Shown here: positions 1-64,000 of the stretch, piece after piece
Numbering within the stretch: the stretch's first letter is position 1
How the letters are laid out: every line of letters starts with the position of its first letter
Assembly: GCF_019931275.1 (NCBI RefSeq)
Contig: NZ_JAIOTY010000002.1
Coordinates: forward strand, 496,001-560,000
Length of the DNA: 64,000 nt
From: Nitratidesulfovibrio sp. SRB-5
GTDB taxonomy: Bacteria; Desulfobacterota; Desulfovibrionia; Desulfovibrionales; Desulfovibrionaceae
Direction: 5' to 3'
Translations under genes and position numbers: made by a program
Notes under the pieces: model-generated
The model's input: only the letters and a program-made list of their open reading frames with translations
The model's database searches: none
Told to the model about the DNA's origin: nothing

Positions 1-1233
1 CTTGCCGAGGCCGGGGCACGGCTGGCCCAGGCCGCGCCGCCGGACCATGCCGGATACGTGGCCATGCAGCTTGGCGCCAGCGAGGAACGCCGCCGCTGGC
101 CCGTGGCCCACTTTGCGGCACTGGCCGCCCGGTTGTGGCGCGAGTTGCGCCTGGTGCCGGTATTGCTGGGCGCGGGGGGCGAGCGCAAGCTGGGCGAGCG
201 GCTGCGCGCGGCGCTGGCGGAAGAGGCCGAGACTGGCGGAACTGGTGGCGAGGCCGGGGCAACCGGGCCGGTGCCCTGCATCGACCTGATCGGCGCCACC
301 AGCCTGCCGCAGTTGGCCGCCACCCTGCGCCACATGCGCATGCTGGTCACCAACGACACCGGCACCATGCATCTGGCCGCCGGGCTGGACGTGCCGGTGC
401 TGGCCATATTTCTGGCCACGGCCCAGCCGTGGGACACCGGCCCCTACCGTCAGGACTGCTGCTGCCTGGAACCAGCGCTGGACTGCCACCCCTGCCCGTT
501 CGGCACGCCCTGCCCGCATGGCGAACGCTGCCGCCGCGCCATTTCCGCCGATACCGTATTCGGCCTGGCCCGTGCCCACCTGACCACCGGCCAGTGGCCG
601 CAGCAGGAGGCCCCATCCGACGCCACTTCCCCTGCCACAGCGGGCGCGACTCCGGATGCCCACCGCGAGGCGCGGGTATGGCGCACCCTGCGCGAGGCGG
701 ATGCAGGGCGCGTGACTGCAAACACCCCCACCATGACCATGCCGGGGTGCGGGTTCATGGACCTTGTCTCGCTGTCCGGCCACGAGGCGGACGACCGTAC
801 CCGCTGGATACGCCTGCAACGCCATTTTTATCGTCAGTTTCTTGACTTGCCCCGGATGCAGCCCGCCGATCCTGCGGCTGCCCGGCCTGCCAACCCCATT
901 CTTGCGCCGCATGGTCCCTGCGCGCTCTCCGAAGCCCTGCGCGCCCGCGCCGCCGACGAACTGCGCCAGGCCGATGCCCTGCTGCACCTCATGGGCGAGC
1001 AGGGCGGGCTGCTCCGGGTGCGCCCCTCGGACATGGCCAAGTCCCGCTTCCTCGGCACCGTGAGCCGGGTGCAGGCCCTGTGGGACAACAGCGCGCTGTT
1101 CAACGTGCTGGGCCACCTGTGGCTGTGCGAATCGCAGGGGGCGGGCGGCTCGCTGGATTCCGTGCTGGCCCTGGCTGCGGCCTATCGCGGGCTGGTGCGG
1201 GTCTGGCTGGACCACCTTTCCCCGGCGCCCTGA
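1..1233 (+). CDS. Glycosyltransferase family 9 (heptosyltransferase-like), 5' truncated by window edge
   Basis: The reading frame is open from base 1 to a stop at 1233, so 410 residues of the C-terminal part are visible and the start lies outside the window. Family 9 transferases (WaaC/WaaF type) add heptose or related sugars from a nucleotide donor in LPS or surface glycan synthesis at the inner face of the membrane. The donor-site signature is clear: VTNDTGTMHLAAGLDVPVLA, preceded by an LGAxxERRRWP stretch and a GAGGERK turn. It is followed by a Cys-rich segment (CCC..C.PC...C....C) often seen in this family. About 200 further residues have no recognised domain. No lipid A core genes are nearby, so the acceptor (core or flagellar glycan) cannot be told. 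Confidence 0.85.
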   Translation, partial: LAEAGARLAQAAPPDHAGYVAMQLGASEERRRWPVAHFAALAARLWRELRLVPVLLGAGGERKLGERLRAALAEEAETGGTGGEAGATGPVPCIDLIGATSLPQLAATLRHMRMLVTNDTGTMHLAAGLDVPVLAIFLATAQPWDTGPYRQDCCCLEPALDCHPCPFGTPCPHGERCRRAISADTVFGLARAHLTTGQWPQQEAPSDATSPATAGATPDAHREARVWRTLREADAGRVTANTPTMTMPGCGFMDLVSLSGHEADDRTRWIRLQRHFYRQFLDLPRMQPADPAAARPANPILAPHGPCALSEALRARAADELRQADALLHLMGEQGGLLRVRPSDMAKSRFLGTVSRVQALWDNSALFNVLGHLWLCESQGAGGSLDSVLALAAAYRGLVRVWLDHLSPAP

Positions 1234-1386
1234 CCTTTCCCTTCCGCATGCCGCGTGGGGCGGCACAGAACCGCGCTCTTCCGGGCACGCGGCCTGTCTG
1301 CATTCCTGCATCATGGTCCGTTTTTTGCTTTATCGCAGGCGGACGTGACAAAATTTCCCGGTGCCGGGATGCAGGAGGGAGACCCC

Positions 1387-1992
1387 ATGATCGTTATTGA
1401 TGGCCGCCAGGCCGATATCAAGCTGGAAAACTTCGCCAATCTCGAAGAAATCCTCGTCAAGGTGATGGAGGGCAGCTACCTCGAGAACCGCGTGGTGACC
1501 GACGTGCTCGTCAACGACGAGGCGTTTTCGGAAATCTACCCCCACCAGGCAGAGGACATCGAGCAGCGCGACATCCGCTCCGTCGAGATCCGCAGCATGC
1601 CCGTGGGCGAAATGGCCGTGAACATCACCCGCGAACTGTACAAGGTGGTGCAGGTGATGACCGACGGCGCGCGCCAGGTGGCCGGGCTGTTCCGCCAGGC
1701 CGACGACGCCGAGGCGCTGGACATGTTCCAGGATCTGCTGGAAGTGACCCGCGACTTCATGGGCATGATCGGCGTGCTGCGCAACGAATTCTCGCTGCGC
1801 ACCACCAAGGATTTCAGCGACAACGTGGAACGTTTTTCCGACCAGCTGGGCGAAATGACCGAAGTGCTCGAAAACGAGGACTGGATCCTGCTGGCCGACC
1901 TGCTGGAATACGAATTCCTGCCTGCCTGCGAAAACTGGAAGAAGGTCATCCAGGCCCTGCGCGAGGACATCCGTCAGGCCAGCAAGGGGTAG
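1387..1992 (+). CDS. Hypothetical acidic helical protein
   Basis: Encodes 201 residues. The ATG at 1387 was chosen because an excellent ribosome site (AGGAGGGAG) lies just upstream; the frame stays open further 5' but that part has no such site. The protein (MIVIDGRQADIKLENF...) is acidic, apparently soluble, without signal peptide or membrane segments, and looks largely alpha-helical from residue 60 on, with many Glu/Asp/Leu heptads. I do not recognise the family. It ends 5 bases before the start of the next small helical gene, so the two are almost certainly co-transcribed and may act together. A flagellar or secretion-chaperone role is possible from size and composition alone, but that is a guess. 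Confidence 0.7.
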   Translation: MIVIDGRQADIKLENFANLEEILVKVMEGSYLENRVVTDVLVNDEAFSEIYPHQAEDIEQRDIRSVEIRSMPVGEMAVNITRELYKVVQVMTDGARQVAGLFRQADDAEALDMFQDLLEVTRDFMGMIGVLRNEFSLRTTKDFSDNVERFSDQLGEMTEVLENEDWILLADLLEYEFLPACENWKKVIQALREDIRQASKG

Positions 1993-1997
1993 CAGCC

Positions 1998-2348
1998 ATG
2001 CCCGACAGCCTTTCCCTGCTCGACATGGCCCTGCAACTGGGCGAACGCGAACTGGGAGCCCTTGCCGCCGGTGACGTGGACGCCGCCGATTCCGCCTCGC
2101 GCGAGCGGGCGGAACTGGTGGAGATGGCCTGGAGCCGCCGCAACCCGGCAGCGCTGAACGATCTGCGCGACAAGTTGCTGCGCTTGCAGTGCCTGCAAGG
2201 CCGCCTGACCGAAGAGGCCCGCAGGCTGCACGACAACATTCGCAGCCAGTTGCAGCAGACCCGCCGCGAATCGCAGCGCCTTACCGGTTACAGGCAGGCC
2301 ACGCGCTCAACGCCGCTGACCATTACCCTGGGGCGCGGCCAGGTGTAG
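1998..2348 (+). CDS. Hypothetical small helical protein (FlgN/FliT-like appearance)
   Basis: Encodes 116 residues starting at ATG 1998, 5 bases after the upstream stop, with AAGGGG as likely ribosome site. The sequence is rich in Leu, Arg, Glu and Gln, with a long predicted coiled-coil from about residue 10 to 95 (ELVEMAW, LRDKLLRLQCLQGRL, HDNIRSQLQQTRRESQRL) and a short polar tail. Size and build resemble flagellar export chaperones of the FlgN/FliT type, but no diagnostic motif confirms it. A strong hairpin 36 bases after the stop probably ends the two-gene transcript. Confidence 0.65.
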   Translation: MPDSLSLLDMALQLGERELGALAAGDVDAADSASRERAELVEMAWSRRNPAALNDLRDKLLRLQCLQGRLTEEARRLHDNIRSQLQQTRRESQRLTGYRQATRSTPLTITLGRGQV

Positions 2349-2383
2349 GGGCTGCCCGCAACGGCACCGGATACGCAATGAAT

Positions 2384-2416
2384 CGGGGTCCGGATGCATG
2401 ATGCATCCGGCCCCCG
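2384..2416 (+). terminator. Terminator-like hairpin
   Basis: A 15-pair stem (arms 2384-2398 and 2402-2416, one T/C mismatch) with a TGA loop follows the small helical gene and is followed by TTTG. It probably ends transcription of the two preceding hypotheticals. Confidence 0.6.
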
Positions 2417-2451
2417 TTTGCCGTCTTGCGGGTACCGCCCCCGTTGCGGGC

Positions 2452-2660
2452 GCCGCTCGCTACTACCCTTTACTTCCGGCTGCTCGCGGCCCCTGCGGTC
2501 CCTGTGGACAGGGCCGCGCGCTACTACCCTTTACTTCCGGCTGCTCGCGGCCCCTGTGGTCCCTGCGGTCCCTGTGGACAGGGCCGCTCGCTACTACCCT
2601 TTACTTCCGGCTGCTCGCGGTCCCTGCGGCCCCTGCGGTCCCTGCGGACAGGGCCGCTCG
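2452..2660. repeat. Three tandem 60-70 bp repeats spanning the 3' end of the GGDEF-EAL gene
   Basis: Units begin at about 2452 (60 bp, lacking one 9-10 bp sub-repeat), 2511 and 2581 (70 bp each), all containing CTACTACCCTTTACTTCCGG then a Gly/Pro-type GC-rich segment. The innermost unit carries the last codons and the TAA stop (2601-2603 on the minus strand) of the neighbouring gene. The two outer units therefore look like duplicated copies of the gene's tail, each with its own stop codon. Confidence 0.85.
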
Positions 2661-4811
2661 CATCCAGTCCGCAAACCCGTCCGCGGGCAGGGGCTTGCTG
2701 TAGTAGTAGCCCTGCACCTCGCGGCAGCCGTGGGCGCGCAGGAAGCCCAACTGGTCGTCGGTTTCCACGCCTTCGGCCACCACGTTCAGCGACAGGTTGC
2801 GCCCCATGGTGACGATGGTGGACACGATGGTGGCGTCGCCCTCGTCGCCGGGCACGTCGCGCACGAACGAACGGTCGATCTTGATGGTGTCGATGGGGAA
2901 GTTCTTCAGGTAGTACAGCGAGGAATGCCCGGTGCCGAAGTCGTCGATGGCGATGGAGATGCCCTGCGCCGCCAGCCGCTCCAGGATGGCCACCGAGGTG
3001 GGCAGGTCGCGCATCATGGTGGTTTCGGTAATTTCCAGCTCCAGCTGCGAGGGCGGCAGGCCCGATTCGGCCAGGGCCGCCTGCACCCGGTCCAGCAGGT
3101 CCGGCTGGAACTGCCGGGCCGAGATGTTCACGGCGATGCGCAGCGGGCCAAGCTCGTCGGTCCAGCGGCGGGTCTGGATGCACGCATCGCGCAGCACCCG
3201 TTCGCCCAGCGCCACCACGAGGCCGGTGTCTTCCGCCACGGGAATGAACTCCAGCGGCGGCACCAGGGTGCCGTCTGGCCGGGCCCAGCGTACCAGCGCC
3301 TCCATGCCGGTGACCTGCCCGGTCACTATGTCCACGCGCGGCTGGTAGAACACCACGAATTCGTCGTTTTCCAGCCCCTTGCGGATGCTCTTTTCAATGG
3401 CCAGCCGCCGGGTGACGTCGTCGTTCATGGCCTGGGTAAAACGGCGGAAACGCGCGCCGCCCTGTTCCTTGGCGCGGTACATGGCGATTTCCGCGTTCTT
3501 CAGCAGGGTGGCCGGGTCGCGTCCGTCTTCGGGTGCAACGCTGATGCCTATGGACGGCATCACGTACAGTTCGTGGTCGGCGGCGTTGAAGGGCCGGGTG
3601 AACGAGTCCTGAATGCGGGCCGATTCCGTCTCGGCCAGTTCTCCATCGCCTTCCGACGACAGTGGCAGCAGCACCACGAACTCGTCGCCGCCAAGGCGCG
3701 CCACCATGTCGCGACGAGGGGCCATGCCCACCAGGCGGCCCGCCACGGCGCGCAGCAGTTCGTCGCCCACGGCATGGCCCAGGCTGTCGTTGACGGTCTT
3801 GAAATTGTCCATGTCCAGATACAGCACCGCCAGCCGCGCATCCGGCCCGTCTTTCAGCGCATGGTCCTCCATGCGCTGACGCAGTCCCATGCGGTTGGGC
3901 AGGCCGGTCAGTTCGTCATGGGTGGCCTGGTGGACGATCTGCGCTTCCTTGCGTTTCAGCTCGCTGACGTCGAGGAAGGTGCCCACCTCGCCCGCGCGCA
4001 GTCCGGTGCGGTCGCGGAAATAGCTCTTGTACAGCACCAGCACCCGGTCTTCGCCAGCGGCGTCGCGCAGGTCGATCATGCACGAGTAGCCCGCTCCGTC
4101 ATCGTCCGCAGCGTCGAACCTTCGGGCGGATTCCTCCACGCGGCAGGCCAGTTCCTGCGGCAGGATTTCGTTCACCGAGCGGCCCACGATGCCCTCGGGC
4201 GAGCGACCGATCAGGCGGCTGAAGGCGCGGTTGCAGCCGATGTAGGTGCCTTCCAGCGTCTTGTAGAACACCGGGTTGGGCATGCCCTCCACCAGGGCTT
4301 CAAGGAACTGGTTTTTCTCTTGCAGCAGGGCCTGGTATTCCACCAGGCGCTCGTTGGTCTCGCGCAGTTCGCGGGTGCGTTCCAGCACCTCCTGCTCGAG
4401 TTGCTCGCGATAGCGCTTGCGCTCCTCCAGCAGGCGGGCGCGCTCCAGCGCCTTGTTCACGGCGTGCTCCAGCACGCGCATGTCGGTGACCGGCTTGGTC
4501 ACGTAGTCCCACGCGCCGTGGCGCAGCGCCTCCACCGCCTCTTCCAGCACGCCCACGCCCGACACCACGATGACGGGAACCTCCGGGGCGTCCTCGCGCA
4601 GGCGCTCCAGTACTTCCATGCCCCCCATGACGGGCATGCGCAAATCAACCAGCACGAGGTCAGGCGCGTGTTCGGTGAACGCTTCGAGTCCTCGGCGGCC
4701 GTTTTCAGCCTCGATTACGTCAAAGCCGCTGTCCTCGAGATATGCGACCAGATTCGAGCGGACGTTGACGTCGTCGTCGATGGTCAGAATGCGGGCAGGC
4801 CTGTGGAGCAT
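2601..4811 (-). CDS. Response regulator with PAS, GGDEF and EAL domains (cyclic-di-GMP turnover)
   Basis: Encodes 736 residues. Start at 4811 (MLHRPARILTIDDDVNV) is set by the receiver domain beginning at once; the frame continues upstream but is low-complexity. Order: receiver (1-120; acid pair DDD at 12-14, phosphoacceptor D56 in VDLRMP, K106), coiled coil (about 130-170), PAS (about 175-300), GGDEF (about 305-470, intact GGDEF) and EAL (about 480-725, with EALVRW and DDFGTG). GGDEF proteins make and EAL proteins degrade c-di-GMP; both active sites look intact, so the protein could do either under control of phosphorylation. The I-site RxxD before GGDEF is not canonical (PRRD). No cognate kinase is adjacent. 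The C-terminal 20 residues are Ala/Gly/Ser-rich and lie in a tandem repeat. Confidence 0.92.
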   Translation of the reverse strand: MLHRPARILTIDDDVNVRSNLVAYLEDSGFDVIEAENGRRGLEAFTEHAPDLVLVDLRMPVMGGMEVLERLREDAPEVPVIVVSGVGVLEEAVEALRHGAWDYVTKPVTDMRVLEHAVNKALERARLLEERKRYREQLEQEVLERTRELRETNERLVEYQALLQEKNQFLEALVEGMPNPVFYKTLEGTYIGCNRAFSRLIGRSPEGIVGRSVNEILPQELACRVEESARRFDAADDDGAGYSCMIDLRDAAGEDRVLVLYKSYFRDRTGLRAGEVGTFLDVSELKRKEAQIVHQATHDELTGLPNRMGLRQRMEDHALKDGPDARLAVLYLDMDNFKTVNDSLGHAVGDELLRAVAGRLVGMAPRRDMVARLGGDEFVVLLPLSSEGDGELAETESARIQDSFTRPFNAADHELYVMPSIGISVAPEDGRDPATLLKNAEIAMYRAKEQGGARFRRFTQAMNDDVTRRLAIEKSIRKGLENDEFVVFYQPRVDIVTGQVTGMEALVRWARPDGTLVPPLEFIPVAEDTGLVVALGERVLRDACIQTRRWTDELGPLRIAVNISARQFQPDLLDRVQAALAESGLPPSQLELEITETTMMRDLPTSVAILERLAAQGISIAIDDFGTGHSSLYYLKNFPIDTIKIDRSFVRDVPGDEGDATIVSTIVTMGRNLSLNVVAEGVETDDQLGFLRAHGCREVQGYYYSKPLPADGFADWMRAALSAGTAGAAGTASSRK

Positions 4812-5425
4812 GGGACGGCTGTTTCCTGTGGCTTGTACCGATGTGGTTGGCGATATGTTGCATTCCAGATTGCCAAGCAGCGGAGAAATTATCCACAAAA
4901 AAATGCCTGCAACACGGTGATGGGGTGACGGACACATGGCGCTACGCTGCTGCGGCGCAGGGTGGCGGCGCATGGACCGAAGTTTGCGACCACTTGCGGA
5001 TGGTGCAGGGGCAAGGGAGGGCAGCGGGCGGGTGGCGCCGCGCCAGTCCGGATCAACTCCGGCCAACCGGGGCAGCCGGGCCAGCCGGGGCAGTCGGGCC
5101 AGCCGGGGCAGTCGGGGCCGAAAGGGCATGCATCGGGCCTGCACGGAGCACGCAGTCGATCACGCCCGGCGAATCCGGGCGACGGGGCGGGGCAGGACGG
5201 GACATTCGCGGATCCTCAGCAGGGCATGGCGGCACGTTGGCCGGACCGGGGGCCGGTCAGGCGTCGTGGCGGATCACCGCAGTCGTGCGGAACGACCGCA
5301 GCCATGGCGGACCACCGCAGCCGTGCGGAACGGCCGCACCAAAGGAACCCTGCGACGATGCGAGCGGACTGTTGCGCGTCGGCAACTGCGGATTGCGCAC
5401 GGGCGCTGACGGATGGCGGGAAGGG
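4812..5425. other. Non-coding spacer with GC-rich short repeats
   Basis: No gene is supported here. At about 5055-5120 there is a 9-bp repeat (CCGGGGCAG / CCGGGCCAG types), and at about 5270-5340 a repeat of GTGCGGAACG and ACCGCAGCC words. A plus-strand frame through the first repeat would read as collagen-like Gly-Gln-Pro, but it has no ribosome site and no conserved continuation, so I read it as repeat DNA. Confidence 0.5.
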
Positions 5426-6079
5426 TCAGTCGCGGGCGCGGTCGGCCACGATGTCGATGTCGGCGTGGCGCTGCATCAGGTGGCGGCGCAGGGCGCGTGC
5501 GTCGTCGAAATCGCGGAAGGGGCCCACGCAGACCATCCAGCGCTTGCGACCGTTTTCCGTGCGCGCCCGGACGCGCACGGCGGCTTCGCCTTCGCGTTCA
5601 AGCTTGCGGACCAGCCGTTCGGCTTCGGCCTTGCTGGCGTACGACCTGATGCGGACGAAATAGGCGCTGTCGGGGTCCAGAGGACGGCCCTTGGCGTCAC
5701 CCAGCACCTCGATGCGCACGGCGGCGCTGCCCGGCTTGACGATGCCCAGTTGTTTCGCGGCGGAGTAGGAGACGTCGATGTCGCGATTGCCGCGATAGGG
5801 GCCTCGGTCATTCACCGTGACCAGCACGGAGCGACCGTTGGAAAGGTTGGTCACGCGGACCACCGTGCCGAGGGGCAGGGTCTTGTGCGCGGCCGTCAGG
5901 GCGTTCATGTCGTAGCTTTCGCCGCTGGCGGTCTTCTTGCCGTGCAGATCGTCGCTGTACCACGAGGCGCGACCGCGTTTGGTCGGCGCCTCGCTGGCCG
6001 CCGCGGGCAGTGCCGCGAGCAGCAGCGCACAGAGCATCAGGATGGTCGTCGGGTATAGTAGGGGGTGTCGTCGGGTCAT
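5426..6079 (-). CDS. rlpA: Septal ring lytic transglycosylase RlpA-like protein with SPOR domain
   Basis: Encodes 217 residues from ATG 6079, with GGAGG seven bases upstream. Residues 1-28 are a signal peptide (LLLAALPAAASEA), so the protein works in the periplasm. A double-psi beta-barrel domain (about 34-125) carries the RlpA hallmarks: ASWYSDDLHGKKTASGE, the ALTAAHKTLPLGT block and VTVNDRGPYRGNRDIDVS with the catalytic-type Asp. A C-terminal SPOR repeat (about 135-210, YFVRIRSYASKAEAERL) normally binds denuded septal peptidoglycan. RlpA proteins cleave such glycan strands during daughter-cell separation. The gene stands alone. Confidence 0.9.
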   Translation of the reverse strand: MTRRHPLLYPTTILMLCALLLAALPAAASEAPTKRGRASWYSDDLHGKKTASGESYDMNALTAAHKTLPLGTVVRVTNLSNGRSVLVTVNDRGPYRGNRDIDVSYSAAKQLGIVKPGSAAVRIEVLGDAKGRPLDPDSAYFVRIRSYASKAEAERLVRKLEREGEAAVRVRARTENGRKRWMVCVGPFRDFDDARALRRHLMQRHADIDIVADRARD

Positions 6080-6425
6080 GGGCCTCCTGCGGTTGCGTGC
6101 CACGGAAGGTCGTGGCGAGTCGTGTCCTGCCCGGCGCAAGGACGCGGCTCTGGGGCAACGTTCGGTCTGTCCCGTCGTGCAACGGGCTGCCGGGCAAACC
6201 TTGGGGGTAGCACCTCGACAGTACCGTGTTTTTCCCGTATATCGCCGCACGTGTCAACGTGCCGCAATCCCGGCATGTTACGAGGCGATACTGCGGTAAC
6301 ATGCTGTCACGCCACAGTGCGTGGGCGCGGTGTTGCAGCATTATTTTTTTTCGTCCTTCCCGCGACGAGCCCCGCGCACCGTGCGCCCGCGCCGCCGCGC
6401 CTTTTCCTGCACGCGGGAGTCGTTC

Positions 6426-7304
6426 ATGCTGTTGTACGCCAAGCTGATGCTGGCCACCGTGTTCTGGGGCGGCACCTTTGTTGCCGGGCGCATCGCCGCC
6501 ACCCACGCCGGCCCCTTTTCCGCCGCGTTCCTGCGCTTCGCCATGGCCACCGGGCTGCTGTTCTGGTACGTGCGCCGCCGCGAGGGCGCACTGCCGCGCC
6601 TGACCTCGCCGGGCATGCACGGCTGGGCCGGGGTGCTGCTGCTGGGGGCCACCGGGGTATTCGCCTACAACGCCCTGTTCTTCACCGGGCTTGCCACCGT
6701 GCCCGCCAGCCGGGCGGCGGTGATCGTCACCAACAATCCCATCGCCATCGCCGTGGGTGCCGCGCTGTTCCTGGGCGAACCGCTGTCGCGCCGCAAGCTG
6801 GCGGGCATCCTGCTGTCCGTGGGCGGGGCGGTCATCGCCATCACCCGCGGCAACCCCCTGACGCTGTTCTCGTCGGCCCTGTCGTGGGGCGACGTGGCGC
6901 TGCTGGGCTGTCTGGCCAGCTGGGCCGCGTATTCGCTGCTGGGCAAGGTGGTCATGCGCGCGCTGTCGCCGCTGGCCGCGGTAACCTGGTCGTGCGCGGT
7001 GGGCACGGTGATGCTGCTGCCCTTCGCCCTGCATGAAGGCCTGTGGACGGCGCTGCCGGAATACCCCGCCGCCCTGTGGATTGCGGCGGCGTACCTTGGC
7101 GTGTTCGGCACCGTGCTGGGATTCACCTGGTTCTACGAGGCGGTGAAGGAGATAGGCGCCGGGCGCGCCGGGGTGTTCATCAACTTCGTGCCGCTGACGG
7201 CCATCGTCTGCGCGTGGGCCATGCTGGGCGAGGCGCTGCCCGTGTCGCTGCTGCTGGGGGCAGCGCTGGTGACGTGCGGGGTGTTCATTACGAACAGGGC
7301 GTAG
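6426..7304 (+). CDS. EamA/DMT-family transporter
   Basis: Encodes 292 residues from ATG 6426. About ten hydrophobic segments are arranged as two EamA repeats (roughly 5-135 and 150-290), each with a conserved turn: LGEPLSRRKLAGILLSVGGA in the first and LGEALPVSLLLGAALVTCGV in the second. The start of the first helix, FWGGTFVAGRIA, is typical of the family. DMT permeases export or import metabolites such as amino acids or their analogues; the substrate cannot be read from sequence. The gene is monocistronic between the divergent rlpA and a long repeat region. Confidence 0.88.
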   Translation: MLLYAKLMLATVFWGGTFVAGRIAATHAGPFSAAFLRFAMATGLLFWYVRRREGALPRLTSPGMHGWAGVLLLGATGVFAYNALFFTGLATVPASRAAVIVTNNPIAIAVGAALFLGEPLSRRKLAGILLSVGGAVIAITRGNPLTLFSSALSWGDVALLGCLASWAAYSLLGKVVMRALSPLAAVTWSCAVGTVMLLPFALHEGLWTALPEYPAALWIAAAYLGVFGTVLGFTWFYEAVKEIGAGRAGVFINFVPLTAIVCAWAMLGEALPVSLLLGAALVTCGVFITNRA

Positions 7305-7327
7305 CTTCAAGAGGGCGTTGCGCATTG

Positions 7328-8600
7328 GCGGATGCGGTCTACGGATACACGCCAGCCCTGTTGATTGCGCTCGATTTCGTTATGCCTCCGGCGGGAGGCA
7401 AGAGAGGTGGCGCGTGCTGTTGAGCACGGCCTCTACGCAGACAGTCCTGCCCTGTTGATACCGGTCGATTTCGTTATGCCTCCGGCGGGCAAGGGGCCAT
7501 TGAGCGATGGCCCCTTGCATCCCCGCGCTCCAGGGGGGCTTCGCCACCCCTGGACCCCCAGTGTTTCTTGCGCGGCGTCCCTTCGGCGTCAGCTTCCCTC
7601 CGGCGCAAGGCGCCTCCGGGTGATCTGCCGCCGGTGCCGCCAATGCGCACGAATCTCCCATCGCCTTTATGACGCCTGCGTGCCTTCCCCCCATACCCAT
7701 CTCGCACCGCATTCCTTTCGCCGCCAGCTTCCCTTCGGCGTTGAGCGCCTCCGGGCGATCTGGCGACGGGAATGCGATGTGCGCGAAGCTCCCGTCGCTT
7801 TTGTGATGCATGGGTGCCTTTACCCCCACACATCATGCACCGCGTTCTTTCCGTTGGCAGCTAGCCTCGGCCAAAGCGCCTTCGGGTGATCTGCCGACGG
7901 GAACGCGAATGTGCGCAAATCTCTCGTCGCTACGGCGTGGCGAGGGTGCCGTTCCCCACGGTTCGTCTGTGGCGCACATTCGCGACGCCGGAGCTTCCGC
8001 CTCGCAAGGCCTCGGCGGCGATCTTCGGCTGCGGACGCGTATTGCCGCACCAAGGTTACGTTTGAAGTCGCCCGGTCGCGGGGGATACAACAGACAAAGA
8101 GGTCCGCTGTTCGGGCCAGCACAACAGGCCGAACAGTGGAAACAGTGCGCTATTATTATCCAACGGAAACATCTCGAGCGTAGAAGCGTGTGACGCCGAG
8201 CCTTGGCGGCGGCACATGCGTCGCAACGGGGGCGTGGGCAAGGCGCCCAAGTGGGATAGAGGTAGCGGGAGCATTTCGCGCATTCGCGTTCCCGGAGGCA
8301 GATCACCCGAAGGCGCTTTGGCCGAGGGTAGCTGCCGACGGAAGGAACGCGGCGCAAGATACGTTGGGGGTCCAGGGGTGGCGAAGCCCCCCTGGAGCGC
8401 GGGGATGCAAGGGGTCGCCGCTCTGCGGCCCCTTGCCCGTCGGAGACATAACGAAATCGAGGGTAATCAACAGGGCAGGGTTGTCTTCGTAGAGGCCGCG
8501 GCCAGCGGCGCGCGACATCTCTCTTGCCTCCCGCCGGAGGCATAACGAAATCGAGCGTGGGCAAACGGGCTGGCGTGTCTTCGTAGAGGCCGTGCCCATC
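7328..8600. repeat. Large imperfect inverted repeat (about 300-bp arms) with nested direct repeats; no gene
   Basis: The 1.35 kb between the EamA gene and trkA holds no supported gene. The left arm (about 7328-7640) recurs in reverse complement at about 8280-8600. Both arms contain CGATTTCGTTATGCCTCCGG twice (plus strand at about 7367 and 7465; inverted at about 8440 and 8535) and the block CTCCAGGGGGGCTTCGCCAC followed by CCCTGGACCCCC. A second block (GCCTCCGGGTGATCTGCCG type) appears directly at about 7605, 7745 and 7880 and inverted at about 8290. Open frames crossing these arms encode near-identical peptides such as HPRAPGGLRHPWTP; I regard them as spurious. Confidence 0.85.
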
Positions 8601-8651
8601 ACTGCGCTCCCTCTCCCAATCCCCCTTATCGCCCCGCGCCTCTGCCCCCCC

Positions 8652-9317
8652 TTACGGCACCAGCCGCAACACATCCTCCTGCTTGCCGATGACCACCAGC
8701 GCATCCCCGCGCTCCAGGGTTTCATGCGCCTGCGGCACAAAGCGATACTCCTTGCCGCCCGCAGGCTTCACGGCCACCACCATGACCCCGTAGTCGTTGA
8801 CCAGCTTCAGGTCCAGCAGGGTGCGGCCCGCCCACTTGTCCACCATCAGCTCCTGGACCAGCACCCCGCCGCCCAGGGGCAGCAGGTCGAGCATGCCGGG
8901 GTTGGCCAGCCGGTGGGCCACATGGGTGGCCACGTCGTGTTCGGGCAGGATCACCAGATCCACGCCAAGCCGCGTGAGCACCTTGCGGTGTTCGATGGAG
9001 GCCGCCTTGACCCCGATCTTGCGCGCGCCCATTTCCTGAAGGTTCAGCACCACCAGCAGCGAGGTTTCCATGGAATCGCCCACGCTCACGAACACGATGT
9101 CCAGATCCTGGAAGCGCAGTTGCTGCAACACCGCGATGTCCGCCGCGTTGGCCTGGTAGACCTGCGCCAGCACATCCTGCGCCAGGCGCACGCGGGCCTC
9201 GCCGGTGTCCAGGCCCACCACGGTGTGGCCCATGCCGGTCAGGGTGCGGCCCAGTTGCAGGCCGAACTTGCCAAGGCCCACGATGCCGATTTCCAGTTTC
9301 TTCGCCACGTTCACCAT
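8652..9317 (-). CDS. trkA: Trk/Ktr potassium uptake regulatory subunit (RCK domain)
   Basis: Encodes 221 residues. An N-terminal Rossmann fold (GIVGLGKFGLQLGRTL, acidic residue at the end of the second strand in VVGLDTGE) binds NAD(H) or ATP, and an RCK_C domain follows (about 140-221). The protein forms the cytoplasmic gating ring of the TrkH/KtrB channel encoded 36 bases upstream on the same strand. One RCK_N and one RCK_C domain make it the short KtrA-like form, about half the length of enterobacterial TrkA. Confidence 0.93.
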   Translation of the reverse strand: MVNVAKKLEIGIVGLGKFGLQLGRTLTGMGHTVVGLDTGEARVRLAQDVLAQVYQANAADIAVLQQLRFQDLDIVFVSVGDSMETSLLVVLNLQEMGARKIGVKAASIEHRKVLTRLGVDLVILPEHDVATHVAHRLANPGMLDLLPLGGGVLVQELMVDKWAGRTLLDLKLVNDYGVMVVAVKPAGGKEYRFVPQAHETLERGDALVVIGKQEDVLRLVP

Positions 9318-9353
9318 GGTGGTGCTCCCGGATGCGTTGCCTGCCCGCGCGGA

Positions 9354-10718
9354 CTACCCGATGGGGTAGTCCACCTCGGGCCAGCGGAACTTGGGTTCGC
9401 CCTGCAAGTGCTGCAAGGTGGCCAGCAGCCAGACGGGGCCGATGCGGCCTATGAACATCAGGAACGAGATCAGCAGCTTGCCCGGCACGCTCAGGTGCGG
9501 GGTAACGCCGGTGGTCAGGCCCACGGTGCCGAAGGCGGAAACCACCTCGAACATCAGGTCAAGCTGTTCGAACTGGCCGTGGGTATGCGGGGCAATGCCG
9601 CCCTCGGTCAGGCTGAGCGCCATGGTCCCCACGGTCACCACGATGATGGCGAACAGGAACAGTGTCAGCGCCTTGGCCTGGGTGGGGGCGTCCACGGCGC
9701 GGCCCAGCAGCACGTTCTGCCGCCTGCCGCGCAACTGCATTTCCACGAACCCGGCCAGCACCCGAAAGCTGGTGGTCTTGATGCCGCCCGCGCACGACCC
9801 CGGCGAACCGCCCACGAACATCAGGCAGATCATCACCATCAGGGTGAAGTCGGTCAGGCGCCCGATGTCCATGGTGTTGAAGCCCGCGGTGCGGCAGGTG
9901 ACGGACTGGAAGAAGGCGGGCAACACCAGCCCGGCGGGGCTGAGCCCGGTGTAGTCGCTGAGGTATTCGGCCAGCCAGATCAGCGCGGCCCCGGCCACGA
10001 TGAGGAACGCGGTGGTGGACAGCACCAGCCGGGTATGGCGGCTGAGGGGGCGGTATGGCTTGCCGGACAGTTTGGTGCGCGCGGCCCCCAGCAGTTCGTC
10101 GATGACCGAGAAGCCGATGCCCCCCACCACGATCAGGAACATGATCACAAGGTTGACCCCGGTGTGTTCCTGCCACGGCATCATGTTGTCGGGCCGCAGG
10201 CCGAAGCCCGCGTTGCAGAACGCCGATACGGCGTGAAACAGCGCGCCGAACGCGCCCATGCCCTGCGGGGCAAAGATGTACAGCAGGCACGCCGCCGCCA
10301 GTTCGATGCACAGGATGGTGCGCACCAGCCGGTACAGGAACCGCCCCAGATGGAACGACGGGTCGTGCATCAGGGCCTGTCCCACGGCCAGCCTGTCGGT
10401 GAGCGACACGCGCCGCCGCAGCAGGAACAGCAGCAGGGTGGAATAGGTCATGATGCCAAGGCCGCCAAGCTGGATGAGCATGAGGATGATCCACTGCCCG
10501 GTCAGGCTGAAGGTGGTGCCCGTGTCCACCACGGACAGCCCGGTGACGCACACGGCGGAGGTGGCGGTGAACAGCGCGTCCACGAAGGCCAGCCCCTGAC
10601 CGTCTGCTGACGGGGCATGGCTGATGTCCAGGTACAGGAGCACGGCCCCGGCAAGAATGGTGGCCGCGAACGAGTACACCGGCAGGATGAGGGGCGAGAG
10701 CAGGCGACGGTGGTGCAT
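9354..10718 (-). CDS. trkH: TrkH/KtrB family potassium channel subunit
   Basis: Encodes 454 residues with start at ATG 10718 ([17 protein letters not shown]); the ribosome site (CAGGA) is poorly spaced, so the start is only probable. The integral membrane protein shows the four pore-loop repeats of the superfamily: [31 protein letters not shown] and [12 protein letters not shown], each with the filter glycine. It conducts K+ (sometimes Na+ coupled) under control of the RCK protein encoded next. The pair is divergent from malic enzyme across a 178-bp spacer that must hold both promoters. Confidence 0.93.
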
Positions 10719-10896
10719 TCCTGAAACTATCCCGGTTCGTTCGGCGCGGCAAGCAGGGCGCGGCACGGCTTGCAATGGATGCCCCGCTGCACTACGTTGC
10801 CCCGACGTGAGGACATGCAGTCGACCGCGGGCAGGCACCCTGCCGGACGCGGAGTTGGTTCCCTTTACCGTACCGTCAACAATAAGCGAGGCATTC

Positions 10897-12216
<1,320 letters not shown>

Positions 12217-12236
12217 TCTGGTACTGCAAACCGTCC

Positions 12237-12389
12237 TTTTGCCCGCTGGCGTCGTCAAACTTCGCCTGCCATGTCGGTCGAATACGATAAGAGTATGCGG
12301 TGCGGTCGCCATCCGTAAGGCTCGCAAGCTCGCCTAACGGCTGCCGCACTCCCTCATGGCAGGCTAGTTTTCCTCGCCAGCGAACAAAA
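12237..12389 (+). repeat. Structured CGGTC/CTCCCT element, copy A (3' of malic enzyme gene)
   Basis: Nested helices: outer arms 12237-12251 and 12375-12389 pair except for a CC/AA internal mismatch; the inner stem 12264-12273 with 12355-12364 is a perfect 10 bp. The core starts TCGGTC, then an ATAC/GTAT hairpin, and ends ACTCCCTC. This copy has an extra internal hairpin (GTGCGG...CCGCAC) holding a 28-bp palindrome-like word at 12313-12340 that recurs inverted at 18358-18385. It begins 20 bases after the upstream stop codon. Confidence 0.75.
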
Positions 12390-12578
12390 ATCCTGGTTTG
12401 CATGCGCCCGGTAACGCCAAGCGTGCTTGGGAGCGGGCATCGCATGCCTCTCCGGCCAAGACATGCTGTGTTGGGCACCGGTGGCCTTTTGCCGCCGGTG
12501 CCGTTGCGTGGAAGCCCCCGGTGTTTTAATTTTCAAGAATTGCCATGTCGCCGGAGAGGCGCGTGATGGAGGTGTGAC

Positions 12579-14147
12579 GTGGACATTCGCTTTCAGGTGG
12601 GCGGTCCTGCCCAGTGGCGTGCGGATGCGGTGATCGTGTTCCTGTTCGAGGGCGAGCCCCTTGCGGACGCGGCGCCGGAACTGCTGGAGGCTGCGCCGTG
12701 GCTGGGCATTGCCCCGGCGGTGCGCGATTTTCGGGGCAGGAAGGACGAGGTTGCCGTGTTCCACGGGCACCCGGACCTGGCCGTGCCGCGCGTGATCGCG
12801 GCGGGCCTTGGCAAGCGCGAGGCGTTCGCGGCCACGGCCCCTGCCGGGCTGCGCGCGGCGGCGGGCGCTGCGCTGCGCCGCTGCCGCGAACTGAAGATAG
12901 AGACGGTGGCTGTGGATGCCGTGGCCCTGGCGCGCGTGGTGGAGACAGGCGGCGATGCCCCTGCCGGAACCCCGTCCTGGTCCCCGGCGGAAGAGGCCGT
13001 GTGCGGCGCGCTGCTGGGCCTGTACCGCTACGACCGGTTCAAGACCAACGGCAACGGCAACGGCAACGGGGAGAATGGCGGAGAAGACGCCCGCTTCGAG
13101 CCGCGCTGGCTGGGCCTGCTGTGCGCCGAAGTCTCGGTGCCGGACGACCTGCACGCCGCCGCCCGCCGGGGCGAGGCCGCAGCCGCCGGGGTGGCCCTGG
13201 CGCGCGACCTGGTCAACGGCCCGCCCAACTTCGTCACTCCCGGCCACCTGGCCGAGCAGGCCGTGGCCATCGCGAGGAAGTACGGCATGCAGGCCCGCTC
13301 GCTGGGCCGCGCCGAACTGGTGGAGATGGGCATGGGAGCCTTTGCCTCGGTGTTTCGCGGCGCCGAGGAAGAGCCCCGGCTGGTGGTCATCGAGCATGCC
13401 CCCAAGGGGACGGAAGACCAGAAGCCGCTGGTGTTCGTGGGCAAGGGCATCACCTTCGACACGGGCGGCATCAGCCTGAAGCCCCCCGCCAAGATGCACG
13501 AGATGAAGGGCGACATGGCGGGCGCGGCGGCCGTGCTGGGCCTGTTCGAGGCGCTGGGCCGCTCCGACGTGCCCCGCCGGGCGGTGGGCATCATGCCCTG
13601 CACCGAGAACATGCCCGACGGCAGGGCCACCCGCCCCGGCGACATCGTGACCACCCTGTCCGGCAAGACGGTGGAGGTCATCAACACCGATGCCGAAGGG
13701 CGGCTGGTGCTGTGCGACGCCCTGACCTGGGCCCAGCGCGAATACGCCCCCGAAGTGGTGGTGGACCTGGCCACCCTGACCGGGGCCTGCGTGGTGGCGC
13801 TGGGCACGGATGTGGCGGCGGTGTTCGCCAACGATGACGCGCTGTCGGGCCGCATCCGCGCCGTGGGCGACGTGGTGGGCGACCGCTTCTGGCCCCTGCC
13901 GCTGTGGGACATGTACTTCGAGAACCTGAAAAGCGACGTGGCCGACATCGCCAACGTGGGCCCGCGCGAGGGCGGGGCGGTCAACGCGGCGCTGTTCCTG
14001 AAGCAGTTCGTGGACAAGGGCGTGCGCTGGGCGCACCTGGACATTGCCGGGCCTGCCTACACCGCCAAGAAGACGTCCACCTGCCCCGGCGGCGGCACCG
14101 GCTTTGCGGTGCGCACGCTGCTGGAACTGGTGCGCGGCGGCGTGTAG
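12579..14147 (+). CDS. pepA: Leucyl aminopeptidase (M17 family cytosol aminopeptidase)
   Basis: Encodes 522 residues from GTG 12579, with GGAGGT six bases upstream. M17 enzymes are hexameric two-metal exopeptidases that release N-terminal Leu and other residues in the cytoplasm. The C-terminal catalytic domain has the family signatures: VGKGITFDTGGISLKP (metal-binding Lys near 289 and Asp), MKGDMAGAAAVLG, and the signature NTDAEGRLVLCDAL (near 369) with metal-binding Asp and Glu. An Asn-Gly hexamer repeat (AACGGC x4, about 13048-13071) lies in the linker between the variable N-terminal and catalytic domains. No partner gene is adjacent. Confidence 0.95.
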   Translation: MDIRFQVGGPAQWRADAVIVFLFEGEPLADAAPELLEAAPWLGIAPAVRDFRGRKDEVAVFHGHPDLAVPRVIAAGLGKREAFAATAPAGLRAAAGAALRRCRELKIETVAVDAVALARVVETGGDAPAGTPSWSPAEEAVCGALLGLYRYDRFKTNGNGNGNGENGGEDARFEPRWLGLLCAEVSVPDDLHAAARRGEAAAAGVALARDLVNGPPNFVTPGHLAEQAVAIARKYGMQARSLGRAELVEMGMGAFASVFRGAEEEPRLVVIEHAPKGTEDQKPLVFVGKGITFDTGGISLKPPAKMHEMKGDMAGAAAVLGLFEALGRSDVPRRAVGIMPCTENMPDGRATRPGDIVTTLSGKTVEVINTDAEGRLVLCDALTWAQREYAPEVVVDLATLTGACVVALGTDVAAVFANDDALSGRIRAVGDVVGDRFWPLPLWDMYFENLKSDVADIANVGPREGGAVNAALFLKQFVDKGVRWAHLDIAGPAYTAKKTSTCPGGGTGFAVRTLLELVRGGV

Positions 14148-14175
14148 CGCCCGACATCGAATCCGGAAACGGTCA

Positions 14176-14207
14176 GCGGGCCGCGAGGGGAAACCTTCGC
14201 GGCCCGC
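14176..14207 (+). terminator. Terminator-like hairpin after pepA
   Basis: GC-rich stem (GCGGGCCGCGA with TTCGCGGCCCGC, one bulge) 28 bases after the pepA stop, between convergent pepA and the diguanylate cyclase gene. It lacks a clear T-run. Confidence 0.5.
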
Positions 14208-14269
14208 ATGCGTTGCGACGGGGCAGGGGGCGTGCCCGGCGGGTGCCGGGGAAATATCCCGGAAGCGTC

Positions 14270-15415
14270 CTAGGCTTCCTCTTCGTCCAGCATCAGCCCT
14301 TCGGGCAGGAAAATGTCGGGCACTTCCCCGGCGAACACCCGGTTGCGGCCCTGTTCCTTGGCCAGATACAGTTTCTGGTCGGCCTTGCGGATGTGGTAGT
14401 CGATGTCGCCTTCCGGGCCGCAGGTGTGCACCCCGAAGGACAGGGTAACGCTGACGGGGATGCCGTGGTACGAGTATTCCATGGCTTCCACCAGACTGCG
14501 CAGCTTTTCGGCCAGCCGGGCGGCCCCGGCCTCGTCGGTTTCCGGCAGCAGCAGCAGGAACTCTTCGCCGCCCCAGCGGCAGATGGTGTCCTGGTGGCGC
14601 AGGTTGTCGTGCAGCAGCCCGGCCACCGATTGCAGCACCAGGTCGCCGCACTGGTGGCCGTAACAGTCGTTCACCGACTTGAAGTGGTCGATGTCGCAGA
14701 TGGCGATGGACAGCGGCCTGCCGGTGCGGCGGGCGCGCACCTGCTCGTATTCCAGCCGTTCGCACAGGGCGCGCCGGTTGGCGAGGCCTGTCAGTTCGTC
14801 GGTGCGGGCGCTTTCGGCCAGTTGCTGGGTAAGCAGGATGAGCAGGCGCTGGGTATGGCGGCGGGTGTATTCCGCAAGCCCCGCGAAGATGCCGCAGCAC
14901 AGCAGGGCCACCATGTAACGGATGCGGAAGGCCTGCGAATAGTCGGCGTACAGGAAGGGATCGCCGGGCAGGAACAGGATGGCGCCCACCCCCAGCAGCA
15001 GGGCGCCCATCAGCAGGATGCCGATGGACAGGCCGAAGGTCAGCATGACCACGGGCGGAAAGATGAACAGCCACACAAAGCCGCTGCCCTCCACCCCGCC
15101 GTGGGACACCATGTACAGCGACAGGGTGAACAGCGCCAGCACCAGCGTGGTGCTGGGCAGCACGTGGCGACCGGTGCGCCCCACCCAGAACAGTCCGAAC
15201 AGGGCAAGCGCCAGCATTGCCAGCAGGAACAGCGCAAGGGTGCCCTGATCCTGCATGAAATCCAGCAGCGCCATTACGCCGGAGAACAACGCGGTGACGC
15301 CATAGAACAGGTTCGCCACCCCGGTGACGCGCGCGGTCTCCGGGTCGGCGTCGTCCTGCAGGCCATTGGCCAGCAGGGCGTTCATGCAGCGGTGCAGCCT
15401 GTTCTTGTCGAACAC
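14270..15415 (-). CDS. Membrane diguanylate cyclase (GGDEF)
   Basis: Encodes 381 residues if started at GTG 15415, chosen because GAGAGG lies five bases upstream; an ATG 30 bases further in is the alternative. Residues about 35-200 contain six or so hydrophobic segments (a 6-TM sensor without a recognised ligand motif). The GGDEF domain (about 215-375) has an active GGEEF signature and a canonical RxxD inhibitory site (RHQD) five residues before it. It should therefore make c-di-GMP from two GTP at the membrane and be product-inhibited. It is convergent with pepA and is not in an operon. Confidence 0.9.
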   Translation of the reverse strand: MFDKNRLHRCMNALLANGLQDDADPETARVTGVANLFYGVTALFSGVMALLDFMQDQGTLALFLLAMLALALFGLFWVGRTGRHVLPSTTLVLALFTLSLYMVSHGGVEGSGFVWLFIFPPVVMLTFGLSIGILLMGALLLGVGAILFLPGDPFLYADYSQAFRIRYMVALLCCGIFAGLAEYTRRHTQRLLILLTQQLAESARTDELTGLANRRALCERLEYEQVRARRTGRPLSIAICDIDHFKSVNDCYGHQCGDLVLQSVAGLLHDNLRHQDTICRWGGEEFLLLLPETDEAGAARLAEKLRSLVEAMEYSYHGIPVSVTLSFGVHTCGPEGDIDYHIRKADQKLYLAKEQGRNRVFAGEVPDIFLPEGLMLDEEEA

Positions 15416-16357
15416 TGATGCCTCTCGTGCCACAATGGGGGCGGACAAAGCCGCGCATGCCCGCAACGCGCCACGGCATCCGGTGCCGGGACGATGGTCG
15501 GGCTGGCGTGTCCATGCGTGAGGGGAAACGCAAGGGGCGGTGCCGGGCGGGGCGACAGTGGCGTTCTCCCCGCACGTTTCCCCAAACGTGCCGCACGCGC
15601 GCCTGCCGGATGGAACCTGGATACAGCGAAACCGTGAAGCCGTGCCGCATGGCGTTGCCGGGTGTTGCGGACTGCCCCCTGCGGCTGGACGGAAAACTGT
15701 CGGTAGCCGACTGGTAACTGGCCGGACTGGCGGCTGCCGACCTGATGGCCGATCGGGTGGTCGATCCAGTGCCCGGTCCGTCGATGTTGCTGGCGAAGTT
15801 GCCGGGCGAAGTCGCCGGGCGAAATTACGGGGCTAAGGTACTGGTCGAGGTTCCCGATCGGAGTTGCCAGCCTGAATGCCGGGCGGGTTCGTCAAGCGGA
15901 GCACCCGCCGGGTTGACCAGGCAACTGGCCGGGAAGGCCGTGACCTATCATGCGGCAGGCGGGCCGGGTGTCGGCCTGTCCGTCCCTTTGCGGCGGATTC
16001 GGCCTGCTCTTTAGTCTTTGTCGGATATTGCCTGCACGATGATGCTGCCTCGGCATACCACAGCGTTGCCCGCCCTGTCAGCGACAACTCTTCTCTCGCG
16101 TCATGCCCTACCTCAAAATGGGTGGAATGCCCACCGGGCGCGTATCCCCTGTCATGCGCGGTCAATGATTGCAGGGCCCTGTGGCGTTCGTGCGAAATGA
16201 AGGAAAATACCGTTGACAAGGCCCCCCGCTGTCAATAGAAGGTGCCACTCTTCCCACGCATGTGCGCCCCTGCCCTGCACCCGCGCATGGGGGAAGAGAG
16301 AGGCTCTGGTCGGCCCGCCGCAAAGGCGGCGCCGTGGCATGCACCTGTAAACGGGGT
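15416..16357. other. Long intergenic spacer
   Basis: About 940 bases with no supported gene or RNA. A GC-rich segment at 15700-15850 has loosely repeated GCCGGGCGAA / CTGGCCGG words. The only functional signal I see is a promoter-like pair near 16213-16241 ahead of speA. Confidence 0.45.
16213..16241 (+). promoter_or_regulatory. Candidate sigma-70 promoter for speA
   Basis: TTGACA at 16213-16218 and TAGAAG at 16236-16241 with a 17-base spacer, about 117 bases before the likely speA start. The -35 is perfect and the -10 matches at four positions. Confidence 0.4.
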
Positions 16358-18295
16358 ATGTATGAGGTTCGGGAATTGGCAAGAAACCGTACGCTGCAAC
16401 AGTGGAGTGTCGAAGACTCCGCTGAGCTCTATGGCATCCGCAATTGGGGTGCCGGGTACTTCGATGTCGCCGCCAGCGGCGATGTCGTGGTCTATCCCTT
16501 CGGAGACAACCGCGGTCCTGCCGTAAGCATTCCGGAAATCATCCGGGGCATGCGGGAGCGCGGCTATGACATGCCGGTGCTCCTGCGCATCGAGAACATT
16601 CTCGATTCCCAGATCACCAGTCTTCACCAATCCTTCCGCAAGGCCATCGGGTCGCTCGGCTACAAGGGCGAATACCGGGGCATCTTTCCCATCAAGGTCA
16701 ATCAGCAGCAGCAGGTGGTCGAAAAGATCGCCCAGTTCGGCTCGCGCTACCACCACGGGCTGGAGGTAGGCAGCAAGGCCGAGCTCATCGCCGCCGTCTC
16801 GCAACTGCGCGACCACGAGGCCTGCCTTGTCTGCAACGGCTACAAGGACGAGGAATTCATCGACCTTGGCCTGCACGCCGTGCGCATGGGCTACAAGTGC
16901 TTCTTCGTGCTGGAAATGGCCAGCGAGCTGCCGCTCATTCTGGAACGCTCCAGGTGCCTTGGCGTGCGTCCGCTCATCGGCGTGCGCGCCAAGCTGTCCG
17001 TGAAGGCAGGCGGCCACTGGACCGATTCCGGCGGCGAGCGTTCCACCTTCGGCCTGACCACGGCGCAGATCGTCGACGTGGTGGACCAGCTGAAGGAGCA
17101 CGACATGCTCGACTGCTTCCAGCTGCTGCACTACCACCTGGGGTCGCAGGTGCCGAACATCCGCGACATCCGCGCCGCGGTCATGGAAGCCTGCCGCATC
17201 TACGGCGGCCTGGTGGCCGAAGGCGCGGCCATGGGCTTTCTGGACCTTGGCGGCGGCCTTGCCGTGGACTACGACGGCTCGCACACCAACTACGTGAGCA
17301 GCCGCAACTACAGCCTTGACGAATACTGCGCGGACATCATCGAGGCGGTGATGAACATCCTCGACGAGGAAGGCATCGCCCATCCGCACATCGTCACCGA
17401 ATCGGGCCGCGCCACCGTGGCCTACTACTCCATGCTGCTGTTCAACATCCTGGATGTGAGCCGCGTGGAGATCGGCAACCTGCCCGACATCCTGCCCGAC
17501 GACTGCCCCGAGCCCGTGCGCAACATGCGCGAGGCGCTGGCCGGTCTTACCCTGCGCAACCTGCAGGAATGCTACAACGACGCCGTGTACTACCGCGACG
17601 AAGTGCGCCAGCAGTTCCTGACCGGGCGCATCACCCTGCGCGAACGCACCCTTGGCGAACGCTACTTCTGGGCCATCATGAAGCGCATCGCCCAGGAAAA
17701 GCAGAAGCTGAAGCACGTGCCCAAGGATCTTGCCGAGATAGATGTGGCCCTGGCCGACATCTACTACGGCAACTTCAGCGTGTTCCAGTCGCTGCCCGAT
17801 TCGTGGGCCATCGACCAGCTGTTCCCGGTGGTGCCCCTGCACCGCCTGAACGAGCTGCCCTCTCGCCAGGGCATCCTGTCCGACATCACCTGCGACAGCG
17901 ACGGGCGCATCGACCACTTCATCGACCCGCAAGGCGTGAAGGGCACCCTGGACCTGCACCCCCTGAAGGACGGCGAGGAATACTACCTCGGCGTGTTCCT
18001 GGTGGGGGCCTATCAGGAAACCCTGGGCGACCTGCACAACCTGCTGGGCGACACCAACGTGGTTTCGGTGCGCGTGCACGAGGACGGCAGCTACGAATTC
18101 GTGCGCGAACTGCGCGGCGATTCGGTGGCCGACATCCTTTCGTACGTGGAATACGACCCCCGGCGCATCATCGACGACATCCGCGAGGCCGCGGAACAGG
18201 CCGTGCGCGAGGGGCGCATCACCCCCTCTGACCGGTACCGGGTGATGCAGGCGTATGAGGATGGGTTGCGGGGTTATACCTACTTCGAACGCTAG
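16358..18295 (+). CDS. speA: Biosynthetic arginine decarboxylase
   Basis: Encodes 645 residues from ATG 16358; a TTG at 16376 with GAGG upstream is an equally plausible start. SpeA is a PLP fold-III enzyme that turns arginine into agmatine, the first step to putrescine. Visible marks: EYRGIFPIKVNQQQQVVE with PLP-lysine K113, the HYHLGSQ and LDLGGGLAVDYDGS phosphate-binding segments, and the C-terminal AYQETLGDLHNLLGDTN with the second-subunit active-site region. Length is normal for the family. The carboxynorspermidine genes downstream suggest that putrescine made from agmatine is extended to spermidine; no agmatinase is in the window. Confidence 0.95.
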   Translation: MYEVRELARNRTLQQWSVEDSAELYGIRNWGAGYFDVAASGDVVVYPFGDNRGPAVSIPEIIRGMRERGYDMPVLLRIENILDSQITSLHQSFRKAIGSLGYKGEYRGIFPIKVNQQQQVVEKIAQFGSRYHHGLEVGSKAELIAAVSQLRDHEACLVCNGYKDEEFIDLGLHAVRMGYKCFFVLEMASELPLILERSRCLGVRPLIGVRAKLSVKAGGHWTDSGGERSTFGLTTAQIVDVVDQLKEHDMLDCFQLLHYHLGSQVPNIRDIRAAVMEACRIYGGLVAEGAAMGFLDLGGGLAVDYDGSHTNYVSSRNYSLDEYCADIIEAVMNILDEEGIAHPHIVTESGRATVAYYSMLLFNILDVSRVEIGNLPDILPDDCPEPVRNMREALAGLTLRNLQECYNDAVYYRDEVRQQFLTGRITLRERTLGERYFWAIMKRIAQEKQKLKHVPKDLAEIDVALADIYYGNFSVFQSLPDSWAIDQLFPVVPLHRLNELPSRQGILSDITCDSDGRIDHFIDPQGVKGTLDLHPLKDGEEYYLGVFLVGAYQETLGDLHNLLGDTNVVSVRVHEDGSYEFVRELRGDSVADILSYVEYDPRRIIDDIREAAEQAVREGRITPSDRYRVMQAYEDGLRGYTYFER

Positions 18296-18311
18296 GCACC
18301 CGCTCCGACAG

Positions 18312-18490
18312 GCGATTTCGCCCGCTGGCGGACCGACCCGAAGGGCGCGCAGCGTGGCCGTTAGGCGAGCTTGCGAGCCTTACGGACATCGAGAGCAACG
18401 CTGTCAGGCGGCGGGCCGCATATCGGTCACGTACCAAAAAGTACGCTCCCTCATGCGGCCCTGGCCTTCCTTGCCAGCGAACGAAATCGC
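18312..18490 (+). repeat. Structured CGGTC/CTCCCT element, copy B (3' of speA)
   Basis: Begins 16 bases after the speA stop. Outer arms 18312-18329 and 18473-18490 pair over 16 of 18 positions, with the same CC/AA mismatch as copy A. The inner stem is 18413-18421 with 18453-18461 (9 bp perfect). The core is CGGTCA, hairpin CGTAC-CAAAAA-GTACG (18430-18445), then CTCCCTC. A roughly 80-base insertion between outer and inner stems contains the 28-bp word (18358-18385) that is inverted in copy A. A 16-bp direct repeat (18488-18503 and 18576-18591) lies just beyond. Confidence 0.75.
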
Positions 18491-18840
18491 ACTGTCGGCG
18501 GGTTGTGCTGAGGCGTGAAGAACGCATGAGCTTTCGGAAGCGGGCGCCGTAGCGCCACGGCGGTACGGTGAAAAACGCACTGTCGGCGGGTGTTGTGGTG
18601 CTGCGAAGAAGACGTTGAGTCATCGCGGCCCATCGTACCCCCATCGAAGCAGGATACCTTTGATGCATGTCATGCCCATGGCATGATATGCTGATGCCGG
18701 TCACCGGCGCATACAGGCAACAAGCGGGGCCGTCCCATGGTGTGGGGCAGGCCGTTCGGGATAACCACAGCAGTGTCGCGCGGTCGCGCGTTTCCGGGCA
18801 TGGGTGTTCGGGGCGGGCGGGGTGCGCAAAGGAGTGCGTC

Positions 18841-20031
18841 ATGGCACGTGTCCTCATCATCGGCGCTGGCGGCGTGGGCGGCGTGGTCGTCCACAAGTGC
18901 GCGCAGGTTCCCTCCGTGTTTTCCGAAATCATGCTGGCAAGCCGCACCAAGTCGAAGTGCGACGCCATTGCCGCAGACGTGAAGGCCCGCACCGGGCGCA
19001 CCATCGAAACGGCCCGGGTGGACGCGGACAACGTGCCCGAGCTGGTGGCGCTGATCCGCGCCTACAAGCCGGACATGGTGCTGAACATCGCCCTGCCGTA
19101 CCAGGACCTGGCCATCATGGACGCCTGCCTCGAAACCGGCGTGCATTACCTGGATACCGCCAACTACGAGCCGCTGGACGAAGCCAAGTTCGAGTACAAG
19201 TGGCAGTGGGCCTATCAGGAGCGCTTCGAGAAGGCCGGGCTGATGGCCCTTCTGGGCAGCGGCTTCGACCCCGGCGTGACCAACGTGTTCTGCGCCTACG
19301 TCATGAAGCACCTGCTGGACGAAGTGCACGTGCTCGACATCATCGACTGCAACGCGGGCGACCACGGCCACCCCTTCGCCACCAACTTCAACCCGGAAAT
19401 CAACATCCGCGAAGTGACCGCGCGTGGCCGCTACTGGGAACGGGGCGAGTGGGTGGAAACCGATCCCCTGTCGTGGTCCATGAACTACGACTTTCCCGAC
19501 GGCATCGGCCCCAAGAAGTGCTTCCTCATGTACCACGAGGAGCTGGAGTCGCTGGTGCTGAACCTGAAGGGGCTGAAGCGCGCCCGGTTCTGGATGACCT
19601 TCTCGGACAATTATCTGAACCACCTGAAGGTGCTGGAAAACGTGGGCATGACCCGCATCGACGAAGTGGAGCACGACGGCAAGAAGATCGTGCCCATCCA
19701 GTTCCTGCGCGCGCTGCTGCCCGACCCGGCGTCCCTCGGCCCGCGCACCAAAGGCAAGACCTGCATCGGCTGCCTGATGCAGGGGGTGAAGGACGGCAAG
19801 CCCAAGACCGTCTACATCTACAATGTGTGCGACCATCAGGAATGCTACCGCGAGGTGGGTTCGCAGGCCATTTCGTACACCACCGGCGTGCCCGCCATGA
19901 TCGGCGCCATGATGATGGTGACCGGCAAGTGGTCCGGCAAGGGCGTGTACAACATGGAACAGCTGGACCCCGACCCGTTCATGGACGCCCTGAACAAGCA
20001 CGGGCTGCCGTGGGTGGTGGTGGAGAAGTAG
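18841..20031 (+). CDS. Carboxynorspermidine dehydrogenase (saccharopine dehydrogenase family)
   Basis: Encodes 396 residues from ATG 18841 with AAAGGAG upstream. The N-terminal Rossmann fold (VLIIGAGGVGGVVVHKCA) binds NAD(P)H; the rest matches the saccharopine-dehydrogenase-like family (GSGFDPGVTNVFCAYV). In bacteria that lack S-adenosylmethionine-based spermidine synthase, this enzyme condenses aspartate semialdehyde with putrescine or diaminopropane to carboxyspermidine or carboxynorspermidine, which NspC decarboxylates. The presence of nspC 1.6 kb downstream supports this over lysine metabolism. The two genes are separated here by a structured repeat and a nucleotidyltransferase gene pair. 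Confidence 0.9.
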   Translation: MARVLIIGAGGVGGVVVHKCAQVPSVFSEIMLASRTKSKCDAIAADVKARTGRTIETARVDADNVPELVALIRAYKPDMVLNIALPYQDLAIMDACLETGVHYLDTANYEPLDEAKFEYKWQWAYQERFEKAGLMALLGSGFDPGVTNVFCAYVMKHLLDEVHVLDIIDCNAGDHGHPFATNFNPEINIREVTARGRYWERGEWVETDPLSWSMNYDFPDGIGPKKCFLMYHEELESLVLNLKGLKRARFWMTFSDNYLNHLKVLENVGMTRIDEVEHDGKKIVPIQFLRALLPDPASLGPRTKGKTCIGCLMQGVKDGKPKTVYIYNVCDHQECYREVGSQAISYTTGVPAMIGAMMMVTGKWSGKGVYNMEQLDPDPFMDALNKHGLPWVVVEK

Positions 20032-20159
20032 GCATTCAGACGCTTTTGCCTTCCGACTGCGTCAGAAAGGTCTTCCGCTTCGGTCACGTACCAAATCCGT
20101 ACGCTCCCTCAGCGGAAGACCTTTCTTCCTTGCCGGTGAACAAAATCCCTCTGAATGCC
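20031..20159 (+). repeat. Structured CGGTC/CTCCCT element, copy C
   Basis: Starts at the last base of the upstream stop codon. The outermost arms 20031-20040 and 20150-20159 are perfect (10 bp). The inner stem 20065-20079 with 20111-20125 is a perfect 15 bp (GAAAGGTCTTCCGCT). The core is TCGGTCA, hairpin CGTAC/GTACG (20087-20103), then CTCCCTC, with the trailer CTTCCTTGCCGGTGAACAAA. A TTTTGCC / GAACAAAA pairing between outer and inner stems repeats the CC/AA mismatch seen in copies A and B. Confidence 0.8.
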
Positions 20160-20273
20160 GATCGCCTGGTGCGACGGGTAGAGCGAATTCCGGGGGATCG
20201 CGTCAGCGGTTCCCCGATTCTCGTCTTTAAGCATGTTGATGACAGGGCAATTTTCAGAAGAGGCTTGCGGCAT

Positions 20274-20287
20274 TCTAGAATCTAGAA
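20274..20287 (+). promoter_or_regulatory. Tandem TCTAGAA operator-like site
   Basis: TTCTAGAATCTAGAA (starting at 20274) lies 6 bases before the start codon of the HTH gene, in a locally AT-rich stretch. It contains overlapping palindromes and would suit autoregulation by the HTH protein. This is inferred from position and symmetry only. Confidence 0.35.
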
Positions 20288-20293
20288 TATGGA

Positions 20294-20845
20294 ATGCGCA
20301 TGAACCTGCTCCCGCAAGATGTACTCGTCATGCTCAAGCTCTCGGTGGCGCGGCGTACCCGCTGGACCTACGACCAGTTGGGCGTGGCGCTGGGCATGAG
20401 CATGTCCATGGTCCACAGCTCCATCAGGCGTGCCACGCAAGCCCGGCTGTACGATGAGCACAGGCGCAGGCCCGTGCGCGCCGCGCTGGAAGAATTTCTG
20501 GTGCACGGCGTGAAGTACGCTTTTCCACCGGACATCGGCACGGTGACGCGCGGGGTGCTGACGGCATTTGCCGCCCCCGTGTTGCGCGCCGAATTCGCTC
20601 AGAATCTGGATGACGTTGGGGTATGCGTCTGGCCCCACCCCACGGGGGAGAATCGGGGCGTGGCCCTGACGCCGCTGTATCGTTCCGTACCGGATATCGC
20701 CCGCCCCGGCGATGAACTGTACGATGCCCTGTGCCTGCTTGATGCCATCCGCATCGGGCGAGTGCGCGAGCAGCAGCGGGCGGCGGAATTGCTGGCCGCG
20801 CTGCTGCGTAAGGAGCCTGATGGTGACGATGCGCCGGCTGCGTAA
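20294..20845 (+). CDS. HTH-domain protein, likely antitoxin or regulator partner of the nucleotidyltransferase
   Basis: Encodes 183 residues (ATG 20294; ATG 20300 also possible). An N-terminal helix-turn-helix (about residues 20-52: WTYDQLGVALGMSMSMVHSS, then IRRA) is followed by a basic stretch and a C-terminal domain I do not recognise. The gene overlaps the downstream nucleotidyltransferase by 26 bases, so the two are translationally coupled. The arrangement (HTH protein first, AbiEii-like nucleotidyltransferase second) recalls type IV AbiE systems, but the C-terminal half is not clearly AbiEi. The tandem TCTAGAA site in front may be its operator. The pair interrupts the polyamine genes. 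Confidence 0.7.
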   Translation: MRMNLLPQDVLVMLKLSVARRTRWTYDQLGVALGMSMSMVHSSIRRATQARLYDEHRRRPVRAALEEFLVHGVKYAFPPDIGTVTRGVLTAFAAPVLRAEFAQNLDDVGVCVWPHPTGENRGVALTPLYRSVPDIARPGDELYDALCLLDAIRIGRVREQQRAAELLAALLRKEPDGDDAPAA

Positions 20846-21518
20846 CATCGAGCATGTGCTGGCCGTCGCGCGCCTGCTGGGCGCCCTTGCGGACGAAGTG
20901 GCCTTCGTGGGCGGGGCCAGCGTGGCCCTGCTGCTGACCGACCCGGCGGCCCCGGATGTACGCCCCACGCTGGATGTGGATGTCATTGTGGAGGCGGCCA
21001 CCCGTGCCGCTTACTACCGCGTGGCCGACCGCCTGCGGGCACGCGGCTTCGCGGAGGACATGGACGTGGTGTGCCGCTGGCGGCACGGAACGCTGGCGCT
21101 TGACGTCATGCCTACGGACGATGCCATCCTGGGCTTTTCCAATCGCTGGTACGCCGATGCCTTGCGCCATGCCGTATCCATGACCGTAGACGGCGTGACC
21201 CTGCGGGTGGCCGCCCCGGCGTATTTTCTGGCTACCAAACTGGAAGCCTTTCGGGGCCGTGGCAAGGGCGACTACCTGACCAGCCACGACATGGAAGACC
21301 TGGTGGCCGTGCTGGATGGACGACCGGACATTCTGGACGAGGTGCAGGCCGCGGACGCCGCCGTGCGCGGCTATCTTGCCGCGGCCTTTGCCGCGCTGCT
21401 GGCCGATGACGACTTTCTGGACGCGTTGCCCGGCTACCTGCCGCCCGATCCGGCCAGCCAGGGGCGCGTCCCGCTGCTCATGCAGCGCATGCGCGCCATC
21501 ACCACGGGTGGGGCGTAA
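20820..21518 (+). CDS. Nucleotidyltransferase, AbiEii-like (putative toxin)
   Basis: Encodes 232 residues from ATG 20820, with TAAGGAG four bases upstream, overlapping the HTH gene. The N-terminus has the minimal nucleotidyltransferase pattern: FVGGASVALLL, then RPTLDVDVIVE with the paired metal-binding Asp residues, a third candidate Asp in LALDVMPTDD, and the AAPAYFLATKLEAFRGRGKGD helix typical of AbiEii/AbiGii-type proteins. AbiEii-like toxins transfer nucleotides (for example to tRNA acceptor ends) and act in phage defence. Whether this pair is a real toxin-antitoxin system is an inference from family and arrangement. Confidence 0.75.
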   Translation: MVTMRRLRNIEHVLAVARLLGALADEVAFVGGASVALLLTDPAAPDVRPTLDVDVIVEAATRAAYYRVADRLRARGFAEDMDVVCRWRHGTLALDVMPTDDAILGFSNRWYADALRHAVSMTVDGVTLRVAAPAYFLATKLEAFRGRGKGDYLTSHDMEDLVAVLDGRPDILDEVQAADAAVRGYLAAAFAALLADDDFLDALPGYLPPDPASQGRVPLLMQRMRAITTGGA

Positions 21519-21606
21519 ACGTTTTCCGGCTTCCGCCCTGACGACAGAACGCCGTATTGTTGCCGTCGGCATTCCCGTTTTCCGTTTTCGCAAGGAGTAT
21601 CCCGGA

Positions 21607-22872
21607 ATGATGGATCAAGCCTATCTCGCCAAGCTCGACCCCACCCGCTTTCCGTCCCCGTGTTTCGTGGTGGACGAGGCGCGCATCGAGGCCAACGCCG
21701 CCATCCTGGACACGGTGCAGCGCCGCACCGGGGCCAAGGTGCTGCTGGCGCTGAAGGGCTTTGCCATGTGGAGCCTGTTTCCGCTGCTGTCGCGCGCGCA
21801 CGGCGGGGTGCTGCATGGCACCTGCGCCAGTTCGCCGCACGAGGCGCGGCTGGGCCGCGAGGAATTCGGGGGCGAGGTGCACGCCTTTGCCGCCGGATAC
21901 AGCGATGCGGACATGGCCGAACTGGTGACCCTGGCCGACCATCTGGTGTTCAACTCGTTCGCGCAGTGGCGCAGGTTTCGTCCGGCGGTGGCGGCGGCGG
22001 GGCGGTCCATCGAGTGCGGCATCCGCATCAATCCGGAGCATTCGGAAGGGGCCGTGGCCATCTACAACCCGTGCTCGCCCGGTTCCCGTCTGGGGGTGCG
22101 TCTCCATCACTTCGAGGCCGCACTGGCAGAGGCGGCGGCGCGCGGAGAAGACGCGCTGGACGGCATCTCCGGCCTGCATTTCCACACCCTGTGCGAGCAG
22201 GACGCCGATGCGCTGGACCGCACCCTGCACGCGGTGGAGGCAAGGTTCGGCGCGCATCTTTCGCGCATGAAGTGGCTGAACTTCGGCGGCGGGCACCATG
22301 TCACCCGTCCCGGCTACGACCTTGACCTGCTGTGCCGGTGCATCGACCGCATGCAGCGGAAGTACGGGGTGCAGGTGTACATCGAGCCGGGCGAGGCCGT
22401 GGCCCTGAACGCCGGAGTGCTGCTGTGCACCGTGCTGGACGTGGTGCAGGCCGACATGCCCGTTGCCATTCTGGATACCTCCGCCGCCGCGCACATGCCC
22501 GACGTGCTGGAAATGCCCTACCGCCCCGGTTGCATCGGCTCCGGCCTGCCGGGCGAAAAGGCGTGGACCTGCCGCTTCGCGGGCAAGTCGTGCCTGGCGG
22601 GCGACGTCATCGGCGAATATTCCTTCGACGCCCCCCTGCAACCCGGCGACCGGCTGGCCTTCCTCGACATGGCCATCTACAGCATGGTCAAGACCACCAC
22701 CTTCAACGGGCTGCAACTGCCCGCCATTGCCCGCTACCGGCCTGCCGGACCGGAGGGCAGACCGGAGGGCAGACCGGAAGGGAAGGCGGATGGCGCTGCG
22801 GAAGGGCGGGGCGCGCGGCGCGAGGTGGTGCGGTCCTTCGGGTACGAGGCGTTCAAGTACCGCCTGTCCTGA
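21607..22872 (+). CDS. nspC: Carboxynorspermidine decarboxylase
   Basis: Encodes 421 residues from ATG 21607 with AAGGAG nine bases upstream. It is a PLP fold-III decarboxylase removing CO2 from carboxyspermidine/carboxynorspermidine to give the triamine. Marks: KVLLALKGFAMWSLFPLLS with PLP-lysine K50, the GLHFHTLCEQDADAL and MKWLNFGGGHHVTRPGYD segments, IEPGEAV, and the C-terminal LAFLDMAIYSMVKTTTFNGL. Near residue 380 a 12-bp tandem repeat inserts (EGRP)2 EGKADGAAEGRGARR, a low-complexity loop I do not expect in the family. It is the last step of the pathway begun by speA and the dehydrogenase upstream. Confidence 0.94.
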   Translation: MMDQAYLAKLDPTRFPSPCFVVDEARIEANAAILDTVQRRTGAKVLLALKGFAMWSLFPLLSRAHGGVLHGTCASSPHEARLGREEFGGEVHAFAAGYSDADMAELVTLADHLVFNSFAQWRRFRPAVAAAGRSIECGIRINPEHSEGAVAIYNPCSPGSRLGVRLHHFEAALAEAAARGEDALDGISGLHFHTLCEQDADALDRTLHAVEARFGAHLSRMKWLNFGGGHHVTRPGYDLDLLCRCIDRMQRKYGVQVYIEPGEAVALNAGVLLCTVLDVVQADMPVAILDTSAAAHMPDVLEMPYRPGCIGSGLPGEKAWTCRFAGKSCLAGDVIGEYSFDAPLQPGDRLAFLDMAIYSMVKTTTFNGLQLPAIARYRPAGPEGRPEGRPEGKADGAAEGRGARREVVRSFGYEAFKYRLS

Positions 22873-22972
22873 TGCGGGCGGAGCGGCCCCCCCCCCGTGG
22901 TGGACACCGCTTGCGCCCGCGTCTGGCAGTGAGCATGTATGGATGAGGGCGCCACGCGCCCCGGAGGCGGCC

Positions 22973-23284
22973 ATGATCGACATCAAGCCCGATGCCCTGA
23001 GCCACGTGGCCGGACGCGGCGGACACGTGACGCTGTATTACCAGCCCCTGCGTGGTTGCTGAGGCGGCGGCTCGCTGCTGAGCCTCCCCGCCGTGCGCGT
23101 GGGCAAACCCAAGGGGCTCGAGGCCGCCCGGTTCCGGCGCGAGGAACGCGACGGCGTGACCATCTGGTCCGACCCGGACCTGCGGCCCGAACGTACCACC
23201 GGCAGCGTGACGGTGCGGCTGCGCCGCTTGCTGTGGCTGTGGCCGTATCTGGACATCATCGCGGCGGAAAAGTCGGCCCTGTAG
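22973..23284 (+). CDS. CC/Se-motif selenoprotein, with in-frame UGA read as selenocysteine
   Basis: ATG 22973 has GGAGG five bases upstream. The frame runs to an in-frame TGA at 23060-23062 (codon 30), right after a Cys (LRGC-U-GGGSLL), then stays open to TAG at 23282-23284, giving 103 residues. Base composition and protein-like character continue across the TGA, and a hairpin fitting a bacterial SECIS begins one base after it. The Cys-Sec pair and size match what I recall as the CC/Se-motif (seleno)protein family, which resembles HesB/IscA in outline; the function is unknown and probably redox or thiol related. It lies 100 bases after nspC. Ordinary gene finders would cut it at residue 29 or call only the 3' half from GTG 23093. 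Confidence 0.82.
23063..23092 (+). promoter_or_regulatory. Candidate bacterial SECIS hairpin
   Basis: Directly after the UGA, bases 23063-23067 pair with 23088-23092 and 23069-23073 with 23080-23084. They are separated by a small internal loop containing a bulged T (23085), and the loop GCTGCT caps the stem. Size, position and bulged U resemble SelB-binding SECIS elements. Confidence 0.65.
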
Positions 23285-23707
23285 GGCTGGCTGCGGATGG
23301 CGGGCGGCAGTCCGCCCCTTGTTTCCTCCTCTTTGCCCGCGCGCGCCAACCCGTTTTTCTGCATGCCGCAGGGGCTGCGCGTCTGGCCGCGTCTGGCCGC
23401 GTCTGGCCGCGTCTGGCCGGACAGGTCACATTTTCCGGACTTGGCCGCGCCTGCTCACAATGGACCACAGCGGACCACAGTGGGCCACACCGGGCCACGC
23501 CTGACAGAATCCGCATGCACCGCAAACGAAAGCGCCCCGGCTTCCGGATGTTTCCGGGCCGGGGCGTTTGTTGTGGACAACGCGGTGGGGGAATGGGGCG
23601 GGCGGAGAATAGCCGCCGGATTTAACCGTGGGTAGTTCCTGGGGAATGCCAGCTCAAGTGCGGTGCACTGCCACGCCGGACCACACCGCCCGCCGGGCCT
23701 TCCCCGG
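23285..23707. other. Spacer with decamer repeats and a bidirectional terminator
   Basis: No gene. GTCTGGCCGC is repeated four times head to tail at 23381-23420, followed by GGACCACAG / GGGCCACAC repeats to about 23505. The terminator at 23529-23569 ends the convergent transcripts. Confidence 0.55.
23529..23569. terminator. Bidirectional terminator
   Basis: Stem AAAGCGCCCCGGC / GCCGGGGCGTTT with an inner TTCCGG repeat in the loop, A-rich on the left and T-rich on the right. It serves the selenoprotein gene and the convergent GGDEF-EAL gene. Confidence 0.7.
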
Positions 23708-26458
23708 TCAGGTGTCGCCGTCTCCATCGCGGGGCACGGTCAGCAGTCTGCCCCGTGCTAGCAGAGCGGTGAACTCGTCCGGCGGCAGGGGGCGGCTGAA
23801 CAGGAATCCCTGTACCTCGTGGCAGCCTTCCAGCAGCAGGAAGTTGAGCTGTTCCGGCGTTTCCACCCCTTCGGCCACCACGCGCAACCCCAGCCGGTCG
23901 GCCATGGTGATGATGGTGGCGGCGATGGCCGCGTCGTTGGGGTCGTCGGGGATGTCGCTGATGAACGAGCGGTCGATCTTCAGCGAGGTCAGCGGCAGGT
24001 TCTTGAGCTGGTACAGCGAGGAATACCCGGTGCCGAAGTCGTCCACCGAAAGGGCGATGCCCATTTCCGCCAGCTGGTTCAGCTTGCGGATGGTATGGTC
24101 CACGTCGGTGACGATGGTGGATTCGGTGATCTCCAGTTCCAGCAGGTGCGGCGGCAGGCCCGTTTCGGCCAGCACGTCGGCCACCATGCCCACCAGGTTG
24201 CGGTGGCGGAACTGGTGCACCGAAAGGTTCACGGCCACGTGCAGGTCGGCGTGTCCAGCATCGCACAGGGCGCGGGTTTTGGCGCAGGCCAGGCGCAGCA
24301 TGTGCTCGCCAAGGGGCACGATGAGCCCCGTGGACTCCGCCAGGGGGATGAACTCCGCCGGGTGTTCCTGACTGCCGTCGGCGCGGGTCCAGCGGGCCAG
24401 GGCCTCCATGCCGGTGATCAGGCCGGTGTTCAGGTCCACGCGCGGCTGGTAGTGGGCGGTGATGTCTCCGGCGGCAAGGGCGCGGTGCAGGTCGCCTTCC
24501 AGCGACAGGCGGCGCACGGCGCGATCGTTCATGGCCGGGGTGAACAGGTGGTAGCGGCGCTTGCCCTGTTCCTTGGCGCGCGACATGGCGATGTCGGCGT
24601 TGCGCACCAGGGTGTCGGGGTCGTCGCCGTCGTCGGGAAACAGGGCGATGCCCACGCTGGCGCCCACGAACAGCTCGTGTTCCTGCACCCGCACCGGCTC
24701 GGTGAACCGGGCCAGCAGCCGTTCGGCCACCTGCGCCGCATCGCGTTCGCTCTCCACGTCTTGCAGCACCACCACGAATTCGTCGCCGCCCACGCGGGCC
24801 AGGGTGTCCTGCGGGCGGACCATCTGGCGCATCTGCTCGGCGGCCTGTTGCAGGTAGATGTCACCCACCATGTGGCCCAGGCTGTCGTTGACCTGCTTGA
24901 AGTTGTCCAGGTCCACCGACAGCACGGCCACCTTGCGGTCCTCGCGCCGGGCGCCGTTGATGGCCATGCCCAGCCGGTCGCGCAGCAGGGCGCGGTTGGG
25001 CAGACCGGTGAGCGCGTCGTGGTGGGCCTGATGCTGGATCTGCGATTCCTTGGCCTTCAGTTCCGTGATGTCGTGAAACACGGCCACGTAGTACTCGGTG
25101 CGTCCGGTGGGGCCGGGAATGGCGCTGATGCTCAGCCATTCGGGGTACACTTCGCCGTTCCTGCGGCGGTTCCATATCTCGTCTTCCCAGCGGCCTTCCT
25201 CCACCAGCGCGCGCCACATGTCTTCGTAGAAGGCGCTGTCGTGGTGGTGCGATTTCAGGATGCGCGGGCTCTGGCCCACGGCGTCGTCCGCCGGGTATCC
25301 GGTGATGGTGGTGAAGGCCGGGTTCACCGCCACGATGTTCCCCTCCGGGTCGGTGATGCAGATGCCTTCCAGCGCGTTGCGGAACACCCGTTCGAACAGC
25401 CGGGCCTGGCGTTCGGCGGTGCGGCGTCCGGAAATGTCGTGCACCACCACCAGCGCGGTCATGCCCTTGCCCCGCAGCAGGGACAGGGGCAGGGGCTCCA
25501 CGCTCACCTCGGCCTCGTGGGGGCCGTGCGCGGCGGTGCAGATTCCTTCCATGCAGAAACCGCCGGTGGGGCAGAAGTCGCTGCCGGGGCTGGCGCCGCC
25601 CGTGCCCTGGCGCGGTTCGGCCGGGGTGGAGTCTGGCGGGGTTGCGGCTGGCAGGGGGCAGCCGGCCAGCAGGTTGTCGATGCGGGTCTCGATGTCCGGC
25701 GGCAGCAGGTCTGCCGTGCGCAGGGACAGCAGTGTTTCGCGCGGGTGGCCGGACATGCGCTCGGCGGCGCGGTTGCAGTCCACGATGCGGCCCCCTTCGC
25801 CGCGCACGTACACGGCGTCCGGGGCCAGTTCGAACAGCGCGCGGAAGCGGGCCGTGCTTTCGGCCAGTGCGGCGGTGCGCTGGCGCACCTCTTCTTCTAT
25901 TTCGGCCTCGACCAAGGTGGTGACGTCGAAGGCCAGGCCCAGCACGGCGCCCGGTCCGGCCACCTCGGTCGGCAGGGGCAGCTTGGCCACGCGGAACACC
26001 CGCTCGGCCTCGTCGTCGGGCAGCATGCGCTCGCACAGCAGGGGGGTGCCGTCTTCGGCCACGCGCCGGTCCTCGTCCAGCAGGGCGCTGGCCACGGCGT
26101 GGGGAAAGATGTCGCGCGGGGAAAGCCCCACCACGTCCTTGCCGGGCACACCGGCCAGGTCGGCATACAGGTGGTTGGCGGCCAGGTAGCGGCCCTCGCC
26201 GTCGCGCAGGAACAGCGCCACCAGGGGGTTGTCCAGCAGGGCGCGCAGCAGGCCGGGCGTCTGGCTGCCGGATGTCAGGCTGCCGGACGTGCCTTGTCCG
26301 GACGTGCCTTGTCCGGGGGTGTCGTGTCCGGGGGCACCTTGTCCGGGGGCACCTTGTCCGGACGCATTTTGGCCGGGGTTTTCCGCGTTCGCTGGCCCCC
26401 CGGCGGCACGGTGTTCCTGTTCCTCGTCCCGCATGTGCTGTGGCATGTCGCCCGTCAT
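23708..26458 (-). CDS. Multi-PAS GGDEF-EAL protein (cyclic-di-GMP turnover)
   Basis: Encodes 916 residues; ATG 26458 is preceded by AAGGGGGG. Order: a Gly/Gln/Ser-rich head (about 25-65, 5-residue GQGxx repeats), PAS (about 65-185), PAS (200-325, interrupted by a Cys-containing Pro/Gly loop with CPTGGFCMEGIC), PAS-PAC (345-470), GGDEF (about 475-640) and EAL (about 650-900). The cyclase motif is GGDEF with an RxxD I-site (RPQD); the phosphodiesterase motif reads EALARW with later DDFGTG. Both catalytic halves look intact. It has no membrane segment, so it is probably a cytosolic sensor. It is divergent from the universal stress gene. Confidence 0.92.
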   Translation of the reverse strand: MTGDMPQHMRDEEQEHRAAGGPANAENPGQNASGQGAPGQGAPGHDTPGQGTSGQGTSGSLTSGSQTPGLLRALLDNPLVALFLRDGEGRYLAANHLYADLAGVPGKDVVGLSPRDIFPHAVASALLDEDRRVAEDGTPLLCERMLPDDEAERVFRVAKLPLPTEVAGPGAVLGLAFDVTTLVEAEIEEEVRQRTAALAESTARFRALFELAPDAVYVRGEGGRIVDCNRAAERMSGHPRETLLSLRTADLLPPDIETRIDNLLAGCPLPAATPPDSTPAEPRQGTGGASPGSDFCPTGGFCMEGICTAAHGPHEAEVSVEPLPLSLLRGKGMTALVVVHDISGRRTAERQARLFERVFRNALEGICITDPEGNIVAVNPAFTTITGYPADDAVGQSPRILKSHHHDSAFYEDMWRALVEEGRWEDEIWNRRRNGEVYPEWLSISAIPGPTGRTEYYVAVFHDITELKAKESQIQHQAHHDALTGLPNRALLRDRLGMAINGARREDRKVAVLSVDLDNFKQVNDSLGHMVGDIYLQQAAEQMRQMVRPQDTLARVGGDEFVVVLQDVESERDAAQVAERLLARFTEPVRVQEHELFVGASVGIALFPDDGDDPDTLVRNADIAMSRAKEQGKRRYHLFTPAMNDRAVRRLSLEGDLHRALAAGDITAHYQPRVDLNTGLITGMEALARWTRADGSQEHPAEFIPLAESTGLIVPLGEHMLRLACAKTRALCDAGHADLHVAVNLSVHQFRHRNLVGMVADVLAETGLPPHLLELEITESTIVTDVDHTIRKLNQLAEMGIALSVDDFGTGYSSLYQLKNLPLTSLKIDRSFISDIPDDPNDAAIAATIITMADRLGLRVVAEGVETPEQLNFLLLEGCHEVQGFLFSRPLPPDEFTALLARGRLLTVPRDGDGDT
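26259..26382. repeat. 15-bp tandem repeats in the 5' end of the GGDEF-EAL gene
   Basis: Roughly seven degenerate 15-bp units (CCGGACGTGCCTTGT and CCGGGGGCACCTTGT types) encode collagen-like GQGTS and GQGAP pentapeptides on the minus strand. The length in multiples of three keeps the frame if copy number changes. Confidence 0.8.
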
Positions 26459-26764
26459 TCGGACCCCCCCTTGAAAACACGGCGCACGTGGATGGCCAGA
26501 TGGCATGCCATACCAGAAAGCATGGGGGGCCGGAAGAGGCGTCCGCGCGCCATTTGCCGCCGACAGGGTGCGGCAGGCGGACCGGGTGCGAACCGGCACG
26601 GGGGTTGCGCAGGTTACGCCAGTCGTGCCATTGTGCATGCATTGGCATCCCCCCGCCATGTCGCGCAATCCGTTCCTGCAGCCCGATGCAGGGAAACCGC
26701 GGTGACGGCGGGGGATGCATGCACGCGACGCCACCGGCGCGCACAGCATGAAGGAGTGGGCGTC

Positions 26765-27190
26765 ATGTCCTACGCACGGATACTGCTTCCCATGGACGGC
26801 TCGGAGCATGCACGCCTGGCCCTGCGCCACGCGGTGGCCCTGGCCCGTTGCAGCGGCACGGGCCATATCGTGCTCATGTACAGCTTTGGCGAGATTCCCG
26901 CCCTTATCGGCGGCGAGGCGCGCGAGGAACTGGTGCGCGAATGCACCCAGGAGGCAGAGGCGCTGCTGGCCGAGCCGCGCGCCCTGCTGGACGAACTGGG
27001 CGTGCCCAGTTCCGTGCGCATCGTGGACGGCGCCCCGGGCAGGGCCGTGGTGCGCGTGTGCGACGAGGAAGGTTGCGATACCATCGTCATGGGCTCGCGC
27101 GGGCTGGGCGAACTGGGCGGCATGATAATGGGCAGCGTCACCCATCAGGTGCTGCAACTGGCCAAGGTGCCCGTGCTGGTCGTCCGCTAG
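26765..27190 (+). CDS. Universal stress protein, UspA family
   Basis: Encodes 141 residues from ATG 26765 with AAGGAG upstream. The single Usp domain shows RILLPMDGSEHARLALRHA at the start and the ATP-binding pattern G-2x-G-9x-GS near the end (GSRGLGELGGMIMGSVTHQV), so it is of the ATP-binding type. Such proteins support survival under stress and starvation. A cardiolipin synthase gene follows 72 bases later and may be co-transcribed. Confidence 0.92.
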   Translation: MSYARILLPMDGSEHARLALRHAVALARCSGTGHIVLMYSFGEIPALIGGEAREELVRECTQEAEALLAEPRALLDELGVPSSVRIVDGAPGRAVVRVCDEEGCDTIVMGSRGLGELGGMIMGSVTHQVLQLAKVPVLVVR

Positions 27191-27262
27191 GCGAGGGGTG
27201 GCGTTCATGGCCCGTAGCGTGTCTTGCGCGCCGCAGCGCAACGCAACCCGGCGGGGTGCGGC

Positions 27263-28732
27263 GTGACCCCCATTTCGGCGGCCGCCCTGACCACCCTGCA
27301 ATGGGTGCTCATTTCCGCCATGTACGGGGTGTCCGTGTACGCGGCGGGCCACGCCCTGCTGCACAAGCGCGACCCCCGCGCGGCCCTGGGGTGGATTGCC
27401 GTGTGCCTGACCTTTCCCCTGGCCGGGCCGCTGCTGTATTTCCTGTTCGGCATCAATCGCGTGCACAGCCGCGCCGCCCGCCTGCTGGAAGAATCGGAAA
27501 CCCGCCGCCTGCGCGAAGGGGGCCGCCTGCACGGCGGCCCGGCCCGCCACGAGCCGCCGGGGGCCATGCCGTCCGGCATCGTGCCGCCGCGCTACGAGCG
27601 GATGGCCAGGGTGGGCTACGCGGTCACCGGACGACCACTGGCCGGGGGCAACCACGTGCAGCCGCTGCACAACGGCGAACAGGCCTACCCCGCCATGCTC
27701 GAGGCCATCGACAACGCCGAGCACAGCGTCTTTCTGACCACCTACATCTTCGGCACCGGCGACGCGGGCCAGCGCTTCGTGGATGCCCTGGCCGACGCCG
27801 CCGCGCGCGGGGTGGACGTGCGGGTCATCGTGGACGGCGTGGGCGGCCTGTACCACTGGCCGCGCGCCTGGCGGCGGCTGACCCGGCGCGGGGTGCGCGT
27901 GGAGCGCTTTCTGCCGCCGCACCTGGTGCCGTTGCAGCTTTCGGTAAACCTGCGCACCCACCGCAAGGTGCTGGTGTGCGACGGCAGGGTGGGCTTTACC
28001 GGGGGCATGAACATCGCCCAGAACCACATGGCCGCGCAGGGCTGCACCCGGTGCGTCACCGACCTGCACTTCCTGTTCAGCGGCCCCATCGTGGCCCAGT
28101 TGCAGGAGGCCTTCCTGCGCGACTGGGGCTTTGTCACCGGCGAATACGCGCCCGGCCCCACGGTGCGCGAGGAACCCTGCGGCGATTCGCTGTGCCGCAT
28201 GGTGCTGGACGGTCCCGGCTTCGGCTTCGAGCGCGTGCACGACCTGCTGGCGGGCGTGGTGGCCGGGGCGGAGCGGTCCATCCACATCATGACGCCCTAT
28301 TTCCTGCCCTCGCGAGAGCTGATCAGCGGCCTGCGGGCCGCTTCGCTGCGCGGGGTGGAGGTGCACTGCGTGCTGCCGGGCCGCAACAACCTGCCCTTCG
28401 TGCACTGGGCCTCACGCAACCTGCTGCCATCGCTGCTGGAAAGCGGGGTGCGGGTGTACTACCAGCCGCCGCCGTTCTGCCACACCAAGCTGCTGCTCAT
28501 CGACGGGTGCTATGCCCACGTGGGCTCGGCCAACATCGACCCGCGCAGCCTGCGCCTGAACTTCGAGCTGACCGTGGAGGTGCTGGACACCACCGTGGCC
28601 CGCCAGTTGGGCCAGCACTTCGAGGCGGTGCGCGCCGTGGCCGCAGAGGTGACGCCCCAGTCGCTGACCGCCCGCAGCATGGCGGTGCGCCTGCGCGATG
28701 CCGTGTGCTGGTTGTTTTCCCCTTACCTGTAG
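27263..28732 (+). CDS. cls: Cardiolipin synthase, phospholipase D superfamily
   Basis: Encodes 489 residues from GTG 27263; a TTG at 27224 would add 13 residues and no start has a good ribosome site. Two N-terminal membrane helices (PLDNc region, AALGWIAVCLTFPLAGPLLY) are followed by two HKD motifs: HRKVLVCDGRVGFTGGMN (near 232) and HTKLLLIDGCYAHVGSANID (near 406). Cls joins two phosphatidylglycerols to cardiolipin and glycerol at the inner membrane. All expected domains are present. Confidence 0.92.
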   Translation: MTPISAAALTTLQWVLISAMYGVSVYAAGHALLHKRDPRAALGWIAVCLTFPLAGPLLYFLFGINRVHSRAARLLEESETRRLREGGRLHGGPARHEPPGAMPSGIVPPRYERMARVGYAVTGRPLAGGNHVQPLHNGEQAYPAMLEAIDNAEHSVFLTTYIFGTGDAGQRFVDALADAAARGVDVRVIVDGVGGLYHWPRAWRRLTRRGVRVERFLPPHLVPLQLSVNLRTHRKVLVCDGRVGFTGGMNIAQNHMAAQGCTRCVTDLHFLFSGPIVAQLQEAFLRDWGFVTGEYAPGPTVREEPCGDSLCRMVLDGPGFGFERVHDLLAGVVAGAERSIHIMTPYFLPSRELISGLRAASLRGVEVHCVLPGRNNLPFVHWASRNLLPSLLESGVRVYYQPPPFCHTKLLLIDGCYAHVGSANIDPRSLRLNFELTVEVLDTTVARQLGQHFEAVRAVAAEVTPQSLTARSMAVRLRDAVCWLFSPYL

Positions 28733-28962
28733 GGGCAGCGCCCCGGCATTCGTCCCCCCTTTCGGAAAAATCATCCTGCATGGCGTGCCGGACGGGTTTC
28801 GCAGCCCACCGGCATCATGGCGTTTTTCAGGGGGGCAGTACTGAGGGTGCACGGCGGGGCCCCGCGCGCCGGTTTTTTCAGAACGCGGAATGCAATGATG
28901 GCGGGATGTTGCCACGGCGCTGTGCGGCGTTCCGGCCCGTTTCGCCGGGGCAGGGAACGGGG

Positions 28963-28990
28963 TTGACACCCCCTGCCAGGGGATTACTAG
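28963..28990 (+). promoter_or_regulatory. Candidate sigma-70 promoter
   Basis: TTGACA (28963-28968), 16-base spacer, TACTAG (28985-28990), 41 bases upstream of the phospholipase-like gene start. The spacer and its surroundings (CCCCCTGCCAGGGGG) also form a small hairpin. Confidence 0.45.
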
Positions 28991-29030
28991 GGGGGTCGCA
29001 ACGCAGTTTACCCGGAAGGTAGCCTTCGGA

Positions 29031-30092
29031 ATGAATACGTCTCTCCTGCGCCCGGTCCGATGCGGTATGCCGCGCGGCCTGGGTGCATCCGATACCGGTT
29101 TTGCCCCCTGCTGCTCCGCCCCCTCGTGTTCCGCCTTGGTCACGCAGGGCGTTTTCCGCGTCGGCGCGCAGCGCGCGCGTGGCACGGGCACCACGCCCCG
29201 TTCCGTGCTGGCGCTGCTCTGCTGCGCCCTGCTGGCCGTGCTGGGGGTGGTGCTGCTGCCCGACGCGGCCTTTGCCTGGGGACCGGGCGTGCACATGGTG
29301 GCCGCCCACTGGCTGCTGCAAAACGCCTCGCTTTTGCCCGCCGCCGTGGGCTCGGCCCTGCTGACCCATCCGGATGCCTTTCTGTACGGCAGCCTTTCCG
29401 CCGACATCTTCATCGGCAAGGGCTGCACCGTCACCCCCGGCCACAGCCACAACTGGAGCACCGGGCACACCCTGTACGAGGCGGCGGACACCCCGCGCCT
29501 GCATGCCTACGCCTGCGGCTACCTTTCGCACCTTGCCGCCGACACCGTGGCCCACAACCATTACGTGCCCACGCTGCTGGGGGGCACCCCCGGCACCGGC
29601 AAGCTGAGCCATGTGTACGTCGAGATGCAGGCCGACCGCATGGTGGAATGGGACGCGGCAGAGGCCGTCAGCCTGTTCCGCCTGCCCAACGGCGCGGCGG
29701 ACCGTACCCTGTTGCAGGCCACCCATGGCGGGCACTGGCCCTTTGCCTTCAAGAAGCGGTTGTTCCAGGGCAGCCTGGCCGTCAGCGGCAAACAGTCGTG
29801 GCGGCGCTCGCTGCGTCTGGTGCACCGGGTCATGCCCCACGCGGCGGACCGCGCCTACCTGCGCGAGATGATCGACGTCAGCGTGCGCGCCGTGGTGGAC
29901 GTGCTGCGCGACCCGTACGGATCGACGGTGACGGGCATCGACCCCATCGGCAGCGACCACCTGGCCGAGGCGCGCGACGTGTGCCGGGGCGTGCAGCCCA
30001 TGGTGGCGCGCAGGCCGGGCGGGGTGCGCTTTCCGCTGGACGAGCGGCTGGTGGACCTGCCCTACCTGCCGGTGCCCTGCCGGGCGGCCTGA
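29031..30092 (+). CDS. Zinc-dependent phospholipase C family protein, secreted
   Basis: Encodes 353 residues from ATG 29031 (GGAAGG upstream); a later start nearer the signal peptide is possible, since the strongly hydrophobic segment (LALLCCALLAVLGVVLLPDAAFA) begins only at about residue 60. The mature part starts WGPGVHMVAAHWLL and has the His/Asp pattern of the zinc-dependent phospholipase C/S1-P1-like family: FLYGSLSADIFIGKG, HSHNWSTGH, GYLSHLAADTVAHNHYVP. It is probably an exported metallohydrolase; the substrate is unknown. It is convergent with chrA, with a perfect terminator between them. Confidence 0.8.
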   Translation: MNTSLLRPVRCGMPRGLGASDTGFAPCCSAPSCSALVTQGVFRVGAQRARGTGTTPRSVLALLCCALLAVLGVVLLPDAAFAWGPGVHMVAAHWLLQNASLLPAAVGSALLTHPDAFLYGSLSADIFIGKGCTVTPGHSHNWSTGHTLYEAADTPRLHAYACGYLSHLAADTVAHNHYVPTLLGGTPGTGKLSHVYVEMQADRMVEWDAAEAVSLFRLPNGAADRTLLQATHGGHWPFAFKKRLFQGSLAVSGKQSWRRSLRLVHRVMPHAADRAYLREMIDVSVRAVVDVLRDPYGSTVTGIDPIGSDHLAEARDVCRGVQPMVARRPGGVRFPLDERLVDLPYLPVPCRAA

Positions 30093-30105
30093 TAGGCCCA
30101 TCTTT

Positions 30106-30157
30106 CATGCACGCAAAAAGGCGGCGGGAGTGATCCCGCCGCCTTTTTGCGTGCATG
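30106..30157. terminator. Perfect 24-bp bidirectional terminator
   Basis: Arms 30106-30129 and 30134-30157 are perfectly complementary around a GTGA loop. A-run and T-run are built into the stem (CGCAAAAAGGCGGCGGGA), so it can end transcripts from both convergent genes. Confidence 0.9.
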
Positions 30158-30340
30158 GCCGAGAGGAGCAAGGAAAGGCATGGCAAGGCGTGAGCCCCCC
30201 GAGGTGTCGCGTGGTTGCGCGGTCGCGCAGGCGTGCGGTCACCCTGTCGCGCAGTCGCGCAGTCGCCCTGCCGCCCTGTCGCACGGCCGCGCAGTCACCC
30301 GGTCGCGTCGCGTGGGTGGCGAAATGGCGTGCGTGCGGCG

Positions 30341-31588
30341 TCAGCCCAGCAGCCACGAGACCAGCGCGCCTACGCCCACCACGTACAGCACGTCCACCCC
30401 GGCGCGCAGCGCGGCAAAGGCCGCCACGCCGATGATGGCGGGCAGCGGCGTGGCGGGCAGGGCCTGGGCCACGCTGATGGCCAGATATCCCAGCAGCCCG
30501 GTGAACCCCGCCAGCGTGGCGCGCACCGCCCGGCGATAGATGCGCGAATGCTCGATGCGCGACACCAGCCGCTCCGCCCCCAGCATGAAGAACAGCGACG
30601 GCGTGAAGATGGCAAGCCCCGCCACCACCGAACCCAGCGGGCCGTCCACCCGCCAGCCGATGAAGGCGGCGGTGAGGATGATGGGGCCGGGCGTCACCTG
30701 GCCGATGGCCACGCCGTCCAGAAAGGCGGCGTCGCTCATCCAGCCGCGCAGGTGGACCACCTCGTGGCGCATCACCGGCAGGGCGGCCAGCGCCCCGCCG
30801 AAGGCCACAAGGTCGGTGCGCAGCATGGACACGGCCAGGGCGAACAGGTCGGGCCGCAGGGCCGCCAGCACGGCCAGGGCCACGGCCACCCCGGCCAGGG
30901 CCGCCAGCACGCCGCGCAACGCGCCAAGAACTCCGGGCCGGGGTGTTGCGCCGGGGCCGCCGTCCGCCTGCGCAGGGGGCGCGGCATCGCCGTCGCGGTA
31001 TACCACCACTCCGGCTGCGGCAGCCGCCAGCACGGGAACGATGGGGTGGACCCCCAAAAGGGTCAGCCCGCACACCCCGGCCCCGATCACCCAATCCATG
31101 CCCATGCGCAGGTAGCGTTTGCCGAAATCGAGCAGCCCCGACACCATCAGGGCCACGGTGACGGCCTTCAGGCCGATGAACGCGGCCATGACGGCGGGCA
31201 GTTCGTGATTCTTCCAGTACATGGCCGAAAGCACGGTGATCATCAGGAACGCGGGCAGGGTGAACCCGAAGAACCCGGCCAGCATGCCCGGCGTGCCGCG
31301 CAGCCGCAGCCCCACGTACGAGGCCACCTGCATCACCGTGGCCCCCGGCACCGCCTGGCACAGGGCCACGCCAGAGCGGAACGTGGCCTCGTCCATCCAT
31401 CCCTTGCGCTCCACCACCTGGGCACGCACCACGGGCAGCATGGCGGGGCCGCCGAAGGCCGTGGCCCCCAGACGCATGAAGGTCAGGAACAGGTCACGCA
31501 GGGTGGGCGGGGTGCCCGCATGCGAGGAAGGGGGGGAGTCCTGTGGTGCTTCGGACACGGTGACCTCGTTGTCTGGGCTGGGTGTCAT
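30341..31588 (-). CDS. chrA: Chromate transporter ChrA (two-domain)
   Basis: Encodes 415 residues from ATG 31588. The membrane protein has about ten helices in two homologous halves: the first with FMRLGATAFGGPAMLPVVRA and CQAVPGATVMQVASYVG, the second with LRTDLVAFGGALAALPVM and IGQVTPGPIILTAAFIGW. Long-chain ChrA proteins expel chromate, and some homologues take part in general anion export. The linker (about 220-240) is Pro/Gly/Ala-rich. No chrB or chrF regulator is adjacent. Confidence 0.9.
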   Translation of the reverse strand: MTPSPDNEVTVSEAPQDSPPSSHAGTPPTLRDLFLTFMRLGATAFGGPAMLPVVRAQVVERKGWMDEATFRSGVALCQAVPGATVMQVASYVGLRLRGTPGMLAGFFGFTLPAFLMITVLSAMYWKNHELPAVMAAFIGLKAVTVALMVSGLLDFGKRYLRMGMDWVIGAGVCGLTLLGVHPIVPVLAAAAAGVVVYRDGDAAPPAQADGGPGATPRPGVLGALRGVLAALAGVAVALAVLAALRPDLFALAVSMLRTDLVAFGGALAALPVMRHEVVHLRGWMSDAAFLDGVAIGQVTPGPIILTAAFIGWRVDGPLGSVVAGLAIFTPSLFFMLGAERLVSRIEHSRIYRRAVRATLAGFTGLLGYLAISVAQALPATPLPAIIGVAAFAALRAGVDVLYVVGVGALVSWLLG

Positions 31589-31894
31589 GCGGTACGCCGG
31601 AGTTGGGCGCGGGTACGCCGGCCACGCCTGAAGGGAGTCCGGTTCTGGTGATTTTCTACCACGATACGGGCAGAAGATGCATGCTTCCGTAGGCACTCTA
31701 GCCATGTGAACGGTTGCTTACAAGGGCGCGCCACCCGTGCTGGAAATTTTGTGGCGGGTTCCGTGGTGTGCCTCGGTATCTTTTTTGTGCGTACTTGCCG
31801 AAAGCGTTTCATTGGGTGAAGCTGCACACCATGTCCACGCGGTGCGGCCGCATCGGCGGGGAACCCACCCAACGCAGTGCAAGGAGCACGGATC

Positions 31895-32200
31895 ATGTCG
31901 CAACCCGATTTTCCCGTGGCGGTAACCGCCATGCTCACCGCCCGCCCCGGCAGCGAAGCCCGCGCGGCGGAACTCATTGCCGGTATAGTTGCCGCCACGC
32001 AACGGCACGAGGGCATGCTGCGCTACGAGGCGCAGCAGCAACTGGACGCGCCGCGCAATTTCACCTTCATCGAGCAGTGGACTTCCCGGGCAAGCCTGGA
32101 CGCGCATCTGGCCACGCCCGAGTTGCTGGCCTTTCGCGCGGCGGCGGCAGAGGTCTTCGAAGGCCCCGCCGACGTGCGGCTGTGGCGGCTTGTGAAGTAG
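31895..32200 (+). CDS. Antibiotic biosynthesis monooxygenase (ABM) domain protein
   Basis: Encodes 101 residues from ATG 31895, with AAGGAG eight bases upstream. It is a single ferredoxin-like ABM domain: VTAMLTARPGSEARAAELIA, then RHEGMLRYEAQQQLDAPRNF and FIEQWTSRASLDAHLATPE. These small cofactor-free or quinol-acting enzymes form dimers; the substrate is not predictable. A flavin reductase-like gene follows 135 bases later on the same strand, which may reflect a linked redox function. Confidence 0.88.
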   Translation: MSQPDFPVAVTAMLTARPGSEARAAELIAGIVAATQRHEGMLRYEAQQQLDAPRNFTFIEQWTSRASLDAHLATPELLAFRAAAAEVFEGPADVRLWRLVK

Positions 32201-32335
32201 CGTGAGCACGTTTGGGCGGGCCGTGGTGTCACGGTCCACCTGCATCACCGCATCGCCGACTTCCGCATTGCCCACATTCGCATCTCCACATTCCATCCCT
32301 ACATTTGCATCCCCTGACGGGGAGGAGGCCCCTCC

Positions 32336-32983
32336 ATGGCAAGCGACGTGACGACCAGCCCGGCGCACGGTCCCGCACCCAGCCCCAGGGCCATCGCGGG
32401 CCGGGTGGACATCGCCCCCCAGGCCTTCGTGGTGCCCATGGCCCAGACCATCGTGGGCTGCATGGCCGACGGCAGGCCCAACTTCATGGCCGTGGCCTGG
32501 CTGACCCGGGTCAACTACCAGCCGCCCATGCTGGGCGTGGCCATCAACCGGCGCAACTTCAGCCACGGGGCCATTGCCGCCAGCGGGCAGTTCAGCGTGA
32601 ACTTTCCCACCGTGGACATGACGGTGGTGACCGACTACACGGGGCTGGCCTCCGGCGCCCGTGTGGACAAGTCCGGCCTGTTCGAGGTGTTCCACGGCCA
32701 TCTGGACGCCGCACCGCTGATACGGGAATGCCCGCTGGGCATCGAGTGCCGGGTGCACACCGCCGTGGAACTGCCCAGCAATACCTTTTTCATCGGCGAA
32801 ATAGTCGGGGCCTGGTGCGCCGAGGACTGCGTGGATGGTGACGGCGCGCCCGACCCCAAGCGGTTGCGGCCCATGCTGCTGACCATGCCGGACAACCGCT
32901 ACTGGTCCATGGGCGACGTGGTGGGCAAGGCTTGGCACGACGGCAAGGCCCTGCGGCAAAAGGCGGGCGGCGAGGCCGGGTAG
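32336..32983 (+). CDS. Flavin reductase-like / flavoredoxin family protein
   Basis: Encodes 215 residues from ATG 32336 with GGAGGAGG upstream. The split beta-barrel FMN-binding fold of the flavin reductase family is seen in PMAQTIVGCMADGRPNFMAV, NYQPPMLGVAINRRNFSHG and GQFSVNFPTVDMTVVTDYTG, with a late LLTMPDNRYWSMGDVVGKAW. In Desulfovibrio such FMN proteins (flavoredoxin) carry electrons or reduce flavins. Its 3' end faces a tandem hairpin array and the convergent ech operon. Confidence 0.85.
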   Translation: MASDVTTSPAHGPAPSPRAIAGRVDIAPQAFVVPMAQTIVGCMADGRPNFMAVAWLTRVNYQPPMLGVAINRRNFSHGAIAASGQFSVNFPTVDMTVVTDYTGLASGARVDKSGLFEVFHGHLDAAPLIRECPLGIECRVHTAVELPSNTFFIGEIVGAWCAEDCVDGDGAPDPKRLRPMLLTMPDNRYWSMGDVVGKAWHDGKALRQKAGGEAG

Positions 32984-33026
32984 CCCGCGCCGCGAGGGCG
33001 GCTGGCCACGGGAAGAGACGAAACAA

Positions 33027-33390
33027 GGGGCGCGGTTTTCACCACGCCCCTTCTTGATTTTTCCGCATTTCGGAACAGCGCGGGGCGCGGTTTTCACCGC
33101 GTCCCTTCTTGATTCTTCCGCATTTCGGAACAGAGCGGGGCGCGGTTTTCATTGCGCCCCTTCTTGATTCTTCCGCGTTTCGGAACAGAGCGGGGCGCGG
33201 TTTTCACTGCGTCCCTTCTTGATTCTTTCGCATTTCGGAACAGGGTGGGGGCGCGGTTTTCACTGCGTCCCTTCTTGATTCTTTCGTATTTCGGAACAGA
33301 GCGGGGCGCGGTTTTCATTGCGCCCCTTCTGGATTCTTCCGCGTTTCGGAACAGAGCGGGGCGCGGCTTGCACCGCGCCCCTTCTGTTCC
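33027..33390. repeat. Tandem array of about 6.6 units of 55 bp, each a terminator-like hairpin
   Basis: Units start at 33027, 33082, 33137, 33192, 33248, 33303 and 33358 (period 55, once 56). Each begins GGGGCGCGGTTTTCA, closes with the complementary GCGCCCC or GCGTCCC, and runs into TTCTTGATTCTT, then CGCATTTCGGAACAGAGC. There are no spacers of unique sequence, so this is not CRISPR. It fills the gap between the flavin reductase gene and the end of the ech operon. Confidence 0.92.
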
Positions 33391-33474
33391 GGGTCGTTTC
33401 TCCCCGCTTCCCGGTCAGCTCTCAAGGCAGCCGCGCGACCGGCATTCGCCGTGCCGGACGCGCGGGGTATTCGG

Positions 33475-33870
33475 CTAGGCTTCGGGAGCGGCGGCCTCGG
33501 CGGGCTTTTCGGCGCTCTTGTCGGCCTTCTTGGACTTTCTGGGCGTGCCCTGCAAGCTCACCACGAACTTGCTGGGCGCGGGCTTGCGGTGCTGGTTTTC
33601 CATCGACAGGCAGTGCGTGGGGCACGCATCGACGCACACCGAGCAGTACACGCAGGCAAAGGGATCGCAGTCCCACTTGCCTTCCTTGGGGTCCACGGTG
33701 ATGCACTGCGAAGGGCACTTGATCTGGCAGCTCTTGCAGAAGATGCAGTCGTGGATGTTGTTTACGAGTTTGCCGCGGAAACCCTCGAACGCCGGCCGCG
33801 TCTCGAACGGATAGAGCCGGGTGGAGTATTTCCCCATGATGTTCCGCAGCACGTTGCTGAGCATGTACAT
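33475..33870 (-). CDS. echF: Ech hydrogenase subunit EchF, two [4Fe-4S] ferredoxin
   Basis: Encodes 131 residues from ATG 33870 with AAGGAG eight bases upstream. Two classic cluster motifs, CIFCKSCQIKCP and CVYCSVCVDACP, hold two [4Fe-4S] centres that pass electrons between soluble ferredoxin and the EchC cluster. The C-terminal 30 residues are a Lys/Ala/Glu-rich tail not needed for clusters. It is the last gene of the operon, 16 bases after echE. Confidence 0.95.
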   Translation of the reverse strand: MYMLSNVLRNIMGKYSTRLYPFETRPAFEGFRGKLVNNIHDCIFCKSCQIKCPSQCITVDPKEGKWDCDPFACVYCSVCVDACPTHCLSMENQHRKPAPSKFVVSLQGTPRKSKKADKSAEKPAEAAAPEA

Positions 33871-33886
33871 GGTCTGGTCTCCTTGC

Positions 33887-34963
33887 TTACCGCTCGGTGC
33901 AGCTGATGCACGGGTCGATGGTCAGGGCCGCGAGGGGCACGTCGGCAAGCTGCGCGCCGGGCAGCATGGCCAGAAGCGGCGGGATGTTGGCGAAGGTGGG
34001 GGTGCGGATGCGCACCCGCTCCATGTTCTTCGAGCCGTTGCCCTTCAGGTAGTACAGCAACTCGCCGCGCGGCTGTTCGACACGGCAGACCACCTCGCCG
34101 GTGGGCTTGCCGGGAACCTTTGCGGCCAGTTCGCTGTCGGGCAGGCGCGAAATGGCCTGACGCACGATATCCATGGATTGCAGCGCTTCCATGAACCGGA
34201 CCTTGGAACGGGCCCAGCAGTCGCCCTCGGGCGAGGTGACGGGCTCGAAGTCCAGTTCGTCAAAGGCCGCATAGCCAAGCTGGCGGGCGTCCTGGGCAAC
34301 GCCGCTGCCGCGCAGGGTGGGGCCGACCGCGCCGAGCTGAATGGCCTGCTCGGCCGTCAGCACGCCGATGCCCACGGTGCGCTTTTTCACGGTGTAGTCG
34401 TCGAGCATGGTCTTCATCAGCTGGCGCAGTTCCTTCTCCAGCTTGTCCAGCTCGTCGAGGATCCAGCGCTGCTGGGTCTTGTCCAGGTCGCGGCGCACGC
34501 CGCCAACCACGTTGACGGAGATGACCACGCGGTTGCCCGCCGTGGCTTCGTTGATGTCCATGACGCGTTCGCGGATCTTCCAGAACTGCATGAACAGGCT
34601 TTCGAAGCCGAAACCGTCGGCGAACAGGCCCAGCCACAGAAGGTGGCTGTGGATACGGTGCAGTTCCGACCAGATCACCCGCAGGTACTTGGCGCGGCTC
34701 GGCACTTCCACGTTCATCATGGTTTCAAGGCCCTGGCAGTAGCACATGGCGTGGATGCACGAACAGATGCCGCACACCCGCTCCACGATGTAGACCATCT
34801 GGTTGTAGTCGCGAATGCTGGCGAGGGTTTCGAGGCCGCGATGCACGTATCCCAGGGCGGGAATGGCTTCGACGACGGTTTCATCCTCGACGACCAGTTT
34901 CAGGTGCAGGGGTTCCGGCAGAACCGGATGCTGCGGACCGAAAGGAATGATGGTGCGGGACAT
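33887..34963 (-). CDS. echE: Ech hydrogenase catalytic large subunit EchE ([NiFe])
   Basis: Encodes 358 residues from ATG 34963 (AGGTAGG upstream). The group 4 [NiFe] active site is formed by two Cys pairs: RVCGICSCIH near residue 63 and DPCISCTER at the very C-terminus, with no extension left for protease cleavage after the second motif. The sequence is the NuoD-like hydrogenase form, with QHPVLPEPLHLKL at the start. It evolves or oxidises H2 while coupled to ion movement through EchA/EchB. Both nickel ligand pairs are Cys; there is no selenocysteine here. Confidence 0.96.
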   Translation of the reverse strand: MSRTIIPFGPQHPVLPEPLHLKLVVEDETVVEAIPALGYVHRGLETLASIRDYNQMVYIVERVCGICSCIHAMCYCQGLETMMNVEVPSRAKYLRVIWSELHRIHSHLLWLGLFADGFGFESLFMQFWKIRERVMDINEATAGNRVVISVNVVGGVRRDLDKTQQRWILDELDKLEKELRQLMKTMLDDYTVKKRTVGIGVLTAEQAIQLGAVGPTLRGSGVAQDARQLGYAAFDELDFEPVTSPEGDCWARSKVRFMEALQSMDIVRQAISRLPDSELAAKVPGKPTGEVVCRVEQPRGELLYYLKGNGSKNMERVRIRTPTFANIPPLLAMLPGAQLADVPLAALTIDPCISCTER

Positions 34964-34975
34964 GAGACCTACCTC

Positions 34976-35368
34976 TTAATCCTTCTTCTGGATGGTGGAG
35001 ATCTTGCAGAACGGCGCCGAGATGGTCGAGGTGATCTCGTCATCCAGGTACAGCGTACGGTTGAAGTCCAGCACCAGACCGTCGAACTGCAGGTTGAAGT
35101 GGTCGCGCGATTCGTTTTCCACGAGCAGCGCGGCAAAGTAGACTGGCGAGATGCTGGGTACCGGCTGGTCCTTGGGGTGGGTCAGCCGGAAGTGGGTCAT
35201 CTCGTTGTTCATGTCGTAATGGTAGAAGATATCCACGTTGCCGTCGCCCAGGTCCACCACGGACATGGTGACTAGGCGGTAGCCCCGGTCGAACATGCTC
35301 TTGGCCTGCGCGACCACGGCATCCGCGGCGATGGGTGTTGCGTTCAGTATTTCGCTGTGCGTGGGCAT
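34976..35368 (-). CDS. echD: Ech hydrogenase subunit EchD (NuoC-like)
   Basis: Encodes 130 residues, ATG 35368 with GAGGAC upstream. It has the NuoC/30-kDa fold: YRLVTMSVVDLGDGNVDIFYHYDMN followed by ISPVYFAALLVENESRDHFNL. It is a non-metal structural subunit joining large and small hydrogenase subunits. Spacing to echE is 12 bases. The 124-base gap to echC upstream contains a small CCCCGNNNCGGGG-type hairpin. Confidence 0.92.
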   Translation of the reverse strand: MPTHSEILNATPIAADAVVAQAKSMFDRGYRLVTMSVVDLGDGNVDIFYHYDMNNEMTHFRLTHPKDQPVPSISPVYFAALLVENESRDHFNLQFDGLVLDFNRTLYLDDEITSTISAPFCKISTIQKKD

Positions 35369-35492
35369 TGCTGTCCTCGTTGCCCCGTGCCGGGGCTCGC
35401 CGGTCGTTCCGGCGCTTGAGGGTTCGCGCCCGCTCCGCCCGCGAACATGCGGCGAAACGGCGCGGACATCGGCGGGGCACCCGCCGTGCGGC

Positions 35493-35966
35493 CTAGTCGA
35501 TGACGGTCACCTTGGGCATTTCGCCAAGGCCAAGCTTGGCCTTCACCACGTCAAGGGCGGTGACGACGCCGTCGATGATGGCGTCGGGCTTGGCCGGGCA
35601 GCCGGGTACGTACACGTCGACCGGGATGACCTGGTCGACGCCGCCCACCACGTTGTAGCACTCGCGGAACACCCCGCCCGAGGTGCCGCACGCGCCAATG
35701 GCGATGACGGCCTTGGGGTCGGGCATCTGGTCGTAGATGTTCTTCAGTACTTTCTTGTTGCGGTGGTTCACCGTGCCGGTAACCAGCAGCACGTCGGCAT
35801 GCTTGGGGTTGCCCACGTTGATGATGCCGAAACGCTCCACGTCGAAGACGGGGGTAAGGCAGGCCAGCACCTCGATATCGCAGCCGTTGCACGACCCGCA
35901 GTCGAAATGGACGACCCACGGGGACTTCAGACGGCCTTTATTGATCCAGTTTTCAAGCAGACCCAT
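35493..35966 (-). CDS. echC: Ech hydrogenase small subunit EchC (NuoB-like)
   Basis: Encodes 157 residues from ATG 35966, with a strong GGAGGAGG site. The proximal [4Fe-4S] ligands are visible: DCGSCNGCD, the GACGTSGG segment and VPGCPAKPDAI. It passes electrons from EchF to the nickel site. It starts 15 bases after echB ends. Confidence 0.95.
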   Translation of the reverse strand: MGLLENWINKGRLKSPWVVHFDCGSCNGCDIEVLACLTPVFDVERFGIINVGNPKHADVLLVTGTVNHRNKKVLKNIYDQMPDPKAVIAIGACGTSGGVFRECYNVVGGVDQVIPVDVYVPGCPAKPDAIIDGVVTALDVVKAKLGLGEMPKVTVID

Positions 35967-35981
35967 TATCGCCTCCTCCCC

Positions 35982-36830
35982 TTAGCTGACGTAGAGCCAG
36001 AGCAGGTTGAACACCGACAACACAAGACCCACGCCCAGCACGTTCTTGAGCATCCACGGCCAGGTCATGCGCGCGCAGATGTTGTCGATCAGGATTTCCG
36101 CCGCGTAGGTCACCACCAGCAGGGCGACCATGCCCACGATGCTGGTGTGCCAGAACAGCGAGCACAGGCCCAGGATGAGCACCACGTCGAACCAGTGGCC
36201 GATTTCCAGCAGCGCAAGGTGCGGGCCGGAGTATTCGGTCAGCACGCCGCGCACCAGTTCCTGGTGGGCGTGATGGCAGGCCGAGATGTCGAAGGGCGAC
36301 TTGCGCAGCTTGATGGTCAGCGCGTAGCCCAGCGCAATGAACAGGAAGGGCATGCTGAGCAGCAGCGGCTTTTCCATGGCGTACACGTCGGCGATCTTGA
36401 AGCTGCCGGTGGCCATGGAAATGCCCACGAACACCACGATGATCAGCGGCTCGTAGGCCAGCATCTGCAGCAGTTCGCGCTGGGCGCCCACCTGGGCGTA
36501 GGGGGAAGGCACGGACAGCGCGCCCACCACCTGGAACACGGCGCCGATGGTCATGACGAAGAAGAGCAGCAACAGGTCGCCCTGCATGAAGAACAGCAGC
36601 ACGGCCAGGGCGGATGACAGCACGTAGATGTATGCCGACATGACCTGCCACGAGTTGACCACCATGGGCGCTTTGCCCAGCAGCTTCAGCACGTCGTAGA
36701 ACGGCTGGAGGATGGGCGGCCCGAAGCGGGACTGGAGGCGGGCGGTGACGCGGCGGTCAACCCCGGCCAGAAGGCCCCCGACCACCGGGGTGAGGGCAAG
36801 CCCGATGAGAGCGGCGATGAACGTCAGCAT
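35982..36830 (-). CDS. echB: Ech hydrogenase membrane subunit EchB (NuoH-like)
   Basis: Encodes 282 residues with about eight membrane helices. The NuoH-like signature is RLQSRFGPPILQPFYDVLKLLGK near residue 33 and the acidic loop ISACHHAHQELVRGVLTEYSG. It links the hydrogenase arm to the ion-pumping membrane arm. Its ATG at 36830 overlaps the echA stop codon by one base (TAATG), so the two are translationally coupled. Confidence 0.95.
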   Translation of the reverse strand: MLTFIAALIGLALTPVVGGLLAGVDRRVTARLQSRFGPPILQPFYDVLKLLGKAPMVVNSWQVMSAYIYVLSSALAVLLFFMQGDLLLLFFVMTIGAVFQVVGALSVPSPYAQVGAQRELLQMLAYEPLIIVVFVGISMATGSFKIADVYAMEKPLLLSMPFLFIALGYALTIKLRKSPFDISACHHAHQELVRGVLTEYSGPHLALLEIGHWFDVVLILGLCSLFWHTSIVGMVALLVVTYAAEILIDNICARMTWPWMLKNVLGVGLVLSVFNLLWLYVS

Positions 36831-38776
36831 TACAGCACCCCCCCGAGCATGACCGCAAGCAGCACGATGGCGATCACGTTGATGGACTTCGAGAGTTTGG
36901 ATTCACCGAACAGGGATTCCATGTAGTAGTTGCCGGCGGCGGTTTCCACGAACCCGTTCATGGGGCCGTTGAAGCCGATCTTGCCGTTCTCCACCCGCTG
37001 CGAGCCGCCCATGTAGGGCAGGCTGGCCGCTTCGGGGCCGACCTTCTTGGCGGCGCGCAGGGCATACATGAAGCCCACGCCCAGCAGCAGGAACAGCGGG
37101 TACACCGCGAACACGCCGGCGTTGTTCTCGAATACGCCCATGGAGACGGTGTAGGCGGTGGCCTTGGCGTACAGCGCCGTGGCCGGGGCCACCAGCATGC
37201 TGTAGACGAAGGGCGAAAGCAGCGACAGGCCCACGGCGCCACCGGCCAGCAGCAGCAGCGGCAGGCGCACCGAGAGGGGCTGGTGTTCGGCGGGCGGGTT
37301 TTCGCCGGGCACGGTGGAACCCAGCATCACGCCGGCCCAGCGAGCCCAGAACAGCACCGTCAGGGCGCTGCCGAGAGCCAGCATGATAACCAGCGGGGGC
37401 ATGGCGGCGGTGGCGGTGGCGGCGGATTCAAGGGCCATCCACTTGGCCAGCAGCATGCCGAAGGGCGGCAGCATCATGGTCACGATGCCGATGACGGTGA
37501 TCACCGCGGTGCGGGGCATCACCTTGAACAGGCCGCGCATGGCTTCGATGTCGCGCGAGCCGATCTTCTGCTCGATGGCGCCCACGCACAGGAACAGGAG
37601 GCCCTTGGAGATGGCGTGGAAGATGATCAGCATCACGGCGGCGGCGATGGCGGCCGAGGTGTTGATGCCCGCGCAGGCGATGATCAGGCCCAGGTTGGCG
37701 ATGGTGGAGTAGGCCAGCACCTTCTTGCCGTTGCTCTGGCCCACTGCCAGGGCGGATGCGGCGATGAAGGTGAACGCGCCGAAGATGGCCACGGCGGCGG
37801 AAAGCATGGTGCCCTGGTAGGCCGGAGCCATGCGGATGACCAGGTACACGCCCGCCTTGACCATGGTGGACGAGTGCAGCAGCGCGGAAACCGGGGTGGG
37901 CGCCACCATGGCGCCGCACAGCCAGCTCTGGAAGGGCACCTGCGCGGCCTTGGTGAAGCCCGCGAAGCACAGGAAGGCCATGGGCAGCAGCAGCGCCGCG
38001 GTCTTCATGCCGGGGGCAGCCGACTTGGCCAGGATGTCCTGCACCGAAAGGGTGCCCGTGCTCTTCTGCAGGAACATGAGCGCGGCCACGAAGGCAACGC
38101 CGCCCGCCATGTTCATCCACAGGGCGCGGGTGGCGTTGGTCTTGGCCTCGTCGGTGCCGTCATGCCCGATGAGCATGAACGAGCACAGGGTGGTCACTTC
38201 CCAGAAGAAGTACATCCACGACAGGTTGTTGGCCAGCACCAGGCCGTTCATGGCGCCCAGGAAGAGCAGCATGAAAAAGAAGAACCGCGGCTGGCGGCTC
38301 TTGGCGAGGTGCAGGTGCTCCTCGTGTTCCTTCATGTAGCCAAGACCGTAAAAACAGATCAGGCCCCCCACGATGGAAATGATCAGCACCATGGTCAGAG
38401 ACAGGCTGTCGGCGTAGAAGCCGGTTACCTGCGTGCCGTGGTCCATCAGGAAGAAGTCCAGATAGACCATGCCCAGCACCTGCAGCACCGTCAGCCCCAT
38501 GATGAGCAGGTTGCCCATGCGCAGCGCGATGAGGAAGATGAACCCGAGCAGGGCGAAATCAAGAACAGTGATCAGGCCGTTGAGGCTGATGCCAAGAATG
38601 GCTTGGGGCGAGTAGGAGAACGAGCCGAGGCCCGCCAGTCCCAACGCCGCCGCGGCGGTTATCGCCACCGATACCGGGACGATGATGTTGCGCGCGGCGT
38701 CGCCCCTGACGAAATAGACCGCCAGGGCAGCTAAGAGTGGAAACACGACGCTTCCAAAGACAAGGGTGTCCAGCAT
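36830..38776 (-). CDS. echA: Ech hydrogenase membrane subunit EchA (NuoL-like antiporter)
   Basis: Encodes 648 residues from ATG 38776 (GAGG five bases upstream); the frame is open 72 bases further 5' but has no ribosome site. The large protein has some 16 membrane helices with the proton-conducting quinone-oxidoreductase domain (about 120-400): NLSWMYFFWEVTTLCSFMLIG with the key Glu, FTKAAQVPFQSWL and PTPVSALLHSSTMVKAGVYL. A NuoL-like antiporter subunit is expected to move protons or Na+ across the membrane as H2 is made or used. It is the first gene of echABCDEF. Confidence 0.95.
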   Translation of the reverse strand: MLDTLVFGSVVFPLLAALAVYFVRGDAARNIIVPVSVAITAAAALGLAGLGSFSYSPQAILGISLNGLITVLDFALLGFIFLIALRMGNLLIMGLTVLQVLGMVYLDFFLMDHGTQVTGFYADSLSLTMVLIISIVGGLICFYGLGYMKEHEEHLHLAKSRQPRFFFFMLLFLGAMNGLVLANNLSWMYFFWEVTTLCSFMLIGHDGTDEAKTNATRALWMNMAGGVAFVAALMFLQKSTGTLSVQDILAKSAAPGMKTAALLLPMAFLCFAGFTKAAQVPFQSWLCGAMVAPTPVSALLHSSTMVKAGVYLVIRMAPAYQGTMLSAAVAIFGAFTFIAASALAVGQSNGKKVLAYSTIANLGLIIACAGINTSAAIAAAVMLIIFHAISKGLLFLCVGAIEQKIGSRDIEAMRGLFKVMPRTAVITVIGIVTMMLPPFGMLLAKWMALESAATATAAMPPLVIMLALGSALTVLFWARWAGVMLGSTVPGENPPAEHQPLSVRLPLLLLAGGAVGLSLLSPFVYSMLVAPATALYAKATAYTVSMGVFENNAGVFAVYPLFLLLGVGFMYALRAAKKVGPEAASLPYMGGSQRVENGKIGFNGPMNGFVETAAGNYYMESLFGESKLSKSINVIAIVLLAVMLGGVL

Positions 38777-42029
<3,253 letters not shown>

Positions 42030-42033
<4 letters not shown>

Positions 42034-45000
42034 ACATCGCGGCGTTCTTCATCCGCAGGCCGGTGACCACCTGCCTGGTCATGCTGGCCATGTTCCTGTT
42101 CGGGGTGGTGGGCTACCGCAACCTGCCGGTAAGCGACCTGCCCAACGTGGACTTTCCCACCATCCAGGTAACGGCCGAGCTTTCCGGGGCCGACCCGGAA
42201 ACCATGGCCAGCGCGGTGGCCACCCCGCTGGAACGGCAGTTCGCCACCATCGCGGGCATCGACTCCATGACCTCGTCGAGCACCCTCGGGCGCACCCGCA
42301 TCACCATCCAGTTCGCCCTCGACCGCGACATCGACGCGGCGGCGCTGGACGTGCAGTCGGCCATCTCGCAGGCGGCGCGCCGCCTGCCCGACGACATGAC
42401 CACGCCGCCCTACTTCCGCAAGGTCAACCCCGCCGACCAGCCCATCCTGTACATTGCGCTCACCTCGCCCACCCTGCCCCTGTCGCAGGTGAACGAATAC
42501 GCGGACACCATGCTGGCCCAGCGCATCTCCATGGTGGCCGGGGTGGCCCAGGTGCAGGTGTACGGTTCGCAGAAGTACGCGGTGCGCGCCCAGGTGGACC
42601 CGCGCGCCCTGGCCACGCGCGGCATTGGCCTGGACGAGGTGGCCAAGGCCATTTCCGATTCCAACGTCAACCTGCCCACCGGCACCCTGCAAGGCGACCA
42701 TACCTCGCGCAACATCCAGGCCAGCGGCCAGTTGTTCGACGCCGCTTCGTACCGGCCCATGGTGGTGGCCTGGCGCGACGGTGCCCCGGTGCGCCTGGGC
42801 GAGCTTGGCCGGGTCATCGACAGCGTGGAGCAGGACAGGCAGTTCACCTGGTTCAACGACACGCGCGGGCTTGTGCTGGCCGTGCAGCGCCAGCCCGGTT
42901 CCAATACCGTGGCCGTGGTCAACGCGGTGAAGGAACTGCTGCCCTCGTTCGAGCGGCAGCTGCCCGCCTCCGTGCAACTGAACGTGATGTACGACCGTTC
43001 GCAGACCATCCGCGAATCGGTGGACGACGTGAAGTTCACCCTGGTGCTCACCGTGGTGCTGGTGGTGCTGGTGATCTTCCTGTTCCTGCGCAGCCTGTCG
43101 GCCACTGTCATCCCCAGCCTGGCCCTGCCCATGTCGGTGGTGGGCACCTTTGCCCTGATGTACGTGTTCGGGCACAGCCTGGACAACCTGTCGCTGATGG
43201 CCCTGACGCTGGCCGTGGGCTTCGTGGTGGACGACGCCATCGTCATGCTCGAGAACATCGTGCGCCACAAGGAAATGGGCAAGCCGGTCATGCAGGCGGC
43301 CCTGGACGGGTCCAAGGAGATCGGCTTCACCATCATCTCCATGACCATCTCGCTGGCGGCGGTGTTCATCCCCGTGCTGTTCATGGGTGGGGTGGTGGGG
43401 CGGCTGTTCCGCGAATTCTCGGTGGTCATCATGGTGGCCATCGGCCTTTCGGGCGTGGTCTCGCTGACGCTCACCCCCATGCTGTGCAGCCGCTTCCTGA
43501 AGCCGCACGGCGCCGAGCGCCACGGGCGCGTCTACAACGCGCTGGAGGCGTTCTTCGACGGGCTGCTGCACATCTACGAGCGCACCCTGCGCTTCACCAC
43601 CCGCCATCACTTCATGACCTTTCTCGTGTCGCTGGGCGTGCTGGGGCTGACGGCGTGGCTGTTCATGACCATGCCCAAGGGCTTTCTGCCCAGCGGCGAC
43701 ACGGGGCAGCTTTCCGGCTTCACCGAGGCGGACCAGTCCATCTCGTTCGACGCCATGGTGCGCAACCAGACCGCCCTGCACGCAGTGCTGGCGGCGGACC
43801 CGGCCATCGCCTCGTTCACGTCCATCGTGGGCGCGGGCGGCCCCAACCTTGGCGGCAACGCCGGGCGGCTGGTGATCATGCTGAAGGACCGCCACGAGCG
43901 CAAGGAAACGCCGGAGCAGATCATCCAGCGGCTGCGCCCCAAGCTGAATACCCTGCCGGGCATCCAGGCCTTCGTGTCCAACCCGCCGTCCATCAACATC
44001 GGCGGGCGCACCACCAAGAGCCTGTACCAGTACACCATCCAGGGGCCGGACACCGACGAACTGTACCGGGTGGCCCCCCTGCTTGAAGAACGGATGCGCA
44101 CCCTGCCCGGATTGCAGGACGTGACCAGCGACTTGCAGCTGAAGAACCCCGAGGTGCGCGTGACCATCCACCGCGACAAGGCGGCGGCGCTGGGCGTTTC
44201 GGCCCAGCGGGTGGAAGAGGCGTTGCAGTCGGGCTTCAGCTCGCGCAATGTTTCCACCATCTACGCGCCCACCAACGACTACGCCGTGCTGCTGGAACTG
44301 CTGCCGGAATACCAGCGCGATGCCTCCGTGCTGCCGCTGCTGTACGTGCGGGCCAATTCCGGCATGCTGGTGCCGCTGGATACCCTGGCCAGCCTGAGCG
44401 AAGGCGTGGGGCCACTTTCAGTTAACCATTCCGGCCAGCTGCCCTCGGTGACCGTGTCGTTCAACCTGCGGCCCGGCGTGGCCCTGGGCGAGGGCGTGGC
44501 CCAGGTGGAGCAGGTGGCATCGCCCCTGCTGCCCGCCGACGTGGTGGGGTCGTTCCAGGGCACGGCGCAGGCCTTCCAGAATTCGCTGCAAGGCATGGCC
44601 ATGCTGCTGGCCCTGGCGGTGTTCGTCATCTACATCGTGCTGGGCATCCTGTACGAAAGCTTCATCCACCCGCTGACCATCCTTTCGGGCCTGCCCTCGG
44701 CGGGCATGGGCGCGCTGCTCACGCTGATGTTCTTCGGGTACGACCTGAACCTGTACGCCTTCGTGGGCATCATCATGCTGATCGGCATCGTGAAGAAGAA
44801 CGCCATCATGATGATCGACTTCGCCATCGAGTCCGAACGGGTGGAGGGCCGCGCCCCGGCGGACGCCATCTTCCACGGCTGCCTGGTGCGTTTCCGGCCC
44901 ATCATGATGACCACCATGGCCGCGCTCATGGGCGCGCTGCCCATCGCCGTGGGCTTTGGCGCGGGCGCCGAGGAACGCAGGCCGCTGGGCCTTGCCGTGG

Positions 45001-45146
45001 TGGGCGGCCTGATCGTGTCGCAGTTGCTGACCCTGTACATCACCCCGGTGTACTACATGTACCTGGACAAGCTGAGCCGCTGGCTGCAACGCAAGATGGG
45101 CCGCGCGCTGGGCAACGAGCGGGCGGCGACGCTGCCGCAGGGGTAG
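42030..45146 (+). CDS. RND multidrug efflux permease (MdtB/MdtC-like)
   Basis: Encodes 1038 residues, starting at GTG 42030, which overlaps the adaptor stop (GTGA). Twelve membrane helices and two large periplasmic loops are seen; the HAE-1 family start is MNIAAFFIRRPVTTCLVMLA, the proton-relay acids sit in helix 4 (GFVVDDAIVMLENI), and the second half contains LMIGIVKKNAIMMIDFA-type helix 10 residues (IMLIGIVKKNAIMMIDFAIE). It exports drugs or other amphiphiles using proton flow with the adaptor and an outer-membrane channel; no TolC-like gene is present, so a channel encoded elsewhere must serve. Confidence 0.95.
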
Positions 45147-45251
45147 CCCGGGCAGGCGGGCATGCCGCTACGGGCAATCTGATGCGGCGTGCGACTTCGT
45201 CGCTCGCCACGCCGCGCCCCCGGTCACGCCGTTGACCGTGATGATGACAAG

Positions 45252-45285
45252 ACACCCCCGCCGATGCGCGCATCGGCGGGGGTGT
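45252..45285 (+). terminator. Terminator after the efflux operon
   Basis: Perfect 15-bp stem (45252-45266 with 45271-45285, ACACCCCCGCCGATG) around a CGCG loop, followed by TTCCG, in the 216-base gap between the convergent permease and GGDEF genes. Confidence 0.8.
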
Positions 45286-45362
45286 TTCCGTCTGGGGGAT
45301 ACGGGTGGCGTGCGGGAATGCGGGGCGGGGAAATATCGTCGCGGAACGGTTTGCCGGTCGGC

Positions 45363-46520
45363 CTACCGCACCGCGATGCCGTCGCCCCCCCGCCGCTTCA
45401 CCGCGTACACGGCGCCGTCGGCACGGGCCACCATGGCCTGTACGGCCAGGGGGGCGCCCTCGCCCGCGCAGGCGGCGTTGCCCGCGTCGGTCACCGGGGC
45501 CAACTGGCAGGCGGCATCGGCACGGCCTTCGCCCTGCTGGCGGTAGCGGGCAATGCCGATGCTCAGGGTGCAGCCGTGGTTCTGGCACTGGGAGAAGCGG
45601 TGGCGGATGCGTTCGGCCACGGCGCGCACGGAATTCTCGTCCGGGCAGGCGAACAGGATGCCGAACTCGTCGCCCCCGATGCGGCAGGGCGTGTCGGTGC
45701 CCGCGCGCACCGCCTCGGCGATGACGTCGCCCAGCAGGCGCAGCAGTTCGTCGCCCGCCGCATGCCCGTGAGTGTCGTTGACGGCCTTGAAGCGGTCGCA
45801 GTCCACCAGCATCAGGTGGAAGGGCGGGCGCAGCCGGGCATCGGCGGCCAGTTCGGCCAGGCGCCGTTCGAAATGGCGGCGGTTGAACAGGCCGGTCAGC
45901 GCATCGCGCACGGCCAGTTCCTCCATGTGCCGGGCGCGGCTGTCCGTGGCTTCCAGGCGGGCCATCAGGTGCCGTTCGCGGCTGGCCACCAGATGGGCCA
46001 TCCATTCCAGGTTGCGCTTCAGGCGCAGCAGGTCGTGCTCGTCCTCCTGCTCGTTGGGCAGCGACAGCGGACGCGGCTGGCGTCCTTCGCGCAGGGCCAG
46101 GCAGAAGGCGTTGATCTCGCGGATGTCGCGCAACAGCACGAAGCGGCAGATCAGCCCGGCCACGGGGATGCACAGCACCAGCGCCCCGGCCAGATACAGG
46201 GCCACGGCCAGGACCACGTCATCATAGATGCTCATGGGCAGCGCGCGGGGCAGGCCCGGCAGCACGGCGCGGCCCTGCGATTCCAGGTGGTGCAGCAGCA
46301 CCCCGGCGGGCACCGCTATCACCAGGAACAATGCGTTGGCCAGCCGGGTGCGGGGGGTCAGCGCATCCACGCCGCGCCAGAAGGCATCGATGGGGCGGCG
46401 CAGCCAGCGGGCCTTGACCCGGCCCAGACCCGACGCGGAGACACTGTTCGCGGCGCGGGTGGCGCCGGTGGAGCCAACGGAGCCGGAAGCGCCGGTATTG
46501 CAGGACGTCGTGTGGTTCAT
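45363..46520 (-). CDS. Membrane GGDEF protein (diguanylate cyclase)
   Basis: Encodes 385 residues from ATG 46520, which overlaps the stop of the HD-GYP gene (ATGA). Two membrane helices (about 60-80 and 105-135) bracket a short periplasmic loop, a HAMP-like linker and coiled coil follow, and the GGDEF domain (about 210-385) has the active motif IGGDEFG. The RxxD inhibitory site is not conserved (AGTD). It probably makes c-di-GMP; being coupled to an HD-GYP phosphodiesterase suggests that synthesis and breakdown are set together. Confidence 0.9.
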   Translation of the reverse strand: MNHTTSCNTGASGSVGSTGATRAANSVSASGLGRVKARWLRRPIDAFWRGVDALTPRTRLANALFLVIAVPAGVLLHHLESQGRAVLPGLPRALPMSIYDDVVLAVALYLAGALVLCIPVAGLICRFVLLRDIREINAFCLALREGRQPRPLSLPNEQEDEHDLLRLKRNLEWMAHLVASRERHLMARLEATDSRARHMEELAVRDALTGLFNRRHFERRLAELAADARLRPPFHLMLVDCDRFKAVNDTHGHAAGDELLRLLGDVIAEAVRAGTDTPCRIGGDEFGILFACPDENSVRAVAERIRHRFSQCQNHGCTLSIGIARYRQQGEGRADAACQLAPVTDAGNAACAGEGAPLAVQAMVARADGAVYAVKRRGGDGIAVR

Positions 46521-47410
46521 GCGGGCACCGGAATCAGCAGGCCGCGCGGTGTGGCGCGTCCGTTTTCCCACGTGTCTTCCCATGTGGCGCTCCGTGGGGC
46601 GGTGGTGTCGTTGTGGCGGACGGGCTCGGCACTGCCCGTCGCGTCCAGGGTGGCGGGGGTGGCGGGGGTGGCCGCCGGGGCGGCGGATGTTTCGGACGGC
46701 AGCGAGGTGCCCGGGGCGGCGTCCGGGCCGGACGCCGCAACATGCGTCCCGGCACCAGGGCGGCAGCAGCGGGCCGCGGCGATGGAGGCAATGCCGTCCA
46801 ACCCGGACCGGGGCGGCTGTGGCGTGCTGAAGGCCCGGTGCATCTCGTCGCGCACGGTGACGAAGGCCCGCACCACGGCGGGGTCGAACTGGCTGCCGGA
46901 GCAGCGCAACAGTTCTTCCTCGGCCTGTTCGAAACGCATGGCCGGGCGGTAGGGGCGGTGCTGGAGCATGGCCGACAGGCTGTCCGCCAGCGCGATGATC
47001 CGCGCGCCGAGGGGTATGGCGTCGCCGCTCAGGCCGTGCGGGTAGCCCCGGCCGTCCCATCGTTCGTGATGGTGCAGGATCATGGAGGCCACGCCTTCGT
47101 CGGCAAGGTCCGCCACCGGGCTGACGATGCGCGCGCCGATGACCGGATGGGCGCGCATGTGTTCCCATTCTTCGGGGGTCAGGGTGCCCGCCTTCAGCAG
47201 CACGGCGTCGGGCACGCCGATCTTGCCGATGTCGTGCAGGTGTCCGGCCACGTGCACGCGGTCGGCGTCCGCCGGGGAAAACCCCATGGCCCGCGCCAGC
47301 AGAAAGGCGGCCAGGGCCACTTCTTCCGAGTGCGAGCGGGTGTGGGTGTCCTTGGCGTCTATGGCGTTGCCGAGGGATTCCGCAAACTGGTGCAGCAGGG
47401 TGCTCAGCAT
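46517..47410 (-). CDS. HD-GYP phosphodiesterase
   Basis: Encodes 297 residues if started at ATG 47410 (GGGGGACGG upstream); an ATG at 47527 is in frame but would put the promoter-like signals inside the gene. The HD-GYP domain (about 5-180) shows HLHDIGKIGVPDAVLLK with the metal-binding HD, then HHHERWDGRGYPHGLSG with the GYP signature, so it should hydrolyse c-di-GMP. The remaining 100 residues are Ala/Pro/Thr-rich and include a proline-alanine repeat. It is the first gene of a two-gene unit with the GGDEF gene. Confidence 0.9.
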   Translation of the reverse strand: MLSTLLHQFAESLGNAIDAKDTHTRSHSEEVALAAFLLARAMGFSPADADRVHVAGHLHDIGKIGVPDAVLLKAGTLTPEEWEHMRAHPVIGARIVSPVADLADEGVASMILHHHERWDGRGYPHGLSGDAIPLGARIIALADSLSAMLQHRPYRPAMRFEQAEEELLRCSGSQFDPAVVRAFVTVRDEMHRAFSTPQPPRSGLDGIASIAAARCCRPGAGTHVAASGPDAAPGTSLPSETSAAPAATPATPATLDATGSAEPVRHNDTTAPRSATWEDTWENGRATPRGLLIPVPA

Positions 47411-47487
47411 GGCCCGTCCCCCGCGCAGGAAGACGGGGATCCGCCCGGACGGCAGGGCTGACCGGGTAGCAGGTTGGGCATTTCGAT

Positions 47488-47540
47488 GTTGAAAATCATT
47501 TTCATGAACAGGAGATATCCCCATCATGATGGGAGGTCAA
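47488..47540 (-). promoter_or_regulatory. Promoter region with Fur-box-like and second palindrome
   Basis: On the minus strand, TTGACC (47540-47535) and TATCTC (47517-47512) with a 17-base spacer form a plausible promoter for the HD-GYP gene. The spacer holds a perfect 14-bp palindrome CCCATCATGATGGG (47520-47533). Just downstream is TGAAAATCATTTTCA (47490-47504), a perfect 7-1-7 inverted repeat resembling Fur boxes. Confidence 0.5.
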
Positions 47541-47787
47541 TGGGGGTGGGTGGGGAGCCTTCCCGATTGTCCGGAAAAAGTGGATTGCGCCGCAGGGGGG
47601 CGCGTACCCGTGGGGCGACGGGATGCCCGTGAAGGGCCACCGTGGGGAGGCGGGGGATGGATCGGGTGGGACCGTGGAAGGACCACCGTGGAAGGCGGTG
47701 AAAGGCGGCGGCGCGCCCGGCCTTCCCCATGGGGCGGCAGGGCGCGCCGTGCATCGTGAACGCGCGGGCAGGGGCCGTCGTGGCCCG

Positions 47788-48174
47788 TTACGGCAGGTCG
47801 ATGATGGCCTCGATCTCGATGTTCGAACCCAGCGGTAGCCCGGCCACCTGGATGGTGGAGCGTGCCGGGAAGGGCGCGGTGAAGAATTCGCCGTAGGCGG
47901 CGTTCATGGCCGCGAAGTCGGCAAGGTCGGTAAGGAACACGGTGACCTTGACCACCCGGTCAAGGTCGGCGCCGGCGGCCTGGGCCACGGCCTGCACGTT
48001 GCGCAGGCACTGGCGGGCGCGCGCGCCCATGTCGCCTTCCACGAAGGTGCCGGTGGCCGGGTCCACAGGCAACTGGCCGGAGACGAACAACAGCCCCCCG
48101 CAGGCAAGGCCGGGGGAATAGGGGGCAACCGGGGCGGGGGCCCCGGCGGGGATGATGGCGGTGCGTTGGGCCAT
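47788..48174 (-). CDS. ridA: RidA family (enamine/imine deaminase)
   Basis: Encodes 128 residues from ATG 48174. RidA trimers hydrolyse reactive 2-aminoacrylate-type enamines. Family marks are PYSPGLACGGLLFVSGQLP, DRVVKVTVFLTDLADFAAMN and the C-terminal FPARSTIQVAGLPLGSNIEI with the catalytic-type Arg. The length is typical. It stands alone between the c-di-GMP pair and a repetitive secreted protein. Confidence 0.93.
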   Translation of the reverse strand: MAQRTAIIPAGAPAPVAPYSPGLACGGLLFVSGQLPVDPATGTFVEGDMGARARQCLRNVQAVAQAAGADLDRVVKVTVFLTDLADFAAMNAAYGEFFTAPFPARSTIQVAGLPLGSNIEIEAIIDLP

Positions 48175-48320
48175 TGGCGCGCTCCTGATGCGGGGTGTGG
48201 GAAGGGGCCCGGCGGCGGTCCGTCGGGTGCATGGGGGACAATGGCGCAGCCTAGCCGCGTGCCCGTGTGCTTGTAAAGGTGCCGCACGGTTGCCGCGCGC
48301 AGCATTCCCACCGGCGCAGG

Positions 48321-49097
48321 CTACTTCTGGCCCTTGCCCTTTGCCTTGTCGTCATACGGGTAGTCGTCGCTGCCCTTTCCGCCCTTGTCCTTTCCACCCT
48401 TGCCGGGCTTTCCGCCCTTGGCGTGCTTGTCGTCGTACCGGCCATCCCTGGACTGGCGGTCGTCGTACCTGCCGTCCTTGGACTGGCGGTCATCGTACCT
48501 GCCGTCCTTGGACTGGCGGTCGCCATGCCTGCCGCCCTTGCCCTGTCGGTCGTCATGTTTGGGGCCCTTGCCGTCGCGGTCGCCGTCTTGCCTGTCGTGC
48601 CGGTCGCGATAGTAGTCGCGGGACAGGTTGCGGTCGTCGTCGCGGTTCCAGCCGCCCTTCTTGCCCTTGGAATGGCCCACCCCCAACGAACCGGGGTGCG
48701 CTCCCGCCTCCTTGGCCACCTGCCCCCAGCCCATGCCCGATTCGCGCATGTCCCGGATGCGCGAGGGCGACATGCCCGATTCGCGCGACAGGTTTTCGAT
48801 GCGGGCGTCTTCCAGCTTGTATTCGGCATCGCGCCAGTCCCGCTCGTAGCGCGAAATGGCGTCGCGGTCGCCAGAGGAGCGTACGCGGTCATAGGCGTCG
48901 CGCGCCCGGTCGGCCTGGCGCATGGCGTCATCCACGGCCCCGATGACGGAATCGGCGTCGGCGGCGTGCGCCGACCGTGCCATGCCGGGCACAAGGGCTG
49001 CGGCCAGCAGCAACAGCAGCAGGGTGACCGGCGGCAGGTGCCGACGGGCAAACATGGCGGCGGCAACACGTTGTCCGTGAAAGCGGCGCGTGAACAT
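48321..49097 (-). CDS. Secreted repetitive charged protein of unknown function
   Basis: Encodes 258 residues from ATG 49097 with GGAGG five bases upstream. A signal peptide (VTLLLLLLAAALVPGMARSAHA) is followed by a helical acidic/basic region (about 48-130) and then a very hydrophilic Lys/Asp/Gly/Arg tail made of decapeptides of type DDRQSKDGRY, encoded by 30-bp tandem DNA repeats. A short motif in the middle (MSPSRIRDMRESGMGWGQVAKEAGAHPG is spread over about 110-137) recurs in annotated periplasmic proteins of unknown function. I do not recognise a catalytic site. It may bind nucleic acid, metal or surface polymers; this is a guess from charge. Confidence 0.75.
   Translation of the reverse strand: MFTRRFHGQRVAAAMFARRHLPPVTLLLLLLAAALVPGMARSAHAADADSVIGAVDDAMRQADRARDAYDRVRSSGDRDAISRYERDWRDAEYKLEDARIENLSRESGMSPSRIRDMRESGMGWGQVAKEAGAHPGSLGVGHSKGKKGGWNRDDDRNLSRDYYRDRHDRQDGDRDGKGPKHDDRQGKGGRHGDRQSKDGRYDDRQSKDGRYDDRQSRDGRYDDKHAKGGKPGKGGKDKGGKGSDDYPYDDKAKGKGQK
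48429..48540. repeat. 30-bp tandem repeats in secreted protein gene
   Basis: About four units built on GACTGGCGGTCGTCGTACCT plus GCCGTCCTTG, with single-base changes. Each encodes ten residues on the minus strand. Confidence 0.85.
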
Positions 49098-49303
49098 GCG
49101 AACCTCCGAAGTCCTGCGGACAGGCACGATGCAACCCCAGCGTCGGCCGTGCCGTCTCCGGTTTTTTGATTGATGCAGCCTATGGATTCCCAATGAAAAT
49201 GTAAAGAAAGGTAAATGGAACGTCAGGCCGGAAGCACGGCGCCCCGTCGCGGGGGTTGCGCTCCGGCCCGGCTTCCCATAGGCGAATGGGCAACGAGGAC
49301 CGC

Positions 49304-50716
49304 ATGAAATACCTGCTCGCCGTCACCCCCCACGAAGACGCCCTGCATGTGCTGCGCACCAGCTTTTCCGGCGACGTTTCGGTCATTCCCTGCCGCACCA
49401 GGGCCGAGGCGCTGGCCCAGGCAACGGGGCGTGCGCTGGACATGGTGATGATCGACCTCGGCCTGCTGCTGGAAGGGCGCGAGCCCTCGCGCCGGGTGCT
49501 GCACGAGGCGGTGTGGGAGGTGAAGCGCCGGGTGCCCTCCGCCGAGATCATCGTGCTGGCGGAAGCCGATGCCGTGCGCCACGCAGTGGATGCGGTGCAG
49601 GCCGGGGCCGGGGGCTACCTGCCGTACCCCCTGCTGGAGGAGGAGGTGCGCCTTGTCGCCCAGAAGCTGCACGAATCGGCGCTGGTGCGTTCGGAACTGG
49701 ACTACCTGCGCGACCGCCACTGGGCGGGCGATGCGGTGGACCTGGCCCACACCAACAGCCCGCGCATGCGCGAGGTGTTCGACAAGGTGCGGCTGGTGGC
49801 GGGCACGCGCAGCACCGTGCTGCTCACGGGCGAGACGGGCACCGGCAAGAGCCTCATCGCCCGGCTCATCCACAACCACAGCAACCGGCGCACGCGGCGG
49901 TTCATCAGCGTGCACTGCGGCGCCATACCGGACACGCTGATCGAAAGCGAACTGTTCGGCCACGAGAAGGGCGCCTTTACCGGCGCCGTGCGCAAGAAGC
50001 CGGGCAAGTTCGAAATCGCCGAGGGCGGCACCATCTTTCTGGACGAAATAGGCACCGTCAGCCAGTCGGCCCAGATCAAGCTGCTGGGCGTGCTGCAAGA
50101 CCGGGCCTACCAGCGGGTGGGGGGCGAGGCGGTGCTGCGGGCCGACGTGCGGGTCATTGCCGCCACCAACGAGGACCTGGCCGCGCTGTGCGCGCAGGGG
50201 CGCTTTCGGCGCGACCTGTACTACAGGCTCAACGTGTTTCCCGTGGACGTGCCGCCCCTGCGCGAGCGCAAGGAAGACCTTCTGCTGCTGGCCGAACTGT
50301 TCGTGCGCCGCTACAACGCCCAGATGGTCAAGGACATCCGGTCCATCCATCCGGAGGTCATCGACGCCTTCATGGGCTACGACTGGCCGGGCAACGTGCG
50401 CGAACTGGAAAACCTCATCGAGCGCGCCTGCATTCTGGAAAGCGGCACCGTGCTTACGCCGGACAGCTTTCCGGCGGAGTTCTTCGGTCCCGGCGGGGGA
50501 GGGCGGCTGGCCACGGTGGACACCACCCTGCCCCTGGCCGAGGCGCGCCGCCGTTCGGTGGACGTGTTCGAACGGGCCTATCTGGAGCGGGCGCTGGCCC
50601 AGTGCGGGGGCAGCGTGCAGCGCACCGCCGCGCTGGCCGGGGTGACCACCCGGCAACTGCACAAGCTGATGACCCGGCACGGACTGCGCAAGGAAGATTA
50701 CAAGCTGCGCGGCTAG
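49304..50716 (+). CDS. Sigma-54-dependent response regulator (NtrC family)
   Basis: Encodes 470 residues from ATG 49304 (GAGG five bases upstream). Order: receiver-like domain (1-120, divergent: phosphoacceptor Asp in MVMIDLG but no clear acidic pair at the start), AAA+ domain (about 145-380) with Walker A GETGTGKS, the sigma-54 contact loop GAFTGA, and Walker B GGTIFLDEIG, then a Fis-type HTH (GGSVQRTAALAGVTTRQLHK). It should activate sigma-54 promoters. No histidine kinase is adjacent, and the weak receiver suggests control by other means. Confidence 0.92.
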   Translation: MKYLLAVTPHEDALHVLRTSFSGDVSVIPCRTRAEALAQATGRALDMVMIDLGLLLEGREPSRRVLHEAVWEVKRRVPSAEIIVLAEADAVRHAVDAVQAGAGGYLPYPLLEEEVRLVAQKLHESALVRSELDYLRDRHWAGDAVDLAHTNSPRMREVFDKVRLVAGTRSTVLLTGETGTGKSLIARLIHNHSNRRTRRFISVHCGAIPDTLIESELFGHEKGAFTGAVRKKPGKFEIAEGGTIFLDEIGTVSQSAQIKLLGVLQDRAYQRVGGEAVLRADVRVIAATNEDLAALCAQGRFRRDLYYRLNVFPVDVPPLRERKEDLLLLAELFVRRYNAQMVKDIRSIHPEVIDAFMGYDWPGNVRELENLIERACILESGTVLTPDSFPAEFFGPGGGGRLATVDTTLPLAEARRRSVDVFERAYLERALAQCGGSVQRTAALAGVTTRQLHKLMTRHGLRKEDYKLRG

Positions 50717-50829
50717 GCCCCGTCCGCTGCGGCAGCACCCCCCCCCATGGAAATTACGGAATGCCCGGTCATGCCCTGCATGCGGCGCGCCGATGGTGGA
50801 ACAACGTCCGCCATGGCGCGCTGTGGTTT

Positions 50830-51060
50830 TTGGGAAGGGGCGAAAAAAGAACTTCAAGTTCCTTTTTTATTTTTCAGGAACTGATAGTTCTTGTTATTGT
50901 ATGTTACCTTTACATACAGTATGTTATTTGCGTGTATATCAATGTGCAATGACAGGTTAGGGCGCATTTTGTGGCGTGGTGAACGCACAACTCGCTAAAA
51001 CAAGAATTTATAGTTCTTGTTTTAGCGATGCCTATACAAAAAATCTAGAAAGAGCGCCAT
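50830..51060. other. AT-rich island without a gene
   Basis: A 230-base stretch far below the local GC level. It contains repeated ATAGTTCTTGTT words (about 50884 and 51010), GTATGTTA twice (50899 and 50919) and small hairpins such as TGTATG...CATACA. I see no credible open frame with a ribosome site. It may be a promoter/regulatory region for the small genes downstream or the remnant of an inserted element. Confidence 0.5.
50993..51027. terminator. Perfect 14-bp AT-rich hairpin
   Basis: Arms CGCTAAAACAAGAA (50993-51006) and its complement (51014-51027) around TTTATAG. With A-runs on one side and T-runs on the other it could act as a terminator in either direction, or as a binding site; its composition is alien to the neighbourhood. 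Confidence 0.55.
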
Positions 51061-51097
51061 CTTGCCGATATGGCGCGGAAAGTGCTGAGCTTTTGGC

Positions 51098-51586
51098 ATG
51101 GATTTCCGGCAATACCCGCACAAGGGCGTGAGCGCCACGGATTCTGTGCCCGTCACGTCACGACAATCGGCTTCCGACCCGCGCGGCGGGCTTTCCGATG
51201 GCTTCGGGAAGCCCGCCGACGCCATGGGCGGTGCAGGCATTCCGGCCCCGTCGGCCCCGTCGGCCCCGTCGGCCCAGTCGGCCCAGTCGGCCCAGTCGGC
51301 CCAGTCGGTGCAGTCGGCGCAGGGCCCGCAAGGGCGGGAAGGCGAATCGCTGGTGTCCGTCACCGGGTACGTGCTGCCGGATGCCTGGGGCAAGGATTTC
51401 GAGGTCGCCGGGGTGCTCATTGCCGATGACCGCGAGCGCGAACTGGTGGTGGGCAACGTGGCGGAACATCGGGAATTGCTGGGGCTGTGCCGCCGCAAGG
51501 TGACGGCCACGGGCTGGCTGACGGCGCGCGACGGGCGGCTGCTGCTCACGGTGCGTGAGTTCACGGTGCTGGACGCGGCGGGCTAG
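51098..51586 (+). CDS. Hypothetical protein with OB-like domain and SAQ repeats
   Basis: Encodes up to 162 residues from ATG 51098; the ribosome site is weak and the start could be later. The first half is low-complexity and includes a 9-bp tandem DNA repeat (51245-51320) encoding SAP/SAQ triplets. The second half (about 85-160: [20 protein letters not shown], then DDRERELVV...KVTATGWL...[12 protein letters not shown]) has the alternating strands and GYV...G.L...L.V..Y/F.V.D pattern also seen in two proteins nearby. I infer a small beta-barrel (OB-like) fold; function unknown. Confidence 0.6.
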
Positions 51587-51682
51587 GGCCGCCGAAGGAC
51601 GTGCCGGACGCGAAGTTCCGGGGCGCAAGGATGGCATGCAGGGGCTGGGGCAAGGACAGTGCGCAAGGAAGAGGGCAGGATC

Positions 51683-52114
51683 ATGAAGGCGCGGATACGG
51701 GAAGGGATGTGCGGCGCGGCGGTGCCCGCGCGGAGCGGGGTGCTGCTGGCGGCGGCATTGCTGCTGGTGCTGCTGGCAAACTGGATGCTTGCGGGAACGG
51801 CGGCGCGCGCCACGGGCATGACCATGGGGCCGGAAACCCCCGAGGTGGTGGTGACCGGCGTGGTGGTGGTGACCGACGACGGCCCGCTGCTGGAAACCAT
51901 GGACGACCGCATCTTTCTGCTGCGGGGCGTCACCGACCTGGAACTGGACGGCCTGGAAGTGGTGGTGACAGGCGTTGCCAGCCAGATCGAGGATGGCTAC
52001 TTCACCCTTGACGTCACCGGGTATTCGGTGGTGGACGAGGACAACGGGGAATCCGCGCCGCAGGCCTCGCACCTGTACGGAGTGGATACCGCGTATCTGG
52101 GGCGCAGGATCTAG
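51683..52114 (+). CDS. Hypothetical exported OB-like protein
   Basis: Encodes 143 residues from ATG 51683 (GAGGGCAGG upstream). A signal peptide or anchor (VLLAAALLLVLLANWMLAGTAARA) is followed by an 80-residue beta-rich domain (VVVTGVVVVTDDGPLLETMD, then DRIFLLRGV, LEVVVTGVASQIEDGYFTLD, VTGYSVVDED) with the same G.V...G....L.V..Y.V.D layout as its neighbours. It looks like the periplasmic member of a set of three related small proteins. No catalytic residues are evident. Confidence 0.65.
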   Translation: MKARIREGMCGAAVPARSGVLLAAALLLVLLANWMLAGTAARATGMTMGPETPEVVVTGVVVVTDDGPLLETMDDRIFLLRGVTDLELDGLEVVVTGVASQIEDGYFTLDVTGYSVVDEDNGESAPQASHLYGVDTAYLGRRI

Positions 52115-52283
52115 TCGGCATCGGTGGTTCGGCATTGCTTGGCGCGTCACGCGCGGGGCATCGGACGGACACGGCGCTGCGCCCTTGTGGTGCGGCGTGG
52201 CGTGTCCGTTGGCATTTTCCGGGCGGTATTTTCCGGCGCATTTTCCGGCAGGCAGTTCCTGCCGGATGCAACGAGGTGAAGCC

Positions 52284-53087
52284 ATGGCCAGACAGCCCGT
52301 TTTCTACATTCCGCACGGCGGCGGTCCCTGCTTCTTCATGGACTGGACCCCGCCCGACACCTGGAACCCGCTGGCCGAATGGCTGCGCGCGCTGCCAGAA
52401 TCGCTGCCGGAGCCGCCCGCCGCCCTGCTGGTCATCTCGGCCCATTGGGAAGAGCGCGACTTCACCCTGGCCACCACGCCCGATCCGGGGCTGCTGTTCG
52501 ACTATTACGGCTTTCCGCCGCACACCTACGAATTGCAATGGCCCGCGCCGCCCGCGCCGCATCTGTTCCCGCGCGTGCGTGAACTGCTGGCCGGGGCGGG
52601 CATTCCCCTGGGCGAAGATCCGGAACGCGACTTCGACCACGGGGTGTTCGTGCCGTTGCTGCTGCCGTGGCCGCGGGCCGCCATTCCCACGTTGCAGATA
52701 TCCATGCGCCACGACCTGGACCCGGCGGCGCACATTGCGCTGGGCCGCGCCCTGGCCCCCCTGCGCGACCAGGGCGTGCTGCTGGTTGGCAGCGGCATGA
52801 GCTATCACAACATGCGGGCCTTCCGCCGGGCCGACAACCAGCCCCTGCCGGATTCCGACGTGTTCGACGCCTGGCTCACGGCCACGATCACGGATGCGGA
52901 CCCGAGGCGGCGCGACCATGCCCTGGTCCGCTGGCAGGACGCACCGGCCGCGCGCGATGCGCATCCCCGCGAGGACCATCTGCTGCCGCTGATGGTGGTT
53001 GCCGGGGCCGCCGGTGCGGACGCGGGGGAACGGGTATTCGCCTGTAGGGCCATGGGCGCCACCATCGCCGCGCACCGTTTCGGCTGA
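52284..53087 (+). CDS. Class III extradiol dioxygenase family protein (LigB/DODA-like)
   Basis: Encodes 267 residues from ATG 52284 (GAGGTGAAG upstream). The family (4,5-DOPA dioxygenase / LigB subunit B) uses a non-haem metal held by His residues seen here in VFYIPHGGGPCFFMD, LLVISAHWEERDF and RDFDHGVFVPLLLP, with the later helix VGSGMSYHNMR. Such enzymes open catechol-type rings, but in anaerobes the physiological role is unclear. The gene sits between two OB-like genes on the same strand. Confidence 0.88.
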   Translation: MARQPVFYIPHGGGPCFFMDWTPPDTWNPLAEWLRALPESLPEPPAALLVISAHWEERDFTLATTPDPGLLFDYYGFPPHTYELQWPAPPAPHLFPRVRELLAGAGIPLGEDPERDFDHGVFVPLLLPWPRAAIPTLQISMRHDLDPAAHIALGRALAPLRDQGVLLVGSGMSYHNMRAFRRADNQPLPDSDVFDAWLTATITDADPRRRDHALVRWQDAPAARDAHPREDHLLPLMVVAGAAGADAGERVFACRAMGATIAAHRFG

Positions 53088-53306
53088 TGCCGGGGGCATG
53101 TCGCTAGGGCCGGGGCGGGTTGCGCCAGCCGTGGCGCGTGCAAAATCGCGCTTGCAATAGCTTGAAATGAATTGTGTTTTTTCGGGCAGGAAATTTTTTG
53201 CACATCCGCCCCGCCAAACACTTGCGTTTTTGGGAAAGGGGTAATATTCCGCAGTGTTGTGTGGGTCCGAAAGGCGGGCCCTTACCCGTTCGCGCGAGAG
53301 TTATCT

Positions 53307-53588
53307 GTGAATACTATGGAAGGCATCAGGACTGTTCAGGGGTACATCGTGCCGCTCACCCTGAAAGGGCACGACGACATGGCCGCCAAGGTGGCCGTGT
53401 CCGCCGGGGATACCGAATTCCACATCGTCCCGCGCGGTGCCGGGGCCGACCTTGCGGCGCACATCAATGCCCACGTGGAAGTGGTGGGCATGGTGCGCGA
53501 AAAGGACGGCGAGCTGCTGTTGCAGGTGCGCAGCTACAAGCTCACCGACGGCTACGAGCACGAATGGTACGACGACGACGTGGAATAG
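53307..53588 (+). CDS. Hypothetical OB-like protein
   Basis: Encodes 93 residues from GTG 53307, chosen for GAGAG six bases upstream; ATG 53316 is the alternative. The whole protein is one beta-rich domain (RTVQGYIVPLTLKGHDDMAA, then VSAGDTEFHIV, HINAHVEVVGMVREKDGELL, LQVRSYKLTDGY) with an acidic tail (EHEWYDDDVE). The layout matches the domains at 51098 and 51683. The upstream region is AT-rich and probably holds its own promoter. Confidence 0.65.
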   Translation: MNTMEGIRTVQGYIVPLTLKGHDDMAAKVAVSAGDTEFHIVPRGAGADLAAHINAHVEVVGMVREKDGELLLQVRSYKLTDGYEHEWYDDDVE

Positions 53589-54015
53589 CCGCCGCAGGGT
53601 AGCCACCGGCAAGGCACCTTCGGGTTGCCGCCGCCCGGCTCCGGCTGTCCGGTTCCGGTTGTCCGGGGCTGCTGTCCGGTTGTAGCCACCCGGGTTTCAA
53701 CGTCGGGCAGTACATGTCGCGCGCGGGCTTTGGCCGCGCGGCTCTCCGCGCTGGTCGCGCGTTCCGGGTGTTTCCCGCCGCCGCATATTCTTCCGTTCCG
53801 TCCGTTCACTCCCTCCCGCCTGCCTCGCGCGCCGCGTTCACGCCCCCGGCCACGTTCCTGTTGCCGCGCCCGCACGCATGTGGCGCGTGGCCCCGGCCAG
53901 TACCGACACCTTCCGCACCTTTCGACACCTTCCGGCCTCTTCCCGCCCGTTTCCTTTCGGACTGGCTGCGTCAGGCACCCTTGGCGCGGTCCATGGGGCA
54001 TGGTAGATTGCCCGC
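53589..54015. other. Spacer without a gene
   Basis: GC-rich, with short CCGGTTCCGG / CGGTTGTCCGG repeats near 53640-53690. No gene, RNA or strong promoter is seen before the lipid-transport operon. Confidence 0.4.
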
Positions 54016-55308
54016 ATGCGTGAAACCGTTCCCCCGTTCCGAGAACCCACCCTCAAGGGCGACTACCGGCGTCCCGACCCGGACGCCCACGCCGGGCAGC
54101 ACGAGCCGGGACTGGTCTGCACGCCTGCCGCGTCGTGCGTGGAGCCCGGCCCCATCGACGGGATGGACGACGGGATGGGCGGGGGCGCGCGCGAACTGGT
54201 GCTCACCTTTTCCGGCGTGTGGGACGTGGCCTCCATCGGCCGCATGACCGCCCGGCTGCTGCGCCGCTGCGCCGAGGTGGGCAACGCCTGTTCGGCGCAG
54301 GGCGATGCCCCGGTGGTGCATCTGGACCTGGCCGAAGTGACCCGCCTGGATACCGCCGGTGCGCAACTGCTGTGCCGGGCCGCCGCCGGCATGGCGACGG
54401 CTGGGGCGCGCGTGGTGTGGCACGTGACCGACCATGGCCAGTCCATGCTGCTGGACCGGGTGCGGGCCATCGACATTTCCGCGGTGCCGCGCGCACGCCG
54501 CATATCTCCCGTGGTGGGCGCGCTGAACGCCATCGGCGGCTCCATCGTGGAGGAACTGGAACAGGCCCGCGCCATCATCGGCTTCCTGGGCATGTTCCTG
54601 GTTTCGCTGGCGGCGGCGGTGGCCCGGCCGTGGCGGCTGCGCTGGGTGTCCATCGTGCACCACATGGAACAGACCGGCATTCAGGCCGTGCCCATCGTGG
54701 CCCTGCTGACCTTCCTCATCGGGCTGGTCACCGCGTACATGGGGTCGGAGCAGTTCACCCGCTTCGGGGCGCAGGTGTTCGTGGTGAACCTGATAGAGGT
54801 TTCCACCCTGCGCGAACTGGGCGTGCTGCTGACGGCGCTCATCGTGGCGGGGCGCTCCGGCTCGTCGTTCACCGCCCAGATAGGGGCCATGGTGGCCAAC
54901 GAAGAGGTGGACGCCATGCGCTCCATGGGGCTGGACCCCATGGAGGTGCTGGTGATTCCCCGCGTGGTGGCCCTGGTGCTGATGCTGCCGGTGCTCACCT
55001 TCATCGCCGACTTCATGGGCGTGCTGGGCGGGGGCATTGCCTCGTGGCTGTCGCTGGGCATATCGCCCGGCGCGTTCGCCGTGCGCTTCCAGGAGATCAC
55101 CCGGCTGGCCAACTTCGTCACCGGGCTGGTCAAGGCGCCGTTCTTCGCGCTGATCATCGGCATCGTGGGGTGCTTCCAGGGCTTTCGGGTTACCGGCAGC
55201 GCGGAGTCGGTGGGGCGGCTGACCACCCAGGCGGTGGTGGAGTCGATCTTCCTGGTCATCGTGGCCAACGCGGGCTTCGCCATCCTGTTCATGTCGCTGG
55301 GGGTGTAG
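54016..55308 (+). CDS. mlaE: STAS-MlaE fusion: lipid ABC transporter permease
   Basis: Encodes 430 residues from ATG 54016. Residues about 55-165 form a STAS domain (VVHLDLAEVTRLDTAGAQLL), the role played by separate MlaB in enterobacteria; residues 180-430 are the MlaE permease with five or so helices (MGSEQFTRFGAQVFVVNLIE, REAGVLLTALIVAGRSGS-type loop seen as RELGVLLTALIVAGRSGSSF, and EEVDAMRSMGLDP). With MlaF and MlaD it moves phospholipids between inner and outer membrane. First gene of a four-gene operon with tight spacing. Confidence 0.92.
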   Translation: MRETVPPFREPTLKGDYRRPDPDAHAGQHEPGLVCTPAASCVEPGPIDGMDDGMGGGARELVLTFSGVWDVASIGRMTARLLRRCAEVGNACSAQGDAPVVHLDLAEVTRLDTAGAQLLCRAAAGMATAGARVVWHVTDHGQSMLLDRVRAIDISAVPRARRISPVVGALNAIGGSIVEELEQARAIIGFLGMFLVSLAAAVARPWRLRWVSIVHHMEQTGIQAVPIVALLTFLIGLVTAYMGSEQFTRFGAQVFVVNLIEVSTLRELGVLLTALIVAGRSGSSFTAQIGAMVANEEVDAMRSMGLDPMEVLVIPRVVALVLMLPVLTFIADFMGVLGGGIASWLSLGISPGAFAVRFQEITRLANFVTGLVKAPFFALIIGIVGCFQGFRVTGSAESVGRLTTQAVVESIFLVIVANAGFAILFMSLGV

Positions 55309-55309
55309 G

Positions 55310-56161
55310 GTGACGGACGCGCCCATCATCTCGCTGCGTGGCATCACCAACCGCTTCGGCACGGTGACGGTGCACGAGAACCTGGACCTGGACGTGTGGC
55401 CCGGCGAGGTGCTGGGGCTCATCGGGGGTTCCGGTTCCGGCAAGTCGGTGCTGCTGCGCACCATCCTTGGGCTGCGCCGCCCCCAGGCGGGCGACGTGCG
55501 CGTGCTGGGGGTGGACATCACCCATTCCGACGAGGCCGCGCGCCGCGCGGTGCGCCGCCAGTGGGGGGTGCTGTTCCAGGACGGGGCGCTGTTCTCGTCG
55601 CTGCCGGTCATCGAGAACATCAAGGTGCCCCTGCGCGAGTTCACCAACCTGCCGCCCGAAACCATGGATGACGTGGCCGCCCTGAAGCTGCGCATGGTGG
55701 GCCTGGCGCCGGAGGCGGCGCTGAAATACCCGTCCGAACTTTCCGGCGGCATGCGCAAGCGCGCGGGGCTTGCCCGCGCCCTGGTCATGGACCCGGCGGT
55801 GGTCTTTCTGGACGAACCCACGGCGGGGCTGGACCCCATCGGCGCGGCGGCCTTCGACGCGCTGATCGCCGACCTGCGCGACGCGCTTGGGCTGACCGTG
55901 GTCATGATTACCCACGATCTCGATTCACTGTACGCGGTATGCGACCGGGTGGCCGTGCTGGCGGAAAAACGCATCTACGCGGTGGGGACCATTCAGGAAC
56001 TGCTGCGGGTGGACCACCCGTGGCTGCGCGAATATTTCACGGGGCCGCGCGGACGCGTGGCCGCCGGGGTGTCCGGAGCCACGGATCGGGACGCGCCTGG
56101 TGTGCCCGGGGACGCGGACCGGGGCGCACATGCCGGGCAGACCCCGGCCCAAGGGAGATGA
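55310..56161 (+). CDS. mlaF: MlaF-like ABC transporter ATPase
   Basis: Encodes 283 residues from GTG 55310, one base after mlaE. Walker A is GGSGSGKS, the signature is LSGGMRKR and Walker B is VVFLDEPTAGLDPIG, all intact. It powers the MlaE permease. The last 40 residues are a Gly/Pro/Asp-rich tail beyond the usual end, encoded by GC-rich repeat-like DNA. Confidence 0.94.
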   Translation: MTDAPIISLRGITNRFGTVTVHENLDLDVWPGEVLGLIGGSGSGKSVLLRTILGLRRPQAGDVRVLGVDITHSDEAARRAVRRQWGVLFQDGALFSSLPVIENIKVPLREFTNLPPETMDDVAALKLRMVGLAPEAALKYPSELSGGMRKRAGLARALVMDPAVVFLDEPTAGLDPIGAAAFDALIADLRDALGLTVVMITHDLDSLYAVCDRVAVLAEKRIYAVGTIQELLRVDHPWLREYFTGPRGRVAAGVSGATDRDAPGVPGDADRGAHAGQTPAQGR

Positions 56162-56162
56162 C

Positions 56163-57086
56163 ATGGAGATCAGGGCAAGCTACGTGCTGGTCGGGGTGTT
56201 CACGCTCATGGCCGTGGTGGGGGCGCTGGCCTTCATCCTGTGGACGGCGGGGCGCGGCAGCGGCGTGGACCTCGTGCAGTACGACATCAATTTCACGGGG
56301 CACGTTTCCGGCCTCAGCGTGGCCAACGACGTGCTGTTCAACGGGGTGAAGGTGGGGTCGGTGAAGGCCATCACCATCAGCCCCACCGACCCTGGCCGGG
56401 TCAAGGTGCGCGTCGAGATGGCGGCCAACACCCCCGTGCGCGAAGATTCCATGGCCTCGCTGGAGGCGCGCGGCATCACCGGCGTGACCGTGGTGCAGAT
56501 TTCCGGCGGCACGGCCACCAGCCCGCTGCTCAAGCCGCACTCCGGTGAAGAGGTGGCGGTGATTCCCGCCCAGCTTTCGCGGCTGGAGGCCCTGTTTGCC
56601 GGGTTGCCCGCCGTGGTTTCCGACAGCCGCGACCTCATCCAGCGCATCGCGGGCATGGCCGACGACGAGAACCGCCGGGCGCTGGCGCAGACCCTGCAAT
56701 CGCTGGACGTGCTTACCGCGCGGCTGGCCGCCCGGGCAGACGCCATGGACCGCATCATCGGGAACCTGGACGTGACCACCCGGCGCCTGGCCAACGCATC
56801 CGCCGGGCTGGAAGGCGCCACCGGCGACATGCGCGACTACCTGCGCACCGACCTGCGCGAATCCACCCGCGCCGTGGGCGACATGGCCCGGCGCATGGAC
56901 GGCATGGTGGCCCGCGCCGAGCCGGGCGTGGCCAAGTTTTCGGGCGAGGGGCTGGAAGACATGCGCCGCCTGCTGGCCGAGGCGCGCCAGTTGGTGGGCA
57001 CGCTGGACCGGCTGGCCCACAAGGTGGAAAGCGACCCCCGCCGTTTCCTGTTCGGCAACCCCGTACCGGAGTATGATGCCCGATGA
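56163..57086 (+). CDS. mlaD: MlaD-like MCE domain protein
   Basis: Encodes 307 residues from ATG 56163 with AAGGGAG upstream, one base after mlaF. One N-terminal membrane helix (YVLVGVFTLMAVVGALAFIL) is followed by a single MCE domain (about 38-120, INFTGHVSGLSVANDVLFNG and the ARGITGVTVVQISGG core) and a long helical tail. MCE proteins form hexameric rings that carry lipid across the periplasm. Confidence 0.92.
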   Translation: MEIRASYVLVGVFTLMAVVGALAFILWTAGRGSGVDLVQYDINFTGHVSGLSVANDVLFNGVKVGSVKAITISPTDPGRVKVRVEMAANTPVREDSMASLEARGITGVTVVQISGGTATSPLLKPHSGEEVAVIPAQLSRLEALFAGLPAVVSDSRDLIQRIAGMADDENRRALAQTLQSLDVLTARLAARADAMDRIIGNLDVTTRRLANASAGLEGATGDMRDYLRTDLRESTRAVGDMARRMDGMVARAEPGVAKFSGEGLEDMRRLLAEARQLVGTLDRLAHKVESDPRRFLFGNPVPEYDAR

Positions 57087-57790
57087 TGTCCGTTTCCACT
57101 CCGTGCCCGTCCGCTTCCCCTTTGTGTGCGTTGGCCGCGGGCGCCCTCCGTGCCGTCCGCCGGAAGCACCGGCCCTGGATATTGCTGCTCGCCCTGCTGC
57201 TGGCCGTACTGCCCGGCTGTGCCCGCGTACTGGACCCAGGCCCCGCACCCACCCACCTGTTGCTGGCCCCGGCCATGCCCGGCCCCGACGCGGGCGGCGC
57301 GGTGCATCTGCAACTGGCCATCTCCCTGCCGGAAACCAGCCGCATGCTGGATACCGACCGCATCGTGCTGGTGCTGGGGGGAGAGAACGGGCGCGAGGTG
57401 CGTTACTATGCCGGGGCCAAGTGGACCAGCCCGGCTCCGCGCCTGGTGCAGCGGCTGCTGGTGGAAGCCTTCGAGCGGGCCGGGCGGCTGGACGGCGCGG
57501 CGGAGGAATCGGCGGGCATCTACCCCGACTACCGGCTGATGACCGACCTGCGCCGCTTCAATACCCGCATGGCTGAAGGTGCCGCGCCCCTGGTCGAGGT
57601 GGAGCTGGCCCTGCGCCTGGTGGACCTGAAGACCGGGCGCATCGTGGCCTTTACCTCCATCGGGCGCGATTGCCCCGCCGCCGGGTCCGCCCTGCCGCAA
57701 GTGGCCGAGGCCTTCGAGACGGCCATGGGTGACGTGCTGGCTCGGGCCACTTCGTGGAGCCTGGAGGCCATGGCCACCCCCCGTTCCTGA
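57083..57790 (+). CDS. ABC-type transport auxiliary lipoprotein (PqiC/LetAB-associated type)
   Basis: Encodes 235 residues from ATG 57083, overlapping mlaD by four bases. A lipobox, LAVLPGC, ends the signal peptide near residue 46. The mature part has the ABC-auxiliary layout (HLLLAPAMPG, TDRIVLVLGGENGREVRYYAGAKW is split over about 95-120, APRLVQRLLVEAFERAG, VEVELALRLVD). This outer-membrane-facing lipoprotein replaces the MlaC shuttle found in enterobacterial operons, hinting at a direct-bridge type of transporter. Confidence 0.85.
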   Translation: MMSVSTPCPSASPLCALAAGALRAVRRKHRPWILLLALLLAVLPGCARVLDPGPAPTHLLLAPAMPGPDAGGAVHLQLAISLPETSRMLDTDRIVLVLGGENGREVRYYAGAKWTSPAPRLVQRLLVEAFERAGRLDGAAEESAGIYPDYRLMTDLRRFNTRMAEGAAPLVEVELALRLVDLKTGRIVAFTSIGRDCPAAGSALPQVAEAFETAMGDVLARATSWSLEAMATPRS

Positions 57791-57881
57791 CGCGGCGTGC
57801 GGTCGGGGCGTTGTCGGCAGCGGACTTGAACCTGCCGATGCCACGGGGGTGCCCCGTCTGTTCTTTCCCTTGCCATGTTTC

Positions 57882-57905
57882 CGGGGCCGGAAGTGTCCGG
57901 CCCCG
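57882..57905 (+). terminator. Terminator after the lipid transport operon
   Basis: Stem CGGGGCCGG / CCGGCCCCG with loop AAGTGT, followed by TTCCTTTTTC. A classic intrinsic terminator 92 bases after the operon. Confidence 0.85.
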
Positions 57906-58031
57906 TTCCTTTTTCTTTGTGATATTTTTTGCGGCGTGGACCTATCGCCAATATGGACAGTGTGCTACGCTGGCGCCATCAGGATCTGATGCGTTACTCT
58001 CGGGGGAGGGTTGCAACAGGCGAGGTGCTCC

Positions 58032-60077
<2,046 letters not shown>

Positions 60078-60112
60078 GGCGGGACGCGCCCTCATGTATA
60101 TGGATGCACAGG

Positions 60113-60143
60113 GACGGGCCGTCCGGCGATGCCGGGCGGCCCG
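60113..60143 (+). terminator. Terminator-like hairpin after the chemoreceptor gene
   Basis: 14-bp stem (60113-60126 with 60130-60143, one T/G wobble) around GAT, 35 bases after the stop. No T-run follows. Confidence 0.55.
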
Positions 60144-60260
60144 TTGGTGCTTGTGGTGGAGCGGGGAACGGAAAGGACAGGCGCGGGTGGGGCAAGCCGG
60201 GAAGGCATGGGAAAGGGCAGCGGAGGGCAGGAGAGGGGTGATGGCGATGCATACGGAGCG

Positions 60261-60376
60261 GAAACAGCTTCTGTGGCGCTGGCGGCGTCAGTGGATTGGG
60301 GGGCTCGGTCATGTACGCGAGTACACTCCCTTCGCCCCCCAATCCACTCCTTGCCAGCGCCGCAACATCTTGTTTC
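60261..60376 (+). repeat. Structured CGGTC/CTCCCT element, copy D
   Basis: Outer pairings GAAACA (60261-60266) with TGTTTC (60371-60376) and GGCGCTGGC (60275-60283) with GCCAGCGCC (60353-60361). Inner stem 60290-60304 with 60334-60348, a perfect 15 bp (AGTGGATTGGGGGGC). The core is TCGGTCA, hairpin TGTAC-GCGA-GTACA (60312-60325), then CTCCCTT. The hairpin loop here is a GNRA tetraloop. Same strand as the upstream chemoreceptor gene. Confidence 0.8.
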
Positions 60377-60560
60377 GCGTTCCGTCTTCACCGCACAGCC
60401 CCCCGCCGTGCAGGGCCACGGCGGGACAGCGGTGGAAGCCGGTTGGGAAAGGGGAGACAGGGCGCGCAGGGTGCGCGAGGAACCCGGATGGCAGGACGGC
60501 GGAAATGCGGAGGGGCAGGGGAAATCGAAGTTGGACGATTTTGCCCCGTTTCATACAGAC

Positions 60561-60591
60561 AAGGGCCGCCCGCAGGAAACGGGCGGCCCTT
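60561..60591 (-). terminator. Terminator of the cobI transcript
   Basis: Perfect 12-bp stem AAGGGCCGCCCG / CGGGCGGCCCTT with a 7-base loop, 38 bases beyond the cobI stop on the minus strand. Confidence 0.7.
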
Positions 60592-60628
60592 CGGCCTTGC
60601 GGGATGGGGAAGAGAGCCGGGAGAGGGG

Positions 60629-61408
60629 CTACGCCTCGCCGGTATCGTCGCCAGCATCGTCGCCGGTGCGGGCCTTGGGCACCAGCAGCAGGGTCAGGTA
60701 GTGCGGCGCATCCGGGGCATCGGCCAGGGTGGGGGCGATGATCTCGCCCGGCAGCCCCAGGCGGGAGACGAACACCGCCTGTTCCGCCGCCCCCTGCTCG
60801 GCAAGCACCCGGCGGATTTCCGGAAACTTGCGGTATGCCTTCAGGATCACGGCATTGTCCGCGCCCGCCACGTCGGCGGCCAGCTTGTCCGTGCCGTTCA
60901 CGCCGGGCACCAGCAGCAGGGTTTCGTCCGCCTCGCACAGGATGGTGCGGGTGCGGGCGGCCGCCGCCTGGTACGAGGTGACGCCCGGCACCACCTGCAC
61001 CGCGTCGTCGGGCAGGTCCGGGGCCACCCGGCGCAGGGTGCGCAGCAGGTAGCCGAAGGTGGAATAGATGAGCGGGTCGCCCAGGGTCAGGAAGGCGGCG
61101 TCCCGGCCCTTGCGCAGGGTGTCGGCCACGGCGCGGGCGTTGGATTCCCACGCGGCGGCCAGGGCGGCCTTGTCGCGGGTCATGGGAAAGCCCAGCGTCT
61201 CGATGCGCACGTCGGCGGGCAGGTGGGGCCGGGCTATGTCCAGCGCCACCGAATAGTCGTTGCGCGTGGACGAGGCGGCAAACACCACGTGCACCCGCGA
61301 CAGGGCGTTGACGGCGCGCAGGGTCAGCAGGTCCGGCTCGCCGGGGCCGACGCCGATGCCGAACAGGGTGCCGCAGGAGGGCCGGGGCGTATCATTGAAG
61401 GCGGGCAT
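60629..61408 (-). CDS. cobI: Precorrin-2 / cobalt-factor-2 C20-methyltransferase
   Basis: Encodes 259 residues from ATG 61408 with AAGAGG six bases upstream. The SAM-dependent tetrapyrrole methylase fold is plain: GTLFGIGVGPGEPDLLTLRA at the start, FLTLGDPLIYSTFGYL, VVPGVTSYQAAAA. The enzyme methylates C20 of (cobalt-)precorrin-2 in vitamin B12 synthesis; CbiL is the name for the anaerobic pathway, which is the likely one in this organism. It follows a corrin or siderophore importer on the same strand, fitting cobalamin metabolism. Confidence 0.92.
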   Translation of the reverse strand: MPAFNDTPRPSCGTLFGIGVGPGEPDLLTLRAVNALSRVHVVFAASSTRNDYSVALDIARPHLPADVRIETLGFPMTRDKAALAAAWESNARAVADTLRKGRDAAFLTLGDPLIYSTFGYLLRTLRRVAPDLPDDAVQVVPGVTSYQAAAARTRTILCEADETLLLVPGVNGTDKLAADVAGADNAVILKAYRKFPEIRRVLAEQGAAEQAVFVSRLGLPGEIIAPTLADAPDAPHYLTLLLVPKARTGDDAGDDTGEA

Positions 61409-61454
61409 GAAAAACCTCTTGGGATAGGACGCTGTCGGTACGGACAGAACAGGT

Positions 61455-61578
61455 CATGGGCCGGGCAAGCCATTGATCCGGGCAAGCCGTTGGGCCGGGC
61501 AAGCCGTTGTGCCGGGCAAGCCGTTGGGCCGGGCAAGCCGTTGGGCCGGGCAAGCCATTGATCCGGGCAAGCCGCGGA
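61455..61578. repeat. 18-bp tandem repeat upstream of cobI
   Basis: About seven units of GGGCCGGGCAAGCCGTTG (variants with CATTGATCC) fill the space between the substrate-binding protein stop and the cobI leader. No reading frame is supported in it. On the transcript it would lie about 50 bases before the cobI start. Confidence 0.9.
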
Positions 61579-61579
61579 T

Positions 61580-62710
61580 TCAGGGGGCAGCCTGCTTGTG
61601 GTCGGTCGCGGGTGTGACCGGAGTGGTGCCCCATACATCGGGGTGCAGGTAGCGGGCAAGCTCCTCCACGGCATCCACGGCGCGGGGGCCGGGGCGGGAA
61701 TACCGCGCCTCGTCCACTTCACGCACGCGGCCGTTCCGTATGGCGGACAGGGTTGCGTAATGGGGACGCGTGGCGGGCGGCTCCGGCTCCGGGTTCATGG
61801 GGCCGCGTTGCAGCAGGTAGACGGCGGGGTCGAGCCGCAGCAACTCCTCTTCGCTCAGGCGGGCCACCCGCCCTTCGGCGGTGACGCAGTTGCGGCCACC
61901 CGCGTGGGCGATGATGTCGGTGACGATGGAATCGGCCCCGGCGGCCAGCAGGTTTGTGTGGCGCACTTCGAAGAACACGGCGGGCCGGGGGCGGTGGGCC
62001 ACCCGCGCGGCCACGGCGTCCAGCCGGGCGCGCAGGGCCGCTTCCAGCGCGGCGGAGCGTTGCGGCTCGCCGGTCAGGGTGCCCATGCGGCGCAGCACGC
62101 CGAACAATTCCCCGAACGAGCCCACCCGGAACACCGCCACGGGAATGCCCAGCGCGCGCAGGCCTTCCACGGCCTCGCCCGCTTCGCGACGGCCCTCCAT
62201 CTGCAACACCAGGTCCGGGGCCACGGCGGCCACCATCTCCGGGCTGGGGCGCATGTGCGTGCCGATGACCGGCAGGGCGCGAATGGCGGCGGGTTCCTCG
62301 TCTGCGGCGGTGCGCGCCGCCACGCGGTCCGTCATGTCCATGGCCGCCAGCAGTTCGTTGAACGCCCCGTACAGGGCCACGATGCGCCGGGCGGGGTGGG
62401 GCAGGCGCACTTCACGCCCCGTGTCGTCGGTGATGGACACCGGTCCGTCTGCCTGCCTGTCCGGTTGTCTGGCCGGTTGCCCGTCCGCCCGCCCGGTCGC
62501 ACCACCGTCCGCCCGTCTTTCGGGCTGTTGGCTTTGTTGTACGCCGGATTGTCCGGTGGCCTGCCCGGCACGGGCAGCGGCGGGCAAGGCGAAGGCAATG
62601 GCCAGCGCGGCCAGCAGGGCCACGGCCAGCGTCCGGCACGGGCGATGGGGGGGAGTTGTCGCAACGGTGGTGGCGGCCTGACGGACGAAGGTGCGCATGC
62701 GGTCAGTCAT
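61580..62710 (-). CDS. ABC transporter substrate-binding protein (BtuF/FecB type)
   Basis: Encodes 376 residues from ATG 62710 (second Met at 62698 also possible); its start overlaps the ATPase stop by eight bases (ATGACTGA). A signal peptide (LAVALLAALAIAFALPAAARA) is followed by a 45-residue Gln/Arg/Gly-rich linker and then the helical-backbone binding fold: VSITDDTGREVRLPHPARRI, APDLVLQMEGRREA, VFFEVRHTNLLAAGADSIV. It binds cobalamin, haem or a ferric siderophore in the periplasm; adjacency to cobI favours a corrinoid. Confidence 0.9.
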   Translation of the reverse strand: MTDRMRTFVRQAATTVATTPPHRPCRTLAVALLAALAIAFALPAAARAGQATGQSGVQQSQQPERRADGGATGRADGQPARQPDRQADGPVSITDDTGREVRLPHPARRIVALYGAFNELLAAMDMTDRVAARTAADEEPAAIRALPVIGTHMRPSPEMVAAVAPDLVLQMEGRREAGEAVEGLRALGIPVAVFRVGSFGELFGVLRRMGTLTGEPQRSAALEAALRARLDAVAARVAHRPRPAVFFEVRHTNLLAAGADSIVTDIIAHAGGRNCVTAEGRVARLSEEELLRLDPAVYLLQRGPMNPEPEPPATRPHYATLSAIRNGRVREVDEARYSRPGPRAVDAVEELARYLHPDVWGTTPVTPATDHKQAAP

Positions 62711-63716
62711 CCTGTGTCCCCGTGGGAAGGGGCGTGGTCTGCGCGGAAATTTCGGGTTCACCGCAGCGCGCGGGCGGCGTTGCGGGGCGGGGATGCGCGT
62801 GTCCGGAAAAGCCGGACAGTGGCAATGCAGGTTCCGGAAGCGGCGCAGCGTGACAATATGGTGAGCGCTTGCTTTTCGTGGGGTCTGGCAGTGCAGCCTC
62901 CGGCGGGTTCGCGGGCAGCCCCGCGCGCATGTCCATCCGGAATGCCCCGGGCACGTAACAGGCCTGCGGGGTGCCGGTGACCGGGTGGGGCTGCACCGTC
63001 ACGGGGGTCTCGTATACCTCGGACAGCACGGCGGCGGTAAAGGCGCGTTCCACCGGACCATCTTCCACCACGCGGCCATGCTTCAGGAATATCAGGCGGG
63101 TGCAGTACAGGGCGGCCAGGTTCAGGTCGTGCACGGCGGCCACGATACGCGCCCCGGCCCGGTGGCGGGCGTGCAGCAGGTCCAGAATGTCCAGGGCGCG
63201 GGCCACGTCCAGTCCGGCGGTGGCCTCGTCCAGCAGCAGGGTGTCCGCACCCTGGGCCAGCGCGCGGGCCAGCAGCACCCGTTGCAGTTCGCCCCCTGAC
63301 AGGGTGCGCGCCCCGCGCGCCGCAAGGTGGGCGCAGCCGGTGTCGCGCAGGGCGGCCAGCGCGGCGGCGTGGTCGTCCGGGCCGTAGCCGCGCAGCAGGG
63401 TGGTGTGCGGGTAGCGGCCCATGAGCACCAGCGACAGGGCGTCCTGGTCGGGGATGTGTTCGGGGCGCTGCGGCACGGCGGCGATGCGCCGGGCGCGCTC
63501 GCGCGGGCGCAGGCGGTGCAGGGGTGCGCCGTCCAGGGTCACCGTGCCGGAACGCGGCGCCAGTACGCCAGACAGCACCAGCAGCAGGGTGGTCTTGCCG
63601 CTGCCGTTGGGCCCCAGCAGGCCCACCAGTTCTCCGGCGGGCACGGACAGTGAGACGTCGCGCAGCACGTCGCCCGTATCGCCATACCCGGCATGCACGC
63701 GGGAAATTTCGATCAT
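62703..63716 (-). CDS. ABC transporter ATPase (BtuD/FecE type)
   Basis: Encodes 337 residues from ATG 63716, overlapping the permease stop (ATGA). Walker A is GPNGSGKT, the signature LSGGELQR, Walker B TLLLDEATAGLD and the switch His lies in AAVHDLNLAALYC. Residues after about 255 form an extra Pro/Ala/His-rich tail that is unlike the usual 255-265-residue family length. It energises the import of the ligand bound by the next gene product. Confidence 0.93.
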   Translation of the reverse strand: MIEISRVHAGYGDTGDVLRDVSLSVPAGELVGLLGPNGSGKTTLLLVLSGVLAPRSGTVTLDGAPLHRLRPRERARRIAAVPQRPEHIPDQDALSLVLMGRYPHTTLLRGYGPDDHAAALAALRDTGCAHLAARGARTLSGGELQRVLLARALAQGADTLLLDEATAGLDVARALDILDLLHARHRAGARIVAAVHDLNLAALYCTRLIFLKHGRVVEDGPVERAFTAAVLSEVYETPVTVQPHPVTGTPQACYVPGAFRMDMRAGLPANPPEAALPDPTKSKRSPYCHAAPLPEPALPLSGFSGHAHPRPATPPARCGEPEISAQTTPLPTGTQDD

Positions 63717-64000
63717 GGCGTGCCCCCAGTGCGCACTGCCGCGCCGCGACCCCCGCGTACCAGCAGCAGGCAGAAGAACGGCCCGCCCAGCAGCGCCGTG
63801 ACCACGCCCACCGGCAGTTCCGCCCCGCCGGGCAGCAGGGTGCGGGCCAGCACGTCGGCCCAGGCCAGCAGCACACCGCCCCCGAACCATCCCGCCGCCA
63901 GCAGCGGCCCGTGCGCCGCGCCCAGGCGCATACGCGCCAGATGCGGCACCACCAGCCCCACGAAGCCGATGACCCCGCTCACCGCCACGCAGCCCGCCGT
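63713..64000 (-). CDS. FecCD-family permease, truncated by the window edge
   Basis: The visible 95 residues are the C-terminal part of a BtuC/FecCD permease: GVIGFVGLVVPHLARMRLGA (coupling-helix region), then WADVLARTLLPGGAELPVGV and LLGGPFFCLLLVR. The start lies beyond base 64000. Its stop overlaps the ATPase start by four bases, so permease, ATPase, binding protein and probably cobI form one operon. Confidence 0.92.
   Translation of the reverse strand, partial: TAGCVAVSGVIGFVGLVVPHLARMRLGAAHGPLLAAGWFGGGVLLAWADVLARTLLPGGAELPVGVVTALLGGPFFCLLLVRGGRGAAVRTGGTP

What the first reader, a model, noticed from the sequence alone, without database searches (positions are those of the whole stretch)
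12237..60376. Four copies of a structured element with invariant core and covarying stems
At 12237-12389, 18312-18490, 20031-20159 and 60261-60376 the same plan recurs: an outer pairing (three copies use CGCTGGC with GCCAGCG), then a perfect inner stem of 9-15 bp whose sequence differs completely between copies, then the core TCGGTC-hairpin(GTAC/GTAC or ATAC/GTAT)-CTCCCT, then CTTCCTTGCC or a variant. Copies A, B and C also keep a tandem CC/AA mismatch beside TTTTG/CAAAA or TTTCG/CGAAA. Stem sequences change while pairing is kept, which is strong evidence that the folded form is selected. All four lie 3' of a gene (malic enzyme, speA, carboxynorspermidine dehydrogenase, chemoreceptor) and point the same way as that gene. 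I know no named family for it. It could be a 3'-UTR RNA, a processing or termination structure, or a REP-like element mobilised as folded single-stranded DNA.
Basis: seen in the sequence. Interest (0 to 1): 0.88.

Follow-up and report, generated by a model that had tools for sequence, protein, structure and literature searches.

The report
ERIC-like mobile hairpins at stop codons
The four hairpins are copies of a small mobile DNA element, related to the ERIC repeats of gut bacteria, that sits about ninety times in this genome, often on the stop codons of ordinary genes, and whose fold is kept while its stem letters change.

Summary
In detail: all four copies exist and their pairing is kept by covariation (90 copies, 22 of 23 pairs changed on both sides, 0 of 500 shuffles). 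A covariance model finds 89 copies in this genome and matches in 87 of 348 class genomes; the core pattern also occurs in other phyla. Near-identical copies in a relative (G262) show the ends: a 145-bp palindrome GGG...CCC flanked by TA on both sides in 28 of 29 copies. One pair of such ends brackets an IS5-family transposase. These are MITE-like mobile elements. Their core resembles ERIC/IRU repeats (E 0.001-0.005). Two corrections: the better-folding strand is the reverse complement (74 of 76 own copies; hold-out 34 of 35), and a RAYT is absent from six of eight genus genomes. Counted alike, 43 of 89 own copies start on the upstream gene's stop codon against 2 of 29 in G262; a looser count gives 72 of 89. 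This suggests selective retention; a lost stop-seeking transposase is not excluded. The own genome holds no PF13340 or PF01609 transposase. Function is untested.

The parts
12216..12411 (+). Copy A, ERIC-like palindromic element. Its 5' end follows the TA (12214-12215) of the malic enzyme stop; a second TA lies at 12412-12413 and is followed by A. The better-folding strand is the minus strand.
   Evidence: in the G066 orthologue no model hit, and the stop reads TAA instead of TAG
12274..12279 (+). Copy A core, 5' half TCGGTC
12349..12354 (+). Copy A core, 3' half CTCCCT
12298..12348 (+). Copy A apical insert, an extra hairpin module
   Evidence: sequence; the same module recurs in other copies
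12313..12340 (-). 28-base imperfect palindrome inside the apical insert of A
   Evidence: C2:508313-508340
18295..18508 (+). Copy B, element starting on the speA stop codon (TAG 18293-18295); right-hand TA not present, right end approximate
   Evidence: the G066 orthologue holds a different variant at the same site
18331..18401 (+). Copy B 5' module, extra hairpins in the 5' arm (limits approximate)
   Evidence: sequence; recurs in other copies
18358..18385 (+). 28-base imperfect palindrome in the 5' module of B
   Evidence: C2:514358-514385
18423..18451 (+). Copy B core TCGGTC-hairpin-CTCCCT
20031..20159 (+). Copy C, 129 bp, starting on the third base of the TAG stop (20029-20031) of the carboxynorspermidine synthase gene
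   Evidence: no model hit at this site in G066
20080..20109 (+). Copy C core TCGGTC-hairpin-CTCCCT
60254..60384 (+). Copy D, 131 bp, TA at 60252-60253, 176 bases between it and the chemoreceptor stop
   Evidence: G066 holds a different subfamily at the orthologous site
60305..60331 (+). Copy D core TCGGTC-hairpin-CTCCCT
10624..12216 (+). Gene upstream of A, malic enzyme
   Evidence: below the curated cut-off
16262..18295 (+). Gene upstream of B, arginine decarboxylase SpeA
18667..20031 (+). Gene upstream of C, carboxynorspermidine synthase/dehydrogenase
   Evidence: below the curated cut-off
58011..60077 (+). Gene upstream of D, methyl-accepting chemotaxis receptor
   Evidence: below the curated cut-off

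Best explanation
The four copies are members of a large family of MITE-like mobile palindromes, related in fold and core sequence to ERIC/IRU repeats. How it works: (1) A non-autonomous element of about 130-150 bp with inverted ends (GGG...CCC type) inserts at a TA inside YTAR and duplicates the TA. Shown in a relative, inferred for this genome. (2) The enzyme is supplied in trans by a DDE transposase of the IS5 family (IS427-like). Inferred from shared ends in one relative only. (3) Because the element begins with G, insertion into the TA of a TAG or TAA stop rebuilds a TAG stop, so the protein is unchanged. This follows from the sequence and fits copy A. (4) In this genus, copies on stop codons in one orientation are kept and others are lost. 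Inferred from the contrast with the copies in G262. (5) A fold on one strand, the one antisense to the upstream gene, is under selection while the stem letters drift or are swapped, probably because the folded strand is read by a protein during mobilisation or by the RNA machinery.
For: Copy number and spread: 89 hits at E<=1e-3 in the own genome, all eight sampled genus genomes, 54 of 199 family genomes, 87 of 348 class genomes. Ends: 28 of 29 G262 copies with TA on both sides, YTA left and TAR right; 8 of these were picked by R1 alone and all 8 have it, the other 21 were picked with a pattern that contains CTA. 97 end matches in G262 against 0 for the reversed pattern. One pair 829 bp apart brackets DUF4096 (79 bits) and DDE_Tnp_1 (52 bits) in two overlapping ORFs, the size and layout given for the IS5/IS427 group (832-865 bp, IR 13-21 bp, DR 2 bp in all but one row shown; PMC3281130 passages). 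ERIC link: R1's best hit in the E. coli loci is the ERIC core, E 0.0023 and 0.0054; R2, from 24 sequences of records not labelled Desulfovibrio or enterobacteria, gives ERIC 23.8 and 22.5 bits with the next match at 9.3. Stop codon: 43 of 89 copies by called ends, 0 on the 3' side; 72 of 89 by distance to the model start, TAG 55, TAA 11, TGA 6, against G066 genes TAG 258, TGA 162, TAA 80. Strand: minimum energy lower on the antisense strand in 74 of 76 own copies (76 of 89 used) and 75 of 77 others, hold-out 34 of 35; A.C exceeds G.T 55 to 23. Turnover: of 18 sites compared with G066, 7 held a model hit and 11 did not; at two the inner stem is replaced while the outer stem is nearly or wholly unchanged.
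Against: The own genome has no DUF4096 and no DDE_Tnp_1 gene, and six of seven other genus genomes have no DUF4096. Across 199 genomes DUF4096 does not track the element (my count: 20 of 54 with it, 57 of 145 without). The transposase link rests on one IS in one relative. ERIC's terminal repeats differ from these; the ERIC scores are modest, the comparison was made after I noticed the likeness, and R2's core was fixed by a search pattern taken from these elements, so only its flanks are independent. Target duplications in this genome are eroded: TA stands at both called ends in 8 of 89 copies and at neither in 45, partly because end calling was rough. Polarity could reflect a lost stop-seeking transposase instead of selection. 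Gene calls are by codon usage, not annotation.
Confidence: 0.72

Rival explanations
1. The element is a 3'-UTR RNA module: the sense transcript folds after the stop codon and sets mRNA stability or 3' processing, and mobility is only how it spread.
For: 72 of 89 copies have the upstream same-strand stop codon at the hairpin base, against one opposite-strand stop within 100 bases of the model's 3' end. Strong covariation. Precedent: ERIC at 3' ends in Yersinia changes upstream mRNA stability depending on orientation (PMC2229807 and PMC10969869, passages).
Against: The sense strand is the weaker folder and its mismatches are A.C rather than G.U, the opposite of what selection on a sense RNA would give. 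No T-tract. Model hits are lacking at 11 of 18 orthologous places in G066. No expression data.
Confidence: 0.25
2. Polarity comes from insertion, not selection: a transposase of this genus, now lost, placed elements on stop codons in one orientation.
For: Of 11 own sites without a model hit in G066, the five that look plainly empty (own #2, copies A and C, #37, #80) all have the own element on a TAG. No PF13340 or PF01609 transposase is left in the own genome to show current behaviour.
Against: The related G262 copies are not polar: upstream gene same strand 11, opposite 18; stop at 5' end 2, at 3' end 2. Both ends carry nearly the same TIR, which gives a transposase little to orient by.
Confidence: 0.2
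3. Arms stay complementary because of template-switch (quasipalindrome) repair and gene conversion between copies, not because a fold is selected.
For: Inner stems are replaced on both arms between G000 and G066 inside nearly or wholly unchanged outer stems (sites #11 and #47).
Against: The internal loops recur as mismatches in records of several phyla, which arm repair would erase, and the strand asymmetry of folding exceeds shuffles.
Confidence: 0.12
4. REP/BIME elements moved by a RAYT (TnpA_REP) as folded single-stranded DNA.
For: Folded, intergenic, repeated; the embedded 28-base palindrome looks REP-like. PF01797 is somewhat commoner in genomes with the element: 26 of 54 against 48 of 145 (my count).
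Against: No PF01797 gene in G066, G038, G085, G112, G124 or G136, which all carry the elements; the own single hit is a remnant. TA on both sides and an IS5-type partner fit a DDE enzyme.
Confidence: 0.03

Closest known systems
ERIC / IRU / RU-1 repeats (Enterobacteriaceae, Vibrionaceae)
   Same: Core (antisense here) GGAGC-TAC-loop-GTA-GTGAC with tandem G.A read from sequence, similar lower-loop letters, one long imperfect hairpin, TA at the ends, intergenic, no transposase shown in a 2007 review.
   Different: Different terminal repeats, stems rewritten between subfamilies, extra modules in some copies, sits on stop codons in this genus, and found outside enterobacteria and vibrios.
MITEs of the IS5 family, IS427 group
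   Same: In G262 similar roughly 16-bp ends bracket an 829-bp two-ORF IS5-type transposase; TA on both sides.
   Different: The interior is not a deleted IS but a conserved hairpin; no such transposase in the window's own genome.
Correia/NEMIS and RUP elements
   Same: About 100-160 bp hairpin MITEs with TA ends (PMC2229807 passages).
   Different: Not compared by sequence here; described for Neisseria and pneumococcus, RUP tied to IS630-Spn1.
REP/BIME with RAYT
   Same: Intergenic, palindromic, many copies.
   Different: REPs are 20-40 bp (start of the PMC3733652 abstract, listing); the Y1 enzyme is absent from six of eight genus genomes.

Membership tests
ERIC/IRU | Conserved central core sequence | tested here: met
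   R1 E 0.0023/0.0054; R2 23.8/22.5 bits against next match 9.3. Modest scores, two distinct E. coli loci, likeness noticed before testing.
ERIC/IRU | About 127 bp folding into one long imperfect stem-loop | tested here: met
   Copy C 129 bp, D 131 bp; G262 145-146 bp. Copies with modules are longer and branched.
ERIC/IRU | TA at the termini, target duplication | tested here: met
   28 of 29 in G262; copies in the own genome are eroded.
ERIC/IRU | Same terminal inverted repeat sequence as enterobacterial ERIC | tested here: not met
   Ends compared by eye: ERIC CATACT/AGTATG against GGG(G)CTGT/ACAGCCCC here.
ERIC/IRU | Occurrence in Enterobacteriaceae and Vibrionaceae (PMC10969869, passages) | tested here: not met
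   Found in the family and class of the window's genome and in records of other phyla.
ERIC/IRU | Orientation-dependent effect on upstream mRNA | not testable with these tools
   Needs RNA work.
MITE of IS5/IS427 | Ends shared with an autonomous IS of the group | tested here: met
   L345 969-1797, one IS, in G262 only.
MITE of IS5/IS427 | Transposase present in the host genome | tested here: not met
   Own genome: 0 PF13340, 0 PF01609.
MITE of IS5/IS427 | Transposase acts on the element | not testable with these tools
   Needs a transposition assay.
REP/RAYT | Y1 transposase in carrying genomes | tested here: not met
   Absent in six of eight genus genomes.
Intrinsic terminator | T-tract after the stem | tested here: not met
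   0 of 89 with TTTT in the next 10 bases, ends as called in that script.
Rfam families | Match at the curated threshold | tested here: not met
   0 in the window; with a permissive scan of 18280-20200 only, M23 at 22 bits (cut-off 41.2) overlaps copy B.

The most novel reading that the evidence does not exclude
ERIC is one branch of a bacteria-wide superfamily of mobile DNA whose inherited unit is a one-strand fold (a ladder of tandem G.A and G.U pairs) rather than a sequence; stems are exchanged as cassettes between copies, and in this genus the element has been taken into use as a stop-codon-bound 3' end module on dozens of genes.
Probability: 0.35. Interest if true: 0.87.

Novelty: new variant of a known kind. 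Interest (0 to 1): 0.72.

Why it matters
A 2007 review (PMC2229807, passages) says that movement of these repeats, ERIC among them, by transposases is hypothesised without experimental support. Relatives with exact ends, near-identical copies and an IS with similar ends make that question testable. The family is also a natural case in which strong covariation comes from mobile DNA and in which the better-folding strand is opposite to the mRNA: a warning for RNA-motif discovery in intergenic DNA. The contrast between random-looking copies in one genus and stop-bound copies in another could measure how selection sorts mobile DNA around genes.

Tried and rejected
RAYT/REP: PF01797 searched in the own genome and 199 family genomes; absent from six of eight genus genomes; rejected, although it is somewhat commoner among genomes with the element (26 of 54 against 48 of 145, my count). 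The own hit (L155) is an IS200-like remnant (my reading) without an R1 match at E<=1 beside it.

Rfam: nothing at gathering level in the window; in 14 other loci no listed match lies on an element; a permissive scan of 18280-20200 gave one weak, below-cut-off overlap on copy B.

IS5-type transposase in the own genome: PF13340 and PF01609 both 0; PF13340 not associated with the element across genomes (my count). In the own genome, ends like AGGGGCTGTTTCCAAATT gave 36 matches; nine stretches around unpaired ones were fetched and searched for partner ends, and ORFs were listed for two of them only; no IS was found there.

G.T against A.C: the first count on isolated mismatches (93 of 126 copies usable; A.C 36, G.T 18 unique contexts) includes the conserved CC/AA loop, so it is partly a motif and not decay. 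The energy comparisons and the pair table carry the strand claim.

Gene orientation in other phyla with crude ORFs is noisy (outside ORFs: 19 same, 13 opposite of 32). Read off that listing by eye: 15 of 60 rows have a same-strand ORF end 41-58 bases before the core, 1 has an opposite-strand ORF end 41-58 bases after it.

End calling is rough (43 of 89 on the stop codon). One search measures from the model start and gives 72 of 89 (61 at 18-36 bases, 11 at 85-106 bases; the second bin is read as copies with the 5' module). The bins were set.

R1 on the 80 listed genome-contig loci: matches at E<=1e-3 in 69 of 80 (my count), not independent because the pattern that fetched them contains the core; four further matches there (L164, L176, L187, L219) lie away from the pattern match. 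The other 39 of the 119 loci were used only as the hold-out (35 places used, 7 dropped for edges or N).

Nitratidesulfovibrio is inferred from L201, L204 and L205, which carry copies that R1 scores highly.

Literature: the listings showed no paper that I recognised as reporting ERIC-like elements outside enterobacteria and vibrios or in Desulfovibrio; subscription papers are mostly not held. Read as passages only: PMC2229807, PMC10969869, PMC3281130, PMC2267715, PMC4596501, PMC4853749. The ERIC primer letters are recalled, not from a call.
Full report
WHAT IS THERE. The four hairpins exist at the stated places. Each is a long imperfect palindrome with outer stem, inner stem and a conserved apical core TCGGTC-hairpin-CTCCCT. 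I built a covariance model R1 from six copies, with the extra modules of A and B left out. It finds 89 matches at E<=1e-3 in the own genome, the best at 1.6e-23; the search scored 150 of 970 first-look candidates, so this is a lower bound. It also finds matches in 54 of 199 family genomes and 87 of 348 class genomes, 18 of 59 genera; matches per genome were capped there. Distribution is patchy. Rfam has no match at its gathering level in the window.

THE FOLD IS SELECTED. On 90 distinct copies, 92.6% of cells pair, 22 of 23 pairs show changes on both sides, 442 cells do, and no shuffle of 500 reaches any of these; sliding the partners drops pairing to 37-45%. The alignment was fitted to the model, which favours it, but the gap is very large.

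WHICH STRAND. In 74 of 76 own-genome copies (76 of 89 used; long inserts and cut ends dropped) and 75 of 77 places in the 80 listed genome-contig loci (some of them Desulfovibrio records) the reverse complement has the lower energy, by about 13 kcal/mol, of which about 4 is explained by composition. The 39 loci not used before gave 34 of 35. With DNA parameters the antisense strand is lower in 73 of 77 own copies. Non-canonical cells on the sense strand are A.C 55 against G.T 23, i.e. G.U on the other strand. On that strand the loops read GGGAG/GACC and GGA/GAC, which can form tandem G.A pairs (read from sequence). Copy D alone of the four shows no difference.

MOBILITY. In G262 there are 97 matches to one terminal sequence at up to 3 mismatches, against 0 for the reversed control. 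In 40 G262 stretches a script found 29 copies with both ends, 145-146 bp long, with TA on both sides in 28, preceded by C or T and followed by G or A. Of these, 8 had been picked by R1 alone (all 8 with TA twice); the other 21 were picked with a pattern that contains CTA, which favours TA. A few fetched copies with other ends were not counted (L329, L367, L371). This gives TA|GGG...CCC|TA. One pair of similar ends lies 829 bp apart and brackets two overlapping ORFs with DUF4096 (79 bits) and DDE_Tnp_1 (52 bits), the layout reported for the IS5/IS427 group (832-865 bp, 2-bp repeats in all but one row shown; PMC3281130 passages). Hence: a MITE-like element, probably moved in trans by such an enzyme. 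In the own genome neither PF13340 nor PF01609 is found, so the copies there have at present no visible partner, and PF13340 does not track the element across genomes (20 of 54 with, 57 of 145 without; my count).

TURNOVER. Own copies were compared with the 800 kb of G066 fetched. Of 18 sites with mapped flanks, 7 hold a model hit in G066 and 11 do not. Of those 11, five look plainly empty (own #2, copies A and C, #37, #80), #94 carries the same composite, missed by the model, #79 another composite, and four I could not judge. At #11 and #47 the outer stem is nearly or wholly unchanged while the inner stem is replaced on both arms; at D a wholly different subfamily sits there. At copy A the G066 stop is TAA, the own stop is TAG followed by the element, and a TAA now stands at the right end: what TA insertion by an element beginning with G predicts.

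POSITION. By called ends, 43 of 89 own copies start on the stop codon of the upstream same-strand gene and 0 end on the stop of an opposite-strand gene; upstream genes are same strand 83, opposite 5, none 1. By distance to the model start, 72 of 89 have the stop at the hairpin base (61 at 18-36 bases, 11 at 85-106; bins set after seeing the data), with TAG 55, TAA 11, TGA 6. Stops of G066 genes are TAG 258, TGA 162, TAA 80. Under random use of intergenic and stop TAs about 4% would be expected (from counts). In the 23 G066 copies the end-based count is 15 against 0. In G262 it is 2 against 2 of 29, and upstream genes are 11 same, 18 opposite; the differences are significant (Fisher p 4e-5 and 1e-9). 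Gene calls are from codon usage, not annotation, and the two genera may have had different enzymes, so selection is the favoured reading but not proven.

RELATION TO ERIC. I noticed that the antisense core resembles the ERIC core and then tested it. E. coli ERIC loci (two distinct loci) give the best R1 hit at the ERIC core (16.6 and 15.3 bits, E 0.0023 and 0.0054). R2, from 24 sequences of records not labelled Desulfovibrio or enterobacteria, finds three window copies at E 8e-9 to 3e-7 (copy A, which has the insert, is not among them) and ERIC at 23.8 and 22.5 bits, with the next match at 9.3 bits. R2's core was fixed by my search pattern, so only its flanks are independent evidence. ERIC shares TA ends, size, hairpin and core (PMC2229807 and PMC2267715, passages) but not the terminal sequence. 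I therefore call these ERIC-like, probably of one superfamily with ERIC, and not ERIC proper. The core pattern occurs in records labelled Clostridia, Lentisphaerae, Porphyromonas, Tannerella, Lysinibacillus, Sporosarcina, Acidobacteria, Verrucomicrobia, Gammaproteobacteria and others; those I saw fold as long hairpins. I estimate (not computed by a tool) that about a dozen matches of that pattern in the whole collection would be chance, so single records may be false. Six viral contigs also carry it.

VERDICT. Real, selected fold; mobile, ERIC-like; new variant of a known kind. What reads the fold, and what it does at the stop codon, is open.

Noticed in passing
window 12313-12340 (-) and 18358-18385 (+); 36 places in the own genome: A 28-base imperfect palindrome CCGTTAGGCGAGCTTGCGAGCCTTACGG (20 forward, 16 reverse at up to 3 mismatches, control 0), itself varying with compensation. 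16 of 36 lie within 150 bases of one of 95 listed elements: 4 inside (opposite orientation), 12 beside (11 same, 1 opposite).
   Followed up: partly
L180 2334-2536, L189 24-223, L241 755-932, L225 5177-5375, L196 777-984: Tandem pairs of elements about 122-135 bases apart; in Lysinibacillus and Sporosarcina beside 5S rRNA and tRNA clusters, in a Coriobacteriales MAG just beside the 16S gene.
   Followed up: no
G000 C1:347445-347765 and C1:1117960-1118524 (L105, L097): Clusters of three elements within the own genome with different stems.
   Followed up: no
G000 C2:682852, C5:26312, C2:1331229: A divergent subfamily with core GCTCACGTAC...GTACGCTCCGC.
   Followed up: no
G000 C1:239748-240005 (L155 1249-1506): Remnant of an IS200-like Y1 transposase with an internal stop; no element found nearby.
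   Followed up: partly
L345 969-1797 (G262 C1:2825668-2826496): IS5-family insertion sequence with ends like those of the G262 elements; candidate autonomous partner.
   Followed up: partly
L156-L161 (viral contigs): Six IMG/VR contigs hold the core pattern and an R1 match (E 3.6e-19 to 4.5e-5); whether these are phage or host flank was not looked at.
   Followed up: no
G066 sites #2, #37, #80: Another repeat, CTCCGGCGGGCAGGGGGC...GCCCCCTGCACCCCC or its complement, occupies the intergenic region where the own genome has an element.
   Followed up: no
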